Position numbers and translations under genes: made by a program
Notes under the pieces: model-generated
The model's database searches: none
What the model was told of the DNA's origin: nothing
What the model saw: only the letters and a program-made list of their open reading frames with translations
Shown: in pieces, positions 1 to 64,000 of the stretch
Layout: each line of letters begins with the position of its first letter
How positions within the stretch are numbered: the stretch's first letter is position 1
From: Lepidostoma basale
Taxonomy: Eukaryota > Arthropoda > Insecta > Trichoptera > Lepidostomatidae
Length of the DNA: 64,000 bases
Assembly: GCA_022606425.2 (NCBI GenBank)
Contig: JAHDVF020000177.1
Location: 1,116,001 to 1,180,000 of the forward strand
Direction of reading: 5' to 3'

Positions 1-202
1 GGTCCACCGGTGTGCGATAGCAGCCTCGCCATCCCGCGCGCGACTCGGTAGGCCGCCTCGTTGCTCATGTTGAGCGGTAAATATGAACTGAAAGAGACGT
101 TCCTCGGATGAAATAGTGCAAAGTGAGCGACGGAAAACAAAAGAATAATGTTTTAACATAAGAACTTCAAAATGAAAGTCAACGCGTTGTGTAAAGTTTC
201 TG
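1..202 (+). CDS. SLC17-like transporter, alternative first exon 1a (5'UTR plus first 10 codons)
   Basis: GC-rich 5' leader followed by ATG at 172, ten codons (MKVNALCKVS) and one extra base before a strong donor (G|GTAAGT at 202/203). It is about 93% identical to 14389-14594 (exon 1b); the left edge is cut by the window, so the promoter is not visible. The single leftover base completes a Gly codon with exon 2 at 45174, so the exon can be spliced into the transporter. Differences from 1b change Cys7 to Ser but keep the frame and donor. It could be an alternative promoter of the same gene or the stranded first exon of a tandem duplicate; transcript data would tell. Confidence 0.6.
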
Positions 203-2063
203 GTAAGTTAATGGGGATACTTGGAGCCATAATTAGTCGATTATTTTTCTTTAAAGGTCATCTTTACTTTTTGTTCACCAGGAATTGTATCATCAAAAAA
301 AGCTGAAATCATGATTTCTTCAGAAGATACCGCAAATGTCCACTCCATGTCCTTACCGATACATATATTCCAGTCCATGGTAGCAAATATTAATTCAAAA
401 TAGCACTTGAATTACTTACTAGACGGTAATTTGAAAACAAATATTTTATTTGTTTCTCTTTCAATAAGATATAATATATGATTGCAAAGATTACATATTT
501 GCGCCATTTTAACAGACTACATGGTACTGTTTTCTTTCGGAAGACATCGCAGTACTGGCTATGTTTAAGCGCCGTGATCCGTTTTCCCGACTACCAGAGC
601 TACGATGCCGAATGGTATAAGTTTACTTTCGTCAATCCTATGTGCTGTTGGGTTATTTACTATTGTGTTTTAGTATTATACATATTCAAAGAATCAAAGT
701 AAGGCAGATGGATGGTGCGGAGGAGGATCTTAAGGCGACTTGAGTTGCAAATTGTTGATTGTGAGCGATGAACGGAAGGGTGAAAATTTTTGGAAGAGGC
801 CAAGGCTCATAGTGGGCTAATAATGCAATAGATATCACAACTTGGTGGTATAAATTCTAGTAGCGATTTTAAATCATTTTTCTTTTCAACAGTATTTTAT
901 TCCGTTAGGATATAATATAGTTACTCTTGACCAAAAAATAATATACCTGCATCACAGGGGCGTCCACGCAATTTTTTTGTTTAGATCAGCTACAAATAAT
1001 GATTCCTCTGAACAGATATGTTTATAAAAGATTTTCTTTGGCTCACTCTCAAAAATTTAATAGAGATTATATCCAGCCATTCCACCTTAACACAGTGTAT
1101 TAACTTTTTTCAATTGTTTTTTTTTTGTTGAAACAGAAAAGCTCTGTTTTTTTTTTAAATTGAATATAAAATAATTTTTGGGAATTTTAATGATGTAAAC
1201 CCACGAATCTGGTAAAAAAAAAAAAACAGTTCGGGACACTTCTTCTGGTTCTCTATTATGACAAAATCTTGTTCGCAAGTTGCAAAACTGTGGCCAGATA
1301 TGAAAAAAATAATATTAATTTGGGTTTTTGAATGTTCACCATTTAACAATAATTTTGTTTTTTCCTCCGCAGCCATTGCTGTACAATATAAGAATCTCTA
1401 CTGTTTTGGACAAATTAAAATAAATATGTTCAACTGAACACGAAGATACTTCCGAAGGTACCTCTAGAAGTAATACTTTCGCCCCAAGCATACATGTGGC
1501 ATTTGCTAAATATATGTTCGGCCACATTCTGAATGCCTAAGTTCAATACCCACAACTGGCGTTTATAGTAAATTACAGATGTTCTAGTGAGACATGAAAC
1601 TGGAGCGTTGGCCGTGGATCGTAGGAGCTGGAATTTGTGAGTCCATAATTGGACCATATATCCACATGAGGAGCCATATCCGTGAAGGACAGTCTTCCTC
1701 GGATACGAGACATGTCACGAAATAATATCACAAAAATCGTTTACCAATAAAGCGATAGATGGTAGTAGTCATATAATTTATAATTTTGAAGTATTGTCAC
1801 TTTTGACTTATACCGGAACATTTTGTAACAAAAATAGTCAATCATTTTTAAAAGGTACCTGCCGGTTACGCTATATAAAACGTTATGGTTAAAACTAATT
1901 TTCATCTCTACATTCCGTCTCTATGGTCAATTGAAAATGACAACTGAAGTTTTGGCATGGTCGTTTTATTATTTCAATAAAATTTTACTGTCTGAAGTAG
2001 CCTTTTATTAGGCCCTCTTCTGTTGTTTTTTTTTCGATTTGTGTAATATTTTGTATTTTGACA
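203..2063. other. AT-rich intronic/intergenic stretch
   Basis: No supported gene. Around 700-830 there is a short stretch that could be the decayed 3' end of a LINE, too degraded to call. The rest holds homopolymer runs and nothing recognisable. Confidence 0.4.
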
Positions 2064-4441
2064 ATGGATATTAAGACTATTCAAACCGAAATACAGAGTG
2101 AATTGATTAGTATAAATAAAATCTTAGAATTAATGTAAGTGTAAAAGAACTATTTGTATAACTATTTGTTTTATTTGTTTATCGTATAGTGTTTTGCTAA
2201 AATAAAATGTTTATCTTTATTTTTTAGACAGTCCGAATTGACTGAATTGAATACACTCTCAAAACCTGATGGCATTTTGGATAAAGCTGTACTAGAGGTA
2301 ATTTTGACGAGTTTGTCTGTAATAACAAAATTCATATATTATTGTAAAAAAGTTTGGATGAAAAAGGATCTGCAAAATATTTTTATAGAAAAAATTAAAA
2401 CACTACGCGTCACTTTTTATCTCTCCAATACACACATAATATATTGGTTTAACCCAGGGGTCGGCAAACTTATAAGCCAAAGAGCCAAATACGTACATTA
2501 CAACGGTTAAAAAAAAATTGGGAGCCAAATTTGTTTATTGATTTAACAAACCTTTATTATAATTTTGGCACTTCATTAAATGAGTGTACTCTGAATACAA
2601 CTTGATTTCATACTTATTTACAATTTTATTCAATGATAAAAATAATGTGTAATTAAAGAATCCACAAATTTAAATCAAGACAAATGACTAACAAACACTA
2701 TATGCGAACATTATTCTTGCATCTCCTTGGAAAGTTTGAGTAAGTCGGGTTTGTTTGTTGTTATTCTTAATTTTAGGCATAATTCCAGGTTCTCATCCAT
2801 CATACGACTTCTAAGTTTACTCTTGTTAAAGTTCATGCTTGAGAAAGATTGTTCGAATAAATATATAGGGTGGCACGCGGCAGATGCCTGAATTTAAAAA
2901 TTGAATAAAACTCAGGCTGTTAAAAAAAATATGACATTTTTTTCCCGATTCATTAACATTAGAAATTTAAGTTTACATGGTTTTAAAGAAAGTATTGCCC
3001 AAATAGCGCCCCTTATACTCTAAAACTCAATAAGCTCTTTCCTGACATTTTTGTGCACTCTTTGAAACATTGCCACAGGAATTTTTGCAGGCTTGCAGGG
3101 TCCTGGGACGATCGTATTAAACCAAGGATTTTAGGTATCATCACGGAAAAATTCACAAGGGGCCGAATAGGAGAGCGCACCGGTCACTTCAAATCGCCTC
3201 TTAGGGAGATGAGGTGCCCAGGGAATCTGTCTTACAAAGTTCATGAAAACCCTAGCTGTGTGGGCTATAAAACTGAAACGAATTTCTGATATTCGATTTG
3301 CTGGATGGTTATATTTGAAGACATTTTAATTGTTCTATCTTTCATTGTTTTGACAGACATTGGTAACTTTTTCTGCGAACATTTGTACCAAAGTCACACT
3401 AAAGGGGCCAAAGAGCCGCACTTAAGAGGCCAAAGAGCCACGTGCGGCTCCGGAGCCGCACTTTACCGACCCTCTAGTTTAACCCATTAGCTTACCGTAT
3501 TTTATTATTTGTTATTACTTTGTATTGAAATATTTATATTGCCCAATCCAGGTGTTGGGTAAGCCAATGAATTAATACGAGAGACTATTTCAAAAAACAA
3601 ATGTTTTTTCACATCAATAAATCATTATTTAACATTCTGAAATTATCTGATAGTTAACCGTCGCGTTGCCATGTGGTCAATTGAGTTTCCACTGCCAATT
3701 TAAAGTTGATTTTCTTAAAACCTATGGACCCTAATATTATAAAAAAAATTGTAATCCTCCATTGAAGTGTTTTCAATATTTCGTAATAAAAAAAAAAGCA
3801 AAAAATTACTTCCTTCATCCCAAAAACTAAACGTACTATACATTTTGCCTAGGTGCCTTTATCATACGTAAAATCTCGTAAGTCTCGCCCCGCCGGCCGC
3901 GGCGCGTAGACAAGTTTATACTTGGGTGTCCAGTTGCTCGTATGCTGTGACGCATTCCATATCAGAAATCGCATGGTTCCAGAAAAAAATTAATAATGAT
4001 ATGTTTTTCAAATAATCCATGTATGTTATAGATATCGATCTATTCCTAATGAAATTCCCTACAAGATGACATAAATTAAATTTTGATTCATTGAGTCATA
4101 TGCTTGATATTTAGATAAAGTTAGCGGCAAACTGAATTTACCACATGGGAGCGAGCGTTTTGTTTTGAACACGGTACGTTAAGGGTTAAAACATTCCATT
4201 ATATCAGTGTTTTAGTTCCAAAAATGTATGCAATATCCCCTAGCTTTGACATTTTTTTAAAAATCAGTTGTGAATTTATTCTCTCGACACATTTTCATGT
4301 TCAAATAATCAATTTGTATGAAACCATTTATGAATTGTATCACTTTATACCTTCTTTTTTTCTTTCTTTCAGGGTTTAGCCTCTTCTCAATTGCTGACAA
4401 AAATAGAAGGATTTTCTCTTCAAAATATTTCAAATACTTGA
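2064..4441 (+). CDS. Small three-exon gene, 69-residue protein of unknown function
   Basis: Three exons join in frame: 2064-2134, 2228-2297 and 4373-4441 (TGA). Start context is GACAATGG. Donors are AT|GTAAGT and GAG|GTAATT; acceptors are TTTTTTAG and TCTTTCTTTCAG. The codon split at the first junction (AT+A) gives Ile and the second junction is phase 0. The 69-residue product is acidic and Leu/Ile-rich in its first half with heptad-like spacing, suggesting a short coiled coil; there is no signal peptide or membrane helix. I do not recognise the family. Candidate polyadenylation signals AATAAA lie at 4748-4753 and 4766-4771. Intron 2 carries a hAT element. The gene faces HACL1 tail to tail. 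The consistent phases and good splice sites argue for a real gene, but there is no homology support. Confidence 0.6.
2455..3476 (-). mobile_element. hAT-superfamily element, internally deleted
   Basis: It is flanked by a perfect 8-bp duplication GTTTAACC (2447-2454 and 3477-3484), the hallmark target-site length of hAT elements. The ends are inverted: CAGGGGTCGGCAAA on the left, and CCGACCCTCTA on the right (reverse complement TAGAGGGTCGG). The length (1022 bp) is far below an autonomous hAT, and only a transposase C-terminus survives inside. The right end also holds short GC-rich repeats (AGAGCCGCAC-like). It lies in intron 2 of the 69-residue gene. Confidence 0.85.
2711..2874 (-). pseudogene. 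hAT transposase C-terminal remnant
   Basis: An uninterrupted reading frame ends at TAA 2711-2713. It reads FEQSFSSMNFNKSKLRSRM, then MDENLELCLKL, and ends near LLKLSKEMQE. The EQ-FS-M-(x)-K-x-R-x-x-(M/L)-x-D-E-x-L pattern is the known hAT C-terminal dimerisation segment. The upstream catalytic part is missing, so no active enzyme is encoded. Confidence 0.7.
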
Positions 4442-5110
4442 TCCTGAGCTATTCATAGATTCGAGTTTATAAAAATGTAATGTTACTATGAAATTAATAT
4501 ATCTTTATCGGTCACTAACTTATTTTAATTGTTGCTATTTTGTAATGTGGTATTTAACTTTCATAGATACTATATTTTTGTAAGAATTATTTTCAAATTA
4601 TCATACATTTATAAGACTTCACAAACGGGTATCTATTAAAATGGGAACAATTTATTTTATCCAACTGAAATTCAATCCTTTTCCCTTTGCACTCCTTTAT
4701 AATAAATTTTTTTAAATACCGCCAACTGCTTAATTAACTTACTAAAAAATAAATTAAGGAGTTTCAATAAAATGTCATATTGGAAAAGTGTAGCGTGTGT
4801 ACTTATGTATGTTTTTATTAATTTAAAGAATTGTATCGTAAAATGTCAAGTCTAGCTCGGAATAGTAGTAATAATGGTGTGAGAAATACTACGTCAAGCC
4901 ACACTTGACATTGAAGTGTGTCCTCTTCAATCATTCCTGCTATAGCTTTCCCATAGTTCCACTAGATGAGGAAAATATGACTACCATTGTAAACATATTT
5001 TAATATTTAAAAAAATAAGTTGAAACAACAAATGTATTGTTTATTAATAACATATTTTCCATAACCTTACATAAATAACTTCATATGATATAAATGTACA
5101 AAAATATATG
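4442..5110. other. Space between two convergent genes
   Basis: 3' flank of the 69-residue gene with two AATAAA hexamers (4748-4753, 4766-4771). A short frame at 4842-4910 is not supported as a gene. Confidence 0.4.
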
Positions 5111-5118
5111 TAATTTAA

Positions 5119-5124
5119 TTTATT
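5119..5124 (-). promoter_or_regulatory. Likely HACL1 polyadenylation signal
   Basis: AATAAA on the minus strand, about 80 nt beyond the HACL1 stop codon. A second hexamer lies at 5040-5045. Confidence 0.5.
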
Positions 5125-5202
5125 CAATAAATCAACAAGTAGTACATTATAATGAGGATCCCTTAACCAATTGAAATTTGGAACCAAATATGGTGGAGAT
5201 AT

Positions 5203-8200
5203 TTATAGCTTAGACTCTGTGAGCCAGCTAAATGTTTGCGGTTTCCTGTCAGCCGATGGATTGATCATGACATTTATGATGCTGGGCTTGTCTGTGACCC
5301 TCAAGCTCTGCTCCAGGGCGGACGACAGTTCATCCACCGTCCTCACAAAGTGCCCCTTACCACCAAACAGTTCCACCATCTTCTCGTAGTGAGTGTCCAC
5401 AGTGAGTGACTGTGGGGGAGTGCTGTAACATGCAAATTTATTGAAATTGTACTTGTTGAGGCCAATAAAAATATTTTTACATTCAGAATAACACATCAAT
5501 GCAATAAAATAATTTATAAATATTATTTACATAAAATTGTGCCTTACTAAATACATATTTTTCTGTTTTCATGGATTTTAAGTTATTTTACTGGTAACAC
5601 ATTTAAAAACCCATAGATGATTAAAAAATTACCAATTTATAAGTTGAAATTAAATTCAAATTCAAAATAGTAAGATACTTTTATTTTTTTAACACATTAA
5701 ATTGGTTACGGAGTTAATATCTTATAAAATAAGTACTTGGAAGTTTTTACACTAACTACATTACTTCTTATATCTATATCATACTTACACAATGGCAATA
5801 TTTCCAGAGTCTTGAATTTCTTGCATTGTTTCTTTATCTAAACCGTCATGTATTCCATTGTTGTTGACAATGATTATTATGACTGGGAGACGATAACGGA
5901 ACATTGTTTCAATTTCCATTCCTAAGAATCAATTCACATAACATCATTGTTACAAATATATCCACATTTGCAATTGTCTATAAATCTGTATACATCACAT
6001 AAATATATAAATAAATATACATACCCGAAAAGCCAAATGCAGAATCACCTTCTACACAAATTACTTTTTTTCCAGGTGCATTGTCCCTACACCAAAATGC
6101 TGAGGCAATTGCAAAACCTAAGCCCACCTAAACACATACAAAACTTGCATTGTTTAAAAATAATATATTCTAAAATAAATATTAAACAAAATTCAGTAAT
6201 TACTTACTCCCATCGTTCCGAATGTCCCCGCATCCAGTCGATGCCTGGCGAGAATATTCAGTAGCATGCTCCTGCCGATATCCATTGTATTAGCTCCTTC
6301 GCTGACTATGATACTATCCTTGGGGATCTTCTCTTGAACATGCTTGAAAACTGTGTAATAGTTGAGGGGAGGTTTAATCAATGATGATTGTTCCTAAAAT
6401 AAATTCAAATTGTAATCTAAAAACAAAACATTTAACCTCCCAAGTAAAAAGTAAATTTCTTAGAATATTGCAAAAAAAATCAATTTTTCATAATTAAATT
6501 AATATTTTTTTAAATTACGATACGTCAAAGACTCAATTGCACACCATCGTCTGCCCTTGTAAAACTATGTAGCGAGATAGCGCAGAATGGTACAATCAAA
6601 GTGTGTGTATCATGTACATTCATACGCTTAGGGTGGTTAAAATCATAATTTACATTAAAATATGAAACCAACCCGAATGAATGTTTTGTTAGAATTCTGC
6701 TTCTCATTCAAAACTGTCCACCATGGGTTGGATTTCTTTAATTTAAATCTTTTAGAAGCCAATTCACTGTTCAATTGTTCTACAAAGGGTAAAATTTCAG
6801 AATGAACAGCTACTTGGCTGAGAATGCTGTTGTTGAGTTCTTCAGGGCAAATGTCCACCTGAAATATAGTTTTAAATATTAATCAAGAACCATATTCTAT
6901 AAATAATGTAAAATAATACAGGATTTTAAGGTACAAACCTGAATAACTTTAACATTATTAGAGAACCTCGGAGGTCTGCCAAAATGCAACATCCAATTAA
7001 GCCTTGCTCCCAGTAGGAGAATAACGTCAGCTTTCAGTAGGGCCGTAGTTCTAGCAGAAGCAACACATTGCTCTGCATCATCTGGGACCACACCCTTACC
7101 TAGAAATAATATTTATTAGGTTAACATTTCAAAACTACTCAATCAGCCTAAAAATGTATTTACTTATTAATCATTTGTATTTGAGGCATTCGTATATGAT
7201 AAATAATAATAATATTTAAAAAAATTATATACGTGACAATCAAGTTAGCAGGGATATTTTGATATAATATACATTACAATCAGATTTTTTATGATAACAT
7301 TTTAATTCATTATATTACATATATTTGATGGTTTATTTATTGGAGTAAGCACAATGGGCTTCATAATTTAAATAAATAAAAAAAGCTACACTGCATCTAG
7401 TTCACAAACTGACAAATATTATGTAATATTTACCCATGGGAGTTGGGAGGAATGGTATATTAGTATTCTGTATAAGTTCCCTCACAGCTGACTCGGCTCG
7501 GCCATAAGCTGAACCTTTACCAACGATAACCAGAGGTCGCTGTGCATTCAGCAATAGCTGGGCTGCATCCTTTACTAGTTTGGGAGATGGTAGGCAGCGC
7601 TCCAAGGGAGGGGATGTGTGCATTTGAGGAACTGCAGATCTTTGCACAACACTCTATAAAAAATAAAGTTCAAACGTATCAAGCACGCATTTAAAATTTA
7701 TTGACCAAATTTATGAACATTAAATATTATACAAATAATCATGAAATGATGAAACAAATATAATTTAATACGAGTATTATCAGATAAGACAACATTTTAA
7801 ATCTATTGCAGTTAGTGTTTAATTGAGAGTGAAAAATCCCTTTTTTTTTAAATAACACAATGGTCTTTAATATCTCAAGTAGTACGATATCAATGACATT
7901 TACATAATATAATTTTTTCAGTTTTAAAAAAATTAATAACAAGTCAATAAATTATTTAATTTTGTGTACACCAAAAGATGTCACTGGTAAATCAAATTTT
8001 GGCATAATCTAGGAAATTTTTTAAATGAGCCCCAACCATGGGGTCATACGCTATCTAATCATGTATTTAATGACCCCATATTTTTGGCGATACGCACGTT
8101 GAAGTTAAAAATGTGTCTTCCGTGTTTAAATATTTTGTACCTGAATTGCTACTTTGAGGATAAATAAAACAAATTGACATAGTAATTATAAAATAATAAG

Positions 8201-9585
8201 GTAAAAATGTGAAGGTTTACCCTCAATAATGTTCCAGGTACGTCAATGTAGGACACTCCAGGCCTTCCATAGGAGGCTAATCTGACGGCCTTCTCCACAT
8301 GCTGGGGAATGAGGATGGCGCTCGGTGGACGAGCAGCATATTTACAGTACAAGCGACTGGCTTCAACCTATTTAAATATTAACTATTATTAATTAAGAAC
8401 CAAATAGAAGTTTTATTTAAATTTACAAGTGTTTATTTCTAATACAATCAAAAACAAAGAGATAAACAAATAACAAACGCAAACAACAAAATAAACACAG
8501 GCAAATAAAATATTTGAAATGTTTAAGTATATGATAGAAAATGTATGTAGGCATATTATCTGTACGATTAATAGAATAAAGTAATAAATTAAATTATAAA
8601 ACCTGACGGCACTCTTGGAATCCTCCAATCTCTTCATGATCTTCTGAGGTGGATCCAGCTATTACGATGAGAGGCCAACAGTTAATTTGTGCATTTGCCA
8701 TCCCTCCGATACAATGAAGAAGCCCTGGGCCAGACACCACAAGACATACTCCAGGCTTGCCTGTAAATATCAGCATAAACATAAGCAGAATGTATCAAAC
8801 AGTAGGTTTTCATATACAAAGTAAGAAAATACACATTTAATATTGAGGAAAACATCCATTAGTTTTATAATATTTTAAGAGAGTGATTAGGACATTATTA
8901 AATCATATTATGGCAATTTCTAATAATTGTGTTTTCTCTCAATATTAATTATAAAGATTTTCATTGTTTATGCAACAATCAATAAGAAAGTATACTTCGT
9001 GAGTACGTTTACAGAAACTATTTCATCTTTTGATGTGAATGAGCATTTTTTATATCGTATTGAGTGAAAATTTAAACACATGACTAAAACTTCAAGTTTA
9101 TCATAGATGCTGCTATATTAAAATTCTAAATTAAATACAACACCTTATATTTGTCCTATTGATTCTATTTGTTAAGATTATTTAAATAAATAACCCATAT
9201 TTGGTACTATAGACATAACGTGATACAAACAATTACATCAAAACAATGCATTGAATCATGTACCTGTTAAATATCCCATAGCTTGAGCAGCATAGCAGGC
9301 TGCTTGTTCATTCCTCATACCGACATATTTTAGCCCAACACCTTGAAAGGTCATCGATAACTCGATGACCGGATGTCCAATTATTCCAAATACATATTCG
9401 ATACCCTATATTAGAAAGTATAATTAACAAGATTCAATAATAATTTATGTCTAAAAACAACAATATTTTTCACAATATGTAGCTGTCAACATAATAAGAA
9501 ATAACCTAAATGTATTTTTTAAACTCACCTGAGCCTTTAAAGCTCGAGCTAAAATATTATTTCCATCAATTTCTTCTGAACCCAT
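5203..9585 (-). CDS. HACL1: 2-hydroxyacyl-CoA lyase 1 (peroxisomal, ThDP-dependent), complete 11-exon gene
   Basis: Known role of the family: thiamine-diphosphate and Mg-dependent cleavage of 2-hydroxyacyl-CoA (including 2-hydroxyphytanoyl-CoA) to formyl-CoA and an aldehyde one carbon shorter, in peroxisomal alpha-oxidation. Exons on the minus strand: 9529-9585, 9264-9405, 8603-8760, 8221-8367, 7434-7653, 6939-7099, 6673-6858, 6208-6393, 6025-6127, 5789-5921, 5203-5422. All have GT-AG junctions and together give 1713 nt, 570 residues, close to the usual length. Visible motifs: catalytic Glu52 in [15 protein letters not shown] in the N-terminal domain; GKGSAYG and GARLNW in the central domain; [11 protein letters not shown] and GTFGTMGV; cofactor motif GDSAFGFSG (446-454) through NNN (473-475). 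The C-terminus is SKL, a canonical PTS1 import signal. ATG at 9585 is the first in-frame start and fits the family's N-terminus. No stop or frameshift is seen. An untranslated upstream exon cannot be excluded. Confidence 0.95.
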
Positions 9586-10504
9586 AGTTAAACAAGTGTT
9601 TCTACAAATTTACAAGAAATAGTGAATAAATGAACTGCTCCGAAAATGGAGATGACGAAAAGAGAGTTATCGTTTTAATGATTCTGAAATTCAGTTCAAA
9701 GCACAAGTCAATTAGGAAAAAATATAATATTGATAAACAATTTTTTGATAACACGAATACGTAAATAATCCAGTAACAAAAAATATTTTTAACATTTTAT
9801 TTCAAAAGAACTCTTTCAAGTTAGAACACATTGGAAATACAAAACATTTATATGGATACGACAATTTTTAAATCCAAACATTCTCATTTAATTTCATTAG
9901 GAAATATTTAAAGGGATACTAAAATTAAATAGAAAATATTTAAAAAATACAATAATATTGTGAACATAGTAGCTTAATTAGTTGGCAACTATGCTCATAA
10001 TATTGCATTAAAAGAACAAATATTAATAAAAATTTCCTAATTAATCACAAAATTTTAAAAATAACAAAGTTATCTAAAGTTGTAGAGATACTGTGAGATA
10101 AAGGGAATGTAACTCTTTATTTAAAATTATTAATATTAAACCGAGGAGAATATTGCGTATTGCTAAATAAGTTCACAATAAAAATATATGTTATTAAAAA
10201 TTTGCATATCATCTTTGTATTTGTATTGAATTATTATCATACCTTTTATGTGATATATTGTTATATTGTGTACTTTTTCTATTTTGCATATATTTAGAAT
10301 GTTGCAATTTTTAGAAGGTGGGCTATTGTGAAACACGACCCACTTACATAACTTTCACCGTAGGCTATAACTTTTTTAAAATATAATATAGCGGCGTAGG
10401 TGCTAAAATATTAGTAACGAATACGGAAAGCAATTGTAAGAAATATGTTATTTACACACAATATCTTGGAACGAAGCTGGTTTACTATCAGTTCTGAAGT
10501 CGAA
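9586..10504. other. Upstream flank of HACL1
   Basis: Very AT-rich; should contain the HACL1 5'UTR and promoter, but no core element stands out. Confidence 0.4.
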
Positions 10505-10790
10505 ATGCAGCAGGGTACCAAATCAATTATTTTTCAGCCTATTGTCCAAGGTCTCCCCAATTTCCTTCCATGTCACTCTTTCTATATATTTTGCTGTTGG
10601 ATCCAGATTATGCCGACGAATAGGTTCGGTTCACCCTTCCACAGTAGTTGAGGTCGCCCTGTACTTCTCTTTGCGGTCCATGGTGTCCAAGTCATCAGTC
10701 TTCTTGGTCATTTTTCTCTCTATTCATAACACGGCTCTTTGATTCACTCTACCGAACCAATCGCAGGGAAGAAAGTATAGGGTTATCAAA
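10505..10790 (-). pseudogene. RTE-like LINE 3' end, family C, decayed
   Basis: Minus-strand translation in shifting frames resembles the C-terminal domain seen better at 41262-41620 (TWTPW..K.STGRPQLLWK, then TWK). It is frameshifted and truncated. Confidence 0.5.
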
Positions 10791-11289
10791 GAAATAATCA
10801 ATTGATTAATACTATGATTATACAATCATGAATATACGTATTACATTCACTAGACACTTGGGTCTATTGATATTCTCTTCGATCGACCGACTTGAAAAAT
10901 ATATTAAGATACACAAATATACCCAAGATCCCAAAAAATATTATACCAACCGTGAATATCCTGTCAAACGAATGAATAATATATGATACGTATTTCATAA
11001 AACATTTTTTGATCAAAGTAAATGATTCTTCAACAATTAAAATAATATTTTCTCAGCCAGATAATTATACTTGGAAGTTTATTTCGACATCAAATTGTCA
11101 CTACAGAGAAAAAATATCGTAAATAAATATTATAATATATGTATGAAGCCAACACAAAAGGATTTACATTTCAACAGAAAATCTGTAGGTACGGTTTAAT
11201 TTATCTAAGGAAACTTGGTATTACGGAGCCATAATAATAATTAATCTTAAAGAGATAATGGTTTAAAATAGTGCGATTATAATATATAT

Positions 11290-11945
11290 TCATAAATAAT
11301 TAATACGACTGAAAACGTATGTTTTCTAGAAGTTTAAATATATGATAATTTATGGGAATGACATGTTTCGCCTGTCTAAGACATTCGATTTTATATAACC
11401 TTAGATTATGCCTTAAGGTGGTGATAGACGTACGAACTTAAAGTCTGCGGTTTTTAAGATCGCGAACTTACTTGACTCGACGTCGGCGATACACGCGCCA
11501 ACTTACTCATACCGTATCGCGATGTCGTCCACTGAAGAAGCTTTGTGTTATTTAGGAATTATATCGTATTATAATTATATCGTATTTATTATATCGTATT
11601 ATAATTATATCGTATTTAGGATCGTATTTATATCGTATTATAATTATATCGTATTATAATTATATCGTATTATAATTATATCGTATTTAGGAATTATATC
11701 GTACAAAATGGCGGCTCGCGGCTCGCAGTGCTGCCACACGTACGAGCCAAGACGAGCTACGAGTAAGATTTCAAACCGGTTGGATCGCCGACGACTTACT
11801 CGGCGGTTTTAAAGTACGCGTACTTACGGTGACACACGAGCGAAAAAGGTCGTCGAGCCATAAGTACGCGTACTTGCTCGCCCGTCTATCACCCACTTAA
11901 GACAAGCGAAACATGTTATTCCCTTTAGTTATATACGTAATAAAA
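11290..11945. repeat. HH-4 foldback copy, interrupted by a TTAA MITE
   Basis: The left arm (11290-11412) reads toward GGGAATGACATGTTTCGCC and the right arm (11901-11945) starts GACAAGCGAAACATG. The arms are inverted copies of the family described at 14800-15025. A 480-bp MITE splits them at a TTAA. Confidence 0.65.
11417..11896. mobile_element. MITE with TTAA target duplication
   Basis: It is bounded by TTAA at 11413-11416 and 11897-11900. The terminal inverted repeats are GGTGGTGATAGACG (left) and, read inward from the right, GTGGGTGATAGACG. TTAA duplication is typical of piggyBac-type elements. It has no coding capacity. The interior holds an array of ATTATATCGTATT-like units (about 11555-11700), and the 14-bp palindrome AAGTACGCGTACTT occurs twice (11812-11825 and 11862-11875). 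Confidence 0.75.
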
Positions 11946-11947
11946 CT

Positions 11948-12171
11948 ATTACTGTTAAAATTTAAAACACTTATATTTTATGTATCACAATTTCTTTTTA
12001 TTTACAGAGTGTCGCAATAGCTGTTTCGCCAACCGATATTGGCATCATCAGGTGTTACAATAAACTACATTTATGATGATGCCAACATCGGTTGGCAAAA
12101 CAGCTGTCGCAACACTCAGTAAATAAAAAGAAATTGTGATATATAACAGTGTTTTAAATTTTAACAGTAAT
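11948..12171. repeat. HH-1 foldback with two hammerhead-like cores
   Basis: Long imperfect palindrome: the left arm starts ATTACTGTTAAAATTT and the right arm ends AAATTTTAACAGTAAT. The minus-strand core (12016-12051) has CTGATGA, T, stem II GCCAAT-ATCG-GTTGGC, GAAAC, AGCTATT. The plus-strand core (12073-12108) has the same stem II, but its CUGAUGA and GAA elements are mutated. Confidence 0.7.
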
Positions 12172-12292
12172 AATGTTGAAGTATCATAGTGTTTCGGCCA
12201 AAACAATGGACTATATAATAATACTTCTAGAAAACAGACGATTTCATTCATATTAATTATTTATTATGGAGTTTCATATCATTGCTCAAGAA
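12172..12292. repeat. HH-4 foldback, right arm only
   Basis: Matches the outer part of the HH-4 arm (ACTTCTAGAAAACAGACG ... TTCATATTAATTATT) and continues into GAAACAATAA-type flank shared with 14790-14870. Confidence 0.5.
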
Positions 12293-12330
12293 ACAATAAA
12301 TATATAAACTTATAGATATAAAATAATAAA

Positions 12331-12514
12331 ACACTCTGTAGTTAACCACGGTGTGGTTATTATACTCGTAATTGACATCAACTAGTTTCGCTTGGACCCG
12401 AGTTTAATCAGGGCAGTATAATAACTGAGTTATACTGCCCTGATGAAGCTTGGGTCCAAGCGAAACTATTTGGAATCAATTATAATAAAAATAGCGTGGT
12501 TAAATACAAAGTGT
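12331..12514. repeat. HH-2 foldback with two hammerhead-like cores
   Basis: Inverted arms. The plus core (12440-12470) is CTGATGA, A, stem II GCTTGG-GT-CCAAGC, GAAAC, then TATTT. The minus core (12380-12411) is CTGATTA, A, a weaker stem, GAAAC, TAGTT. The arms share GTAGTTAACCACG / CGTGGTTAAATAC at the ends. Confidence 0.65.
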
Positions 12515-12559
12515 TATAACTAACTATTTAACTTGAATATGAAAGCTTGAAAATTCAAT

Positions 12560-13200
12560 AACATTGTAGCATATATACATCTTACAAAATTTTCTCAGAC
12601 GTGGTGGTCGTAAGAAGAGCGGAATGGGGAATGTTGCTAACTTAAAGCGATCGCTTAACCCAACCAATGACAGGTCATAAGTCTTGTAAGCGCCTCGACC
12701 ACCATATTCTGTTCCCAGAAAACAATTTACATCTTCGGCTCTATTGAGATACAATTAATCTTTATAAAAATAATTTACCCGCAATGGGTAAAATCCAGTA
12801 TTTGTATACATTCAAAATGTTGTATAAAAACTGGTCCAAGTTAAAAGCATAACAATTGGAGAGACATCTCCAGGCGTAGTCTAGCACTGTATGATAATTG
12901 CAAAGCCTTTCACATTGCAGATAAAGATTTTCTGCTTAATGCTTACACCCAATCTTAATGGATGGCGTATTTTGAACTAAAAAAATGTGAAGTGTTCCTC
13001 AACATTGTAGCAAATCTTCCAAAAATTTGTCAGACGTGGTGGTCGTAAGAAGGGCGGAATGGGGAATGTTGTTAACATAAAGCGATAGCTTAACCCAACC
13101 AATGACAGATCATAAGTTCTGTAAGCGCCTCGACCACCATATTCTGTTCCCAGAAAACAATTTACATATTCATCTCTATTGAGATACAATTAATCCTTAT
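12560..13200. repeat. Two direct repeats of about 200 bp
   Basis: Units 12560-12764 and 13001-13200 are about 88% identical, separated by roughly 236 bp of unrelated sequence. Inside each, GTGGTGGTCG and CGACCACCAT form an inverted pair about 100 bp apart. The second unit abuts a LINE fragment. There is no coding evidence and the origin is unknown. Confidence 0.6.
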
Positions 13201-13202
13201 AT

Positions 13203-14020
13203 ATTTAGGTACATCAGAACACAGATAGACTTTAAAACTATAAAAGAAGAAACATACCTAAGCAACAACAACCTCCTGAAAGTACATATTAATGAAATAG
13301 ATCTTACAATAAATGCAATATACAGACAACCAGGAACCCGCAACAAAAAGGAATACCTACATAGAATATTTAGACAGAATGTTAACGGGTGAACAGAGGA
13401 GTGCAAAATGTGAGATCATAATAGGGGACCTTAATATCAACCTGCTTTCCAGTGATAAACTCACAAAGGACTATATTAATACAAGTAAAGGAAATAATCT
13501 TGGATTTATCAGCTCAATAAAAGAAATTGATTATACACGGAAAAATGACAGAGGAAAAAATACCATAATTGACCATGTAATGACAAACCAGGAATTAGCT
13601 GATTCAACGACACTTGAACTATTCGACACACCACTGAGCGATCACAGAGGAATAAATATTGAACTAAAAATCATACCCATACAGAATATAAAACATCAAC
13701 AATATACCACAAAGAAAATTAACTACAACAAACTAAAAGAAAGCCCAGGAGAAACAATACAGAATGAAGAACCAGGATCTTCAAAGCGCTTCAAGACATA
13801 ATAAGGGAGGAACTGAAGAGACACACTACGAGCAGGAACAGAAAAGACACTCCATCGCTTCAAGAGGGTTGGATGACGAAGGATATTTACAACAAAATAG
13901 AGAAATGAAATTACCTTTACAAAAAAATGAGCGACCAGCATAATCACAAGGAAACTCACTTCAACTCAATATAAAAATATCAGAAACAATACATAATTAA
14001 TAGTAAGATCTAAAAATGTA
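13203..14020 (+). pseudogene. LINE endonuclease-domain fragment (CR1/Jockey type)
   Basis: Translation in two frames gives an apurinic endonuclease-like segment: VHINEIDLTINAIYRQPG, then IIIGDLNINLL, IIDHVMTN and LSDHRGINIEL, followed by a basic linker. These correspond to the GD-N, DH and SDH motifs of the endonuclease. There is a frame change near 13385 and no reverse transcriptase follows, so it is a truncated dead copy. Confidence 0.75.
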
Positions 14021-14137
14021 ACCATATAACCCAATAGGGTTTTTAAAAAAATAAATTTAATTAAAAAAAAATATATATTGAAAGTGTTATGTCGAAATGT
14101 GTAGATGCTCCATTTTTTGTAGTCATATTAACAGCCT

Positions 14138-14239
14138 TAGATGTTTATGTCAATCAAATGGTGGATTATTGATCTTAGATGTTCATTTCTTACTAGACGT
14201 ATCTATTATTAATCTAAGATGTTCATGTCAATCAAATGA
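14138..14239. repeat. Short direct repeats upstream of exon 1b
   Basis: TAGATGTT(T/C)ATGTCAATC-type units at 14138-14160 and 14216-14239 with a partial one at 14174-14190. Confidence 0.45.
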
Positions 14240-14275
14240 ATTGTACTGATGTAGTGGAGCAACGTAAAAACAGTA

Positions 14276-14388
14276 TTGTAACTTGACGAAATTTCTGCTG
14301 TTCTCTCCGCCTCCCGCGCCAGCCGGCAGGTGTCCACCCGTCCGCGGGCTATTCGCAAACCTTCCACTGCCTTCAGCCAATACGAATT
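14276..14388 (+). promoter_or_regulatory. Probable promoter/5'UTR start of exon 1b
   Basis: A locally GC- and CpG-rich stretch in an AT-rich setting, ending with CAGCCAATACG just before the duplicated leader. It contains no repeat match. Promoter role is inferred from position. Confidence 0.4.
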
Positions 14389-14594
14389 GGTCCACCGGTG
14401 CGCGATAGCAGCCTCGCCATTCCGCGCGCGACTCGGTAGGCCGCCTAATTCGTCGCTTATGTTGAGCGGTAAATATGAACTGAAAGAGACGTTCCTCGGA
14501 TGAAATAGTGCAAAGTGAGTGAAGGAAAACAAAAATATAAAGTTTTAAAATAAGAACATCAAAATGAAAGTTAACGCGTTATCTAAAGTTTCTG
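14389..14594 (+). CDS. SLC17-like transporter, first exon 1b (5'UTR plus first 10 codons)
   Basis: Second copy of the leader and first coding exon: ATG at 14564, MKVNALSKVS and one base, donor G|GTAAGT at 14594/14595. The phase joins exon 2 (45174-45306) to restore Gly11. The leader keeps the sequence GAGCGGTAAATATGAACTG and following bases seen in exon 1a, with a small insertion near 14447. Because the downstream exons lie to the right, this copy is the closer first exon of the transporter. Whether 1a, 1b or both are used cannot be told from sequence. Confidence 0.7.
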
Positions 14595-14652
14595 GTAAGT
14601 ATTTATTATTTAAAAATTTAATTAAAATTGTGTAAACATATTTTCACTTGTA

Positions 14653-14771
14653 TGCACTTTTCAAAAACATGTTTCGGGACACTAACGCCCTTCCTCAATA
14701 TAAACATTTTAATATTTATACACTAGGGAAGGGCGTCCGAGGCCCGAAACATGTCTGTGAAAAGTGCAATA
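14653..14771. repeat. HH-3 foldback with hammerhead-like cores
   Basis: Arms share GCACTTTTCA. The plus core (14723-14754) has a degenerate CTAGGGA, A, stem II GGGC...GCCC, GAAAC and ATGTC. The minus core (14668-14698) reads TTGAGGA, A, GGG...CCC, GAAAC, ATGTT. The palindrome after GAA is ACATGT. Confidence 0.6.
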
Positions 14772-14799
14772 AACAAAATTAAATAATTTATTGTTTCTT

Positions 14800-15025
14800 G
14801 AACAATGATGTAAAACTCCATATTGAATAATTAATACGAATGAAAACGTTAGTTTAATAGAAGTTTTATTATTTTTTATGGAATGACATGCGCCCTTCTA
14901 AGGCATTATCAAATGTCAAATGATATTTGATTATGCCTTAGAAGGGCGAAACATGCCATTCCCATAAAATACAATAAAACTTCTAGAAAACCAACGTTTT
15001 CATTCGTAATAATTAAAATTAAAAA
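14800..15025. repeat. HH-4 foldback, near-complete copy
   Basis: Inverted arms share TAATACGAATGAAAACGTT, AGAAGTTTTAT and GGAATGACATG. The right arm reads TTTGATTAT, stem GCCTT-AGA-AGGGC, GAAAC, ATG(T/C)C, i.e. the HH layout with a damaged CUGANGA element. Confidence 0.65.
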
Positions 15026-15950
15026 AATTATTTAAACAATAAAAAAATATTGCCCTAATATTGTAAAGTGTAATATAGGCATTCAATAAACTGTTAACAT
15101 ATCCAAATGCCATGTTTAAGGTTTGCATGTAAGCTTTTAAAACAAACTAAATAACAAAATATGTTCATTGTAAATGTGAAATTGTATATATGTTTGTGTG
15201 TAACAAAACAGTATTATTACAAAGTAATTGTTTTTTTTCCCGGTGAAATTCCAGTGAGAGTGAAAACGTTTGATAGTTTAAAAAAAATATATGAAAAAAT
15301 AAATCGCATTTACATGTCGCAACACAAATTAACTCCTACATACATTAAACTATAAAAAATAAGCATCCAGCAATAGTGAATAGTGTTTTTTTCTTCACAT
15401 GCATACTTAAATAACGTGATATTTTTTTATGAACAGGTTAAATTAAAATCTTTATTTAACGATTGCACGGGTAAATACTTTTTATGGTAGGTACTCAATT
15501 TTAAATACTATTTCAGTTCTATGTACATGCAAGAAAAGCAATATCGTTTGTTACGTAGTATGCAAGCATAAAAATATTTAATGTGTCTAGATTTGTGGAT
15601 GATAACGAGAAACAATACTGTTGATTATTAAATCGTGAAAATGTGGGGTTAGGCGTGAACATAAATATCGTTTTAATTTTTTTTTCTATGATAGAATGAG
15701 TTTAAAAAATATATATATTGTAAACTCGTTCTTCGTATTACTTGGGATGATAATTAAAAATTAAGATTACGTATTTGAAATAATCCATTATCAGTGCAAA
15801 ATCATGTTATATTTAAACTTTAAAAGGCATTGAGACTGGAATAATCGAAAAACTAGCCTGACAAGATTAATATATTCAAAAGAGAGATATAATTTTTCAC
15901 GCGCTTACATTCCTGTTGACAAAGATTTTACAAGTTATTTATAAAATAAA
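15026..15950. other. Intron sequence
   Basis: AT-rich; no gene or clear repeat seen. Confidence 0.4.
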
Positions 15951-15954
15951 CTGG

Positions 15955-16072
15955 TTTATTGTAACACCTGATGATGCCAACATCGGTTGGCGAAACAGCT
16001 GTTGCGACACTCTCAGTGAATAATAGGAAATTGTGATATTATAACAGTGTTTTAAAATTTAACAGTAATAAT
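15955..16072 (+). repeat. HH-1 half-element with best-preserved hammerhead-like core
   Basis: Core 15968-16003: CTGATGA, T, perfect stem II GCCAAC-ATCG-GTTGGC, GAA, palindrome ACAGCTGT, then T before G. The flank (AATAGGAAATTGTGATAT ... TTTAACAGTAATAAT) matches the outer arm at 12130-12171. Only one arm is present. Confidence 0.7.
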
Positions 16073-16604
16073 AATTTTGCTTACATACCTTCATTATTTT
16101 ATATAAAAAAGTAGTTTTATAATTTTCGTCCCATATTAAGTTTTTTAATCACGCGAATATACGTTGAAAACGTTATAATTTCTATATATTTAATTAAATA
16201 CAAAATAAAAATATGCAAACAAATTAGATTTCAGTAGGTAAATCTTTTTTTTTATCTGTGTAGGCGTAAAGAAGACTTCTTCAGCCATCTGTACACTGCC
16301 GGTGTAGGCCTCTTTTATATTTTTCAATTCCTTTCTTTTTTGCGCTTTCCTTACACACTCCCTTCAGCGACTGGGGTGGCATCATAGGCTTACCTTTTTT
16401 GAAGCTGACTTATTCCTTTCTTTTTATCTCACGGTCTCCATCTTAAAATTCTGGTTGCCTATCTGCTAGTTTGCTGTCAATATATATTTGTTCGGCGTCT
16501 GAATTCTTCGACTCCAATTTTGTCTATAAGATTCACGCCTAGCATTTGTCCATCCATAGAACCTTGTATGTATTTTAATTTGTATAACTGCTATAATTTT
16601 AAAA

Positions 16605-16838
16605 CCGAGGACCTTCGTGGCCAAGTGGTAAGTGCTTTGACTGCCTCCCCTAAGGTCCCAGGTTCAATTCCCGGCGATGGCAGTGTGATTGTCACACTGT
16701 CGTTGGTCTGGTGCAGAATTCACGTGACAATAAAATGCCGATAGATTAACTACCTATCACATGTCACGAGAATCAATATAATTACTATAGCCTTTAAGAT
16801 TTAAAGATAATGATGTAAAGAGCGATTAACAAATAATT
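16605..16838 (+). mobile_element. tRNA-derived SINE
   Basis: The tRNA-like head has box A (TGGCCAAGTGG) and box B (GGTTCAATTCC), followed by a conserved hairpin CAGTGTGA-TTG-TCACACTG, a body with TGACAATAAAATG and CCTATCACATGTCACGAG, and an A/T-rich end. Shared with five other copies in the window. Confidence 0.8.
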
Positions 16839-16934
16839 TTTTTTTAAATACGTAACACAGGGAGCATAAATGTTTCAGACATTTTTATTTTTTAATTCAA
16901 TGGAAATTATTTGTTTTTAAGGATATGATTGGAC

Positions 16935-17120
16935 TTTCCAACTATCCTAGTCTAAGACGCTCCACCGTTTTGAGGGTCTTGGTCCTGGTCGGCGTTGTCC
17001 GTTTGGCGTTCCATGGAGAGCTATGTGTGGTATCCTATTTGAGCTCATCCTTTCTACGTGTTGATGCCAGTATCGCCGTCTTTGACGTCCCCATCTGACC
17101 ACATCTTCGACCTCGCAGAT
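16935..17120 (-). pseudogene. RTE-like LINE 3' end, family B
   Basis: Minus-strand translation gives CEVEDVVRWGRQRRRYWHQ, HVERMSSNRIPHIA and RPGPRPSKRW, the C-terminal domain of a reverse transcriptase protein. Fragment only. Confidence 0.65.
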
Positions 17121-17261
17121 ACTATTACAGATACTATTACAAGTTTTTTTTAAATTGTATTTACGTATAGATAAGGTTAGTAAGAACCCTTTGCACGAAA
17201 AATAGCCAAATGTGAAATTTTGTTAGTTGGAACACTCTTATTCTCAGGTGACGGATTGTTG

Positions 17262-17485
17262 GTTTAACAATGACATAAAACATATGTATTTAATATTATA
17301 GGAAACGTGCATTTTATAGATGTTTTATTATATTTTATGGGAGTGACATGTTCCTCCTTGCTGGACAATATTAAATATGTTGTCAAATGATATTTAATAA
17401 TGCGCTCTCGAGGTGACACTCCATTATAATATATTTTAACTTCTTGGCACGATTTTATAATCATTAAATACTTGCGTTTTTTCAA
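17262..17485. repeat. HH-4 foldback, strongly decayed
   Basis: Inverted GGAGTGACATG / GTGACACTCC segments with a TTAAATATG / TATTTAATA centre and the family's outer arms. Confidence 0.45.
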
Positions 17486-18019
17486 TAACATTAAAAAATA
17501 TAGTTTTTGTTATGAAATGTCATTATTTTGAATTCATATTTTTAAATGTACCAATGGAATTTAAAATTAGTCACAACCAAATTTTAGATAACTTTATTAG
17601 TTACATATACAAACTTAACTTGTATACACATGGTCACACATCTGTGTAAATCAAAGATTGAAATAAATTTATGTTGTGTACTTATTTATTCACTTATTAG
17701 TTGTTAGTCGCGAACATATGTAGACAGCAATCAAGGAACTGTAGCCATGAAGTTATCCAATATTAGAAGTATACAGAACCTCGCATGATATTATATAATC
17801 TATTTGCATAGTCAATTTGTACTTTTTTTATATATTTAAGTGCCACAGAAGGCAATCTTGTGCGTATATGACATGTTATACGAATGTATAGGAATCTAAT
17901 AGGAAATAAGTCATATCAGATAAGTGAATTTTAGTAATTTTGCAAGGACTTTAAATTAATTTTATTTTTAATTATTGTTCTGTCTGAACACATCATTTTG
18001 ATCGATTCGAATATTTACT
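17486..18019. other. Intron sequence
   Basis: AT-rich; nothing recognised. Confidence 0.4.
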
Positions 18020-18165
18020 GGTAATAAAAATCTGCATCCGAAGTGGGAGGAGCTGTTCCGAGCAGCGCATGACAGGGACAGGCTCGCCGAGGTGATCGCC
18101 AATGAGGTGATCGAGGTGGTGATCGAGGGGGACCAAACAGGGCACTTGAAGAAGAAGAAAAAATA
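18020..18165 (+). pseudogene. LINE 3' terminus, family D
   Basis: Reads HPKWEELFRAAHDRDRLAEV then IANEV and ends in a lysine/AAG-rich tail. A second copy at 52660-52790 reads VENLFQVAQNRDAFAAVIAN. Both are short 3' ends. Confidence 0.55.
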
Positions 18166-18832
18166 TATATTCGTAAATTATTATATTATAATATTTTTAC
18201 TTCTATATTCGCTATCACTTTGTGTTGTAGATTCATAATTTAATGTAGTCTGAATTGCAAATGGCTTAAATGTGGATTACGAGTACGAACATGGATTTTG
18301 CTGGTTATATCAGTTAATATTATATAAAACTCAAATACTTTTACTAATACAACTTGTACTTGGATCTTCTGAGATATGGAGGTTCAGATCTTATGGCTAT
18401 TCCTCTATAGGAACTTTGCTGGATTAGTGATTAGAGCGGTATTGATTCTTGATCAGTTTCATAAATATTTTTGAATATAAAGATATTGTTTGATGAAACA
18501 AGATATTTATAATAAGATAATGGCTTAACGATGTTATAAATATACGCATCTTGGTGTTTCTGGATAGAAGTTTGGGCTTGAGGAATGGCTTCAGGGAGGT
18601 GGTAGCCGGAATTATATATATTCGGAACGTTGTTTATTATTATTGTTTAATTATTAATTCACAAATGTGCATTAATAGTAGTAATTTGATTTAACGATTT
18701 TTTTATGAGTAGGTATATTACAATATAATAAATTATTTTTTAATATACCTAGTCCTTGAAAAAATATTATATATATTATATAAACTTTTCAGCGTAAATG
18801 AAACCATAATGTTCCTTTTTTATTCCATTATT

Positions 18833-19101
18833 ATTGAGGACCTTCTTGGCCGAGTGGTAAGTGCTTTAACTGCCACACCGAAGGTCTAGGGTTCGATTCC
18901 CGGTGATGGCAGTGTGATTGTTACACTGTCTTTGGTCTGGTGTAGAATTCAAGTGACAATAAAATGGCGATAGATTAGCTACCTATCACATATCACGAGA
19001 ATCAATATGATAGCTTATACGAGTAGATAGATCGATTTGGCTCGCGCTGTAATTATGTATATCGATTCGACAAAATAATAATAATAATAATAATAATAAT
19101 C
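18833..19101 (+). mobile_element. tRNA-derived SINE, full-length
   Basis: Box A TGGCCGAGTGG, box B GGTTCGATTCC, hairpin CAGTGTGA-TTG-TTACACTG, body as in the other copies, and a 3' (AAT)n tail at 19074-19101. Confidence 0.85.
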
Positions 19102-19189
19102 ATAATTATTATAATATTATTTTCAACTCTTTAATTTTTTGTGTATTTCATTTCATTAGTTCACGCATTCGGGGTAGTCTGGTAGTACT

Positions 19190-19490
19190 GATATAAATAG
19201 TAAGCTTGAAGAAAGGTACGAGTAGTTGAGATGGTACGGGCATACAAAACGGAGACCACCAGACCACAAAATAAATAGAGCTCTGTCTGTGAATCTTCCT
19301 CGTCAACCATCCAGAGGAACCTAGGAACACGTGGATATTTCAGTACAATAGCGTCTTGCAGAGAAATGGCTTGAGCGAAGGCGATACTCAGAACCGTAAG
19401 AATTACAGCCTGAGATCGAGAAGAGCCGACCCCAACAGACAACAAAGACAATGACTTGGGATAGTGCCAGGAAAAAGAAGAAAAAGTCTG
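19190..19490 (+). pseudogene. LINE 3' end of an unassigned RTE-like family
   Basis: Plus-strand translation reads LRWYGHTKRRPPDHKINRAL and LPRQPSRGTRKH, then LAEKWLERRRYSEP: the W-GH...GxRKx...W layout of LINE C-termini. The frame is broken by stops. Confidence 0.55.
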
Positions 19491-19577
19491 TATTGTTAAT
19501 TATTAAATATATTTATATTTGTGGTAGCGTGTAATTGGCCTTATTTTATTGTTTCTATGTGTTTTTATATATAATAG

Positions 19578-20092
19578 ATAAACTAACTAACCATTACGCC
19601 ATCTCCCCGAAGGGGTAGGCAGAAATAATGGACTGCCACACTTTTCTTTACTGACATATTTCTATCGATTCCTCAACATTCATACATCGTGTCATGCACG
19701 CGCGTCGATTTTTCTGACTCCTCACATGGCCGAAATTCAATATTTGATTGATTTGATCGTGCCACGTTTTCCTTGATCTTCCTCTATTTCTGGTTCCATT
19801 TACATCGTTAACATATAATTTTTTTTACCATTAATTTTTATTCATTCTTTCCATATGTCCAAACTATCTTAATGATCTTTTCATTATTTTGTTCATAACA
19901 CCATCATTCGCACCGCATTCACTTCTAATATTTTCATTCGACACTCTATAATACACAGAGTATTCACACATTCTTTTAAGAGATCTCATTTCTACTGCAT
20001 TTATTCTACTTTCATCCTTCTTTTGCCAGTTCCATGCTTCGCTTCCATACATAAGGGTTGGTAGAAGAACACCATTGTGCACTATATTATAG
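19578..20092 (-). pseudogene. RTE-like LINE 3' end, family A (TTAG tail)
   Basis: The minus-strand 3' tail is TTAGTTAG-like at 19578-19592. Upstream (rightward) are the C-terminal domain remnants, including HNGVLLPTLMYGSEAWNWQK and KDESRINAVEMRSLKRMC at 19864-20082. Several frameshifts. Best intact relatives are at 47290-47812 and 62755-63310. Confidence 0.75.
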
Positions 20093-20640
20093 ATACGTAT
20101 AATAATCGCTGTTTGTCACACTAAATAAATAAATAAACGAATCACAAATAAATTGTAAAAATATATGGAATGGTTTCCGGCAATGAAAATGTATAAGAAG
20201 GCCTCCGTTTTTCTCTATTTCCTCCTTAGGTACCTACGTAGGTATCAGTTTCTATATTTAGAATTGCTCTACATGATGTGTGACTTCGAGTAATTGTGAG
20301 TACCGTACAAACTTGATTTCCATGGAGCAGAATCACCGAAACCCTATTTGTATTCATCAGCTTAGTTTGGATTATAAATTCCGATGCGATTATATCCTAT
20401 AGCGCAAGTGACTTCTTTTATGACCCAAACTTTCTAGTTTTTTCGCTCGAATCGACAACACCGAAAAACGTTCGCGAAAGTCGCTTGCCATCAGCCATTG
20501 CTATCTATCTGCCATCATAGCGGATCGAGGAATGTAGATGGGACGGCAAATACTGCTTGTAAGCATTATTCCGCTTAGAAACGAGTTGTTACAACTCCAT
20601 TTACAATTTTAGCGCGTGCTAGAACATACAACAATTGACG
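20093..20640. other. Intron sequence
   Basis: No gene or repeat recognised with confidence. Confidence 0.4.
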
Positions 20641-20646
20641 TATTTC

Positions 20647-21030
20647 ACAACTTGTTCTTCTTCTTCCTCTTTTAATAGATCTGTGGATCTGTTTTTATGG
20701 CGTCGAGGTCTCCTGGGACACAGAACTCCAACTGTCTCGCCATCTCTTCGCAGGTCTTCCGGGTTGGCAAGTTCCCATTGGCACGTTGTTTGCGGCTGCT
20801 TGGGGGAGTCTATCGTCGCTCATTCGTTCTACGTGGTCGCGCCAGAAGCGTCTTCTTTTCCTGCCCCATTTGACAATATCTTCGGTATCGCAGGTCTCAC
20901 GTATTACTGTGTTTCTGATTCTGTCCCTCTGTGTTTTGCCCAGAATAGCGCGGAGTGTCTTCATTTCGGCGGTTCGTAATAGTGCTTTGGTTCTATCACG
21001 ATTCTATACCATAAGTCATTATGGGTTTGA
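20647..21030 (-). pseudogene. RTE-like LINE 3' end, family B
   Basis: Minus frame 20695-20964 gives MKTLRAILGKTQRDRIRN, DIVKWGRKRRRFWRDHVERM and GRPAKRWRDSW. The same domain recurs at 26573, 50780, 59095 and 61560. Confidence 0.7.
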
Positions 21031-21110
21031 CACATGTCTTATATATTTCTCAACTAAATATTCAGAATAACTAATCATAATGTGCGTGGATGATACGATA
21101 TATGCATGTA

Positions 21111-21592
21111 GAGACGGCGTGATGGTTAGTTAGTTAGTTAATTAGTCTAACTAATCATCACGCCATCTTCCCGAAGGGAATTTTCATTATTGTTATTGAC
21201 TCCCATATGTCAATCAATGTTTGAATTACATTCGGTAATGCCTTGGAAGGGCGAAACGTGTCATGCCATCTAAAATATAATAAAACTCCTAAAAGACGGA
21301 CATTTTTATTCATATTAATTATGTGAACTCATCATTTTGTATCCCTTCAGAATAAAAACTCACCGGTTTTGACTCAATGAATATATCTACCATAAGTTCG
21401 ATCTTAGAAAACTAACTAACTAATTATCTATCACAACGTCTAGTCTCCCCGGAGGGAATTTTCTTTATTGCTATTGACTCCTATTTGTGAATCAATTTTT
21501 ATCCTGAAGATATATGTCCCTTCGGGATAATAAATTTGTTGGTTTTGGCTCAAAGAATATGTCTAAGTATAATACGTTTTTAGAAAAATAAC
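21111..21592. repeat. Tail-to-tail family A ends followed by a tandem unit
   Basis: GACGGCGTGATGGTTAGTTAG (21114 on) meets its inverted copy CTAACTAATCATCACGCC. The following roughly 180-bp unit (GAAGGGAATTTTC ... CGATCTTAGAAAACT) occurs twice: about 21139-21410, interrupted by an HH-4 copy, and 21411-21592. Confidence 0.55.
21213..21331 (+). repeat. HH-4 half-element inserted in a tandem unit
   Basis: Reads TAATGCCTTGGAAGGGCGAA, ACGTGTCATGCCATC, then the outer arm TAAAACTCCTAAAAGAC. It splits the first copy of the 21139-21592 repeat. Confidence 0.55.
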
Positions 21593-22040
21593 TAATTATT
21601 ACGCAACGTAGGCAAAAATAATGGACCGCCACACTGTTCTTTCCTGACTTACTTCTCTCGCTTCCTCAACATAAATACATGATGTCATGCACGCATGTCA
21701 ATTTCTCCGACTTGCACGTGACAGACATTCAATATTTGATTTATCAGATCGTGCCACGTTTTCCTCGGTCTTCCTCTATTTCTATTTCAGTTTACGTTGT
21801 TGGAACAATTGGATGATGAAAGAATGGTAAACGGAACAAGAAATCGAAAAATCCCAAGGAAAAGGTGACATGATGAAATCAATCAAATATGAATTGTCGT
21901 GAGTCGAAAAAATCGACGTGCGTGAGTGTCACGATAAATGAAGTAATCGAGAGAGGCGTGTAATAAATGAACAGTGTTGGGGTTCATTATTTCTGCCTAC
22001 GCCTTCGGAAAATTGCGTGATAGTTAGTTAGTTATTTAAA
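21593..22040. pseudogene. Two family A LINE ends joined head to head
   Basis: 21593-21795 is a minus-strand copy and 21796-22040 a plus-strand copy of the same C-terminal region, meeting near 21795. The plus copy ends GCGTGATAGTTAGTTAGTTA. Both are degraded. Confidence 0.6.
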
Positions 22041-22689
22041 TGAATTATTATTGAATTTTGGTAAATATTGTTACTACTGTTTGAACAAAGAAGTAAAACA
22101 ATACACGCTATTTAAATTTCTTTACAGGTGTTTCTTATCTATGGTATATATTCAAAAGATACAAATATCACAAACATATTTATATTATATAACCAAAATA
22201 CGTAGGTACGTAGGTACGCGATTGGCTTGATCATTTCGTAATTTTTTGGTGAAACCGTGACCCTTGTTTTTTTATTGTAACCTGTATTTCAGAGAATATC
22301 AAGGGACATGGTACTTACATAACATCTAAATACAAGAAATGGCAACATTGCTTTTTAAAAAGTTGTGGAAACATGTTTTTATTATACAGTTTCTTATACT
22401 CGTATATAAGGGTCAAAGATATTTCTATATTACATATGTGAATATTTTTAAGTGAACTGTACTTTAACGCAGAATTAAAAATGTGTTTTACTTATTTATC
22501 AATTTAATTATTATGAGGAACAAACAGCGGTTACAATACATAAATAAAATGCATAGAATAAATATAATAAAGCCATTTACATGTTACCACAAGTGTAAAT
22601 GATAAGAAGAGTTAACAGTACATAATAATTAATCGAAATTGAAGTTAAACTAGATTCAAACAAGTGAATTACAATAATTACAAATAATG
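22041..22689. other. Intron sequence
   Basis: AT-rich; nothing recognised. Confidence 0.4.
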
Positions 22690-22825
22690 ATAAACTAACT
22701 AACTAACCAACCATTCCACCGTCTCCCCGAAGGTAGGGAGAGTGAATGGACTGCCACACTTTTCTTTCCTGACATTCTTCTCAAATCGCTTCCTCAACAT
22801 TCATACATCGTGTCATGCACACAAA
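22690..22825 (-). pseudogene. Family A LINE 3' tip
   Basis: Inverted TTAG tail (CTAACTAACTAACC), then CCCGAAGG and ATGGACTGCCACAC, as in the other copies. Confidence 0.6.
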
Positions 22826-23215
22826 TATTATATAACAACTGACTAAATATATAAGAAAAATAAAGTAAGGAAATTATGGTCTCATCCACGCCGAAAAGTG
22901 GATCCGATAATTTTAAAGCATATTTATTTTATATTGTTTTTACTCACAAAAATACAACAAACTTAGCTTTTATAACGAAAATATTCGATAACTTCAAAAC
23001 TTTCTTCATGATAGAGTTAGAGCAACCTGGTTCTGAGCAGACGCTATTTATAGGTACATCTATTTCATACTTCTACCTGTTTATAAAACATTCATCTCGT
23101 GTTGGTTACACTTATGATGTACACTGTTCTCGAATTCAGAATCAACTAGGAGAGGCCATTTCGTATGTTATTATTAACTGATCAGTACCTAATTTCTCCC
23201 ATACAGACGACTGAC
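22826..23215. other. Intron sequence
   Basis: Contains a 101-codon open frame (22876-23181) with no recognisable features; not called as a gene. Confidence 0.35.
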
Positions 23216-23222
23216 TGATTAT

Positions 23223-26200
23223 AATATTTTTTTTTTTTTTTTTTTTTTTCTCTTTATTTTGTATAGGAGTCTCGTGAGTGTTGTGAACACTCATTTTTGA
23301 GATCCCAAAAATTGTTACATTGGATTTATAAAAATAATACAAACATATTATAGTTTAAGGGAAAGAGCACATTATAAAGGTATATAAACAGTAAAGAGAG
23401 ACAAACACATTATCACCTAAGGGAAAAACACATCATAAATGTAAATAAAAGCAGTATGAGAGAATAACAAACATCTTTAGTAACATAGTAGACACATAGT
23501 ATAAAAGAAAAGAAAAAACTAACACATTGGAACTTAAGGGAAAAAAGAAAAACACATCATAAAGGTAAATAAACAATAATAATATACAATAGGAAAATGA
23601 GGACACTGAAGTAAAATAATTACATAAATTATTGTTAGTGAAACGAAACTTAGGAGGGATTATTGGAATATAGTTGAGAGTAATATTTTTTTATTTTCAT
23701 ATTGGGAGCTAGTTTTAAATGTTCTGGTAAGTTATTTAAAGCATTGAAGGCTATATATTGTAAGGATTTGATTCCGTATTTAGTGGTGTTAACTTTAGGG
23801 ATATTTATATTTTTTGCTTGTCTTGTGTTGTGGTTATGAATATCATTATTAAGTTTAAAGGTTGTATTATAATGGTAGGATTTATCAACGATTTGTTTGA
23901 TTGTACAGGTTATTTCATATAAAGGAAGTATATTTATTGGTAAAATATTTGTCCTTTTATATATATCTTTAGTATGGGTATCAAGTGGTAGTTTAAGTAA
24001 ATTTCTGATTGCTCTATTTTGTAAAACTTGTAATTGATTAATGTATTCTTTTGTAGCAAATCCCCAGATACACGAGAGATACGATATGTGAGAGTGAACA
24101 AATGCATAATAGATCGCCAATAATGTATTTATATTTAATATTCCTTGGAATCTATACAGAATTCCAATTACGGGTGAAATCTTTGAAATTATCTTTTCTA
24201 TGTGTAGATTCCAGGATAATTTGTCATCGATTATAAGACCAAGGTATTTCGTAAAGTTTTGCTTGTGAAGAATATGTCCATTCATTTTAATTTCAATATT
24301 ACAATTTGACTTATTATTAAAAATTAAGAAATGAGTTTTTTTTTCGTTTACTGTTAGTTTGTTTAGTCTAAGCCACTCTGTAAGTTTAGTCAGGTCATTC
24401 TGCATTTCCGTTTTCAGTTGTTGTAAACTTTTGTTGTGATAGAAGATAACCGTGTCATCGGCATAAAGCTGTATGGTACCATGTAACTTAAGATCGGTTA
24501 TGTCATTTATATATATCAAAAAGAGTAGTGGACCTAGAACGGATCCTTGTGGAACACCACATGTAATTGTTTGAGTTGTGCTTTGGTATTGGTCTATGTC
24601 GACTAATTGTTGTCTATTGGTTAAGTAGCTTCTAAAAAGATTTAGGTATTTGTCGGTTATTCCAATGTGTTCAAGTTTTACGAGTAGTATTTTATGGTCA
24701 ACTGTGTCAAAAGCTTTTTGCAAGTCAATAAAAATTGCAGATGTGAATTCCTTATTGTCTATTTGTCGTTGTAGTGAAGCTATTATATCGAAGGTTGCAC
24801 TTTTTGTCGTGGATTTTTTCGTGAATCCGTATTGGGTTGTGGAAAGAAAGTTTATTTTGTCTAAGTATTTTGTTAGTCTAATTTTCATAACATTTTCGAA
24901 TATTTTTGAGATGACAGGGAGAACAGAAATGGGTCGGTAGTTTTGTATATTTTTTTTTGAGTCTGCTTTGTGAATTGGAGTAACTTTAGCTATTTTTAAT
25001 TGGTCTGGAAAAATTCCAGAGAGTAAAGTATTATTAATTAATATGACGAGGTCATTAGTTACTTCATCACTGCATGTCTTTAGTATCCGAGCTGATAGTT
25101 TATCAACACCAGGTGCGGCTTTTGTCTTTATTTTTGATATTATGTGTTTTATTTCTTTTTTATTAGTGCGGGACATGTAGAGTGATTGCTGATTATTTTT
25201 AGAGTTAGATATAGAATTTGTATCTGTTATTTTCGACGGAATTTTAGAGGCAAGATTATGTCCAACTGAGGTAAAGTATGTATTGAAGGTATGTGCAATT
25301 TGTGTTTTATCATTAATTTCAATATCGTTAGATATTATAGATTCAATTTTTTCACGTTTATTATTTACATTATTTTTAAGAACAGAGTTAATGTTAATCC
25401 AAGTTTTTCTAGAGTCATGTAGGCTTTCTTCAAAAATATTTGATAGATATTTTTTTTTGAGGCTTCTTCTGTAGTTAGTGACGGTGTTACGAGATTTATT
25501 TTTTAGTTGGAGATTTGTAGCGTTGGGGTTGTTTTTCCATTTTTGTACCCAGAATTGTCTAATTTTGATTAATTCATTGAGTTTAGTATCGAACCACGGT
25601 GTATTACCAAATTTATTTTTATCTTTTCTTCTTGGTATGAATTCGTGCGTATTATTATCTATGATATTTTTTATGTAGTTCTGGAAATCATTATAGTTTT
25701 TGTTAATGTCACTTCCGTGAGTAAATTTATTACAACTTAGATCAGCTTTAATTCCAGTTATGTCTGTTCTTTTACTCAGTGCTGGTAAAAGGATTCTGTT
25801 ATTTTTAAGTTTTTGAATATTTTTTAAAACGTCGAGGATAAGTAAGTTGTGATCGCTTAATTCCTCGTCGATATTTGATATTCGACCAGCTATATCTACA
25901 TTATTAGTAATAATATGGTCTATTAAGGATCGACTGTTAGGTGAGTCACGGGTTGTATATTTTTTGTTACAGATATTGAAATGGTATGAACTGAGCGTAG
26001 ATTCGTATTTTTTTAGGGAGTCGCTTTGTTTTGAAATGTCTATATTCATATCTCCTATAATTAACGTTTCACTGCGGCACCTTTTAAGAATTTTTTCAAG
26101 AGAGTTAAGAAAGGTGTTAACATCATTATTTGGTGTTCTATATATTACAAACAATTTAAATGGATTCATACCATTACACTCGATCTTAATACCTAGAAAG

Positions 26201-26459
26201 CAGTCTTTATCACTGATGCACGTGCTGTTTATTATTGTAAAATTTAAAGAGTTCTTAATGTAAACACCCACTCCACCACCTTTTTTTGATTTTCTAGATG
26301 TGAAACAACATTTGTAGCCTGGTATGTTATAATATTCTTCATCACCTTCATTGAGCCAAGTCTCTGTAATTGCGAGAATGTGGATTGAGAATTTGAATTT
26401 TTTAGTAATGTTTTCCAGTTCATCAAGTTTATTTTTTATGCTTCTAGCTATTATAGACG
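23223..26459 (-). mobile_element. CR1/Jockey-type LINE with intact endonuclease-RT frame, 5' truncated
   Basis: The 3' end on the minus strand is a poly(A) of about 22 nt (T run at 23228-23249), followed inward by a 3'UTR of about 400 bp and the open frame. The flanks share TGATTAT (23216-23222 and 26460-26466), a plausible target duplication. The 5' end is cut just before the endonuclease domain, so ORF1 is missing. The open frame suggests a relatively young insertion. A decayed relative is at 31668-32105. Confidence 0.85.
23650..26459 (-). CDS. LINE endonuclease-reverse transcriptase (ORF2-like), about 936 codons open
   Basis: The frame stays open from the element's 5' boundary to TAA 23650-23652; an in-frame TGA lies just outside at 26467-26469, and no clear initiating ATG is kept. 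Endonuclease motifs, in order: ARSIKNKLDEL, TETW, GDMNID, IDHI and SDHNLL. Reverse transcriptase motifs: TPIHK, NYRPIS, FIDLQKAFDTVDH, GVPQGSVLGPLLFLIYIND, the catalytic YADD box and LGLIIDDKLSW. The C-terminal region has WGFATK and NHNTRQ. All catalytic signatures look intact. Function as known for the family: target-primed reverse transcription of its own RNA. The truncation should prevent independent mobility. Confidence 0.9.
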
Positions 26460-26572
26460 TGATTATTCATACGCTTATATTCTGAGTTAAAATACTAAGT
26501 GTTTTTTTCCTTTATTCGACGGAAAAATTACAATCTATATGGCTAATATAGTAAATAAACCGAAGTTTAAAT

Positions 26573-26905
26573 TCTCCTTCTTCTTTTAATAGATCTGACG
26601 ATCTGTGACACAGAAATCATATCTCGTCGGATGATGGCGTCGGATCTCTTAGGCGGTCTTCCAGGTGGGCGGTGTCCGGAGGGAATTTCATAAGCGGCTG
26701 TATATGCAAGTCTGTCACCATCCATTCGGGCTACATGGTCCCTCCAGTATCTTCTTCTGGATCTACTCCACTGAACGATATCCTCTATTTCGCAAGTTTT
26801 TCTTATGTCTACGTTGCGGACACGATCTCGGAGAGTTTTTCCAGTAATTGATCTTAGGACCTTCATCTCCGATGTTCTTAGTAGTCCCTTAGTTCGCACA
26901 GTTAG
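26573..26905 (-). pseudogene. RTE-like LINE 3' end, family B
   Basis: Minus frame reads LRSITGKTLRDRVRNVDIRK, IEDIVQWSRSRRRYWRDHVA, PPGRPPKR and ends in a Lys/Arg-rich tail. It is nearly identical in layout to 59095-59760. Confidence 0.75.
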
Positions 26906-26934
26906 TGAAGTTTATATTATAAAACAATATGCAT

Positions 26935-27120
26935 AATCTCAAATTAATGGGTTTTTTATGTTAAGTTCTAATGTTTGTGTCTTCAACTGGTTTCGGCAGC
27001 TCGCTGCTAACTTCTGGTCTAAGAAGATGGCAGAAGAAAATGACAGCGAGCTGCTGAAACCGGTCGAAGACTCAAATATTTGTTGATATTGACTAAATAT
27101 ATTTAAAAAAAACTTTTTAT
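26935..27120. repeat. HH-5 foldback
   Basis: The arms carry GTCTTCAACTGGTTTCGGC and its inverted form ending GAAACCGGTCGAAGAC. The minus core (26985-27013) has stem II GCAGC-GA-GCTGC, GAA, ACCAGT, T; the plus core (27041-27065) has GAA, palindrome ACCGGT, C. The CUGANGA element is degraded in both. Confidence 0.55.
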
Positions 27121-27399
27121 TATTATTTTCATTATTTACAAAAAACTTCTACCATGAAATTTCGAATAAATAATATTATTGTTTTAGAAATAATCAACAC
27201 TAAACACTTTTTATTTCCTTCTAATAATTATGTTAACTATATTATTTTTTCAGTAATATAGAGAAAATAAATAAACGAAAAGTAGAACACCTCATAATTA
27301 CGAGTATCTTTATATTCACTGCAAAAACGAGGACGAGATTATAAAACATATGTAGGTAATGAACAATTAATCTCTTAAGTAGCTTTCTTCATCCTAGCT

Positions 27400-27560
27400 A
27401 TACAAAAATGTCTGCCATTGACCTCCTGCCATTCTTTAATGAAATCAGACCATCTTGCTTGTGGTCTGCCAGGGTTTCTGTGGCCGGTTCTCAGTCACCA
27501 CTCCAGGATGGATCTGGTCCACCGATAATTTTTCTCACTACCCAATTCCACTTCAACTAA
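27400..27560 (-). pseudogene. RTE-like LINE 3' end, family C
   Basis: Minus translation (shifting frame) reads NRPQKPWQTTSKMV and RSMADIFV, matching the segment at 33300-33560. Confidence 0.45.
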
Positions 27561-27639
27561 GCTGTTTTGATCGCCACATCCCCAACTTTGGTCCTTTCTT
27601 TGACACACTCATTTCGTTTCCTATCTCTTTTAAACATTT

Positions 27640-28068
27640 TTTTTTCATTAATGCGAATGAAAACATCTGTTTTCTTGACATTCTAATTTTATTTTACGGG
27701 AATGACATGTTTCGCCCTGCAAACCCATTATCAAATAAGGTATTATCAAAAAATCTTTAACAATCTCTCCACGACCTTCGTGGCCGAGTGGTGAGTGCAT
27801 TGACTGCCACCCCGAAGGTTCCGGGTTCGATTCCCGGCGAGGGCAGTGTGATTATCACACTGTCTTTTGTCTGGTTTAGATATCACGTGATAATAAACTG
27901 GCGATAGATTAGCTTCCTATCACATGTCACGAGAATCACCAATGATAGCTATAATACCCTTTACATCGATTTGGCTCATGCTGTCATGATGTAAAGAGCG
28001 ACTCAACAAAATAATAATAATAATAATAATAAAAACAGATGTTTTCATTCGTATGAAATATTGAAAAT
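27640..28068. repeat. HH-4 foldback interrupted by a SINE
   Basis: Left part has GGGAATGACATGTTTCGCCC and CATTATCAAATAAGG; after the SINE, AAAACAGATGTTTTCATTCG is the outer right arm. Confidence 0.55.
27771..28030 (+). mobile_element. tRNA-derived SINE, full-length
   Basis: Head ACGACCTTCGTGGCCGAGTG with box B GGTTCGATTCC, hairpin CAGTGTGA-TTA-TCACACTG, body, and (AAT)n tail at 28009-28030. Confidence 0.85.
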
Positions 28069-28477
28069 AATGTCTTACATTTTTGATAAAGAAATAATAA
28101 ATACCAATTAATGTATTTAAATCGTTGTTGATATAAAATAAAATTAATATAGTGATATGTGTACAGTTTTAATTATCTTTTGTTTAAGAACAAAGAATCA
28201 TTTAAATGTCGATCTAGATTTGCCCTCGATCATTCAGTTATTCACGCAATATTACTTAACATTTCATAAAAAACTTAGAAGATCAGTTAGATATCCACCT
28301 TGAAATGAATATATTATATTGTTTAAAACCAGTTAAATCGCGCATTTATAAAGAACATTTCAACAGAAAGATTTTCATTAATGACTTCCGAAGTAACTAA
28401 CATCTTGCTTGTGTCATTTGAATGATTAATTTACTTCAAGATGTGTATTTTTTCCAACTTTGTACACAACACGAAAT

Positions 28478-28479
<2 letters not shown>
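28069..28479. other. Intron sequence
   Basis: AT-rich, nothing recognised. Confidence 0.4.
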
Positions 28480-28541
<62 letters not shown>

Positions 28542-28542
28542 A
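28480..28542. repeat. (ATCT)n microsatellite
   Basis: About 15 uninterrupted tetranucleotide units at the left edge of the Helitron-like region. Confidence 0.95.
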
Positions 28543-28889
28543 TAAATAAAAGACAGTTTTGGTTGTGTGTGTGGACTATTTCTGAGGTTATTCCTGAGCT
28601 GATCATTTTCCAAGTTATACACTTCCTTAATAGATAGACATAGGTGGGCATAGGCATATTTTTGTTATTAATCGAGCTCTAGTTAACTTTGTAAATTTAT
28701 AAATTTTCGTAGTGCGAGCGAGTATAGACCTTCATGTTCGTATCACCTGAGTATCGATCTTTAGAGTCTATATTCGCTTGGCGTTATAAGATGCAAATTA
28801 GTTGCTTATTTGACTCTTAGCGTGGCGTTCTTTAATAATACACGCACGTTTTGCATCGCTATTTTGACTCTTTGTGTGGTCATCGTTAG

Positions 28890-29511
28890 TAGGGATGGGC
28901 AAAACGACTCATCTCAGGGATCTGCTCTGAACGAATCGCTCAGCAAAGTGAGTCGACTCTTTTTCACGACTCACGACTCGCTGAGATGAGTCGTTTTGCC
29001 AAGTGAGCCGACTCTTTTTAACGATCCACGGTTCACAATTTTGAGTTGAAATTATTTTGACCTTTTTTTTTTTTTGCTCCTCGACCAAAAAATTTGATTT
29101 CGATTGTCGGAAAAAATTATTGGTGACCTTTTCGATCAAAAATTTTGATTTCGATTGCCGGAAAAAATTATTGGTGACCTTTTCGATCAAAAATTTTGAT
29201 TTCGATTGCCGGAAAAAATTATTGGTGACTTTTTTTTTTTTTTGCTCCTCGACCAAAAATTTGGATTTCGATTGCCGGAAAAAATTATTGGTGACCTTTT
29301 TTTTTTTGCTCCTCAACCAAAAAAATTGATTTCGATCACCGAAAAAAAATGAATCGGCTCACTTTGTTGAGCGAAACCGTTCAACTCAGATCCCTAAACA
29401 GCTCACTAAAAAGAGTCGAATATACGATTCACCCAGCGGATCATTGAGTTGCCGCTCTTTTTTTATGGATCATCGCTCACCCGCTCATCGTGAGCGGATC
29501 GCACATCCCTA
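28890..29511. mobile_element. Non-autonomous hAT element (MITE)
   Basis: Perfect 8-bp duplication ATCGTTAG at 28882-28889 and 29512-29519. Terminal inverted repeat TAGGGATG at the left, CATCCCTA at the right. The subterminal regions are rich in AGTGAGTCGACTC / GAGCGGATC-type repeats. It has no transposase. Confidence 0.85.
29060..29345. repeat. Five tandem repeats inside the hAT MITE
   Basis: Units of about 51-66 bp sharing TTTGATTTCGATTGCCGG then AAAAAATTATTGGTGAC; some units start with a T run and GCTCCTCGACC. Both strands stay open only because of the periodicity. Confidence 0.8.
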
Positions 29512-29689
29512 ATCGTTAGTCGCGTCATCTATGTAAACGATGTCTGTCATCTATGGAAGTGGACGGTTTTGTTGAGTATTTACGGTGAGTATTTAAATAG
29601 TTACTTTTGCCGTTGAAATGAATTTCTTCTGTATTTAAGTAATTATAGCTGACAAATTATATTTCGTTATTAATTGCTTTTAGCCGTTC

Positions 29690-30320
29690 GATTGGTTACG
29701 TCTTCTCTCATCTGTCAAATTGTACGTCGTAGAATACGTAAGTAAAGCCGTTCGATTTCAAATTGTACGTCGTAGAATACGTAAGTATTTCATATATATC
29801 TTCAAATGAGTACAGTTTCTTTTGTATTTAAATAAAGGTGTTCTTTATACGCGTACTTTGGTCAGGGAAATATTAAAATTACCACAGCAACGATAAGAAA
29901 GTTCTAATGATATACAATATCAATTTATTCGTTTTACTTACGTGTCATTTTAGGTTATGACGTTTCGTTGTGTAATAATTAGTTAATTGAGAGAAGAAAT
30001 TATACATAGTTTTACTTACGTATGTAATTTTAGGTTATGAAGTTTCTGGGATTAAAAATATTCAATGATAATTTAATTTGTTTTCAGGTTATTTCAAAGG
30101 ATGATATCGAAAATATAAAATATTGGACGTCGAGGCTCTCTAAAAGAATGTGAAGAAACTTGCTTCCGTAAGTATAATATAATATTTATATTTCTAATTC
30201 ATAAATATATTTTCAGTTTATTCTATTTTGCCGTTTTCTTTATACGCATACTTTCGTCAGGGAAATTGTTACATTACCACAGCAACGGTAAGAAAGTTCT
30301 AATGATATACAATATGAATT
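29690..30320. repeat. Internal direct duplications of the Helitron-like region
   Basis: CAAATTGTACGTCGTAGAAT followed by ACGTAAGTA occurs twice (about 29718 and 29759). A segment of about 85 bp (CAGGGAAAT ... GAAAGTTCTAATGATATAC) occurs at 29839-29925 and 30237-30320. Confidence 0.6.
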
Positions 30321-30384
30321 ACAATATGAATGAATGACACAATTCTTATGACTTTTTCCGTTTATTTCTAGGAAAATAAAGTAA

Positions 30385-30515
30385 CAGATCAGAGATGGGA
30401 CGAAAATTACCAATGCAGCGTGCAAAATAACTTCGTTAAAATGGAATTAGATCAGTCAAACAACGGATGATCAGTGAATTAGATGTACCCTGGAGTGGCG
30501 AATGAGAACCGGCTC
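30385..30515 (+). pseudogene. RTE-like LINE fragment, family C
   Basis: Reads GRKLPMQRAK and NGIRSVKQ, then DVPWSGE, similar to 33300-33440; decayed. Confidence 0.4.
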
Positions 30516-30704
30516 ATTTTCACATTACACATAAGCTATTTTTAGTAGTTTTCATTCATATATGAAAATTCCATTATTAATTTCAGGTAAGGTTTTTAAA
30601 TTTACAGTTTATAGACAATAATTAAGCACACTCCCAAACGTGCCACCAATATATCTGAAATTTGTGTTGCTCGGGCTTTCACAGTAGCAGGTCGTCCGCC
30701 TGAA

Positions 30705-31025
30705 ATATACTTCCTGCACGCCTCAGATGCATTGACAATCCGACAGACTTTAAATCTCACCTAAAACCCACCTTTTCAAAATATCGCATAAAATGTTAAC
30801 AACGGTTGTCTGTATATCAATAAACAATATTATATCACATTTGCACAAAACATTCATATGTTTAGAGAAACAAAACTCTTGATTTTGTTGTCCATGAAAT
30901 TCACATCAGAGCCAATAAAGTAAGTTTCTACGATCGTGATTTCGCTGTTGTCACATGAACCTTTCATGACTAAAAACATTGTCAAAGCGCCCTTGAGGTG
31001 AGCTATTCACGAAAACGGCGATTAT
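30705..31025 (+). pseudogene. CR1-like LINE 3' end, split
   Basis: Encodes a C-terminus with FKSHLKTHLFKISHK and a 3'UTR (AAAGCGCCCTTGAGGTGAGC). It matches the inverted copy at 62546-62755, but about 150 bp of foreign sequence (30800-30948) lies within. Confidence 0.55.
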
Positions 31026-31514
31026 CAGTTCCGTAAGTTCAAGGTTTATATTTTGGTATGTACAGGTTTAAATTTTGAATTAATTGGTTTAATTTGTTAC
31101 ATAAGAATATAGTCAATTTATATGAAGGAGTCTGGTTGTAATGAATGCTTTTGTAAAAATTTTGTTATTTCTGTTGTGAGAGACCACTGGTCTAATGGGG
31201 ATATTTTTGTATTGGGATTGAAATTATTTTGTTAATGAGCCATATTGGTGCATCTGCATGTTGCAATTCTTCTTTATTTTCCATTCCACTGAGTAATTCC
31301 AGCAGCACACATACCCAAATACACTATGAGTTACTTCAGCTTTTTTAGTTTTTCTCAGAAAACAAATGCTGTGATAGGTAAACATATCCTTATATGCAGC
31401 ATTAGCTGCTTCAGTTGGAAGAGTCCAGTAATATTCCATTTTTGGCCATTAAATTCTACATTATGCTGAGATTTAAAATATTCAAAGATAATTAAATTGA
31501 TTTCAGGTTATTTC

Positions 31515-31645
31515 ATTTGCTTGAGGATGGGGAAGACAACGCAGAAGATAATGGATTGCGCATGTGCAGAGGATGGGGAAAACAACGCAGAAGATACTGG
31601 AGTTCGCATGTCCAGAGGATGGATCCCACACCTCGATATATGCGT
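31515..31645 (+). pseudogene. Family B LINE scrap with internal duplication
   Basis: WGKQRRRYWSSHVQRMDP; a 45-bp part (AGGATGGGGAA(G/A)ACAACGC...) is present twice in tandem. Confidence 0.5.
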
Positions 31646-31667
31646 AAGAATATAGACAATTTATGTT

Positions 31668-32105
31668 TACTACTCCATGATACATTCTCATCTGTCTTAC
31701 CTTTCCTGTATTTGGGGCTTTATTACAAAGAAGAAAGCTACTGAGATTCAGGTGATCCAAAATCGGGCTGTTAGAAATATTTTCCGTCTACCGTGGTACA
31801 CTCATGTAAGGGCCCTATATTCTCAGACGAAAATAATTCCATTTCAAATCCATCCAAAATTAGAGATCACTAAAACTATACTACAAATAATAAAGTCATC
31901 AACGCACTCTAATACTCGACCAATATTCAATACGGACGTACACCAACATGATACGCGCTCACAGAATAAGAAGCATTGGGTTCAACTAGATTCGGTGTAA
32001 AATCCTTACAATTTATAGCCTCTACAGAATTTAATAAACTCCCTAATGATTTAATAATGATGTCGAACCAAAAACTTCAATCTGATCAACTTAAAAGTAA
32101 TTTTT
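31668..32105 (+). pseudogene. CR1/Jockey-type LINE C-terminal fragment
   Basis: Reads IHSHLSYLSCIWGFITKK, QNRAVRNIFRLPW and HQHDTRSQN, parallel to the C-terminus of the LINE at 23223-26459 (HSHISYLSCIWGFATKE). Decayed. Confidence 0.7.
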
Positions 32106-32289
32106 ACATTACATTTTTACATTTTACATTACACATAAGCTACTTTTAGTAGTTTTCATTCATATATGAAAATTCCATTATTAATTTCAGGTAAGGTTTT
32201 TAAATTTACAGTTTATAGACAATAATTAAGCACATTCCCAAACGTGCCACCTACATATCTGAATTTTGTGTTGCTCGGGCTTTCACAGT

Positions 32290-33110
32290 AGCAGGTTATC
32301 ACGCCGTTTCCCCACAGGGGTAGGCAGAGAGAATGGACCATAACACTACTCTATCCTGGCAAACCTCTCTAGCTTCCTCCACATTCATACAACGAGTCAT
32401 ACACGCATGTCGATTCCTCCGACTTCTAACATGACCAACCTTTAAAATCTGATTAGTTTAATTAATTTGACAAATTAATCAAATTAATCAGATTAAAAGG
32501 TTTTATTTGTTTTATCGTTTTTGTAAAGAATTTTGACAGGTGTAGAAATAAATTTTTCATTTGTTCCAATAACAATTTGAATAATTTCTTCAATATTATT
32601 TTTAAGTTCTTGCTGGTTAAGTGCCTTATTACAGATAATTTAAAAAATGGTGGATACGTGTAACATAAATTAAATAAACACAAAAGTCCGGATTGTCCAA
32701 GTCAACATGTGCAACATCGAAAAAAACATTATGTGTTATTACATTATGTGCTAAATTAAAAAACAGTGGATACGTGGAACATATTATAAATTAAATAGAC
32801 AATATGTGCACCGTCTAAAAAGAACATTTTGTGTAAAATTATTTTTATTTTGTTATTTTATTTTATATCATTGTATTTTATATTATTTGTTTTAGATTTA
32901 TTTTGTGGGTGTTGGACGATCGAAGTGTGCGCGGGAGATGCCTATTGGTGGCGATGAGGTTCGCAACCCATCACACCGCGCCTCCCGCGGGGCGAAAAGA
33001 GAAGGATGGAGTGCCGCATCAGTAAAAGTGTGACAGTCCATTCTCTCTGCTTACACTTTCGGGGAGACGGCGTGATGGTTAGTTAGTTAGTTAGTTAATT
33101 TGACAAATTA
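32290..33110. repeat. Family A LINE ends in inverted orientation around 0.5 kb
   Basis: 32290-32465 (minus) and 33015-33105 (plus, ending CGGCGTGATGGTTAGTTAG) face outward; between them is AT-rich sequence with a repeated GTGGATACGTG(G/T)AACAT motif and a GC-rich patch at 32910-33000. Confidence 0.5.
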
Positions 33111-33299
33111 GCCTAATTATTATTATTATTATTATGCATATAGCATGAACTGCCTTTTATATGAAGAATATCTTCAGCAAACAAGTGAAAAACAGTTGTA
33201 ATTCATTCATTGTATGGAAATTTAAATTTTGCCTTATGCGCCTCTTCGGTGTCCGCCTTATGGCAATTCAATTTTTTTTTTTTTAATTCCAGGGCCCAA

Positions 33300-33560
33300 A
33301 ATTGATGAATCAAAGATCGGACCAAAGTTGCCGATGCAGCGTGTAAAATAACTAATGTTTAAATGGAATGGGATCGGTCATAAAGCAAGGACAACGGGTG
33401 ATAAGATCTTCTGGCCTGGAGTGGCGAAAGAGAAACAGCTACACAAATTCTGGCAGATCACAAGCAAGATGGTCTGATGACATTAAACGAGTGGCAGGAG
33501 GTCAATGGCGCAGAGCGGCGAGGGATACAGTTGTGGAAGTCGGGAAGGGAGGCTTTTGTA
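33300..33560 (+). pseudogene. RTE-like LINE 3' end, family C
   Basis: Plus frame 33368-33540 reads SGLEWRKRNSYTNSGRSQAR, WSDDIKRVAGGQWRRAARD: the GRxQARWSDDI motif of LINE C-termini. Confidence 0.65.
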
Positions 33561-34021
33561 GTATTATCATCTATATTACTATTCCACGCCAGCGGACTCG
33601 CAGTGCCGAAATCACGATCGTAGAAACTTACTTTATTGGCTCTGATGTGAATTTCATGGACAACAAAATCAAGAGTTTTGTTTCTTTAATATAATGAATG
33701 TTTTCTGCAAATGTGATATAATATTGTTTATTTGATTATTAAATTTCATATAAAATATTCAAAAAATAGTTTTTCAATTACATTAGTAATATGTATTCAA
33801 GTTTATAATTCACAGCGAGTTTGCTTGGATTGAAACTTTGTTTAAAAGATATAGACACACATTTTTGCATCCATACACATGGCATTTAATCCAATAAATA
33901 AACGAATTGTTATTGAACTTTAATTGTATTTGTTTAATATATATTGGGTTTATTTATGTACTCGAATTTAGCAATAGCGAAGCGTTGCCGGGTCAGCTAG
34001 TTAAAAAATAAAATTAAAAAA

Positions 34022-34205
34022 CAAACAGAAGCCCTTCATCAGTGTTTTAATTTTTTTTAAACAGTTTTGACAGATATTTAAAACAATCTGTTAAAATCTC
34101 CCCCCCCCCCTTTTAAATATTATTTTCTCCCTTCTTTTTTTGTATTAAGAAATTCTTTGAAGAACACTGGTGAAGGGCTTCTGTGTGCGAAACATGTTTG
34201 TTTTT
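34022..34205. repeat. HH-3-like foldback, decayed
   Basis: Arms AACAGAAGCCCTTCATCAGT and ACTGGTGAAGGGCTTCTG are inverted. The minus strand keeps CTGATGA,A,GGGC; the plus strand keeps GCGAAACATGTTTG. Neither core is complete. Confidence 0.5.
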
Positions 34206-35394
34206 AAATATTTTTTTAGTAAAGTTCGTGTTGTGTACAAAAATAAAAAATAATTATAATTAATTGATACACCCCACATCCCCTATTTTCTATGCTCCTT
34301 CCAACCTGTGTCCCGCCCCTCCCACATTTACGATTAAGTAGTAGACATACATCCTAGCTGCTAAGTTCCCCTGAATGTGTACAAATTTTATTTATTTGAA
34401 TAAACTGTGTGAACGCGAGTAGGTATGGGACATAGAAGAAAAAATAAATAAAGTAGATTAAATGTGGCCTGGCATCCCGATGTGCTTGAAATCTTACATG
34501 TAAGTCCCGGAAGGACGCGGGGACAGGCCTAGGAAGTGTGCGAGCGAAGTTAACGAAAGGGCGCCGCTGCACCCTATAACAGCCTCGGGTATGTGGAGGG
34601 ACCTTCTATATCTATGTAAAAGAAATAGTTCCGCAACACAGAGTTATGGATATATAGAAGTATTGTACAAATTTACTTTAAAAGATGTGAGGGACGACAA
34701 AAAATATTCTCATTGGACATGACCGCATAGCGATTTCGCTATGTCACAGTTTTATGCGATAAAAATATTCATTTTTAACTCCCGGACAAGCAGGCTGAGT
34801 AAATATTGTTTGTTTATTCAATTTTTTAGATTTCAAGAAAGCATACAATGCGATAATGTACATGCGTTTGTAAACAAACACTTCTTTTTTTAAGGAGGCG
34901 TGCTTGAAAAATAGATTGTGTTGGATTAATTGTAATCATTTCATAAATACTGCAATAAACTCATAGCAGTGAAACAAATCTCTCACTTAATAACCATTTA
35001 GAATGAAAAATAACAAATTTAAACGTCTTAGTACCTACGAGTATATGTAAAGTGCTGCAATTTTCTTTTACCATAAACATCCTTATGAAATATCAATTTT
35101 CATCACATTATAGATCACAATGTTATGGTGAAAAATTATAAATAAATATTATTATTCAGTTGAAAATATATTATATTTGAAATAAGAGAAAACAAAGATT
35201 TGAATGAGTTTACAGGTAGTTATAATGCACCTACATATATACATACATATTATAAAGTAATATATTATACTTATAATATATTATAATAAACTACGTATAT
35301 AATAATATTATGTTGTTCATTGAAATTTCATAGTAAATAATGCAAATAGAAATATTAATATAACATATTTTATACATATTTAGTTTTATTGCGC
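34206..35394. other. Intron sequence
   Basis: AT-rich; a modest GC patch at 34440-34620 holds no supported gene. Confidence 0.4.
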
Positions 35395-35475
35395 CTGTTT
35401 TTCAGCTTCGATCGGTTTAAGCCTTTCGCTCCCATTAACAGAAGATAGCATCGAGCTGCTTAAATCGTTAAAAAA
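35395..35475. repeat. HH-5 foldback, decayed
   Basis: AGCTTCGATCGGTTTAAGCC pairs imperfectly with GAGCTGCTTAAATCGTT. Confidence 0.4.
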
Positions 35476-35554
35476 ATAAACATTTAGTTAAAAATAAACA
35501 TTTTGTTAACAATAAACATTTTCGGTAAAAATAAACATTTTAGTATGGGGGCTG

Positions 35555-35830
35555 CACCTGACGCAGTCGATCAACATTTGCATCAGGATAAGACACTTTG
35601 AACAGGTGCGCTTTGAGCCTCGATCTAAACTCTGGCGGGTTTTCAATGCACTTTAGGTCTGCAGGGAGACCGTTCTAGGCCGAGGGGCCCTACAGCAAAG
35701 GCCCGGGATTCCCGTCAACGGGAATATTTCTTTTTACAGATCTTAAATGAAAGAAGATGTTGCTGACTGTTTTATTGATTTGAGATTTCAATGAAATATC
35801 AGTCTCTAAATGGACGCCAAGAAGTTTAAT
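35555..35830 (-). pseudogene. CR1-like LINE C-terminal fragment
   Basis: Minus translation: NGLPADLKCIENPPEFRSRL, KAHLFKVSYPDANVDRLRQV, preceded by LKFLGVHLETDISLKS. Interrupted by stops. Confidence 0.65.
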
Positions 35831-35840
35831 TGAGTTTTAT

Positions 35841-35950
35841 TGATAGGTAGCTAGTCTACTGCTATTTTATTGTCACCTGATTTCTACATCAAACCAAAGA
35901 CAGTGTGACAATCACACTTCCATCGCCGGGAATCGAACCCAGGACCCATC
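35841..35950 (-). mobile_element. tRNA-derived SINE, truncated
   Basis: Inverted copy: box B region GGGTTCGATTCCCGGCGATG, hairpin with a mismatch, TGACAATAAAATAGC. The box A end is lost. Confidence 0.75.
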
Positions 35951-36345
35951 GTATATTACCTATTGGGTGCATACTTTGCGTTAGGTACTTCTTTCAAACA
36001 GCTTATAAAAAAACAATGTCGTACTATCACTCAATACGCAAACTTGCGTAAGCTATTCAATATCTTTAAAAATAGATTAGAAAACTGCTAGATAATAAAT
36101 TTTCCTTTGTGTGTTTTTTTTAACAATTTGCATACGCCATTTCGTCTATTATTTGGTCACGTTTACCGTATTGTGAAATCAGACAGCTGACAAATAGGAA
36201 ACCAACCTGACTACTTCAGAGTGTCAGATGCTGAAAACGAAAAGTAATCACGAATTTATTCATTTACCATTGGATTTTAGTGGAATTTTAATAAAAAGTA
36301 ATTTTTGTATTCGCTTTCGTATGTATTCATTATTTGTACTTTCGT
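35951..36345. other. Intron sequence
   Basis: Nothing recognised. Confidence 0.4.
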
Positions 36346-36351
36346 ATTAAA

Positions 36352-36918
36352 ATAAATGGCGCACTCAAAGTCATTACTGCAAATAGAAATATATCCACAG
36401 AAGCAAAGGTGGCAGCACACAATGGAGTTCTATTGCCCACCCTCATGTATAGATCTGAAGCTTTTAGCTGGCAGAAGAAGGATGAAAGCATGATAAACGC
36501 CGTAGAAACGAGATCACTAAGAAGAATGTGCGGGAAAACGTTGTATGATAGAATACCGAAAGATGAAATAAAAAAGAAATGTAAGGCAGATGACTGCATC
36601 ATGGATAAAATTAAAAAAGGATCCCTGAAATGGTTTGGACATCTGGAACGAATGGATGAGAGTAGAATGGTTAAAAAGTTGTACACAAGCAGCATGAGTG
36701 GAAAAAGAAGCCGAGGAAAACATGGCATGACCAAATTAATCAATCACTAAAAGGTGGCCACATTCGAAGTCGGAATAATCGACGTGCGTGCATGGTACGA
36801 TGTATGAATGTAGAGGAAGCCCGAGAGGTATGCCAGGACAGAGCATTGTGGCGATCCATCCTCTCTGCCTACCCCTCCGGGGAAATGGCGTGATGGTTAG
36901 TTAGTTAGTTAGTTAGTC
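36352..36918 (+). pseudogene. RTE-like LINE 3' end, family A (TTAG tail)
   Basis: Plus frame gives HNGVLLPTLMYRSEAFSWQK, RSLRRMCGKTLYDRI and GSLKWFGHLERMDESRMVKK. The 3' end is CGTGATGG then (TTAG)n at 36895-36917. A small deletion shifts the frame near 36720. Confidence 0.8.
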
Positions 36919-37069
36919 GCTTTCGTATGATTTTAATATATTTGATACGCAGCACTTAAAATATTTTAATACACATACATAAATAACATACACATACAAT
37001 GATGACCGACAAATAATATTAATCCATTATTAGTTTAAATTTGAAAAACTGTTATCATAATTAATTTAT

Positions 37070-37135
37070 GAGTTTACCGGAAGAGCTGTTTCACCAACCT
37101 TGTTTAGCTTCATCAGGTGTTACAAGCAATTTAAC
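37070..37135 (-). repeat. HH-1 half-element
   Basis: Minus core 37083-37116: CTGATGA, A, a weakened stem II, GTGAAACAGCTCTT. Confidence 0.5.
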
Positions 37136-37249
37136 TCTATTTGAATTTCTTTCTTCAAGAAATAAAAGTTTATTATTTAATAATGAAATATTTAACACGA
37201 ATAATTCACTATCGTCAATATTTATATGCAAACTTTTCACAATCTCAAA

Positions 37250-38809
37250 GTGATGGGTAACCTGTCACAGTGTAAAAATTACACTATCTTCGCCGAGAAT
37301 TGAACTTGTGTTAACACACAATGTTATCCTTTGGTCCCCCAAATCAGCAGATGTGTTTTTTTTTTTACTTCTTACGCTAGTTAATGTGTTTTTAAAAACT
37401 ACATTAGTGGTTTCTACCATTCATATTGTAATGTATCTCGGAATTTATAGTTTCAATACTTTTGTTCATATTGTAACGCTTTAAGTATACATACCACGTC
37501 TTATGACAGTGGTAGGTGCCCTATTTAGATCGGTTGTCAAAATTCTAAAAAAAGGGCTTGACCCGGATACCGTGTTACATCTAGGAACATTAAATTTGCA
37601 GCCCTAGTAAATAAAACAGTTGTGCTTAGAACTAACTTACTCACTTGAGGGGTAAGCAGAGAAGATCTGACATTGAATGTAACCGTCTTTTAACTATTCT
37701 TCTCTAATCCATTCGTTCCATATGTCCAAACCGTCTCAGGGATATTTTTTTTAAAATTTTACTTATGATGCAATCACCAGCCATACATTTTATCCTTATT
37801 TCCTCATACGGTATTCTAAAATATGTCGTTTTCCCGAAAATTATTATTAAAAATCATAAAAACTAACTAAACATCACGCCGTTTCCCTGGAGGGGTAGGC
37901 AGAGAGGATGGACCGCCATACCGTTCTGTTCTGACATACCTCTCTAGCTTCCTCCAAATTCATACATCGTAACATGCACGTTCAGCGATTTGTCCGACTT
38001 CGAATGTCTTTCAGTATTTGATTCATTTGGTCATGCCATACTTTCCTTGGTCTTCCACGACTTCTCTTTCCACTCATATTGCTTATATACAACATTTTTA
38101 CCAATCTTCTCTCGTTCATTCGTCCATATTTACAAATCATCTCAGGGATCTTTTTTTATTTATTTTACTTATGATGCAATCATCTGCCTTACATTTCTTC
38201 CTTATTTCGTCGTTCAGTATTCTATCTTATATCGCTTTCTCGCACATTCTTCTCAGTGGTCTCATTTCTATGGCATTTATCCTACTTTATTGCCTTTTCT
38301 TGCCAGCTCTAAGCTTCACTCCCATACATAAGGGTTGGCACTAGAACTCCGTTATGTACTGCCATATTTGATCATAAACAAACCATTATTTACATCTGTG
38401 CCTTTTTTGGTGCTGAATTGCATTTACTAAATATTCTATTGAAGGTTGGTGTTTGGTACATTTTAAACACAAGTAATTGTTATAAACTTTATTGGCCAGT
38501 CGGTTTCTTTCTGTTTTAATAATATTAAGCGCCGAGAATAAGGTCTCGTAAAAGTATTATACATAAGAGAAAATATCGTGAGTAAAGCCATCGCTAGATT
38601 TCTCAGAATGCCAAAAGTGTTCAATAATCGATCATTTAAAATATCTTCTTCATTGTCCAAACGTCGTATTGGCGTAGTAGCATTCTTCTTCATTCTTCAA
38701 ACGATTTTTTTATTTTTGGGTTTTGATATCAAGTCGAGGACTCTTGAAAGCTCAGATGTTTTCTTGATTTTTTTTAATTCTCTAGCGTGTGTCATAGGTT
38801 ACCCATCAC
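37250..38809. repeat. Candidate TIR-bounded element
   Basis: GTGATGGGTAACCT (37250-37263) is exactly inverted at 38796-38809 (AGGTTACCCATCAC), with partial match extending further inward. No matching 8-bp duplication could be read, and the interior contains a family A LINE end. Could be chance or an old hAT-type element. Confidence 0.35.
37860..38370 (-). pseudogene. RTE-like LINE 3' end, family A
   Basis: Minus orientation: TTAG-type tail at 37862-37872 (CTAACTAAAC), then the domain reading TWHDQINQ and ERMNE-like segments and, at the right, TLMYGSE. Frameshifted. Confidence 0.65.
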
Positions 38810-39110
38810 TGCTCTATGAGAATAGAAAAACTTCGTTCTAAACAAAAGATTTAAATTTTTATTTTTTTGTAAATAGAAAATTCTTTTGCATATTCTAAAG
38901 AGGTCTTGAGCATTTTTTTTTGTAAAACCAAATATGTTTTTACCAAAGTGACATTAAAAATATTATACGCGAGACGTCTCGTAAGAACAGATTGTTTAAC
39001 ATTGGTTCATTTGTATGAAATTCTGGTTAATGAAATTAATCCTTTTGAACGCATGTATCAAACCACATTTACTATATTTAAATTGAATAACAAAATGGCG
39101 TAGCCAATAT
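38460..39110. other. Intron sequence
   Basis: Open frames here show no family signature; likely the coding remnant of the LINE that ends at 39242, but this is inference. Confidence 0.3.
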
Positions 39111-39245
39111 TCAATGTAATTTTTATTTTTCTGACTGTAAACATACATATTTTACCTGTACTCAATTACCTTAAACATTTTCCTGTTTGTAATGTCTTTT
39201 GAGTTAATAAACTGATTTGATTTGATTTGATTGATTTGATAAGTT
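39111..39245 (+). mobile_element. LINE 3' terminus with (TGATT)n tail
   Basis: CTGTTTGTAATGTCTTTTGA then AATAAACTGATTTGATTTGA; the inverted copy at 60427-60500 shares this 3'UTR end. Confidence 0.65.
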
Positions 39246-39994
39246 TTTTCCATAATATGTTGAAATTTTGTTTACTGTCAACGATTCTGTATACTAAATA
39301 AATCATTAATTGACGGCTAGTTAGAAGACATATTTGTTGTTATTGCATAAGAAAATGAAATACTTTATTTAGTGTCAAACTCTATGAAAGCGGGGATCAA
39401 TAAACGTCAAATTTTTGGATAACCAAATACAATTAGTTATTTTTAAGACAAAATATTTCATTTAATTTATTTTAATAATACTTCAAAGTATACTTCAACA
39501 AAAAAAAAACATCCTCTCTTAGAGAGACGCTGTGTCTGTTTAATAATAAAAATCTGAATATGTATGAGGTGTTTAGTTCAATAAACCGTACATTTCCGTA
39601 GCCTTTCTTGTCTCTGGTTCCAAAGAAAATAAATATGTTTTATAGTTAGGTACAGAATATGTTTTAGTTACATACAGCTGTTTCATACTTAAGGACACAT
39701 ATCTATTGTAACGTATTACGTTTTCCTACGTAATTGTACACATCCTCATAGTGTTTGTGAGCTATTTCACGTGATCTACTAACACGTTCGTCTATGCGAC
39801 TAGCATTAAAATATGCAAATGTTTTGAGGTAACTAAATACTAATTGATAACGTAACCATGAACTAACGATTCTTTACCCTTGGCACCAAAATAATTGACA
39901 AAGTAGGGTTATTGTCTATGTGTTTAATAATAACACCTGCTTATCGTATCGTATAGACTGAATTCCGAACGAGATTCAACTGTCATATAATCTG
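39246..39994. other. Intron sequence
   Basis: Nothing recognised. Confidence 0.4.
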
Positions 39995-40300
39995 AATGAC
40001 AATTGAATTCTCCTACAGGTGTAGGCTAGTAGGTAGAGGATTAACTCCCACACTGTTCCATCCTGACATACCTCTCGAACTTTCTTCATATTCATATAAA
40101 TATAGTGACACTCACGCTCATCGACATTTCTTCCTGACATATTTCTCTCGCTTCCTCAACAATCATTCATCGTATCATGGACTTCTCACGGACTTCTCAC
40201 GTGACCGACATTCAATATTTAATAAAATATAATAGTGCCACGTTTTCCTTGGTCTTTCTCTATTTCTAGTTCCATTTAACATATGATTTTTTTTTTGTTT
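39995..40300 (-). pseudogene. Family A LINE 3' end, decayed and rearranged
   Basis: The minus strand shows the CGTGGCAC.AT and GAAGAACTTTC segments of family A, with an internal repeat of the CTTCCTGACATA(C/T)(C/T)TCTC motif. Confidence 0.5.
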
Positions 40301-41260
40301 TTCTTTGAAAATTATTATGAAAATCATTTTAGTTCCATTTTTATACACTAAGCTGGTGCATTATTCTGATATAAACACATTCATATTCTATAGAAATATG
40401 AAGTATACGAGTACAAACATTTAACAAAAGATATCTGGAGGTGTTTCTTATATATATATTATAACAAAACAAGCAATAAACTATCACAAGATATAGACTG
40501 ATGAATTACAAGTATCAAAGACCTATCATTCTTTTGGTGTAATAAAACAAGATGATTTGGTAAGTTTTAATTTTATTTTGTTGTATTACATAATTCACAC
40601 TTATTCCAGGAATCAATCTATTTTACTTTGCATTACTATTTTTTCATTCCTTTATTTCATAATTTATACTAAGAAAAATACATCCATTTTCTCGGTACCT
40701 GAATCACATTCTTTCGGCTTTTACATGGCGTTCGATATAATAATGTAGATTGATTGCTTCTGGAATACAAAGCGTAGATTAATTGCTTTTGAATACAAAA
40801 CGTTTTACGTATTCAAATGCTAGCAAACATTAAGCCGAGATTTGAAAAAATCACGTGTTCGTAAACTATGGTTATATTATTGAATCGTAGACACATACGA
40901 GTACTCGTATATGGCGCGGCCGGAATTCTTCAATGTTATATGATTCTTATTTTCTTTACTGTTTATATGTACAAATACGTAAAAGGTTCAATTTAAACAT
41001 TTGACATTATAAGATAAATGTTTCTTTGTAATCTAAGCCGACCATTATTATTTTTAACTTTACTTTACTTAAGTGTGTGTTAAAATTGTAAATACATCTT
41101 ATTTTATTCTTTGTCACTTTTTTAATGATATGAAATGAATAAATAATAATGAATTATATATTTATTATCATTTGAATATGCCCCACTTATCTTCTCTTTT
41201 CTTGCTTTATATTATAATACATAAACATAAAATTCATTAAGATACTAGGTATACTTCTTC
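40301..41260. other. Intron sequence
   Basis: Nothing recognised. Confidence 0.4.
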
Positions 41261-41261
41261 T

Positions 41262-41620
41262 TCTTCTTCTTCCTCAGCCCATTCTCGTCCACTCCTGGAC
41301 AAAGGCCTCCTCCATTCGTTTCCATGTCACTCTGTCCTGTGCAGACTGCATCCAGGTTATTCCGACGTGTCTGTTCAGGTCATCCTTCCACCGTAGTTGC
41401 GGTCGTCCTGCATTTTTCTTTGCCCTCCACGGTCTCCAAGTCAGCAGTCTTCTGGTCCACTTTTCATCTGAGCTTCTGGCTACGTGACCCGCCCATTGCC
41501 ATTTTAGAGTCGCCACCCGGTGGATGATGTCAGTAACCCTTTTTCTTTCTCTCACCCTATCGTTTCTGACTCTGTCTCTTAGGCTTATTCCTAACATGGC
41601 CCTTTCCAGTATACTAATGT
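41262..41620 (-). pseudogene. RTE-like LINE 3' end, family C (best frame)
   Basis: Minus frame 41274-41597: MLGISLRDRVRNDRVRE, TLKWQWAGHVARSSDEKW, GRPQLRWKDDLNRH, then a (GAA)n-rich 3' tail near 41262. No stop within this stretch. Confidence 0.8.
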
Positions 41621-41921
41621 ATATAAAATTTCCAGGTATACTTACGAGTATGTATATAAAATTTAAAATATGTACCTATCTTAATGGTATCAGAACCTCG
41701 AAATCTGAAATGTTTTGGATATTAATAAATATCCAATAATATATAAGTGAAAATGAAAAATTAACGCCTCACCTTTCTTGCTTTATATTGAATAACTATT
41801 ATTCATTATGATAATATATACATATGAAAGTTATAATCTGTGCGTTAAGTGTATTAGAATCTTAAATTCTGTAATTTTTTTTATACAACAATTCGTTTAG
41901 ACCCAATTGATGTACCTACAC

Positions 41922-43882
41922 TAGGGTGTCCCTTATATGGGCAAAAAAAAAAATTTTGGATTTTTTAAACGCATACCCCCTAATTGTGTTTAATAGTCTA
42001 CTTGTTAGCCAAATACAGAATTTCAACTTTCTACGTTAATTCTAACCCGTGCCGACTTGGCCTCAAAGTTTTAGAAAATAGCTGCTTTAAGTATCTCTTA
42101 AATGTAGTTGTAGATGATCACTTAAAGCCATTATGTTAGATAAATATTGATGAAAACATATATTTATATAATACTTTTCTTGTAATTATCAAAAAAGATC
42201 CAAATTCATATTTATTTACTTGGATATTTCCTCTTCAAAGTCTCTTATTTTACAGTCTGAGTAAATTTTTCTATGTTCTTGCACACAACATAATATGAAC
42301 TGTTTATGTTCTTCATCTGCAGTAGTCAAACCATGAAAGTCTTTCATTAGATTAACAGCTCTTTCAGCTATGTCATTAACTGCTTTTAAGCTAGTAACCT
42401 CCTTTTTAGCTTCCACAAACGCCGCGCCGTCTTTCTATGAAGATATAATTTCTTGAAGGAAACTACTATCAAGTTTCAGCCGTTAAAATAAATCTTTACT
42501 CTTGACAGAAACAAAATCACTCAAAGATTTATATTACACATGATAACAAATACTTGAAGTACCTATAAATAAAACAAATAAGTTCTAAATTATATACCAG
42601 ATTAAACACTACTTACGTATTATCTAGAGAGCCAGACTTCTGTTCCTTCGATGGAACATATCTCTTTCCCGAATTACCAAAACATTCTTTTTGTAATTTT
42701 TCTACAATGTTACCTTTGGTCTGCTCATCAACGTTGTCAAAAATGAAAAAGACGTCTATTTCTTCTGACAAGTACCACAAATGTTGACTGAACGTGTTGA
42801 AAGCCCCTTTTACAACTTCTTTGTAATCTTTTAAGGTCTTTAAAAAACAAAAATCTTGATTTGGAGCTTTTATCACCAAACTATATTCAATTCAAGGCTT
42901 TACATAAACTGCCACAATAAATAAACAAATATCTCGTAAAGCTTGTTTGTCCTTAGCGCACATTTTAAACTGGGACTGCAGCAAACGTATTTTTAAGGAG
43001 TAAATAGCTCTTGTCATCCGTCTTGCTTGATGCATTGGGCCAGCAGGTTTGATTTTTATTTTATTTTCATTGCCTCCATTCAGAAAAATAATAGCAAGCT
43101 CAATGAGTTCGCTATAATCATCTCGTACAATCGATTTTGCGATTCAAACGCACTTTTGAGCATCAGTTCGTATATATGATGGCGGCAAGCAAAGAGTAAC
43201 AAATCTCATTCTAGTTTTTGCACACAAGCTCCGTTCAAGCATCCTGAATAAGATGCTGTGGTATCACAGCACATTCAAGAGCATCGGCGTGTGCGATATC
43301 GAATAAATTATCTAATTCAAGTAGTTTCTCTTCGCGGCGCCTATGTAAGTCCGGAATCTTCTTGCTATTTTTGCAGTTCTCGTCAGACCTGATGAAGATC
43401 CACGAACTTCTTAACATAATTAAAAACAGTTCTGGTAGGTATTTTAGCCTTTTTTCAGAATGTATTGCCCTCCAGAATGACAAGATTTGCGCTTTCATTA
43501 ACAGTCAAAATAACGTCACGTATGTTGAAAAATAGATCTGCGAGAACTTGACGATTATATGGTAGTTTACACCTGTTATTTGGTGATTTACTTCACCAAC
43601 CAAGAAATACTTTTTTAATTGCTTCTTAGTTCCACTGACATCTTCGAACAATAAAACAATCCATGCTCAATACCCGACAATCCGAAATCAAATGATAACA
43701 ACAACAACAACCCACCGCTCCTGTGACGCAATTTGTATGGGACATCTTTGCGCGCAAGTCGGCACGGGTTACACTCTTCCGAATAAGGAAAAAAATTGTT
43801 TTCGGATGTTTTAGGCCCAAATGAATAAAACAATAGCCTATGCATTGTAAAATTAAAACTTTGAAAAATAAGGGACACCCTA
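41922..43882 (-). mobile_element. hAT-type transposon, 1961 bp, of a widespread uncharacterised arthropod family
   Basis: A perfect 8-bp duplication ACCTACAC (41914-41921 and 43883-43890) flanks 15-bp perfect terminal inverted repeats TAGGGTGTCCCTTAT. A second inverted pair, AACCCGTGCCGACTTG, sits 122 bp and 112 bp from the ends (42044-42059; 43755-43770). It encodes a broken transposase on the minus strand. The TA(G)GG end and 8-bp duplication place it in the hAT superfamily. Confidence 0.9.
42216..43640 (-). pseudogene. Transposase-like remnant in the hAT element
   Basis: Segments in order on the minus strand: YNRQVLADLFFNIRDVILTV; LLELDNLFDIAHADALE (about 43290); after an internal deletion GCLNGACVQ and ACRHHIYELMLKSAFE; PMHQARRMTRAIYSLKI; LRDICLFIVAVYVK; APNQDFCFLKTLKDY; HLWYLSEEIDVFFIFD; SLSDFV; LKAVNDIAERAVNLM (about 42360) and a C-terminus ending at 42216. 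Several stops and a missing middle (the stretch between the DIAHADALE-type motif and NGACV) show it is dead. I recognise this as a protein family common in arthropod genomes without a defined function; a hAT-like transposase role is inferred from the flanking duplications. Confidence 0.8.
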
Positions 43883-43904
43883 ACCTACACAATTAGTTTT
43901 TTTA

Positions 43905-44043
43905 GATATTATATTGATTCTCATGACATGTCATAGGTAGCTAATCTATCGCCATTTTATTGTCACGTGAATTCTACACCAGATCAAAGATAATGTCACA
44001 ATCACACTTTCATCGCCGCGAATGGAACCCGGGACCTTCGGAG
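43905..44043 (-). mobile_element. tRNA-derived SINE, truncated
   Basis: Inverted copy beginning at GATTCTCATGACATGTCA, through the hairpin, to box B CCCGGGTTCCATTC and CCGAAGGTC; box A is missing. It sits about 15 bp from the hAT element. Confidence 0.75.
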
Positions 44044-44600
44044 TAACAATCATTCCATTTGCTCTTGCCACTCTTTCACGATGGTCGGCGACCAGATATA
44101 TTTATGTCCTATATATGCTAAATCTAATCAAATAAGTAATCACGTATAGGAATGCGCTTACCTTTTAAGAACAGAATATCAATTTCCTATATTAGAAAAC
44201 CCTACCCACTGCATGTGAATGGATGGTTACCAACCGGACTATTGTTGGTATTCTTTGCCTATGCTTGTGACAATGGACATAATGATACATGATTACATTA
44301 TTGAGAAACGTTATCTTGTTTGACAATGTCAAACCTCGCGTGACAAATTGATCAAACGGGTAATTAAAGATATTTCACAACAATCGTTCTGCATTACATA
44401 CAATATTGGAACAATGTTGTTCTTCTTTTGAATTTGTAGAACGGATAGTCAACCATTAATAAACTATTACGTCTTCGATTAAATAACACATATATAATAT
44501 ATATTTTTTTATGATTAATACATATTAATACATATTGCATGGGTGAAAAAATGTATAAACTACCTAATTATTTATTATCATCTCATATAAAAAAAAAAAA
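44044..44600. other. Intron sequence
   Basis: Nothing recognised. Confidence 0.4.
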
Positions 44601-44604
44601 TTTT

Positions 44605-44705
44605 AAACCGGTTTATATCGTTCTCCTGATGATGAAGGTGTAAAGCCTTTGAAATATATAGAAAAAACGAAACTCACTAGTGAAAAAACGGTGTCTTAAT
44701 TCATA
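44605..44705 (+). repeat. HH-6 half-element with hammerhead-like core
   Basis: Core 44626-44661: CTGATGA, T, stem II GAAGG-TGTAAAG-CCTTT, GAA, palindrome ATATAT, A, G. Confidence 0.55.
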
Positions 44706-44764
44706 AAAATAATCGTCATTATGGAATTCCACAGTGGATGCAGTGGATATTAAAGTGTTATTAA

Positions 44765-44925
44765 TTACACAATGAAGAAAAAATGGTAAAGAATGTGTAT
44801 GTTTACGATATACGAGTACACGGAACAAGAAATATAGAATGACCCAGGAAAACGTGTCAGCAAAAAATAACAGTGTGGCGGTCGAATATTTCTGGCTACC
44901 CCTTCAGAGATGATTAGATAGTTTT
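44765..44925 (+). pseudogene. Family A LINE 3' end, short and decayed
   Basis: ATGAAGAAAAAATGGTAAAG then GTGTGGCGGTCGAATATTTC and a broken TTAG tail. Confidence 0.5.
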
Positions 44926-45173
44926 TAAAAGTTGTGTTTAATTTTATTATCATACAAAACCCAGAGCTTCTTTGTAACTAAATACTACAGACCCCGCCCT
45001 TGTTTAATCCAGCTCTGTCTGCAGAAGGGACAAGATAGGGACGATTGGAGAAATATCTAAAAAAAAAACAGCAGTGGAGGGAAGAAGGCTGAAGAAGAAG
45101 TAGATATGCATAATGAAAATGAAAAGTTGGGAAACACTGAATTGTTATATTGAATGTGTTCTGCTTCTTCCAG

Positions 45174-45306
45174 GAGCGGTCCCGGCGCGGGTGACTGTGG
45201 GCGTGATGATGTTCACGGCGTGCATGCTTTCTTACATGCTGAGGGTCAACATGAGCATCAACATACTGGACATGGTGCAGACACACACCACAGCTTCCAA
45301 CACCAG
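45174..45306 (+). CDS. SLC17-like transporter, exon 2 (first transmembrane helix)
   Basis: Acceptor CTTCTTCCAG|GA and donor CCAG|GTGAGT. With one base from exon 1 it encodes Gly11 onwards: AVPARVTVGVMMFTACMLSY, MLRVNMSINILDMV, then THTTASN. The R-V-(x)-hydrophobic-YMLRVNMSINI-(x)-M pattern is the first membrane helix of SLC17 transporters (sialin / inorganic phosphate cotransporter type). High GC and clean codons contrast with the surrounding repeats. The exon ends in phase 2 (AG), completed as AGC (Ser) by exon 3. Substrate cannot be told. Confidence 0.8.
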
Positions 45307-45439
45307 GTGAGTCATTCGCATTTTCTGTTTACCGTCGATCTGTTGATTTTTTGGTCCTGATTTATTATGTCGTCCCCATATAAAATATTATTTCATTGTT
45401 GTATGCTTTTATTCGTGAAAAAAATATAAAGTTATAATA

Positions 45440-45850
45440 TAGTGCCAACCACTATGTAAGGAAGTGAAGCTTGGACCGAGAGAAGAATGTACGAAAAAAA
45501 ACGATATATGAAACCGAACTACGAAATAAGGAAGAAATGGAACATAGATGATTGCATCACAAGTCAAATAAAAAAAGTATCCCTGAGATGGTTTAGACAT
45601 ATGGAATGAATGGGTGAGAGAAGAATGGTTAAAATGTTAAATACATGCAGTGTGAGTGAAGATAACGTGAACCATGCTTTCCGTGGAAGACCAAGGAAAG
45701 CATGGCGCGACCAAATTAATCAATTATTAAAAGGCGGCCACATTCACGATCGGAAAAATCGACGAGCATGCATGTTACGATGTATGAATGTAGAGGAAGC
45801 TCGAGAAGTATGCCAGGACACAGTAGTATGGTGGTCCAATGCCAGATTGG
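45440..45850 (+). pseudogene. RTE-like LINE 3' end, family A
   Basis: Reads MVKMLNTCSVSEDN, GRPRKAWRDQINQLLKGG, RACMLRCMNVEEAREVC. Lacks the TTAG tail. Confidence 0.7.
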
Positions 45851-45892
45851 CAGTGCCATTACAAATATGGTATATAAATTATATGATTTAAT

Positions 45893-46144
45893 ATTAATAT
45901 TATTATTATTTTGTTGAATCGCTCTCTACATCATTACAGCGCGAGTTAAATCGATGTAAAGGGTAGAGCTATCATATTGATTCTCGTGACTTGTGATAGG
46001 TAGATAATCCATCGCCATTTTATTGTCACGTGAATTCTACACCAGACCAAAGACAGTGTGACAATCACACTGCCATCGCCGCGAATCGAACCCAGGACCT
46101 TTGGTGTGGGAGTCATAGCACTTACCACTCGGCCACGAAGGTCG
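45893..46144 (-). mobile_element. tRNA-derived SINE, full-length
   Basis: Inverted: (ATT)n at 45893-45921, CGAATCGAACC (box B complement) at about 46080, CACTCGGCCACGAAGGTC (box A) at 46124-46142, with the intact 8-bp hairpin CAGTGTGA/TCACACTG. Confidence 0.85.
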
Positions 46145-46629
46145 TAATATGAAAGCATAAACAATTTTGGAATTTTAGATTGATTAGAAGAAGCCTTCCT
46201 TTTAATCAATTTTTTTTTCAGATCACGGTCGGTATTACCTATGGCTTAAATTGTATAATACTTAAACAAACAATTAAATTAAAACGCTTATTTGAAGGAT
46301 GTTATTGTCTGTTTTATCAGTTTTATCACTTGGATATGTATTTGCACATTTATTTATCTAAATTGATGCATTACTGAGGCGTCAATGCTACTGGTGTAAT
46401 AAAAATAGCAAATAATAATTGATTTCTAGTCTGTTGTCATACAAAATACATTTCGTCGAACGGCTTCATAAATTAAAGAAAAACGAACAAATTAAAACTA
46501 ATTATTTTTTGTGTATTAGTGTTAATTGAACCGTTTTTGGAGAAATCGTTAACTCATATATTTTTGTATTATAGAAAAAGTGTACCCAAATGCACATGAT
46601 TTATTAGTATTACCAACACCAACAATAAC
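46145..46629. other. Intron sequence
   Basis: Nothing recognised. Confidence 0.4.
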
Positions 46630-46712
46630 AAACCATCACGCCGTTTCTCTGGAAGGATAGGCAGAGAGAATGGACCGTCACTACTCAATCCTGACACACC
46701 TCATACCAGTGG
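46630..46712 (-). pseudogene. Family A LINE 3' tip
   Basis: CCATCACGCCGTTTCTC then GGCAGAGAGAATGGACCGTC, inverted. Confidence 0.55.
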
Positions 46713-46856
46713 TATATGAAATGAGGTAATTGTTTTTAGTTTCTGTAGAAATCCCTTACACTTTTCAAAGGTCGTGTCTTCCAAGATATTAATGTTCGTA
46801 TATGAAAATTAACGATAGAAGTTCATTGAAAATATCAAAAAAAAAAAAAAAAAGTG

Positions 46857-47010
46857 CATAGGGCCTCAAGGAACCGTCTCTACCCGACTCTATCGCATGC
46901 CTGATGCTTAACATCATCCCAAGTGAGGCCTGCTGCTTTAACCTCGTCCTGCGGTACTCTTCTCCAGGTGGCTCTAGGTCTGCCTCGCTTCTTATTTCCC
47001 CCCCATAGGG
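46857..47010 (-). pseudogene. LINE C-terminal tail, unassigned RTE/CR1-like family
   Basis: Minus: GNKKRGRPRATWRRVPQDEV, KAAGLTWDDVKHQACDRVG, a common LINE C-terminal signature. An A-run lies at 46841-46856. Confidence 0.65.
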
Positions 47011-47289
47011 ACTTCAACAACGCGTTGAAATTATTAAAATTTATTATCAAAATCAGTGCTCTGTTCGCCAATTTATGGCTTTCATGGCCGTCCACAATAC
47101 GTCGATTAATGCATAAATTGAGACAACCGGATCAATTGTCGATGAAGCAGTGCCTGTATGTCAAAAAAACGCACGATCAACAAAGAAAATTTATAGCAAT
47201 GGTTGTTATATTTAATTTCAAAGTTCGAGCGCTCTTAATGAAAAACCCTTTATTATAAAGAAAATTTTAATAATTTTCAAATCTTATAT

Positions 47290-47812
47290 AAGCTAGAATG
47301 GCAGTGCACAATGGTGTTCTTCTACCGACCCTTATGTATGGAAGCGAAGCATGGAACTGGCAAAAGAAGGATGAAACTAGAATAAATGCAGTAGAAATGA
47401 GATCTCTTAGACGAATGTGTGGATACTCTGTGTATGATGAGTGTCGAATGAAAATATAAGAAGTGAATGCGGTGCGAATGATGGTGTCATGAACAAAATA
47501 ATGAAAGGATCATTAAGATGGTTTGGACATATTGAAAGAATGAATGAAGAAAGAATGGTAAAAAAATTATATGCTAATGATGTAAATGGAACCAGAAATA
47601 GAGGAAGACCGAGGAAAACGTGGCACGATCAAATAAATCAAATATTGAATGTCGGCCATGTGAGGAGTCAGAGAAATCGACGCGCGTGCATGACACGATG
47701 TATAAATGTTGAGGAAGCGAGAGAAATATGTCAGGAAAGAAAAGTGTGGCAGTCCATTCTTTCTGCCTACCCCTTCGGGGAGACGGCGTGATGGTTAGTT
47801 AGTTAGTTAGTT
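47290..47812 (+). pseudogene. RTE-like LINE 3' end, family A (well preserved)
   Basis: Two frames joined near 47440: HNGVLLPTLMYGSEAWNWQK, MRSLRRMCGYSVYDE, then GSLRWFGHIERMNEERMVKK, RNRGRPRKTWHDQINQILN, ARSQ-like basic stretch, RACMTRCINVEEAREICQE, and SILSAYPFGE, followed by GGCGTGATGG and (TTAG)n. One frameshift only. Confidence 0.85.
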
Positions 47813-48094
47813 CAAATCTTATACTGATAATTTGATTTAGTTGTAAGCCTACGTATGTATTCTGTTGCAAAATATTCACTAATGAACATTTTAATGACCT
47901 TGCCCACCAGACGAGTTTGATGGCTTAGTTTCTTATTAGCAGCGTTGTGATGAAATACATGTCAAGGTGCCACGGCCAGAATAAAGGACGTTCAATCAAT
48001 ATTTGGTTTATTATTCCGAATGAGTGTAGAATCGGCCATCGGAACCACCTAGCGAATTCATAATATTTAATTTGGAAATTATACAATGAAAGTT

Positions 48095-48960
48095 ACGAAA
48101 GTCACAATGGAGTTGTAGTACCAACAATAATGAATGGAAGTGAAGCACGGAACTGGCAGAAGAAGGATGAAAGCAGAATAAATACGGCATATACGAGATC
48201 TCTTAGACGTATGTGTAGTAAAATGATGTACGATAGAATTTCAAATGCTAATATAATGGTGATTTACCTATATTAATGTAGAACTGAAGAAAGTATTACA
48301 AATAAAATTATGAAAGAATCACTGCATTGGTTTGGAAATATGGAACGCATGGATGAAAGAAAAATGGTTAATAAAGTATACGTGAACGATGTGAATCGTG
48401 GGAGACCGAGGAAAACTTCGCATGATCAAATTAATAAAATGTTCGTATAAAGCATTCACTTTGTTGTAAGACATTTAAATATTTTTTATTATTTGTCTTT
48501 AAAACCAATAAAAAATAAAATAATAACACTGCACTTTGTTTCTCACCACTATGCGGTTATTTTAATTGCCGACTAGTTTCGCTTGTACCCAAGCTTCCTC
48601 AGGGCTTCGTCATAACAGGAATAACTGTTATTCGTAATAACTGTTATTACGAAGCCCTGAGGAAGCTTGGGTACAAGCGAAACTAGTCGGCAATTAAAAT
48701 AACCGCATAGTGGTGAAAAACAAAGTGCAGTGTTTTTATTTTATTTTATTTCAAAAACAAATAATATTTTTTTTTTATAATAATTAATAAAATTTTAAAG
48801 GTTGGCCATGTTAGAAGTTGGAAGAATCAACGTGCGTTTATGACTTGCTGTATGAATTTGGAGGACGTTAGAGAGGTGTCAAGATCGAGTAGTGTGGCGT
48901 TCATTATCTCTGCCTACCCGTCCGGAGAAACGGCGTGATGGTTTGTTGTTGTTGTTGTTA
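48095..48960 (+). pseudogene. Family A LINE 3' end, split by an HH-2 insertion
   Basis: Left part 48095-48443 (NGVVVPTIMNGSEARNWQKK ... GRPRKTSHDQINKM) and right part 48782-48960 (VGHVRSWKNQRAFMTCCMN ... ISAYPSGETA, tail (GTT)n). The two rejoin exactly across the 15-bp duplication. Confidence 0.8.
48444..48781. mobile_element. HH-2 foldback element with target duplication
   Basis: 338-bp insertion flanked by AATTAATAAAATGTT (48429-48443) and AATTAATAAAATTTT (48782-48796). It contains a nearly perfect 206-bp palindrome (48527-48732). Plus core 48657-48688: CTGAGGA, A, stem II GCTTG-GGTA-CAAGC, GAA, palindrome ACTAGT, C. The minus core at 48571-48603 is identical. Stem I can form from GCC/GGC plus the more distant GTTAT/ATAAC. 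No coding capacity. Confidence 0.8.
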
Positions 48961-49195
48961 AGCTACTAATCTCATTTTCTTCATCAACCCTTTACCACCA
49001 AGTTGTCCTTTACCCCTCCCGCAATCAATGCGGATAAAAAAAAATCCTTCCCGATAGCCCACTACGTACTCCGCCAAACAAAATGGATGCTATTTCCTAC
49101 CACACAGACGTTAGAAGAATAGCCATTAGAGCTGAACCTCTGTAAGCCAGAAGATCCAAATCCAAGTCCATTTATTTGTGGATTACACCGCGCTG
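48961..49195 (+). pseudogene. Jockey-type LINE 3' end
   Basis: Shares AATAGCCA(T/C)(T/A)AGAGCTGAACC-type sequence and CTGTAAGCCAGAAGATCC with 56490-56560. Confidence 0.55.
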
Positions 49196-49947
49196 GTATT
49201 CTGGTATACTTATTATAGCTCGTAATTGTAGCAACTTCTCTATGTACTATTCATTTGCATGGTTCATTCGATGGATAACACAATTATACTCGTATATCAA
49301 TTTTACGAATATGTTTTAAAAGTCGGAACACCCTTATTTCCCGCGTAAAGTTATTATTCAAATCAATGCATCCTCTATAATCTCACAGATCGCGCAGTGA
49401 TAGAAAAACCAGACTATCTGGTTGGATATTTATTTTATTTGCAACCTCGTGTGCCACAGTCTTTTATTGTCGATAGGTACATGGAGTTCGTTTAATATGT
49501 GGAGAACAAATTATTAAAAAAGAAAACAGAGAATTAATAGAAGACGAGCTGGATGGTCAAATAAAACCCGTTAGAAAATGCAATTCGTCTAATTAGCGGA
49601 AATAATATAATGTTTGAAACTATAAACATTACATTGCGATATGCTATAGTAATCATAAATACAAGAATGTAATGTTTTTAATTTAATCTCGTTATCCATA
49701 ATCTCGGAAATCCATCTCGTGTGATAAGTTACATTCGAACATGATCGCTTTTGAAATCGACACATGGTCAAAAGGAAAATACTCTAAATATTGTCATGTA
49801 TTCAGCCTCATTAGGATCGTACTCGTTCATATATTACAATGTCAATGCATTCTTTCAAATCGGCGATTTATGTTTTTATGATTGTATTATAATATCGATG
49901 TTGTTAAAAATAATACAATACTTTAAGGACTTCTGGCTTGCATATTA
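49196..49947. other. Intron sequence
   Basis: Nothing recognised. Confidence 0.4.
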
Positions 49948-49949
49948 TA

Positions 49950-50464
49950 CAAGTGACTCAAAAGAAAGTTTATATTTAGTGGATCGATTAAAAAAAAGGA
50001 AACCGTTTTTGGAAAAAATATTTTTATTATTAAAGTACAGTCCAAATGTAAACCTTTGCGATCGCGGCACTCATTTTGTCGAACAGTAAAATTTCTTATG
50101 ACGGCTCGGCAGGTAGACTCCGTGATGGCTGTCATTTCGAATATATTATTTCAAACACGCCAGGGATGTCACTTTATTGGCGTAAACTTAAGATTTGAGA
50201 TAATTCCACAGGAAAATGTCCATAAGGCTAAATCAGGACTGCGTGGAGGACAATTTATGTCGCCTCTCCTGGAGATCAATTTGAGAGGGAAAATTTCACG
50301 AATTCGTGGCAGAGACGTATTGGACTGTGTGATGTTGCTTCGTCCTACTGGAACCATATTCTTTGGTTATGCCAGAAAAGTTTTGCAATTCAGGCACCAA
50401 GAAGTCTTCTAACATCTCCACATAACGCTCTGAATTCAAACATAAACTTTCTTTTGCGACACCT
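49950..50464 (-). mobile_element. mariner-like element remnant
   Basis: Flanked by TA (49948-49949; 50465-50466). Inverted ends share CAAAAGAAAGTTTAT with about 25 of 29 matching positions. The minus strand has transposase C-terminal pieces: QYVSATNS, LISRRGDINCPPRSPDLAL, IFLWNYLKS, then TCRAVIRNFTVRQNECRDRK and GLHLD. These match the known NWPPRSPDLTPLDFFLWG-type mariner segment. Frameshifted and deleted. Confidence 0.8.
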
Positions 50465-50779
50465 TATACGAGTATATGAATGTTTTTACAAGAGACAAAC
50501 ACTTTATATTTTTATTTGTACAACTACGAATTTAACGTACCTAGTAAAAATATTCATAAGTATTGAATGTAATTACGCGTGCGTATGTACTACCTATATA
50601 AAATCAACTTATCCCATTAATTTTGGATCACTTTGTGTAAACATACATACCAGGATTTCCATTAAATGTTTGTCAAGCCAGAAAAACATGTTTTTGTGCA
50701 TTAAATAGCAATTCAAAACTTATGATTTTATTTTTAGCTAGATACCAGAAATCGTGTATTTATATTAATTGATTGTATT

Positions 50780-51215
50780 TGTTGCACTCGAATATAGAGA
50801 CATGCATTTATAAAACATGCATCAGGCCCATAATGACATACCTACGGAATCGAACGAGAGCAGACACTGTCAGAACCAAACATCTCTTAAAAGTAGCAGA
50901 AATGAGAACATTGCGACCTATTGTGGGGAGAACCCTTAGAAATAGGATACCCAATGGAGAAATTCGCAAATCCTGTAAAATTGAAGACATAGTGAGATGG
51001 AGTAGGCAGAGAAGATGATTCTGGAGGGACCACATCGAGAGAATGGATCCAGCGAGAATTCCTAATATCGTGATGCACGAGACTCCATAGGGCCGTCGAC
51101 CACCAGGACAACCACCAAATTGATGGAGAGAAGGCTGGTCGTCTTCATCACAGGAAGAAAGTTGATATCCTGCATAAACAGATCGCAAGATCTACAATCA
51201 GAAGAAGAAGAAGAA
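50780..51215 (+). pseudogene. RTE-like LINE 3' end, family B
   Basis: CIYKTCIRPIMTYL, TVRTKHLLKVAEMRTL, IEDIVRWSRQRR then a stop, FWRDHIERMDPARIP, GRRPPGQPP, ending in (GAA)n. Confidence 0.75.
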
Positions 51216-51349
51216 TATAGAAAACATGTCATAGAAGTATTGATTGAGAAGTATTGATTAAGAAGTATTTCATTTAGCAAAAATTAAATAATTATTTTTC
51301 GTGATTTAAACGCTATTTTTTACAATATTGAGTTTTTCGATCTCGACAG

Positions 51350-51515
51350 GTTTTATACAATAATTAATATGAATGAAAACGTCTGTTTTCTAGGAGTTTT
51401 ATTATATTTTAGATGGAATGACATGTTTGGCCCTTCTAAAGCATTATCAAATGTCATTCTATCTATAATATAATAAAACTCCTAGAAGACAGGCGTTTTC
51501 ATTAATATTAATTAT
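51350..51515. repeat. HH-4 foldback
   Basis: AATGAAAACGTCTGTTTTCT at the left and AGACAGGCGTTTTCATTAAT at the right are inverted; centre GGAATGACATGTTTGGCCC with CATTATCAAATGTCATTC. Confidence 0.6.
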
Positions 51516-51544
51516 TTAATATGGATATTATTGGATATTATTGT

Positions 51545-51640
51545 TCAAGAAACAATCAATTAGGTTTGAAACCTTCATCATCGGGATACATACTTAATCG
51601 TTCTCCCAATGATGAAGATATAATTAAATAAACTTGATTA
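51545..51640. repeat. HH-6 foldback, decayed
   Basis: AAACCTTCATCATCGGGATA and TTCTCCCAATGATGAAGATA are inverted. The minus strand keeps CGATGA,T,GAAGGTTT...AAACCT. Confidence 0.45.
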
Positions 51641-51679
51641 ACTGTTCAAACAAAAAAACTTTGTTATAAACATTGATTA

Positions 51680-51745
51680 TATTTTGTCGCGGCAGCTGTT
51701 TCGCTAACCAATGTTAGCATCGTCAGGTCTTACAATCAACTAAAA
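51680..51745 (-). repeat. HH-1 half-element with compensatory stem II change
   Basis: Minus core 51691-51726: CTGACGA, T, stem II GCTAAC-ATTG-GTTAGC, GAAAC, AGCTGCC. Relative to 15968-16003 both sides of the third stem II pair have changed (C-G to U-A), keeping the pairing. Confidence 0.65.
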
Positions 51746-51894
51746 AATACACCAGAAAGGCAGTTTATGGTATATACAATATTATTAGGAAGCGAAGACA
51801 CTACACACAATATAATCAAATAGTTTTACTGAAATCTCTTGATGGAAGTTCATTTGAAATAATAATTAAATTAAATGATGTTTTAACTACTTCC

Positions 51895-51965
51895 ACTTTT
51901 GTCTCTATTTCGACAGCGACCGGTTTCGCCAGGCTCGCTGGCATCGACAGACTGGTCTGTAATTA
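51895..51965 (-). repeat. HH-5 half-element
   Basis: Minus core 51918-51950: CTGTCGA, T, stem II GCCAG-CGAGC-CTGGC, GAA, palindrome ACCGGT, C, then GCTGTCG that can pair with upstream CAGT as stem I. Confidence 0.6.
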
Positions 51966-52655
51966 ATAATAATAATAAATCGTTATTATGGAATTCTATA
52001 GTGATAATGCCAAGTTGATATTAAAAAAAATCGCCATTAAATTAAAATAAAATAAAGATGTTTTTTATTGTAGAAATACATAAAAATTTCTCTTGTGTTG
52101 ACTCACTCTATTAACTGACACGAATGTTAATTGTCGATCCAATGAAAGTCCTTCAGATGACTGTGTGTCACAGATTCGCACTTCTGAATTGTATTGAGAC
52201 CTTCTGAATTTTGTGAAAATCTCTCTGAGGTCAAATATTGACATTGCGAGATATTGCACATTGATGAAATCTGTAAATATTGCAATTTTCTTAGACATCA
52301 GTGCATTCGATTATACGAGTACGACTTCGATAACTTTCGACTATTTATGACAAATCTGTATAACTTAGCGTTGTATGAAATATTTAAAATTCGTAGCTAT
52401 TATCAACTTCTTATAAATAATAGTACTAGAATTTTCTTTATTATTTACCTAGATTATTATTTAATAAAAATAAATCAATCTAGAGTTAATAAATTCAAAT
52501 GCAATGATTGCTTATCCTTTTATACTCGTATATAGGAATAAAATTACGCGTTACATTTTATAGAATAAAAAAGCAGATAAGATGATTATAATTTTTTTTC
52601 AGTAATCGATAACCACCTCTTTGTAAAAACGTAAAACAAAAATAACGAAAATCAA
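51966..52655. other. Intron sequence
   Basis: Nothing recognised. Confidence 0.4.
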
Positions 52656-52659
52656 ATTT

Positions 52660-52790
52660 TGAGAAGGAATGAGCAGAGTTGAGAATCTGTTCCAAGTGGC
52701 GCAGAACAGAGATGCTTTCGCTGCAGTGATCGCCAACGTTGAGGAGATCTGGCATGCCACCAGTAGAAGAAGATGATTCAAATTTTACAC
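52660..52790 (+). pseudogene. LINE 3' terminus, family D
   Basis: MSRVENLFQVAQNRDAFAAV, IANVEEIWHATSRRR then TGA; related to 18020-18165. Confidence 0.6.
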
Positions 52791-53565
52791 ATTAATAAAA
52801 ATAAATATCCTTTCAATGTCAGCAACCAAATTAATTGTATTTCATGCCCAATGTTCGATACGTTCCCATTGCCCTACAATCGTATTTATATAACCTCTTG
52901 ACTTAAGTCCATCCCTTTCATTTAGTATATAAATTACGATTTTTTATCATTCTTTGTTATTAATATTTGTATTCCGAAGTAGGATGATAACCATCCCATG
53001 CATGTCAAAAAAGGGCGTAATACAGTAATGAAAATACAATATTTTAAACAGTTATTCAAATGCGAATCCGCAACACGAATTGAAGGCGAATACCGAAGAA
53101 ACATGTTTATTTTATTATCGAAATGTACTGTCGTCGTGTCGTCGTACATAAAGAATTGAACAAACCCTTTAAGACCTGTTTTCTTAATTTACGTCTTCCA
53201 ACATGTTAGAATGTGCATGCATACATAAAGCATAGTTTACAATAACCGTTCGTAATGTGTTAGTACAAATTTCACTCGCAATACTTTCTCTTAAAACACA
53301 TTACTTTTGCATGAATCCACTTAATCTAATAGGATTCTAGGAAAATCTTACGTGTTATGATTGGATAGCTCTGCTTTAACCACACTATAGTTAGTACTTA
53401 CTCCGCAATGAATAAATTGTAAAATAGAATTAACATTAATAACGAATATATCGAATGATTCTTCTCTCTAATTTCAGCTTTACGGTGTGTTCTAATGAAG
53501 AGAGTGATTATTTCCAAAACAACACTATGATTGTATAAAATAAGAAACGCATAACACTTGATTGA
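52791..53565. other. Intron sequence
   Basis: Nothing recognised. Confidence 0.4.
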
Positions 53566-53569
53566 ACGC

Positions 53570-54060
53570 GAAGTTCTCCTTAATAAATGGTGGCAAACAT
53601 TAAAAACTAAAGTATGTGGCTCGTGTGTCTTGAAAGTGAGGACATATGGCCTGGAAACCACGTCCCTCACTGCCAGAAGCTTACAAAGGATTAGGTTGTT
53701 CAGCAAGCAATGGAAAAACACATGCTGGGCGTCAGTTCTTGCAATAAAATTAGAATTGAATAGATAAGACGTCGAACAAAGGTTACCGATATCGCAGAAA
53801 GAACAGCAAAGCTAAATAGGCAGTGGGCGGGGCATGTGGCGAGAATGAGCTCAAGTGGTCACCTAGAATCCTGAAGTGGAGGCCTTGGAACAACAGAAGA
53901 GGAATAAAAAGACCACAGAAAAAGTGGACGGATGATGTTATCCAACTTGCGGTTCGTAGGTGGCAGCCCTTGATGGAGTTTATCTTGGAGGAAAATAGAA
54001 ATCTTGGAGGAGTTTAGAAGAAGCCTATATCTATCAGTGGAGAAAAATTGGCTAAAAAGA
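53570..54060 (+). pseudogene. RTE-like LINE 3' end, family C
   Basis: LKTKVCGSCVLKVRTYGLET, then after frameshifts KVTDIAERTAKLNRQWAGHV and KRPQKKWTDDVIQLAVRRWQ. Confidence 0.7.
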
Positions 54061-54780
54061 AGAATAAACATTGAAAATTGTCCGTCTCAAAACTATGCAC
54101 AATTACTATTAGAGGAATAAAGGTTCACGTATAAAGTATAATGCAGTATCATTTAAAACATTGTTTACAAAACGTTGCATGAGAATCTAAATGGAATATA
54201 CCATCCATATAATTTTTATTAGACTATAGAAAAACAACGGTTAGATCTCTTATATTTTATTATAAATTTAAATCATCTACATTAGTTGCATTTAGATACT
54301 ATTATAATTCGAACTGAAAATACTTTATTTTCATATATTAACAATGGGCTCGCACGAAATATCATTTGTCAGATACTCAAAAAATACGATTTAACAATTG
54401 AATCCATTGACATAAATCAGAGTCATAAATATCGATAAATTTAATTATCTTTCGTGGTCTAGATATCACCTGCATTTAAAACTGAACCTTTCTGTATATT
54501 TGATTTGTCGGTTTCAAAAGGGATTATTAAAATAAATAAAGATTTTATGGTGAATCATGCCCGATGTTAAAACGTTGTGAAATTAGCTGTTATAAAACCA
54601 CCTGATACCACACAATACCAGTTTGAAAATCAAACAATACTGTATTGTTATTAATTGAGTGAATACTCATTTCTTCGCTGGCATATTTACAAAAATTAAC
54701 ATAAAATTCATCCACCGTAATCTACAACATCACATATACAAATATGAAGCTAAATTGATTATCACTTCACGAAAATAAAT
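54061..54780. other. Intron sequence
   Basis: Nothing recognised. Confidence 0.4.
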
Positions 54781-54782
54781 TA

Positions 54783-56078
54783 GGGGTGACCGGGGCTTGT
54801 AGGCGAAGGGGCAGGTAGGCGAACGGCCATTTAAATTTTAGTTTATGAACTCTCCGCAAGGAGACCAAGTCGTAATCGTCGGTTATTCTAATGCACATCT
54901 GTCATTTAACTGGCGGACAGATCAGTTGTGTGTGTGTGCTCCTGTGTCAAAAAACGTGTTTTATGCTAACGTAAGTAAATATTTTGTGTTCTACTTTATT
55001 GTCTATATCTCAGTTACCACTTAACATATCCGCAATGTAATAACATTATTTAAATAAACACAGTATTACCTACATTACGGTTAAGTTGTTTTTTTAATCA
55101 TCCATCTTATATGGGTGGAATATTAGGAATTAATGGAAATTTCGGTTTGGGGCAAGTTGGCGAATCTTGTCCGGGGCTAGTTGGCGAATTCGCTTACTTA
55201 TCCCGAAGGTGGTTTTATGTGCAATAATTTGATTTGCTTTATATTATTTTACAGTTTAATTGAACTTATAATTATGAGAACCTACAAAAGAAAAATGAAA
55301 AAGGGGAAAACCACGAAAGATGACATGTTGAGAGCTGTGAAAGTATTCATAGAAAGCAAAAGATCAATTAGAAGAGTTACTATGGATTTTGGAATCGCTG
55401 AACGCACACTAAACCGATATTGCTCAAAAATAAATGTCGATGATCCCAATTAGGAAACAATAATTGTTGTTGGATACAAAAAAATTAAACAGGTAGGTAC
55501 TTACATAAATAAATAATTATTTTTAATTAAAATTAATAGATTTCGTAAATTAAAACTGTATATTTTCGACAGATATTCAATGCTCAAGAAGAAACACTGT
55601 TTGAAGAGTATATAAAAAAATGTGCCGACATTTATTATGGCTTGTCCCCGAAGGAAGTGAGAAAACTTGCTTGGCAGTATGCAGTACATCTGAAAAAAGC
55701 AATTTATTTAAAAAGCTTCTTATTTACCTGTTTTATTAGATATTAGTATAATAATTGAACCTATGTTTTTCACTTTTTTTAATAAATGTTTTTTTTTGCA
55801 ATAAATCGTACTTTTATTTGGACCCCAAATGTTCTCGCCTACCTGCCCCATACTGTTCGCCAACTAACCCCTAGCATGGGGTAAGTAGGCGAACTCGAAT
55901 TACTTTACTAAAACATCCCTAAAATATTAAATAAAGTGAAATAGTACTTTTTTTACATGTAGAAATACTCCTAATTGATTGACCGTGTAAATCAATACCA
56001 TATTCTCCATCTTAATAATTTGGTTATGTTTTTATTAACAAAAACACTAAAAGTTCGCCTACTAGCCCCGGTCTCCCC
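54783..56078 (+). mobile_element. pogo-like (Tc1/mariner superfamily) element, internally deleted
   Basis: Flanked by TA (54781-54782; 56079-56080). The inverted ends GGGGTGACCGGGGCTTGTAG and (from the right) GGGGAGACCGGGGCTAGTAG differ at 2 of 20 positions. A GGGGC-(N3)-GT(A/T)GGCGAA-type motif occurs about eight times near both ends. It encodes only the DNA-binding part of a transposase. Confidence 0.8.
55181..55740 (+). pseudogene. pogo-like transposase N-terminus (two HTH segments)
   Basis: First segment: RTYKRKMKKGKTTKDDML, VKVFIESKRSIRRVTMDFGI, AERTLNRYCSKI (psq-type helix-turn-helix), then an in-frame TAG at 55450 and IIVVGYKKIKQ. A plausible intron (AACAG|GTAGGT to TTTCGACAG, ending near 55572) leads to [40 protein letters not shown] (CENP-B-type helix-turn-helix). 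The DDE catalytic domain is missing. Confidence 0.7.
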
Positions 56079-56109
56079 TACCTAATCAACGTTTCGAGGT
56101 AACATAATT

Positions 56110-56580
56110 CAAATATTAGATGATTCTATCAATTGATCAATAGACTCAGCCCCAATCTGGGGCTATGCAGCTTCGATTTACGAAAACTCCAAATCCTGCA
56201 AAATAAAGCTAACCGTTTATCGCTTGGTGCGCCTTCGGACACCAGGATCACACAGCTGCACCTAGAATCGGGAATCCCGATGGTAGATTAATTCATTCTG
56301 AAACTTGCCGAACGTTTTTACAAAGGACTCCCTTCACATCCTAACCCCACAATAAAAGACCTCTCAAATACCCAACACCTCCAGCCGCCAAAAGTGCCCA
56401 AAATCGATCCTCCATCAGAGGAACACTCCGGGCCACACGAATCATGCCCCCGCAAAAACGAACAACCCACCAAATCACCTTCCATCAATGTTCCCATCAG
56501 ACGTAAGAGGAATAGCCACAATAGCTGAACCTCTGTAAGCCAGAAGATCCAAGTCCATGTCCAAGTCCAAGTCAATGAGA
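56110..56580 (+). pseudogene. Jockey-type LINE C-terminal end
   Basis: Frames together read WGYAASIYEN, LQNKANRLSLGAPSDTRI, LHLESGIPMVD, KLAERFYKGLPSHPNPTIKD, then a proline-rich tail and CTGTAAGCCAGAAGATCC. Confidence 0.75.
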
Positions 56581-57235
56581 CTCACATCTATCAATCTTCT
56601 TTCATGCATAGTATTCTCAAATATCACATTTTTGCGAGGCCTTACCTATCCGCGTTTTATATAATATGATGTTCATTGTTTGTGGTCTGACAGTTCATTT
56701 GAATCAAATTAGGAATGATTGTACGAAAATTTTGATTTCAGAATTTTTGAAAGTTTAATTTCGAAAGTCTTAGAATGTTATTTGAACTCTTAACATATTA
56801 TATTTTATCTACATATTATTAGACGGTATCGTACGTTGAAATCTTTTAATTTAAATATTACATACTTACGAACACTTTGATGATAATTGATACATTAAGA
56901 GTCTAATGCTCAGATTTAAAAATAACTTCTAAAAATTTACGTGTTCGTTTTACCCTACCAACGAAATAACATTGGCAGTGAGAGTATTAGTTAATGGTGT
57001 CTTAATATTTATTATATTTCATTGTGAGCGAATATGGAGATTTAGATAAAAAAAAATATATTTAAATTTATATAAACATATATAAAGAAATACACATATA
57101 AAAAAATCACCTGTTTTTGTACATCTGTGCTACAAAACAACGTTCTTTATTACTGTAGATTATTTTTTAATACTCGTACATCATACAAAGTAAATCCTTG
57201 GGTTATAAATATTGTTTATACCTAAGTAGGTACAC
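56581..57235. other. Intron sequence
   Basis: Nothing recognised. Confidence 0.4.
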
Positions 57236-57237
57236 CG

Positions 57238-57992
57238 GATTGACATTGACATTCTGGCGGAATCTGTGGGGGAGCTAGAAGGCATGTTAGATGAACTGAA
57301 CACTGCATCCAGACGAGTGGGTCTCGGGATGAACTTGGACAAGACGAAAGTCAAGTAATGAACATATTATCCCGAGATCAGTAACCGTCGATGGGTCGGC
57401 TCTCGAAGTGGTACAAGAATACACATATCTTGGCCAAATCATGCAATTAGGACGAAACAATTTCGAGAAAGAAGCCGACGGAAGAATTCAGTTGGGTTGG
57501 CCGGCCTTGGGGAAATTACGTCATGTTCTCAATTCCAAAATACCACAATGCCTCAAGACTAAAGTCTTCAACCAGCGCGTTTTGCCAGTCATTACGTGCG
57601 GAGCCGAGACGTGGACAGTCTACAGATTCAAGGTCGCCCAGCGCGTCATGGAAAGAGCCATGCTTGGAATAACCTTGAGGGACAGATTTAGAAACGAATT
57701 TATTCGACAACAAACCAAGGTGACTGAGGAGGCTCTACGGATAGGAGGGCTGAAGTGGCGGTGGGCTGGTCATATCGGAGAACCGACAGCCGACGAAGAA
57801 GACGGGTTCTGGAGTGGAGACCACGTACAGGATTCCGTAGAGTTGGACGCCCCCCTGCCCGCTGGACCGACGACCTGAAGAGGATTGCTGGAGATAGATG
57901 GATGGGAGCGGCAATGGATAGGGGGCGGTGGCGTGCTTTGGGAGAGGCCTAAATTCAGCAGTGGATGACAGACGTCTGATGATGATGATGAT
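57238..57992 (+). pseudogene. RTE-like LINE 3' end, family C (longest copy)
   Basis: DIDILAESVGELEGMLDELN, RVGLGMNLDKTKV, frameshift, EYTYLGQIMQLGRNNFEKEA, RVLPVITCGAETWT, AMLGITLRDRFRNEFIRQQT, LKWRWAGHI, frameshift, GRPPARWTDDLKRIAGDRWM, ending WMTDV and a (GAT)n tail at 57977-57993. Three frame changes over 750 bp. Confidence 0.85.
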
Positions 57993-58144
57993 GAAGTACA
58001 CCATGTTATTTGTAAAGTCAAGATATTGTTGAAAAAGAACAAAATTTCGGATATATTTATAAAATCTTCAAATTTTATAGTACCTATTTATTTGGTAATA
58101 GCGAAAACGTACGTTGTCTAATTATTTACTTTTAAGTAATTGTT

Positions 58145-58510
58145 ATGTCTCGTCTTACTTTTTCTTCATCTCAGTCGTATTAGTCATGATTGAGTATCGT
58201 GTCCATTCTGTAAACTATTGACCATGGCACGCCATGCGCTCTTGTCACCCGTCAGTCTCCAGGCTGCAGCTAATGAGAGAACAGTCAGATCCCTGATTTG
58301 ATCGGACTAGCGGCTCGGTGGTCGTCCTTGTGGTCGCCTTCCCTCCACTTTGCCCATGATGAGCTTTTCAAGGTTGTCCTGACTCTCCGGACTATGTGTC
58401 CAAAATATTTCAACACTCTCTGAGAGCACATCCGCGAGAGTCTTGCCTTAATACCCAGCTGGTCAATGATTGACCGGTTTATTCTTCTTGCCGTCTCGTT
58501 TTATTTAGGT
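58145..58510 (-). pseudogene. LINE C-terminal end, unassigned RTE-like family
   Basis: Minus translation: NETARRINRSIIDQLGIKAR, VLKYFGHIVRR, RPPSRSDQIRDLTV-like, AAAWRLTGDKSAWRAMVNSL. Frameshifted. Confidence 0.65.
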
Positions 58511-58970
58511 ATTATAAAAAATCAAATAACTATATATATGTATATAATAAAACTACTAGAAAACTTCAATTTTCTTAGATGTTTTATATTATTATAGTAA
58601 ATATAATTTTTTAATCCCTATAAATTTTGTAGTATTTCAAAATATTATTATGGAGTTGGGATAAATAAAACGTATATGCGAATTCGGTATATAGAAATGC
58701 ATTTCTGATGTTTGTATTTTTTAATTGTGATATTTTTGTATATACGTTTTAAAGTTAATAATATTTTTTATTTAGATGTATAGGCTCGAACTTGCGTCCC
58801 CCCCAGGTTCTTCTGCTTAGCCTAATTATATAACTTATTTTGATGTTGTAGAAAAAAAATATTAATATTTAAATATGTTTTTTTTTTTAAAAAGACTAGT
58901 ACCAAGGATTTACATCAATGATATTCGAATTTATTATTACAATCTTCAATAGCAGTAAATAGCTAATTAT
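58511..58970. other. Intron sequence
   Basis: AT-rich; nothing recognised. Confidence 0.4.
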
Positions 58971-58974
58971 TATG

Positions 58975-59094
58975 AAGAAGGAATCTGGTCGTGTCCAGGC
59001 TTGTCCCCTGGATCAGGAGCCAAGCGTTCTATCCCCTAGACCACCACCCGATATAAACAAGTCATTTCTAGAAAACAGACATTTTCATTTAAAC
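58975..59094 (-). mobile_element. Possible tRNA-related SINE scrap and HH-4 arm scrap
   Basis: Minus strand of 58985-59048 has a box A-like TGGTCTAGGGG and CTCCTGATCC; 59064-59096 matches the outer HH-4 arm (TTTCTAGAAAACAGACATTT). Very short. Confidence 0.3.
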
Positions 59095-59760
59095 CACACC
59101 CAGTATCACAAAGGCATGGCTATATCAGTCAATAAAACAAAAAGTTTCACAATATCCAGGCAACCTACAAGATGTAAGCTGACTCTTGATGATATACCCG
59201 TGGAACAAGTAATGAGCTTCAGATATTTGGGAGTAGAGATCTGCAGTCATAATGACTTTTATACCGAAGTACTAGAACTCAATATAGCCTCTGCTGTGTC
59301 ATGGTGTCTGAAGAATCTGGTCTGGAAGAACAAGCACATGCGTATTGACAGCAAGGTCAGAATTTACAAGACATGCGTGCGACCTATCATGACATATGCT
59401 GTAGAGACTTGGGCCGACACTGTACGAACCAAGGGTCTGCCAAGAATATCTGGGATGAATATCCTGAGATCCGTTACTGGAAAAACTCTCCGAGATCTAG
59501 TCCGAGACGCAGACATAAGAAAAACTTGTGAAATAGAGGATATCGTTCGGTGGAGTAGATCCAGAAAGAGATACTGGAGGAACCATGTAGCCAGAATAGA
59601 TAGCGACAAACTTGTATATACAGCGGCTTGCGAAATCCCTTCCGGACACCGTCCACCTGGAAGACCACCTAAGAGATGGAGGCTGGATCTCATAATCCCA
59701 AGAGACATGATTTCTGTGCCACAGATTGTCATATCTATTAAAATAAGAAGTTAGAAGTTA
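59095..59760 (+). pseudogene. RTE-like LINE 3' end, family B (longest open copy)
   Basis: Open to TAG at 59752: AISVNKTKSFTISRQ, SFRYLGVEICSHNDFYTE, IYKTCVRPIMTYAVETWADT, LRSVTGKTLRDLVRDADIRK, IEDIVRWSRSRKRYWRNHVA, HRPPGRPPKRW, ending SIKIRS. This is the region after the reverse transcriptase catalytic core; that core is absent. Confidence 0.85.
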
Positions 59761-59986
59761 AGATTAGTTTTAGATCATTGTTCTAGAAACGAAAAACAAG
59801 CAATTATTATTGAATATACCTACTATAATATACGGGATTGATTTTTTAGAGTAAAAATCAAGTTATTCCTCTTTGTTTGTTAGTAACATATTTTATAGTA
59901 TATGCGTATTCTCATACTTATACCCCGGAATTTCCAGTCTATAATTACATATAACTTCAAATGTTTAAACTTTTTTTTTGTTCCAG

Positions 59987-60083
59987 CCAACAGTCCGAAT
60001 GTCTAAAAGAAGTCCCAAGCAGAAATATGACCTCAGAGAGCCTGAGAGAATCATCGCTTGACTTACATCCCATACCCGAACAG
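59987..60083 (+). CDS. SLC17-like transporter, exon 3 (loop after TM1)
   Basis: Acceptor TTTTTGTTCCAG|C and donor GAACAG|GTAATG. Its first base completes AGC (Ser) with exon 2, followed by 32 codons: QQSECLKEVPSRNMTSESLR, ESSLDLHPIPEQ. It ends in phase 0. The segment is hydrophilic with one N-glycosylation sequon (NMT), as expected for the long loop between helices 1 and 2 in SLC17 transporters. Sequence after this point in the window shows no convincing exon 4, so the gene continues to the right. Confidence 0.6.
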
Positions 60084-60339
60084 GTAATGAATTATTATTT
60101 AAAGAATACAATTAGCAATTTAATGATATGTGTGCATATTTTTCTAGACAATATCAAAACACCGTGCTTCGCAAGCAGGAAATGTAAGTCGTAAAGCAAT
60201 TCGAATTTAAAATAGGTAATAAAAATATTGTCCACTGCATATGCATCAATTAAATTCATTTGTGGAAAACCACTGGTTTGTGAAAACATATTCACACAGG
60301 ATATGTGTACCTATAAACTATTTTTTCACAACACCATTA

Positions 60340-61052
60340 ATGAACCATACATCTACTAAGTGTTATTATGTATAGAAAACAATTCTACATAATTCATTTG
60401 GTCGCCTTTAAATGTCGCAGTCTTTCAAATCAAATCAGTTTATTTTCTCAAAAGATATTACAAACAACAATTATAGTTTACGGCATCTATTGAGAACATG
60501 TAAAACATAAAAAAAACGCATTAGGAGTACAAGATACTCTCCAAAGTCAAGAGTATTTGTCTTCTGAACGTACTTTCACGAATATGAAAGACGTCGATCT
60601 CCGAAACGATCATGCTCAGCAGTTTGATTGCTCTCCACACCGGCATCACCAGAGATAAAACAGTATGTGCTGACGCTGTCGAAGATAACCATTATGGATA
60701 GCCTTAAAGATAACGGAGTTCTCAAAGAATCCCCTGATAAGTCTGAAGAAATGGGTAAGTGTGCACCCATCTCTTCTTATCTGCAAACTATTGGTCCCCA
60801 GCATGCCCAAAAGGAATGCAGTGGGATGAAGCCACGGATAGCTACCAATGCGGATAGCTTCCTCTAGTTTAATGAACCATATATCTTCTAAGTGTTATTA
60901 TGTATAGAAAACAATTTTACCTCATTCATTTGGTCGCCTTTAAATGTCGCAGTCATTCTCTAGCTTAATGAATTATACGTCTACTTAGTGTTATTATGTA
61001 TAGAAAACAATTCTACCTCATTCATTTGGTCGCCTTTATATGTTGTAGTCTT
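60340..61052. repeat. Three copies of a roughly 95-bp unit, the first separated by an insertion
   Basis: Units at 60340-60426, 60869-60957 and 60958-61052 share AAGTGTTATTATGTATAGAA, CATTTGGTCGCCTTTA and TAGTTTAATGA-type starts. The last two are adjacent; 442 bp separate the first two. Confidence 0.75.
60427..60868 (-). mobile_element. LINE 3' end inserted in the 95-bp repeat array
   Basis: Begins AAATCAAATCAGTTTATTTT, the inverted 3' terminus seen at 39150-39240. Minus translation contains FRRQILLTLESILYS-like residues. An open frame through 60628-60840 is part of this insertion. Confidence 0.55.
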
Positions 61053-61555
61053 TCTTCTGATACTATCTTAAAATAGCGTTCAATTTTATATTAAGTATTC
61101 AGATCATCGTTCCTGAATTTACAAATATTTCATGTCTTACTCTTATATATTGATTTAACAACATCTTTTTCTGTATACAACAACTTCATAGTTTTTATAT
61201 ACAATAAACAATTTCAAAGTCGATTAATCAAATCACGTAGTTTTACCAAAGCTTATTAATATATTATTAATAGATCGTACAAATTAACCAAATACATATA
61301 AATAGTACCCCTAAATCATATAAAACACACACTTAACAGGGATAAATTTTATTATTGACATTACCCAAAATTTCGGAAACATTTGTGAATGCGCATTATT
61401 TTAAATCTGATTCAGATGATGTTCTTTAAAACCTGTACAAAAAGTCAATCATAATGAGTTATCATTTCGGAAACTAACTAAAATGGTCTTCAGAAAAAAC
61501 ATGTATTTTTTTATATATTCAAACGCCGGATTCTCCGAAAACCTTTTTTTTTTAT
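61053..61555. other. Intron sequence
   Basis: Nothing recognised. Confidence 0.4.
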
Positions 61556-61559
61556 TAGT

Positions 61560-61925
61560 GCGCTGTAGAGACGCGGGCCGACACTGTGCGAACCAAGGGA
61601 CTACTAAGAACATCGGAGATGAGAGGTCCTAAGATCAATTACTGGAAAAACTCTCCGAGATCGTGTCCGCAACGTAGACATAAGAAAAACTTGCGAAATA
61701 GTGAATATCGTCCAGTGGAATAGATCCAGAAGAAGATACTGGAGGGACCATGTAGCCCGAATGGATAGTGACAGACTTGCATGTACAGTCGCTTATGAAA
61801 TCCCCTCCGGAAAACGCCCACCTGGAAGACCGCCTAAGAGATGGAAGGACGGCTGGACCTCATCATCCGACGAGACATGATTTCTGTGTCATCGTCAGAT
61901 ATATTAAAAGAAGAAGAAAAAGACT
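61560..61925 (+). pseudogene. RTE-like LINE 3' end, family B
   Basis: AVETRADTVRTKGLLRTSEM at the start, IIRRDMISVSS near the end, (GAA)n tail; several frame changes. Confidence 0.7.
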
Positions 61926-62404
61926 AACTCTTAAACATGAATCATGTGTTGACCATCACTGAACACAAACATACGTACATTATTATATTTTCAGAATCAT
62001 GTGTGTAGTACAAAAAATGCATTATCTTGTGTCGTACGATGTGCCCTAAGCCAATTTAAAATAATGCCATTATTACGGAAAATATCATAATGAGTGTTTA
62101 TGTGAAACAATTAAGTAAGAACGCTGTTTCTATCTCATTAAGATCGTAGAATGATAAACATGACAATCTTCTCTTATTATAGACGTATGTAGGTACCAAC
62201 AACGGATTTAAGTACTTACCTAAATATTTGTATTTTTCTTTATTCATTCTCGTATTTTGTATGTACATCATGTTGGGAATTTAAATTTTCTGATATTATA
62301 CAGCGGTTATTAAAAATCTCTAGCAAAAGGCTTATGTTAATATTAGGTATATTTCTGTAAAGTTTATCTTGATGGTTTTCGAGAAAGAATAATGTATGAC
62401 GATT
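61926..62404. other. Intron sequence
   Basis: Nothing recognised. Confidence 0.4.
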
Positions 62405-63310
62405 TGTGATATAAGTGCGATGGGCGAGAAATTGGAGCAAGTTACCGAATTTACGTATCTGGGAAGCATGTTTATAAGAGACGGAAAAATGGAGAAAGAC
62501 ATCGAAAGAAGGGTTGGTGCTGGGAATAAAATAAATGGCGTACTCGCAATAATAATAATAATAATAATAGGCTAATTTGTATAGCGCCGTTTTCGTGAAT
62601 AGCTCACCTCAAGGGCGCTTTGACAGTGTTTTTAGTCATGAGAGCTGCATGTGACACCAGCAATCAGATAGCCGTTGTTTACATTTTATGCGATATGTTG
62701 AAAAGGTGGGTTTTTATGTGAGATTTAAAATCTGTCCGATTGTCAATGCATCTGACGCAAATAGAAATATATCCACAGAAGCAAAGATGGCAGTACACAA
62801 TGGAGTTCTACTCGTAGTGCCAACCCTCGTGTATGGTAGTGAAGCTTGGAGCTGGCAAATGAAGGATGAAAGCAGGATAAACGCCGTAGAAATGAGATCA
62901 CTAAGAATAATGTGCGGGAAAACGTTGTATGACAGAATACTGAACGATGAAATTAGAAAGATATGTAAGGCAGATGGACTGCATCATGGATAAAATAATA
63001 AAAAAGGATCCCTGAGATGGTTTGGACATATGGAACGAATGGATTAGAGTAGAATGGTTAAAAAGTTGTACACAAGCAGCGTGAGTGGAAAAAGAAGCCG
63101 AGGACGACCGAGAAAAACATGGCATGACCAAATTAATCAATTACTAAAAGGCGGCCTCATTCGAAGTCGGAATAATCGACGTGCGTGCATGGTACGATGT
63201 ATGAATGTAGAGGAAGTCCGAGAGGTATGCCAGGACAGAGCATTGTGGCGATCCATCCTCTCTGCCTACCCTTCCGGGGGAATGGCGTGATGGTTTGTTG
63301 TTGTTATTGT
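62405..63310 (+). pseudogene. Family A LINE 3' end, split by a CR1-like insertion
   Basis: Left part 62405-62545 (EKLEQVTEFTYLGSMFIRDG, ERRVGAGNKINGVLA), right part 62755-63310 (NRNISTEAKMAVHNGVL, MRSLRIMCGKTLYDRI, GRPRKTWHDQINQLLKGG, RACMVRCMNVEEVREVC, SILSAYPSGGMA). The junction is confirmed by 36352-36400, which has the same order without the insert. Confidence 0.85.
62546..62755 (-). mobile_element. CR1-like LINE 3' end nested in family A
   Basis: Minus orientation with (ATT)n tail at 62546-62570, 3'UTR AAAGCGCCCTTGAGGTGAGC complement, and a short coding end (FKSHIKTHLFN-like). Matches 30705-31025. Confidence 0.75.
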
Positions 63311-63971
63311 CAATTTTTGGCGCTAGCGAACGTTTCACTTAAATATCGCATCCCTTGAGCCTATAGAACCTGCTTGGTAGGTGAAATAAGTAGGCATGTT
63401 AACCATGGATAAAAAGTCGGGATTAACCGGTCCTGATTAACCTGATACGTATTTTCCCAAGAGCCCACGTGATAGAATCTGCTAAAGTTTGAAGGTGAGC
63501 TTGATGTTTGATAGATATTCAAAAATAATATCAGGAACTATGTGTACTTGTGTATATGTCTATGTGTAACAATAACAAGACTTGAGGCGCTGACCTACAA
63601 GTACAATGACTCGAATAGTTATGTTCGTATTTTTATACGAGTACAAACGTTTTTTTATCGATAGGTACTTTTTTAATTCGATGTATTGTTGGGGTATAAA
63701 AAAAGACATTGGATTTCTAATTAAAACATTTCTCTGCGCTACAAATGTAGATCATAGTTAATTGGAAGTATAGATTTGTTCTAAATATTTAAACTTATAA
63801 CGAAAATAGTTCTGTTTTTCAATGTACGTAAAAACCCCATAGAAAAAATAATGTCAGTTATTATTTTAGTTTGTATATTTGTTGCTATTTAAAATATATT
63901 CTCTTACATAACCAATAATGAAAATATTGGAAAGTCCTCTATAATACTTATTTAGTTTTATTCCATTTGAT
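63311..63971. other. Intron sequence
   Basis: Nothing recognised. Confidence 0.4.
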
Positions 63972-64000
63972 TTTTAGCATCGACCGGTTTCGGCAGGTTG
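63972..64000 (-). repeat. HH-5 foldback, cut by the window end
   Basis: Minus strand: CTGCCGAAACCGGTCGATGC, i.e. GAA, palindrome ACCGGT, C. Confidence 0.5.

Follow-up and report, generated by a model that had tools for sequence, protein, structure and literature searches.

The 64-kb window analysed here, a 64,000-nt stretch of the Lepidostoma basale genome, contains short repeats of at least seven families, each organised around a hammerhead-like core. These repeats are dimer-type Penelope hammerheads, an already known type, present in dispersed and mostly promoterless copies. They are very probably copies of the terminal regions (pseudo-LTRs, pLTRs) of several Penelope-like families, originating as run-off products and mirror pairs. 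The original prediction, derived from the window alone, had proposed at least six foldback families; the observation was upheld, with corrections.

The repeats share a layout in which the core precedes a stem II that pairs with itself, then GAA, and a palindrome of 6-8 nt stands in for stem III (Table 1). Many are arranged head-to-head as foldbacks, which are genuine inverted repeats whose arms measure 25-114 nt. The loop-less palindromes (ACAGCUGU, ACUAGU, ACCGGU, ACAUGU and AUAUAU) begin with A and end with U, as expected for A15.1-U16.1, and are followed at H17 by U, C or A. The full predicted arrangement of exact CUGANGA, extra U or A, paired stem II, GAA, palindrome and non-G base was recovered at 15968(+), at 48657(+) with its mirror 48602(-), and at 44626(+). 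The palindrome, predicted to be perfect, is so in these exact-core copies and is broken in the copies at 12440, 12051, 51726 and 37116.

All core nucleotides of C3UGANGA9 and G12AA14 are present in families A, B, D, H, J and K. The sequences read at 51950, 14723, 14698 and 34167 and in family F limit the proposal that the core is always CUGANGA to window families A, B and D; it fails for C, E, F and one arm of G. The site given at 51918 lies on the minus strand, where its core at 51950 reads CUGUCGA, and the supposed CUGANGA at 14723 reads CUAGGGA, with UUGAGGA in the mirror arm at 14698(-). Every family C copy found carries U at A6, a change that could cripple catalysis. The core is UUGAUAA or further changed in family F, and family G retains it in one of two arms (CUGAUGA, against CUGGUGA in the other). 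Because their cores are altered, families C, E and F are termed hammerhead-like only.

Table 1. Hammerhead-like repeats in the window (window coordinates; strand "." for whole foldbacks)
Feature	Position	Strand	Details
Family A solo copy	15954..16072	+	Core 15968-15974, extra U 15975; stem II 15976-15991 (GCCAAC/GUUGGC), GAA, palindrome ACAGCUGU 15995-16002, H17 = U 16003; untailed, short 3' end
Family A foldback, left arm	11947..12066	-	Core 12051, leftward reading; short 3' end
Family A foldback, right arm	12074..12232	+	5' end within core; tailed 3' end, alignment end approximate
Family A' copy	51631..51741	-	Core 51726; stem II GCTAAC/GTTAGC, compensatory to A
Family A copy, degraded	37026..37130	-	Core 37116
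Family B foldback B1, left arm	48512..48625	-	Core 48602
Family B foldback B1, right arm	48634..48747	+	Core 48657; stem II GCUUG/CAAGC; palindrome ACUAGU; H17 = C 48688; stem I GCC/GGC
Family B foldback B2	12358..12493	.	Right-arm core 12440+; left arm degraded
Family C solo copy	51880..51966	-	Core 51950 CUGUCGA (A6 = U); stem II GCCAG/CUGGC; palindrome ACCGGU; H17 = C; close match to 3' end of L059 Penelope element
Degraded foldback, possibly family C-like	26970..27080	.	Arms GAAACCGGTC-like
Family D solo copy	44610..44685	+	Core 44626; stem II GAAGG/CCUUU, G-U closing pair; palindrome AUAUAU; H17 = A; internal loop in stem I
Family E foldback	14653..14768	.	Cores 14698- UUGAGGA and 14723+ CUAGGGA; palindrome ACAUGU
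Family G foldback	34016..34206	.	Right-arm core 34167+ CUGGUGA; left core CUGAUGA, 3' part deleted
Family F foldback	14828..15015	.	Right-arm core UUGAUUA, left-arm core UUGAUAA
Family F foldback	51354..51521	.	Core UUGAUAA
Family F solo copy	27637..27745	-	Core UUGAUAA
Family F solo copy	21224..21321	+	Core further altered
Family F solo copy	11297..11384	-	Core further altered
F-like fragments	12213-12259 and 17303-17352		

The exact core with a perfect stem II occurs seven times in the window, against a mean of 0.03 in 60 simulated Markov-1 windows, none of which reached seven; a reversed-sequence control over 272,374 nt (the window plus 57 genome loci) gave one match. Across the 769-Mb genome of the insect from which the window was taken, the parent type of family A is represented by 3,618 exact cores (control 0), compared with 213 copies in which one C-G pair of its stem II is a C-A mismatch, and the T-A form of the same pair defines an amplified subfamily of 837 exact copies. 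Self-pairing of stem II held up when it was not required by the search, with at least four pairs adjoining the extra nucleotide at 16 of 20 sites defined by core, GAA and palindrome. Stem I, on which the original prediction was silent, pairs as well: over 11 families, 34 of 44 first-four pairs are formed, against 18.8 after permutation (0 of 20,000 permutations), with weak pairing in families A, F and J, and pair counts reached 82.8% compared with 56.2% in shuffled sequences. In addition, a covariance model built from four families outside the window matched window families B, E and G. Some single matches are weak (such as 57724(+), and 21496 and 26205 by the covariance model), as chance resemblance in AT-rich DNA would produce; set against the simulated, reversed, permuted and shuffled controls, the probability of that explanation is negligible, and the genome counts refute it.

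The single nucleotide between CUGANGA and stem II, flagged beforehand as a caveat, is present at all 20 of the sites defined by core, GAA and palindrome. Among the exact-core matches with perfect stem II in the 272,374 nt, 60 carry one extra nucleotide, two were scored with two and none lacks it; being constant in these motifs, it is no objection to a hammerhead reading. A search for the motif with no insertion returned 187 genome matches (control 0), and the first 40 listed comprised 22 one-insertion motifs with an extra G, 7 that are best read as insertion-free and 11 that were weak, so that insertion-free motifs may occur but look rare. The hammerhead of chrysanthemum chlorotic mottle viroid, reportedly described by De la Pena and Flores in 2001, is said likewise to carry one extra core nucleotide after A9, in a viroid context that differs from the present one.

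Rfam hammerhead models found no match in the window at E values up to 1, nor in 15930-16040 up to 10, which we infer to be due to the absent stem III loop and the extra nucleotide. Besides one tRNA match, the full Rfam search of the window listed six microRNA matches below threshold, of which one lies at 21108 and the other five coincide with hammerhead foldbacks; that of 15930-16040 listed three unrelated weak matches. A pattern scan of viral contigs yielded no match. Minimum-energy folding, inspected by eye, formed stem II in six of eight monomers; co-folding did not choose the hammerhead dimer, and the palindrome was paired between strands in at most one case. According to this type of folding model, foldback transcripts should form long hairpins that hide the ribozyme. 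The proposed cleavage test on 48600-48720 would therefore be misleading, since that segment includes both foldback arms.

The anticipated tie between these hammerhead-like cores, of the kind in which stem III is not closed, and Penelope-like elements is shown by synteny as well as by resemblance. Family C corresponds to the 3' terminus of a Penelope-like element that encodes a reverse transcriptase and a GIY-YIG endonuclease: its 758-aa frame contains RVT_1 and GIY-YIG domains, its named relatives include insect reverse transcriptases, and the hammerhead lies in the 3' arm. Genome-wide, a hammerhead is found on the same strand 300-1,100 nt downstream at 23 of 30 GIY-YIG loci and on the opposite strand at one; seven of the 30 have no same-strand motif at that distance. 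Loci L059 and L060 have a flank in common; they are probably allelic or duplicated and were therefore not counted as independent. The expected presence of Penelope reverse transcriptase beside the cores is thereby upheld in the genome and, among the window families, for C only. A search within 1.5 kb of 20 long family A copies gave no match to a Penelope protein, and the spaced family A cores at locus L009, considered as brackets of a Penelope gene, proved to be wrongly interpreted. Within the window, a motif search for Penelope reverse transcriptase and GIY-YIG gave no convincing match (one GIY-YIG-like regular-expression match at 50651 crosses stops), and Pfam detected domains in two of ten ORFs, all of non-LTR type. 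Families A, B, D, E, F and G presumably derive from Penelopes like those of C, H and J.

The ends of the family A copies are informative about their origin. At the 5' side, 29 of 44 copies match to position -15, where similarity is lost; this common end corresponds to a point 32 nt past the TATA box that six longer copies possess, and nine of the 44 fit neither 5' class. At the 3' side, 22 of 46 copies end at 110-119, 12 at 155-174 and 11 in neither class, and the two main classes lie about 45 nt apart, in keeping with the optional Penelope "tail" (30-40 bp). With such ends, the family A copies resemble run-off cDNAs. Among 14 mirror pairs, exactly one arm is tailed in eight, both in one and neither in five, and direct repeats of at least 8 nt flank 4 of 11 pairs, compared with 1.25% of 400 controls. 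The strong inverted repeats recall foldback or MITE-type DNA transposons, in which the ribozyme would be a coincidence; this very improbable explanation is rejected, as solo half-units are common, the 3' ends of the arms are often unequal, direct repeats vary in length and reverse transcriptase genes are flanked by family C arms.

Copies of short, fairly uniform length numbering in the thousands could also be retroelements in their own right, non-autonomous and retrozyme-like, spreading via small circular RNAs, and animals are known to have non-autonomous retrozymes with type I hammerheads (available text of PMC7229834). Copies of such elements would be tandem, whereas the repeats here are solos or mirror pairs: of 17 close pairs, 15 are inverted head-to-head, as are the window foldbacks, one is tail-to-tail and only one is direct. 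Moreover, the 5' end of the copies is not at the cleavage site, contrary to expectation for a cleaved circle, and such motifs are located in Penelope elements. We consider this origin improbable and reject it. The original description of ribozymes in non-autonomous mobile units thus stands in its Penelope tie, and the units are better read as run-off or 5'-truncated copies, mostly promoterless.

In the proposed pLTR-copy origin, family A transcription would start at a TATA-directed site (putatively AGTTTATTG, with the common 5' end of the copies taken as the transcription start), with a minimal type I hammerhead following about 15 nt downstream. Some 100-145 nt further on, the Penelope enzyme would begin reverse transcription at either of two sites and proceed to the 5' end of the RNA. 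Because extension could take place from both cut DNA strands, rather than by self-priming, the insert would be a solo copy in some cases and a head-to-head mirror pair in others. Source RNAs would cleave as dimers via the palindrome. The foldback is then the joint left by insertion and not a designed unit.

Minimal type I Penelope hammerheads (Cervera and de la Pena 2014; Lunse, Weinberg and Breaker 2017; via PMC7761336 and PMC6155905) are described, in the text available of the latter two, as lacking helix III, residing in pLTRs, being dispersed in animals and presumably acting as dimers, all in common with the present repeats; the latter are set apart by mirror pairing, by a 5' end in family A that follows a TATA box, by two 3' ends, and by core alterations in C, E and F. 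As in Poseidon of Anolis carolinensis (PAc; available portions of PMC11167929), the hammerhead precedes the reverse transcription start sites by a short distance, in PAc at the pLTR-ORF junction, and two such sites explain the tail, with an enzyme that cuts and extends both strands. The main ORF of PAc begins at stem II, whereas the A9-U-G AUG of family A and of recent family C copies opens a frame of only 20 or 11 codons. Adineta vaga Penelopes share inverted, mostly head-to-head pLTRs, with target repeats of 8-10 bp in named cases and a tail on one inverted pLTR (PMC3846280, in part). Short arm-only foldbacks are not among the features described in the available text of that paper, which favours self-priming over both-strand extension for head-to-head repeats; a word search of its main text found "hammerhead" zero times.

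It is quite conceivable, if not the reading we favour, that in at least some families the motif is kept as a hammerhead-shaped scaffold for protein binding or reverse transcriptase priming, with self-cleavage unimportant. The best-preserved Penelopes here are those of family C, with its U at A6, and the cores of E and F are altered; in Anolis, according to the available text of PMC11167929, hammerhead mutants left insertion unaffected, the hammerhead did not cleave without protein, and no reads started or ended at the cut site. Retention of the full catalytic core by A, B, D, H, J and K despite differing stems argues against a scaffold, as does the commonest form of family F (6 of 13 copies), in which both members of the C3-G8 pair are changed, a pattern that looks like core conservation.

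More tentatively, these observations might delimit a class of insect Penelope hammerheads with three coupled features: a single nucleotide that is obligatory behind A9 and is often a U, creating an AUG; a hammerhead placed exactly between the transcription start and the reverse transcription start sites; and a core rewired in some families (U3-A8 in place of C3-G8 in F, U in place of A6 in C), where the fold would outlive or replace catalysis. If this class is real, orphan minimal hammerheads scattered in animal genomes would be run-off cDNAs of pLTR transcripts, inserted as solo copies or two-strand mirror pairs.

Taken together, these data suggest that short Penelope copies are a route by which hammerhead motifs scatter through genomes. 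Scattered minimal hammerheads may have a simple origin, as copies reaching from near the promoter start to the enzyme start sites, with the ribozyme included. Furthermore, the occurrence of intact, swapped and damaged cores in one genome offers a direct test of whether Penelopes need cleavage or only the fold.

A strict scan of both strands of the window (exact CUGANGA, 0-2 nt, a fully paired stem II of 4 bp or more, GAA) returned nine matches. The spacer was a single extra nucleotide in eight of the nine. Under a stricter filter (GAAA and a Watson-Crick closing pair) seven cores remained, whereas 60 windows simulated under a Markov-1 model averaged 0.03 and never reached seven. Direct reading of the sequence confirmed the two main sites (15968 and 48657). 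The original prediction had placed one extra nucleotide between core and stem II, and this is borne out by exact-core matches over 272,374 nt (the window and 57 loci of the same genome), of which 60 carried one insertion, two were scored as carrying two and none lacked it, with one match in the reversed-sequence control. The two-insertion scores correspond to locus L039 and to family D, which really has a single insertion, its stem II being closed by a G-U pair. The predicted self-pairing of stem II also stood: among 20 sites identified by core, GAA and 6-nt palindrome alone (reversed control, 1), 16 presented at least four stem II pairs, and one extra nucleotide was the best reading in all of them.

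Each site was compared with the window by BLAST, and together with an inverted-repeat search this defined the window families, many of which occur as foldbacks. The expectation that all of them share CUGANGA held for A, B and D; the core is altered in C, E and F, and complete in only one arm of G. In the foldbacks with a motif legible in both arms (A 12051/12074, B1, B2, E, F 14828-15015 and G) the motif points outwards, and therefore the 5' ends adjoin in mid-foldback. Further hammerhead families repeatedly turned up in loci retrieved for other purposes.

Hammerhead-like families of the window and other features of the window and of genome loci
Feature	Position (strand)	Description
Family A	15968, 12051/12074, 37116	full core in good copies
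Family A'	51726	full core in good copies
Family B	48602/48657, 12440	full core
Family C	51950	core CUGUCGA
Family D	44626	full core
Family E	14698/14723	altered core
Family F	14948, 51354-51521, 27713, 21224, 11369	core UUGAUAA or altered further
Family F, UUGAUAA examples	window 27713 (-); loci L022, L025, L065, L078	
Family G	34016/34167	one arm full core, other arm CUGGUGA
Families K and H	locus L009, 2881 (-) and 3109 (-)/3170 (+)	two more hammerhead families, close together
Non-LTR retrotransposon	window 23650-26466 (-)	open 938-aa frame, endonuclease and RVT_1; nearest protein 48% identical
tRNA-like match	window 27774-27845 (+)	Rfam RF00005, 33.7 bits, above gathering score; ARAGORN negative; possibly a tRNA-derived SINE
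Long frame	locus L011, 2019-3104 (+)	mariner-type transposase likeness (by eye only)

Stem I played no part in site finding. Over 11 families its first four positions are paired in 34 of 44 cases, whereas permutation gave a mean of 18.8 and no value as high in 20,000 trials; one representative per family was picked and typed by hand, not blind. When eight motifs belonging to four non-window families were aligned, 82.8% of cells paired, compared to 56.2% when shuffled, and the covariation score was 0.629, compared to 0.193; since the source scan required stem II, the independent part of this alignment is its stem I half, 65.6% paired. The covariance model built from these motifs, a check suggested in the original prediction, recovered families B (E-values 6.2e-5 twice, 0.0014), E (9.8e-5, 7.6e-4) and G (3.1e-5, 0.0057) and, weakly, D (0.087) and C (0.41) in the window, and missed A and F there; it also gave weak matches at 21496 (0.11) and 26205 (0.42), outside every family. 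Rfam-model searches of the window and of 15930-16040 returned no hammerhead.

In the 768,829,600-base host assembly, the family A core is matched exactly at 3,618 places (gap 4-12; reversed control 0). With a gap of 3-6, the stem II swap GCTAAC/GTTAGC that defines A' has 837 and the mismatched half-way form GCCAAC/GTTAGC has 213 (controls 0). If each side decayed independently at a rate of 213/3,618, about a dozen doubles would be expected, assuming that the other half-way form, whose count was not obtained, is equally common. The swap is therefore a subfamily that keeps its pairing and has been amplified. A TET-like exon close to one locus has its best named relatives in Lepidoptera, at about 45% identity, and another relative reaches 81%; this points to an insect, probably a lepidopteran or something close to that order.

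Of 542 first-look candidates in a genome search for the GIY-YIG domain, 150 were scored; the search yielded at least 62 matches, and 30 loci, including two overlapping pairs (L034/L057, L050/L054), were examined. In 23 of the 30, counted by eye and including two members of the covariance model training set (L042, L044), the domain is followed, 300-1,100 nt downstream, by a same-strand hammerhead; an opposite-strand match occupies that range in one locus, L052, and none was found there in L029, L030, L031, L037, L038, L043 and L047. A looser motif scan added one locus, L054. Family C reached only E 0.015-0.034 at these loci by covariance model, and was also picked up by motif scan. Locus L059 encodes a 758-aa frame carrying RVT_1 and GIY-YIG, with proteins of Phthorimaea, Euphydryas, Diabrotica and Schistocerca among the named relatives of this frame. 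The arms of the locus form a 456-nt inverted repeat, with the family C motif in antisense in the 5' arm and in sense in the 3' arm, about 0.4 kb past the stop and with flanks similar to the window copy. Three Penelope families or more (C, H and J, the last two from outside the window) each have their own hammerhead. The proposed proximity of Penelope reverse transcriptase to the cores was thereby found for C. Among the genome loci examined, A, B, D, E, F and G showed no Penelope of their own; these families are assigned to Penelopes by likeness.

The palindromes are suited to dimer formation, as in small Penelope hammerheads, and cleavage is putative. Small Penelope hammerheads reportedly act as dimers (Lunse et al. 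2017). In energy folding the hammerhead dimer was not the favoured structure, and whole foldbacks were predicted to form hairpins of -56 to -184 kcal/mol, compared to -8 to -22 for single arms. Well-preserved Penelopes carry family C, in which A6 is U. The commonest form of family F, UUGAUAA (6 of 13 copies), changes C3 to U and G8 to A; these positions pair in the known hammerhead structure, and the double change would keep the core pair. For the Anolis hammerhead, partial recovery of cleavage is described in a C3G/G8C double mutant; its mutants were still able to insert, and it cleaved only with its protein present (PMC11167929). In A, C and D, as well as in the commonest F form, a U fills the extra position, so that A9, U and G10.1 compose an AUG where stem II begins. 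The main ORF of the Anolis Penelope likewise begins at stem II; in contrast, the frames of A and of recent C copies stop after 20 and 11 codons, respectively.

Family A, for which many loci were selected for being pairs, presents recurrent ends. Among 44 copies compared upstream without gaps, 29 agreed at 12 or more of 15 positions as far as -15 (AGTTTATTG) and lost similarity beyond, and six extended through a stretch bearing CTATAAATAG or a similar form, with 32 nt from TATA box to boundary. Nine fell in neither class, two of them with the TATA box out of register (the minus arms of L016 and L017, the same place present twice). Longer copies number 537 genome-wide at up to three mismatches (control 0), and no Penelope protein match lay within 1.5 kb of any of the 20 examined. 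Aligned to one tailed copy, itself counted among the 46, 3' ends fell at 110-119 in 22 copies, at 155-174 in 12 and elsewhere in 11. Exactly one arm is tailed in eight of 14 mirror pairs, both in one and neither in five; two of the 14 (L010, L011) have cores 1.3-1.5 kb apart. Neighbours within 500 bp were head-to-head in 15 of 17 pairs, tail-to-tail in one and direct in one (counted by eye from among about 200 A/A' places listed, with one place on two contigs). Two A' cores on one contig (G000 C98:364632 and 364885, +) follow one another in the same direction at a distance of 253 bp, a rare layout that may represent a cis-dimer. Flanking direct repeats reached 8 nt or more at four of 11 pairs (8-11 nt, one A-rich), compared to 1.25% of 400 random window placements.

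Minimal helix III-less hammerheads are described in Penelope terminal repeats (pLTRs) and as dispersed copies (PMC7761336, PMC6155905, PMC7229834), and the window motifs are additional members of this known kind. Among the papers listed by literature searches, no title or abstract start described mirror pairs of hammerhead arms; the key 2014 and 2017 papers were outside this scope, and we claim no priority. Rotifer Penelopes are reported to have inverted pLTRs, most commonly head-to-head, a tail on one of them and target repeats of 8-10 bp in named cases, with self-priming as the preferred cause of the inversion (PMC3846280). The Anolis Penelope has its hammerhead at the pLTR-ORF junction; its enzyme cuts and extends both strands and begins reverse transcription at two neighbouring internal sites, by which the tail is defined (PMC11167929). 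With both-strand cutting and extension and internal start sites supplied from such published work, the window repeats would be run-off cDNAs, inserted solo or as mirror pairs. The data are consistent with this origin, and most copies are probably dead, because most are without a promoter.
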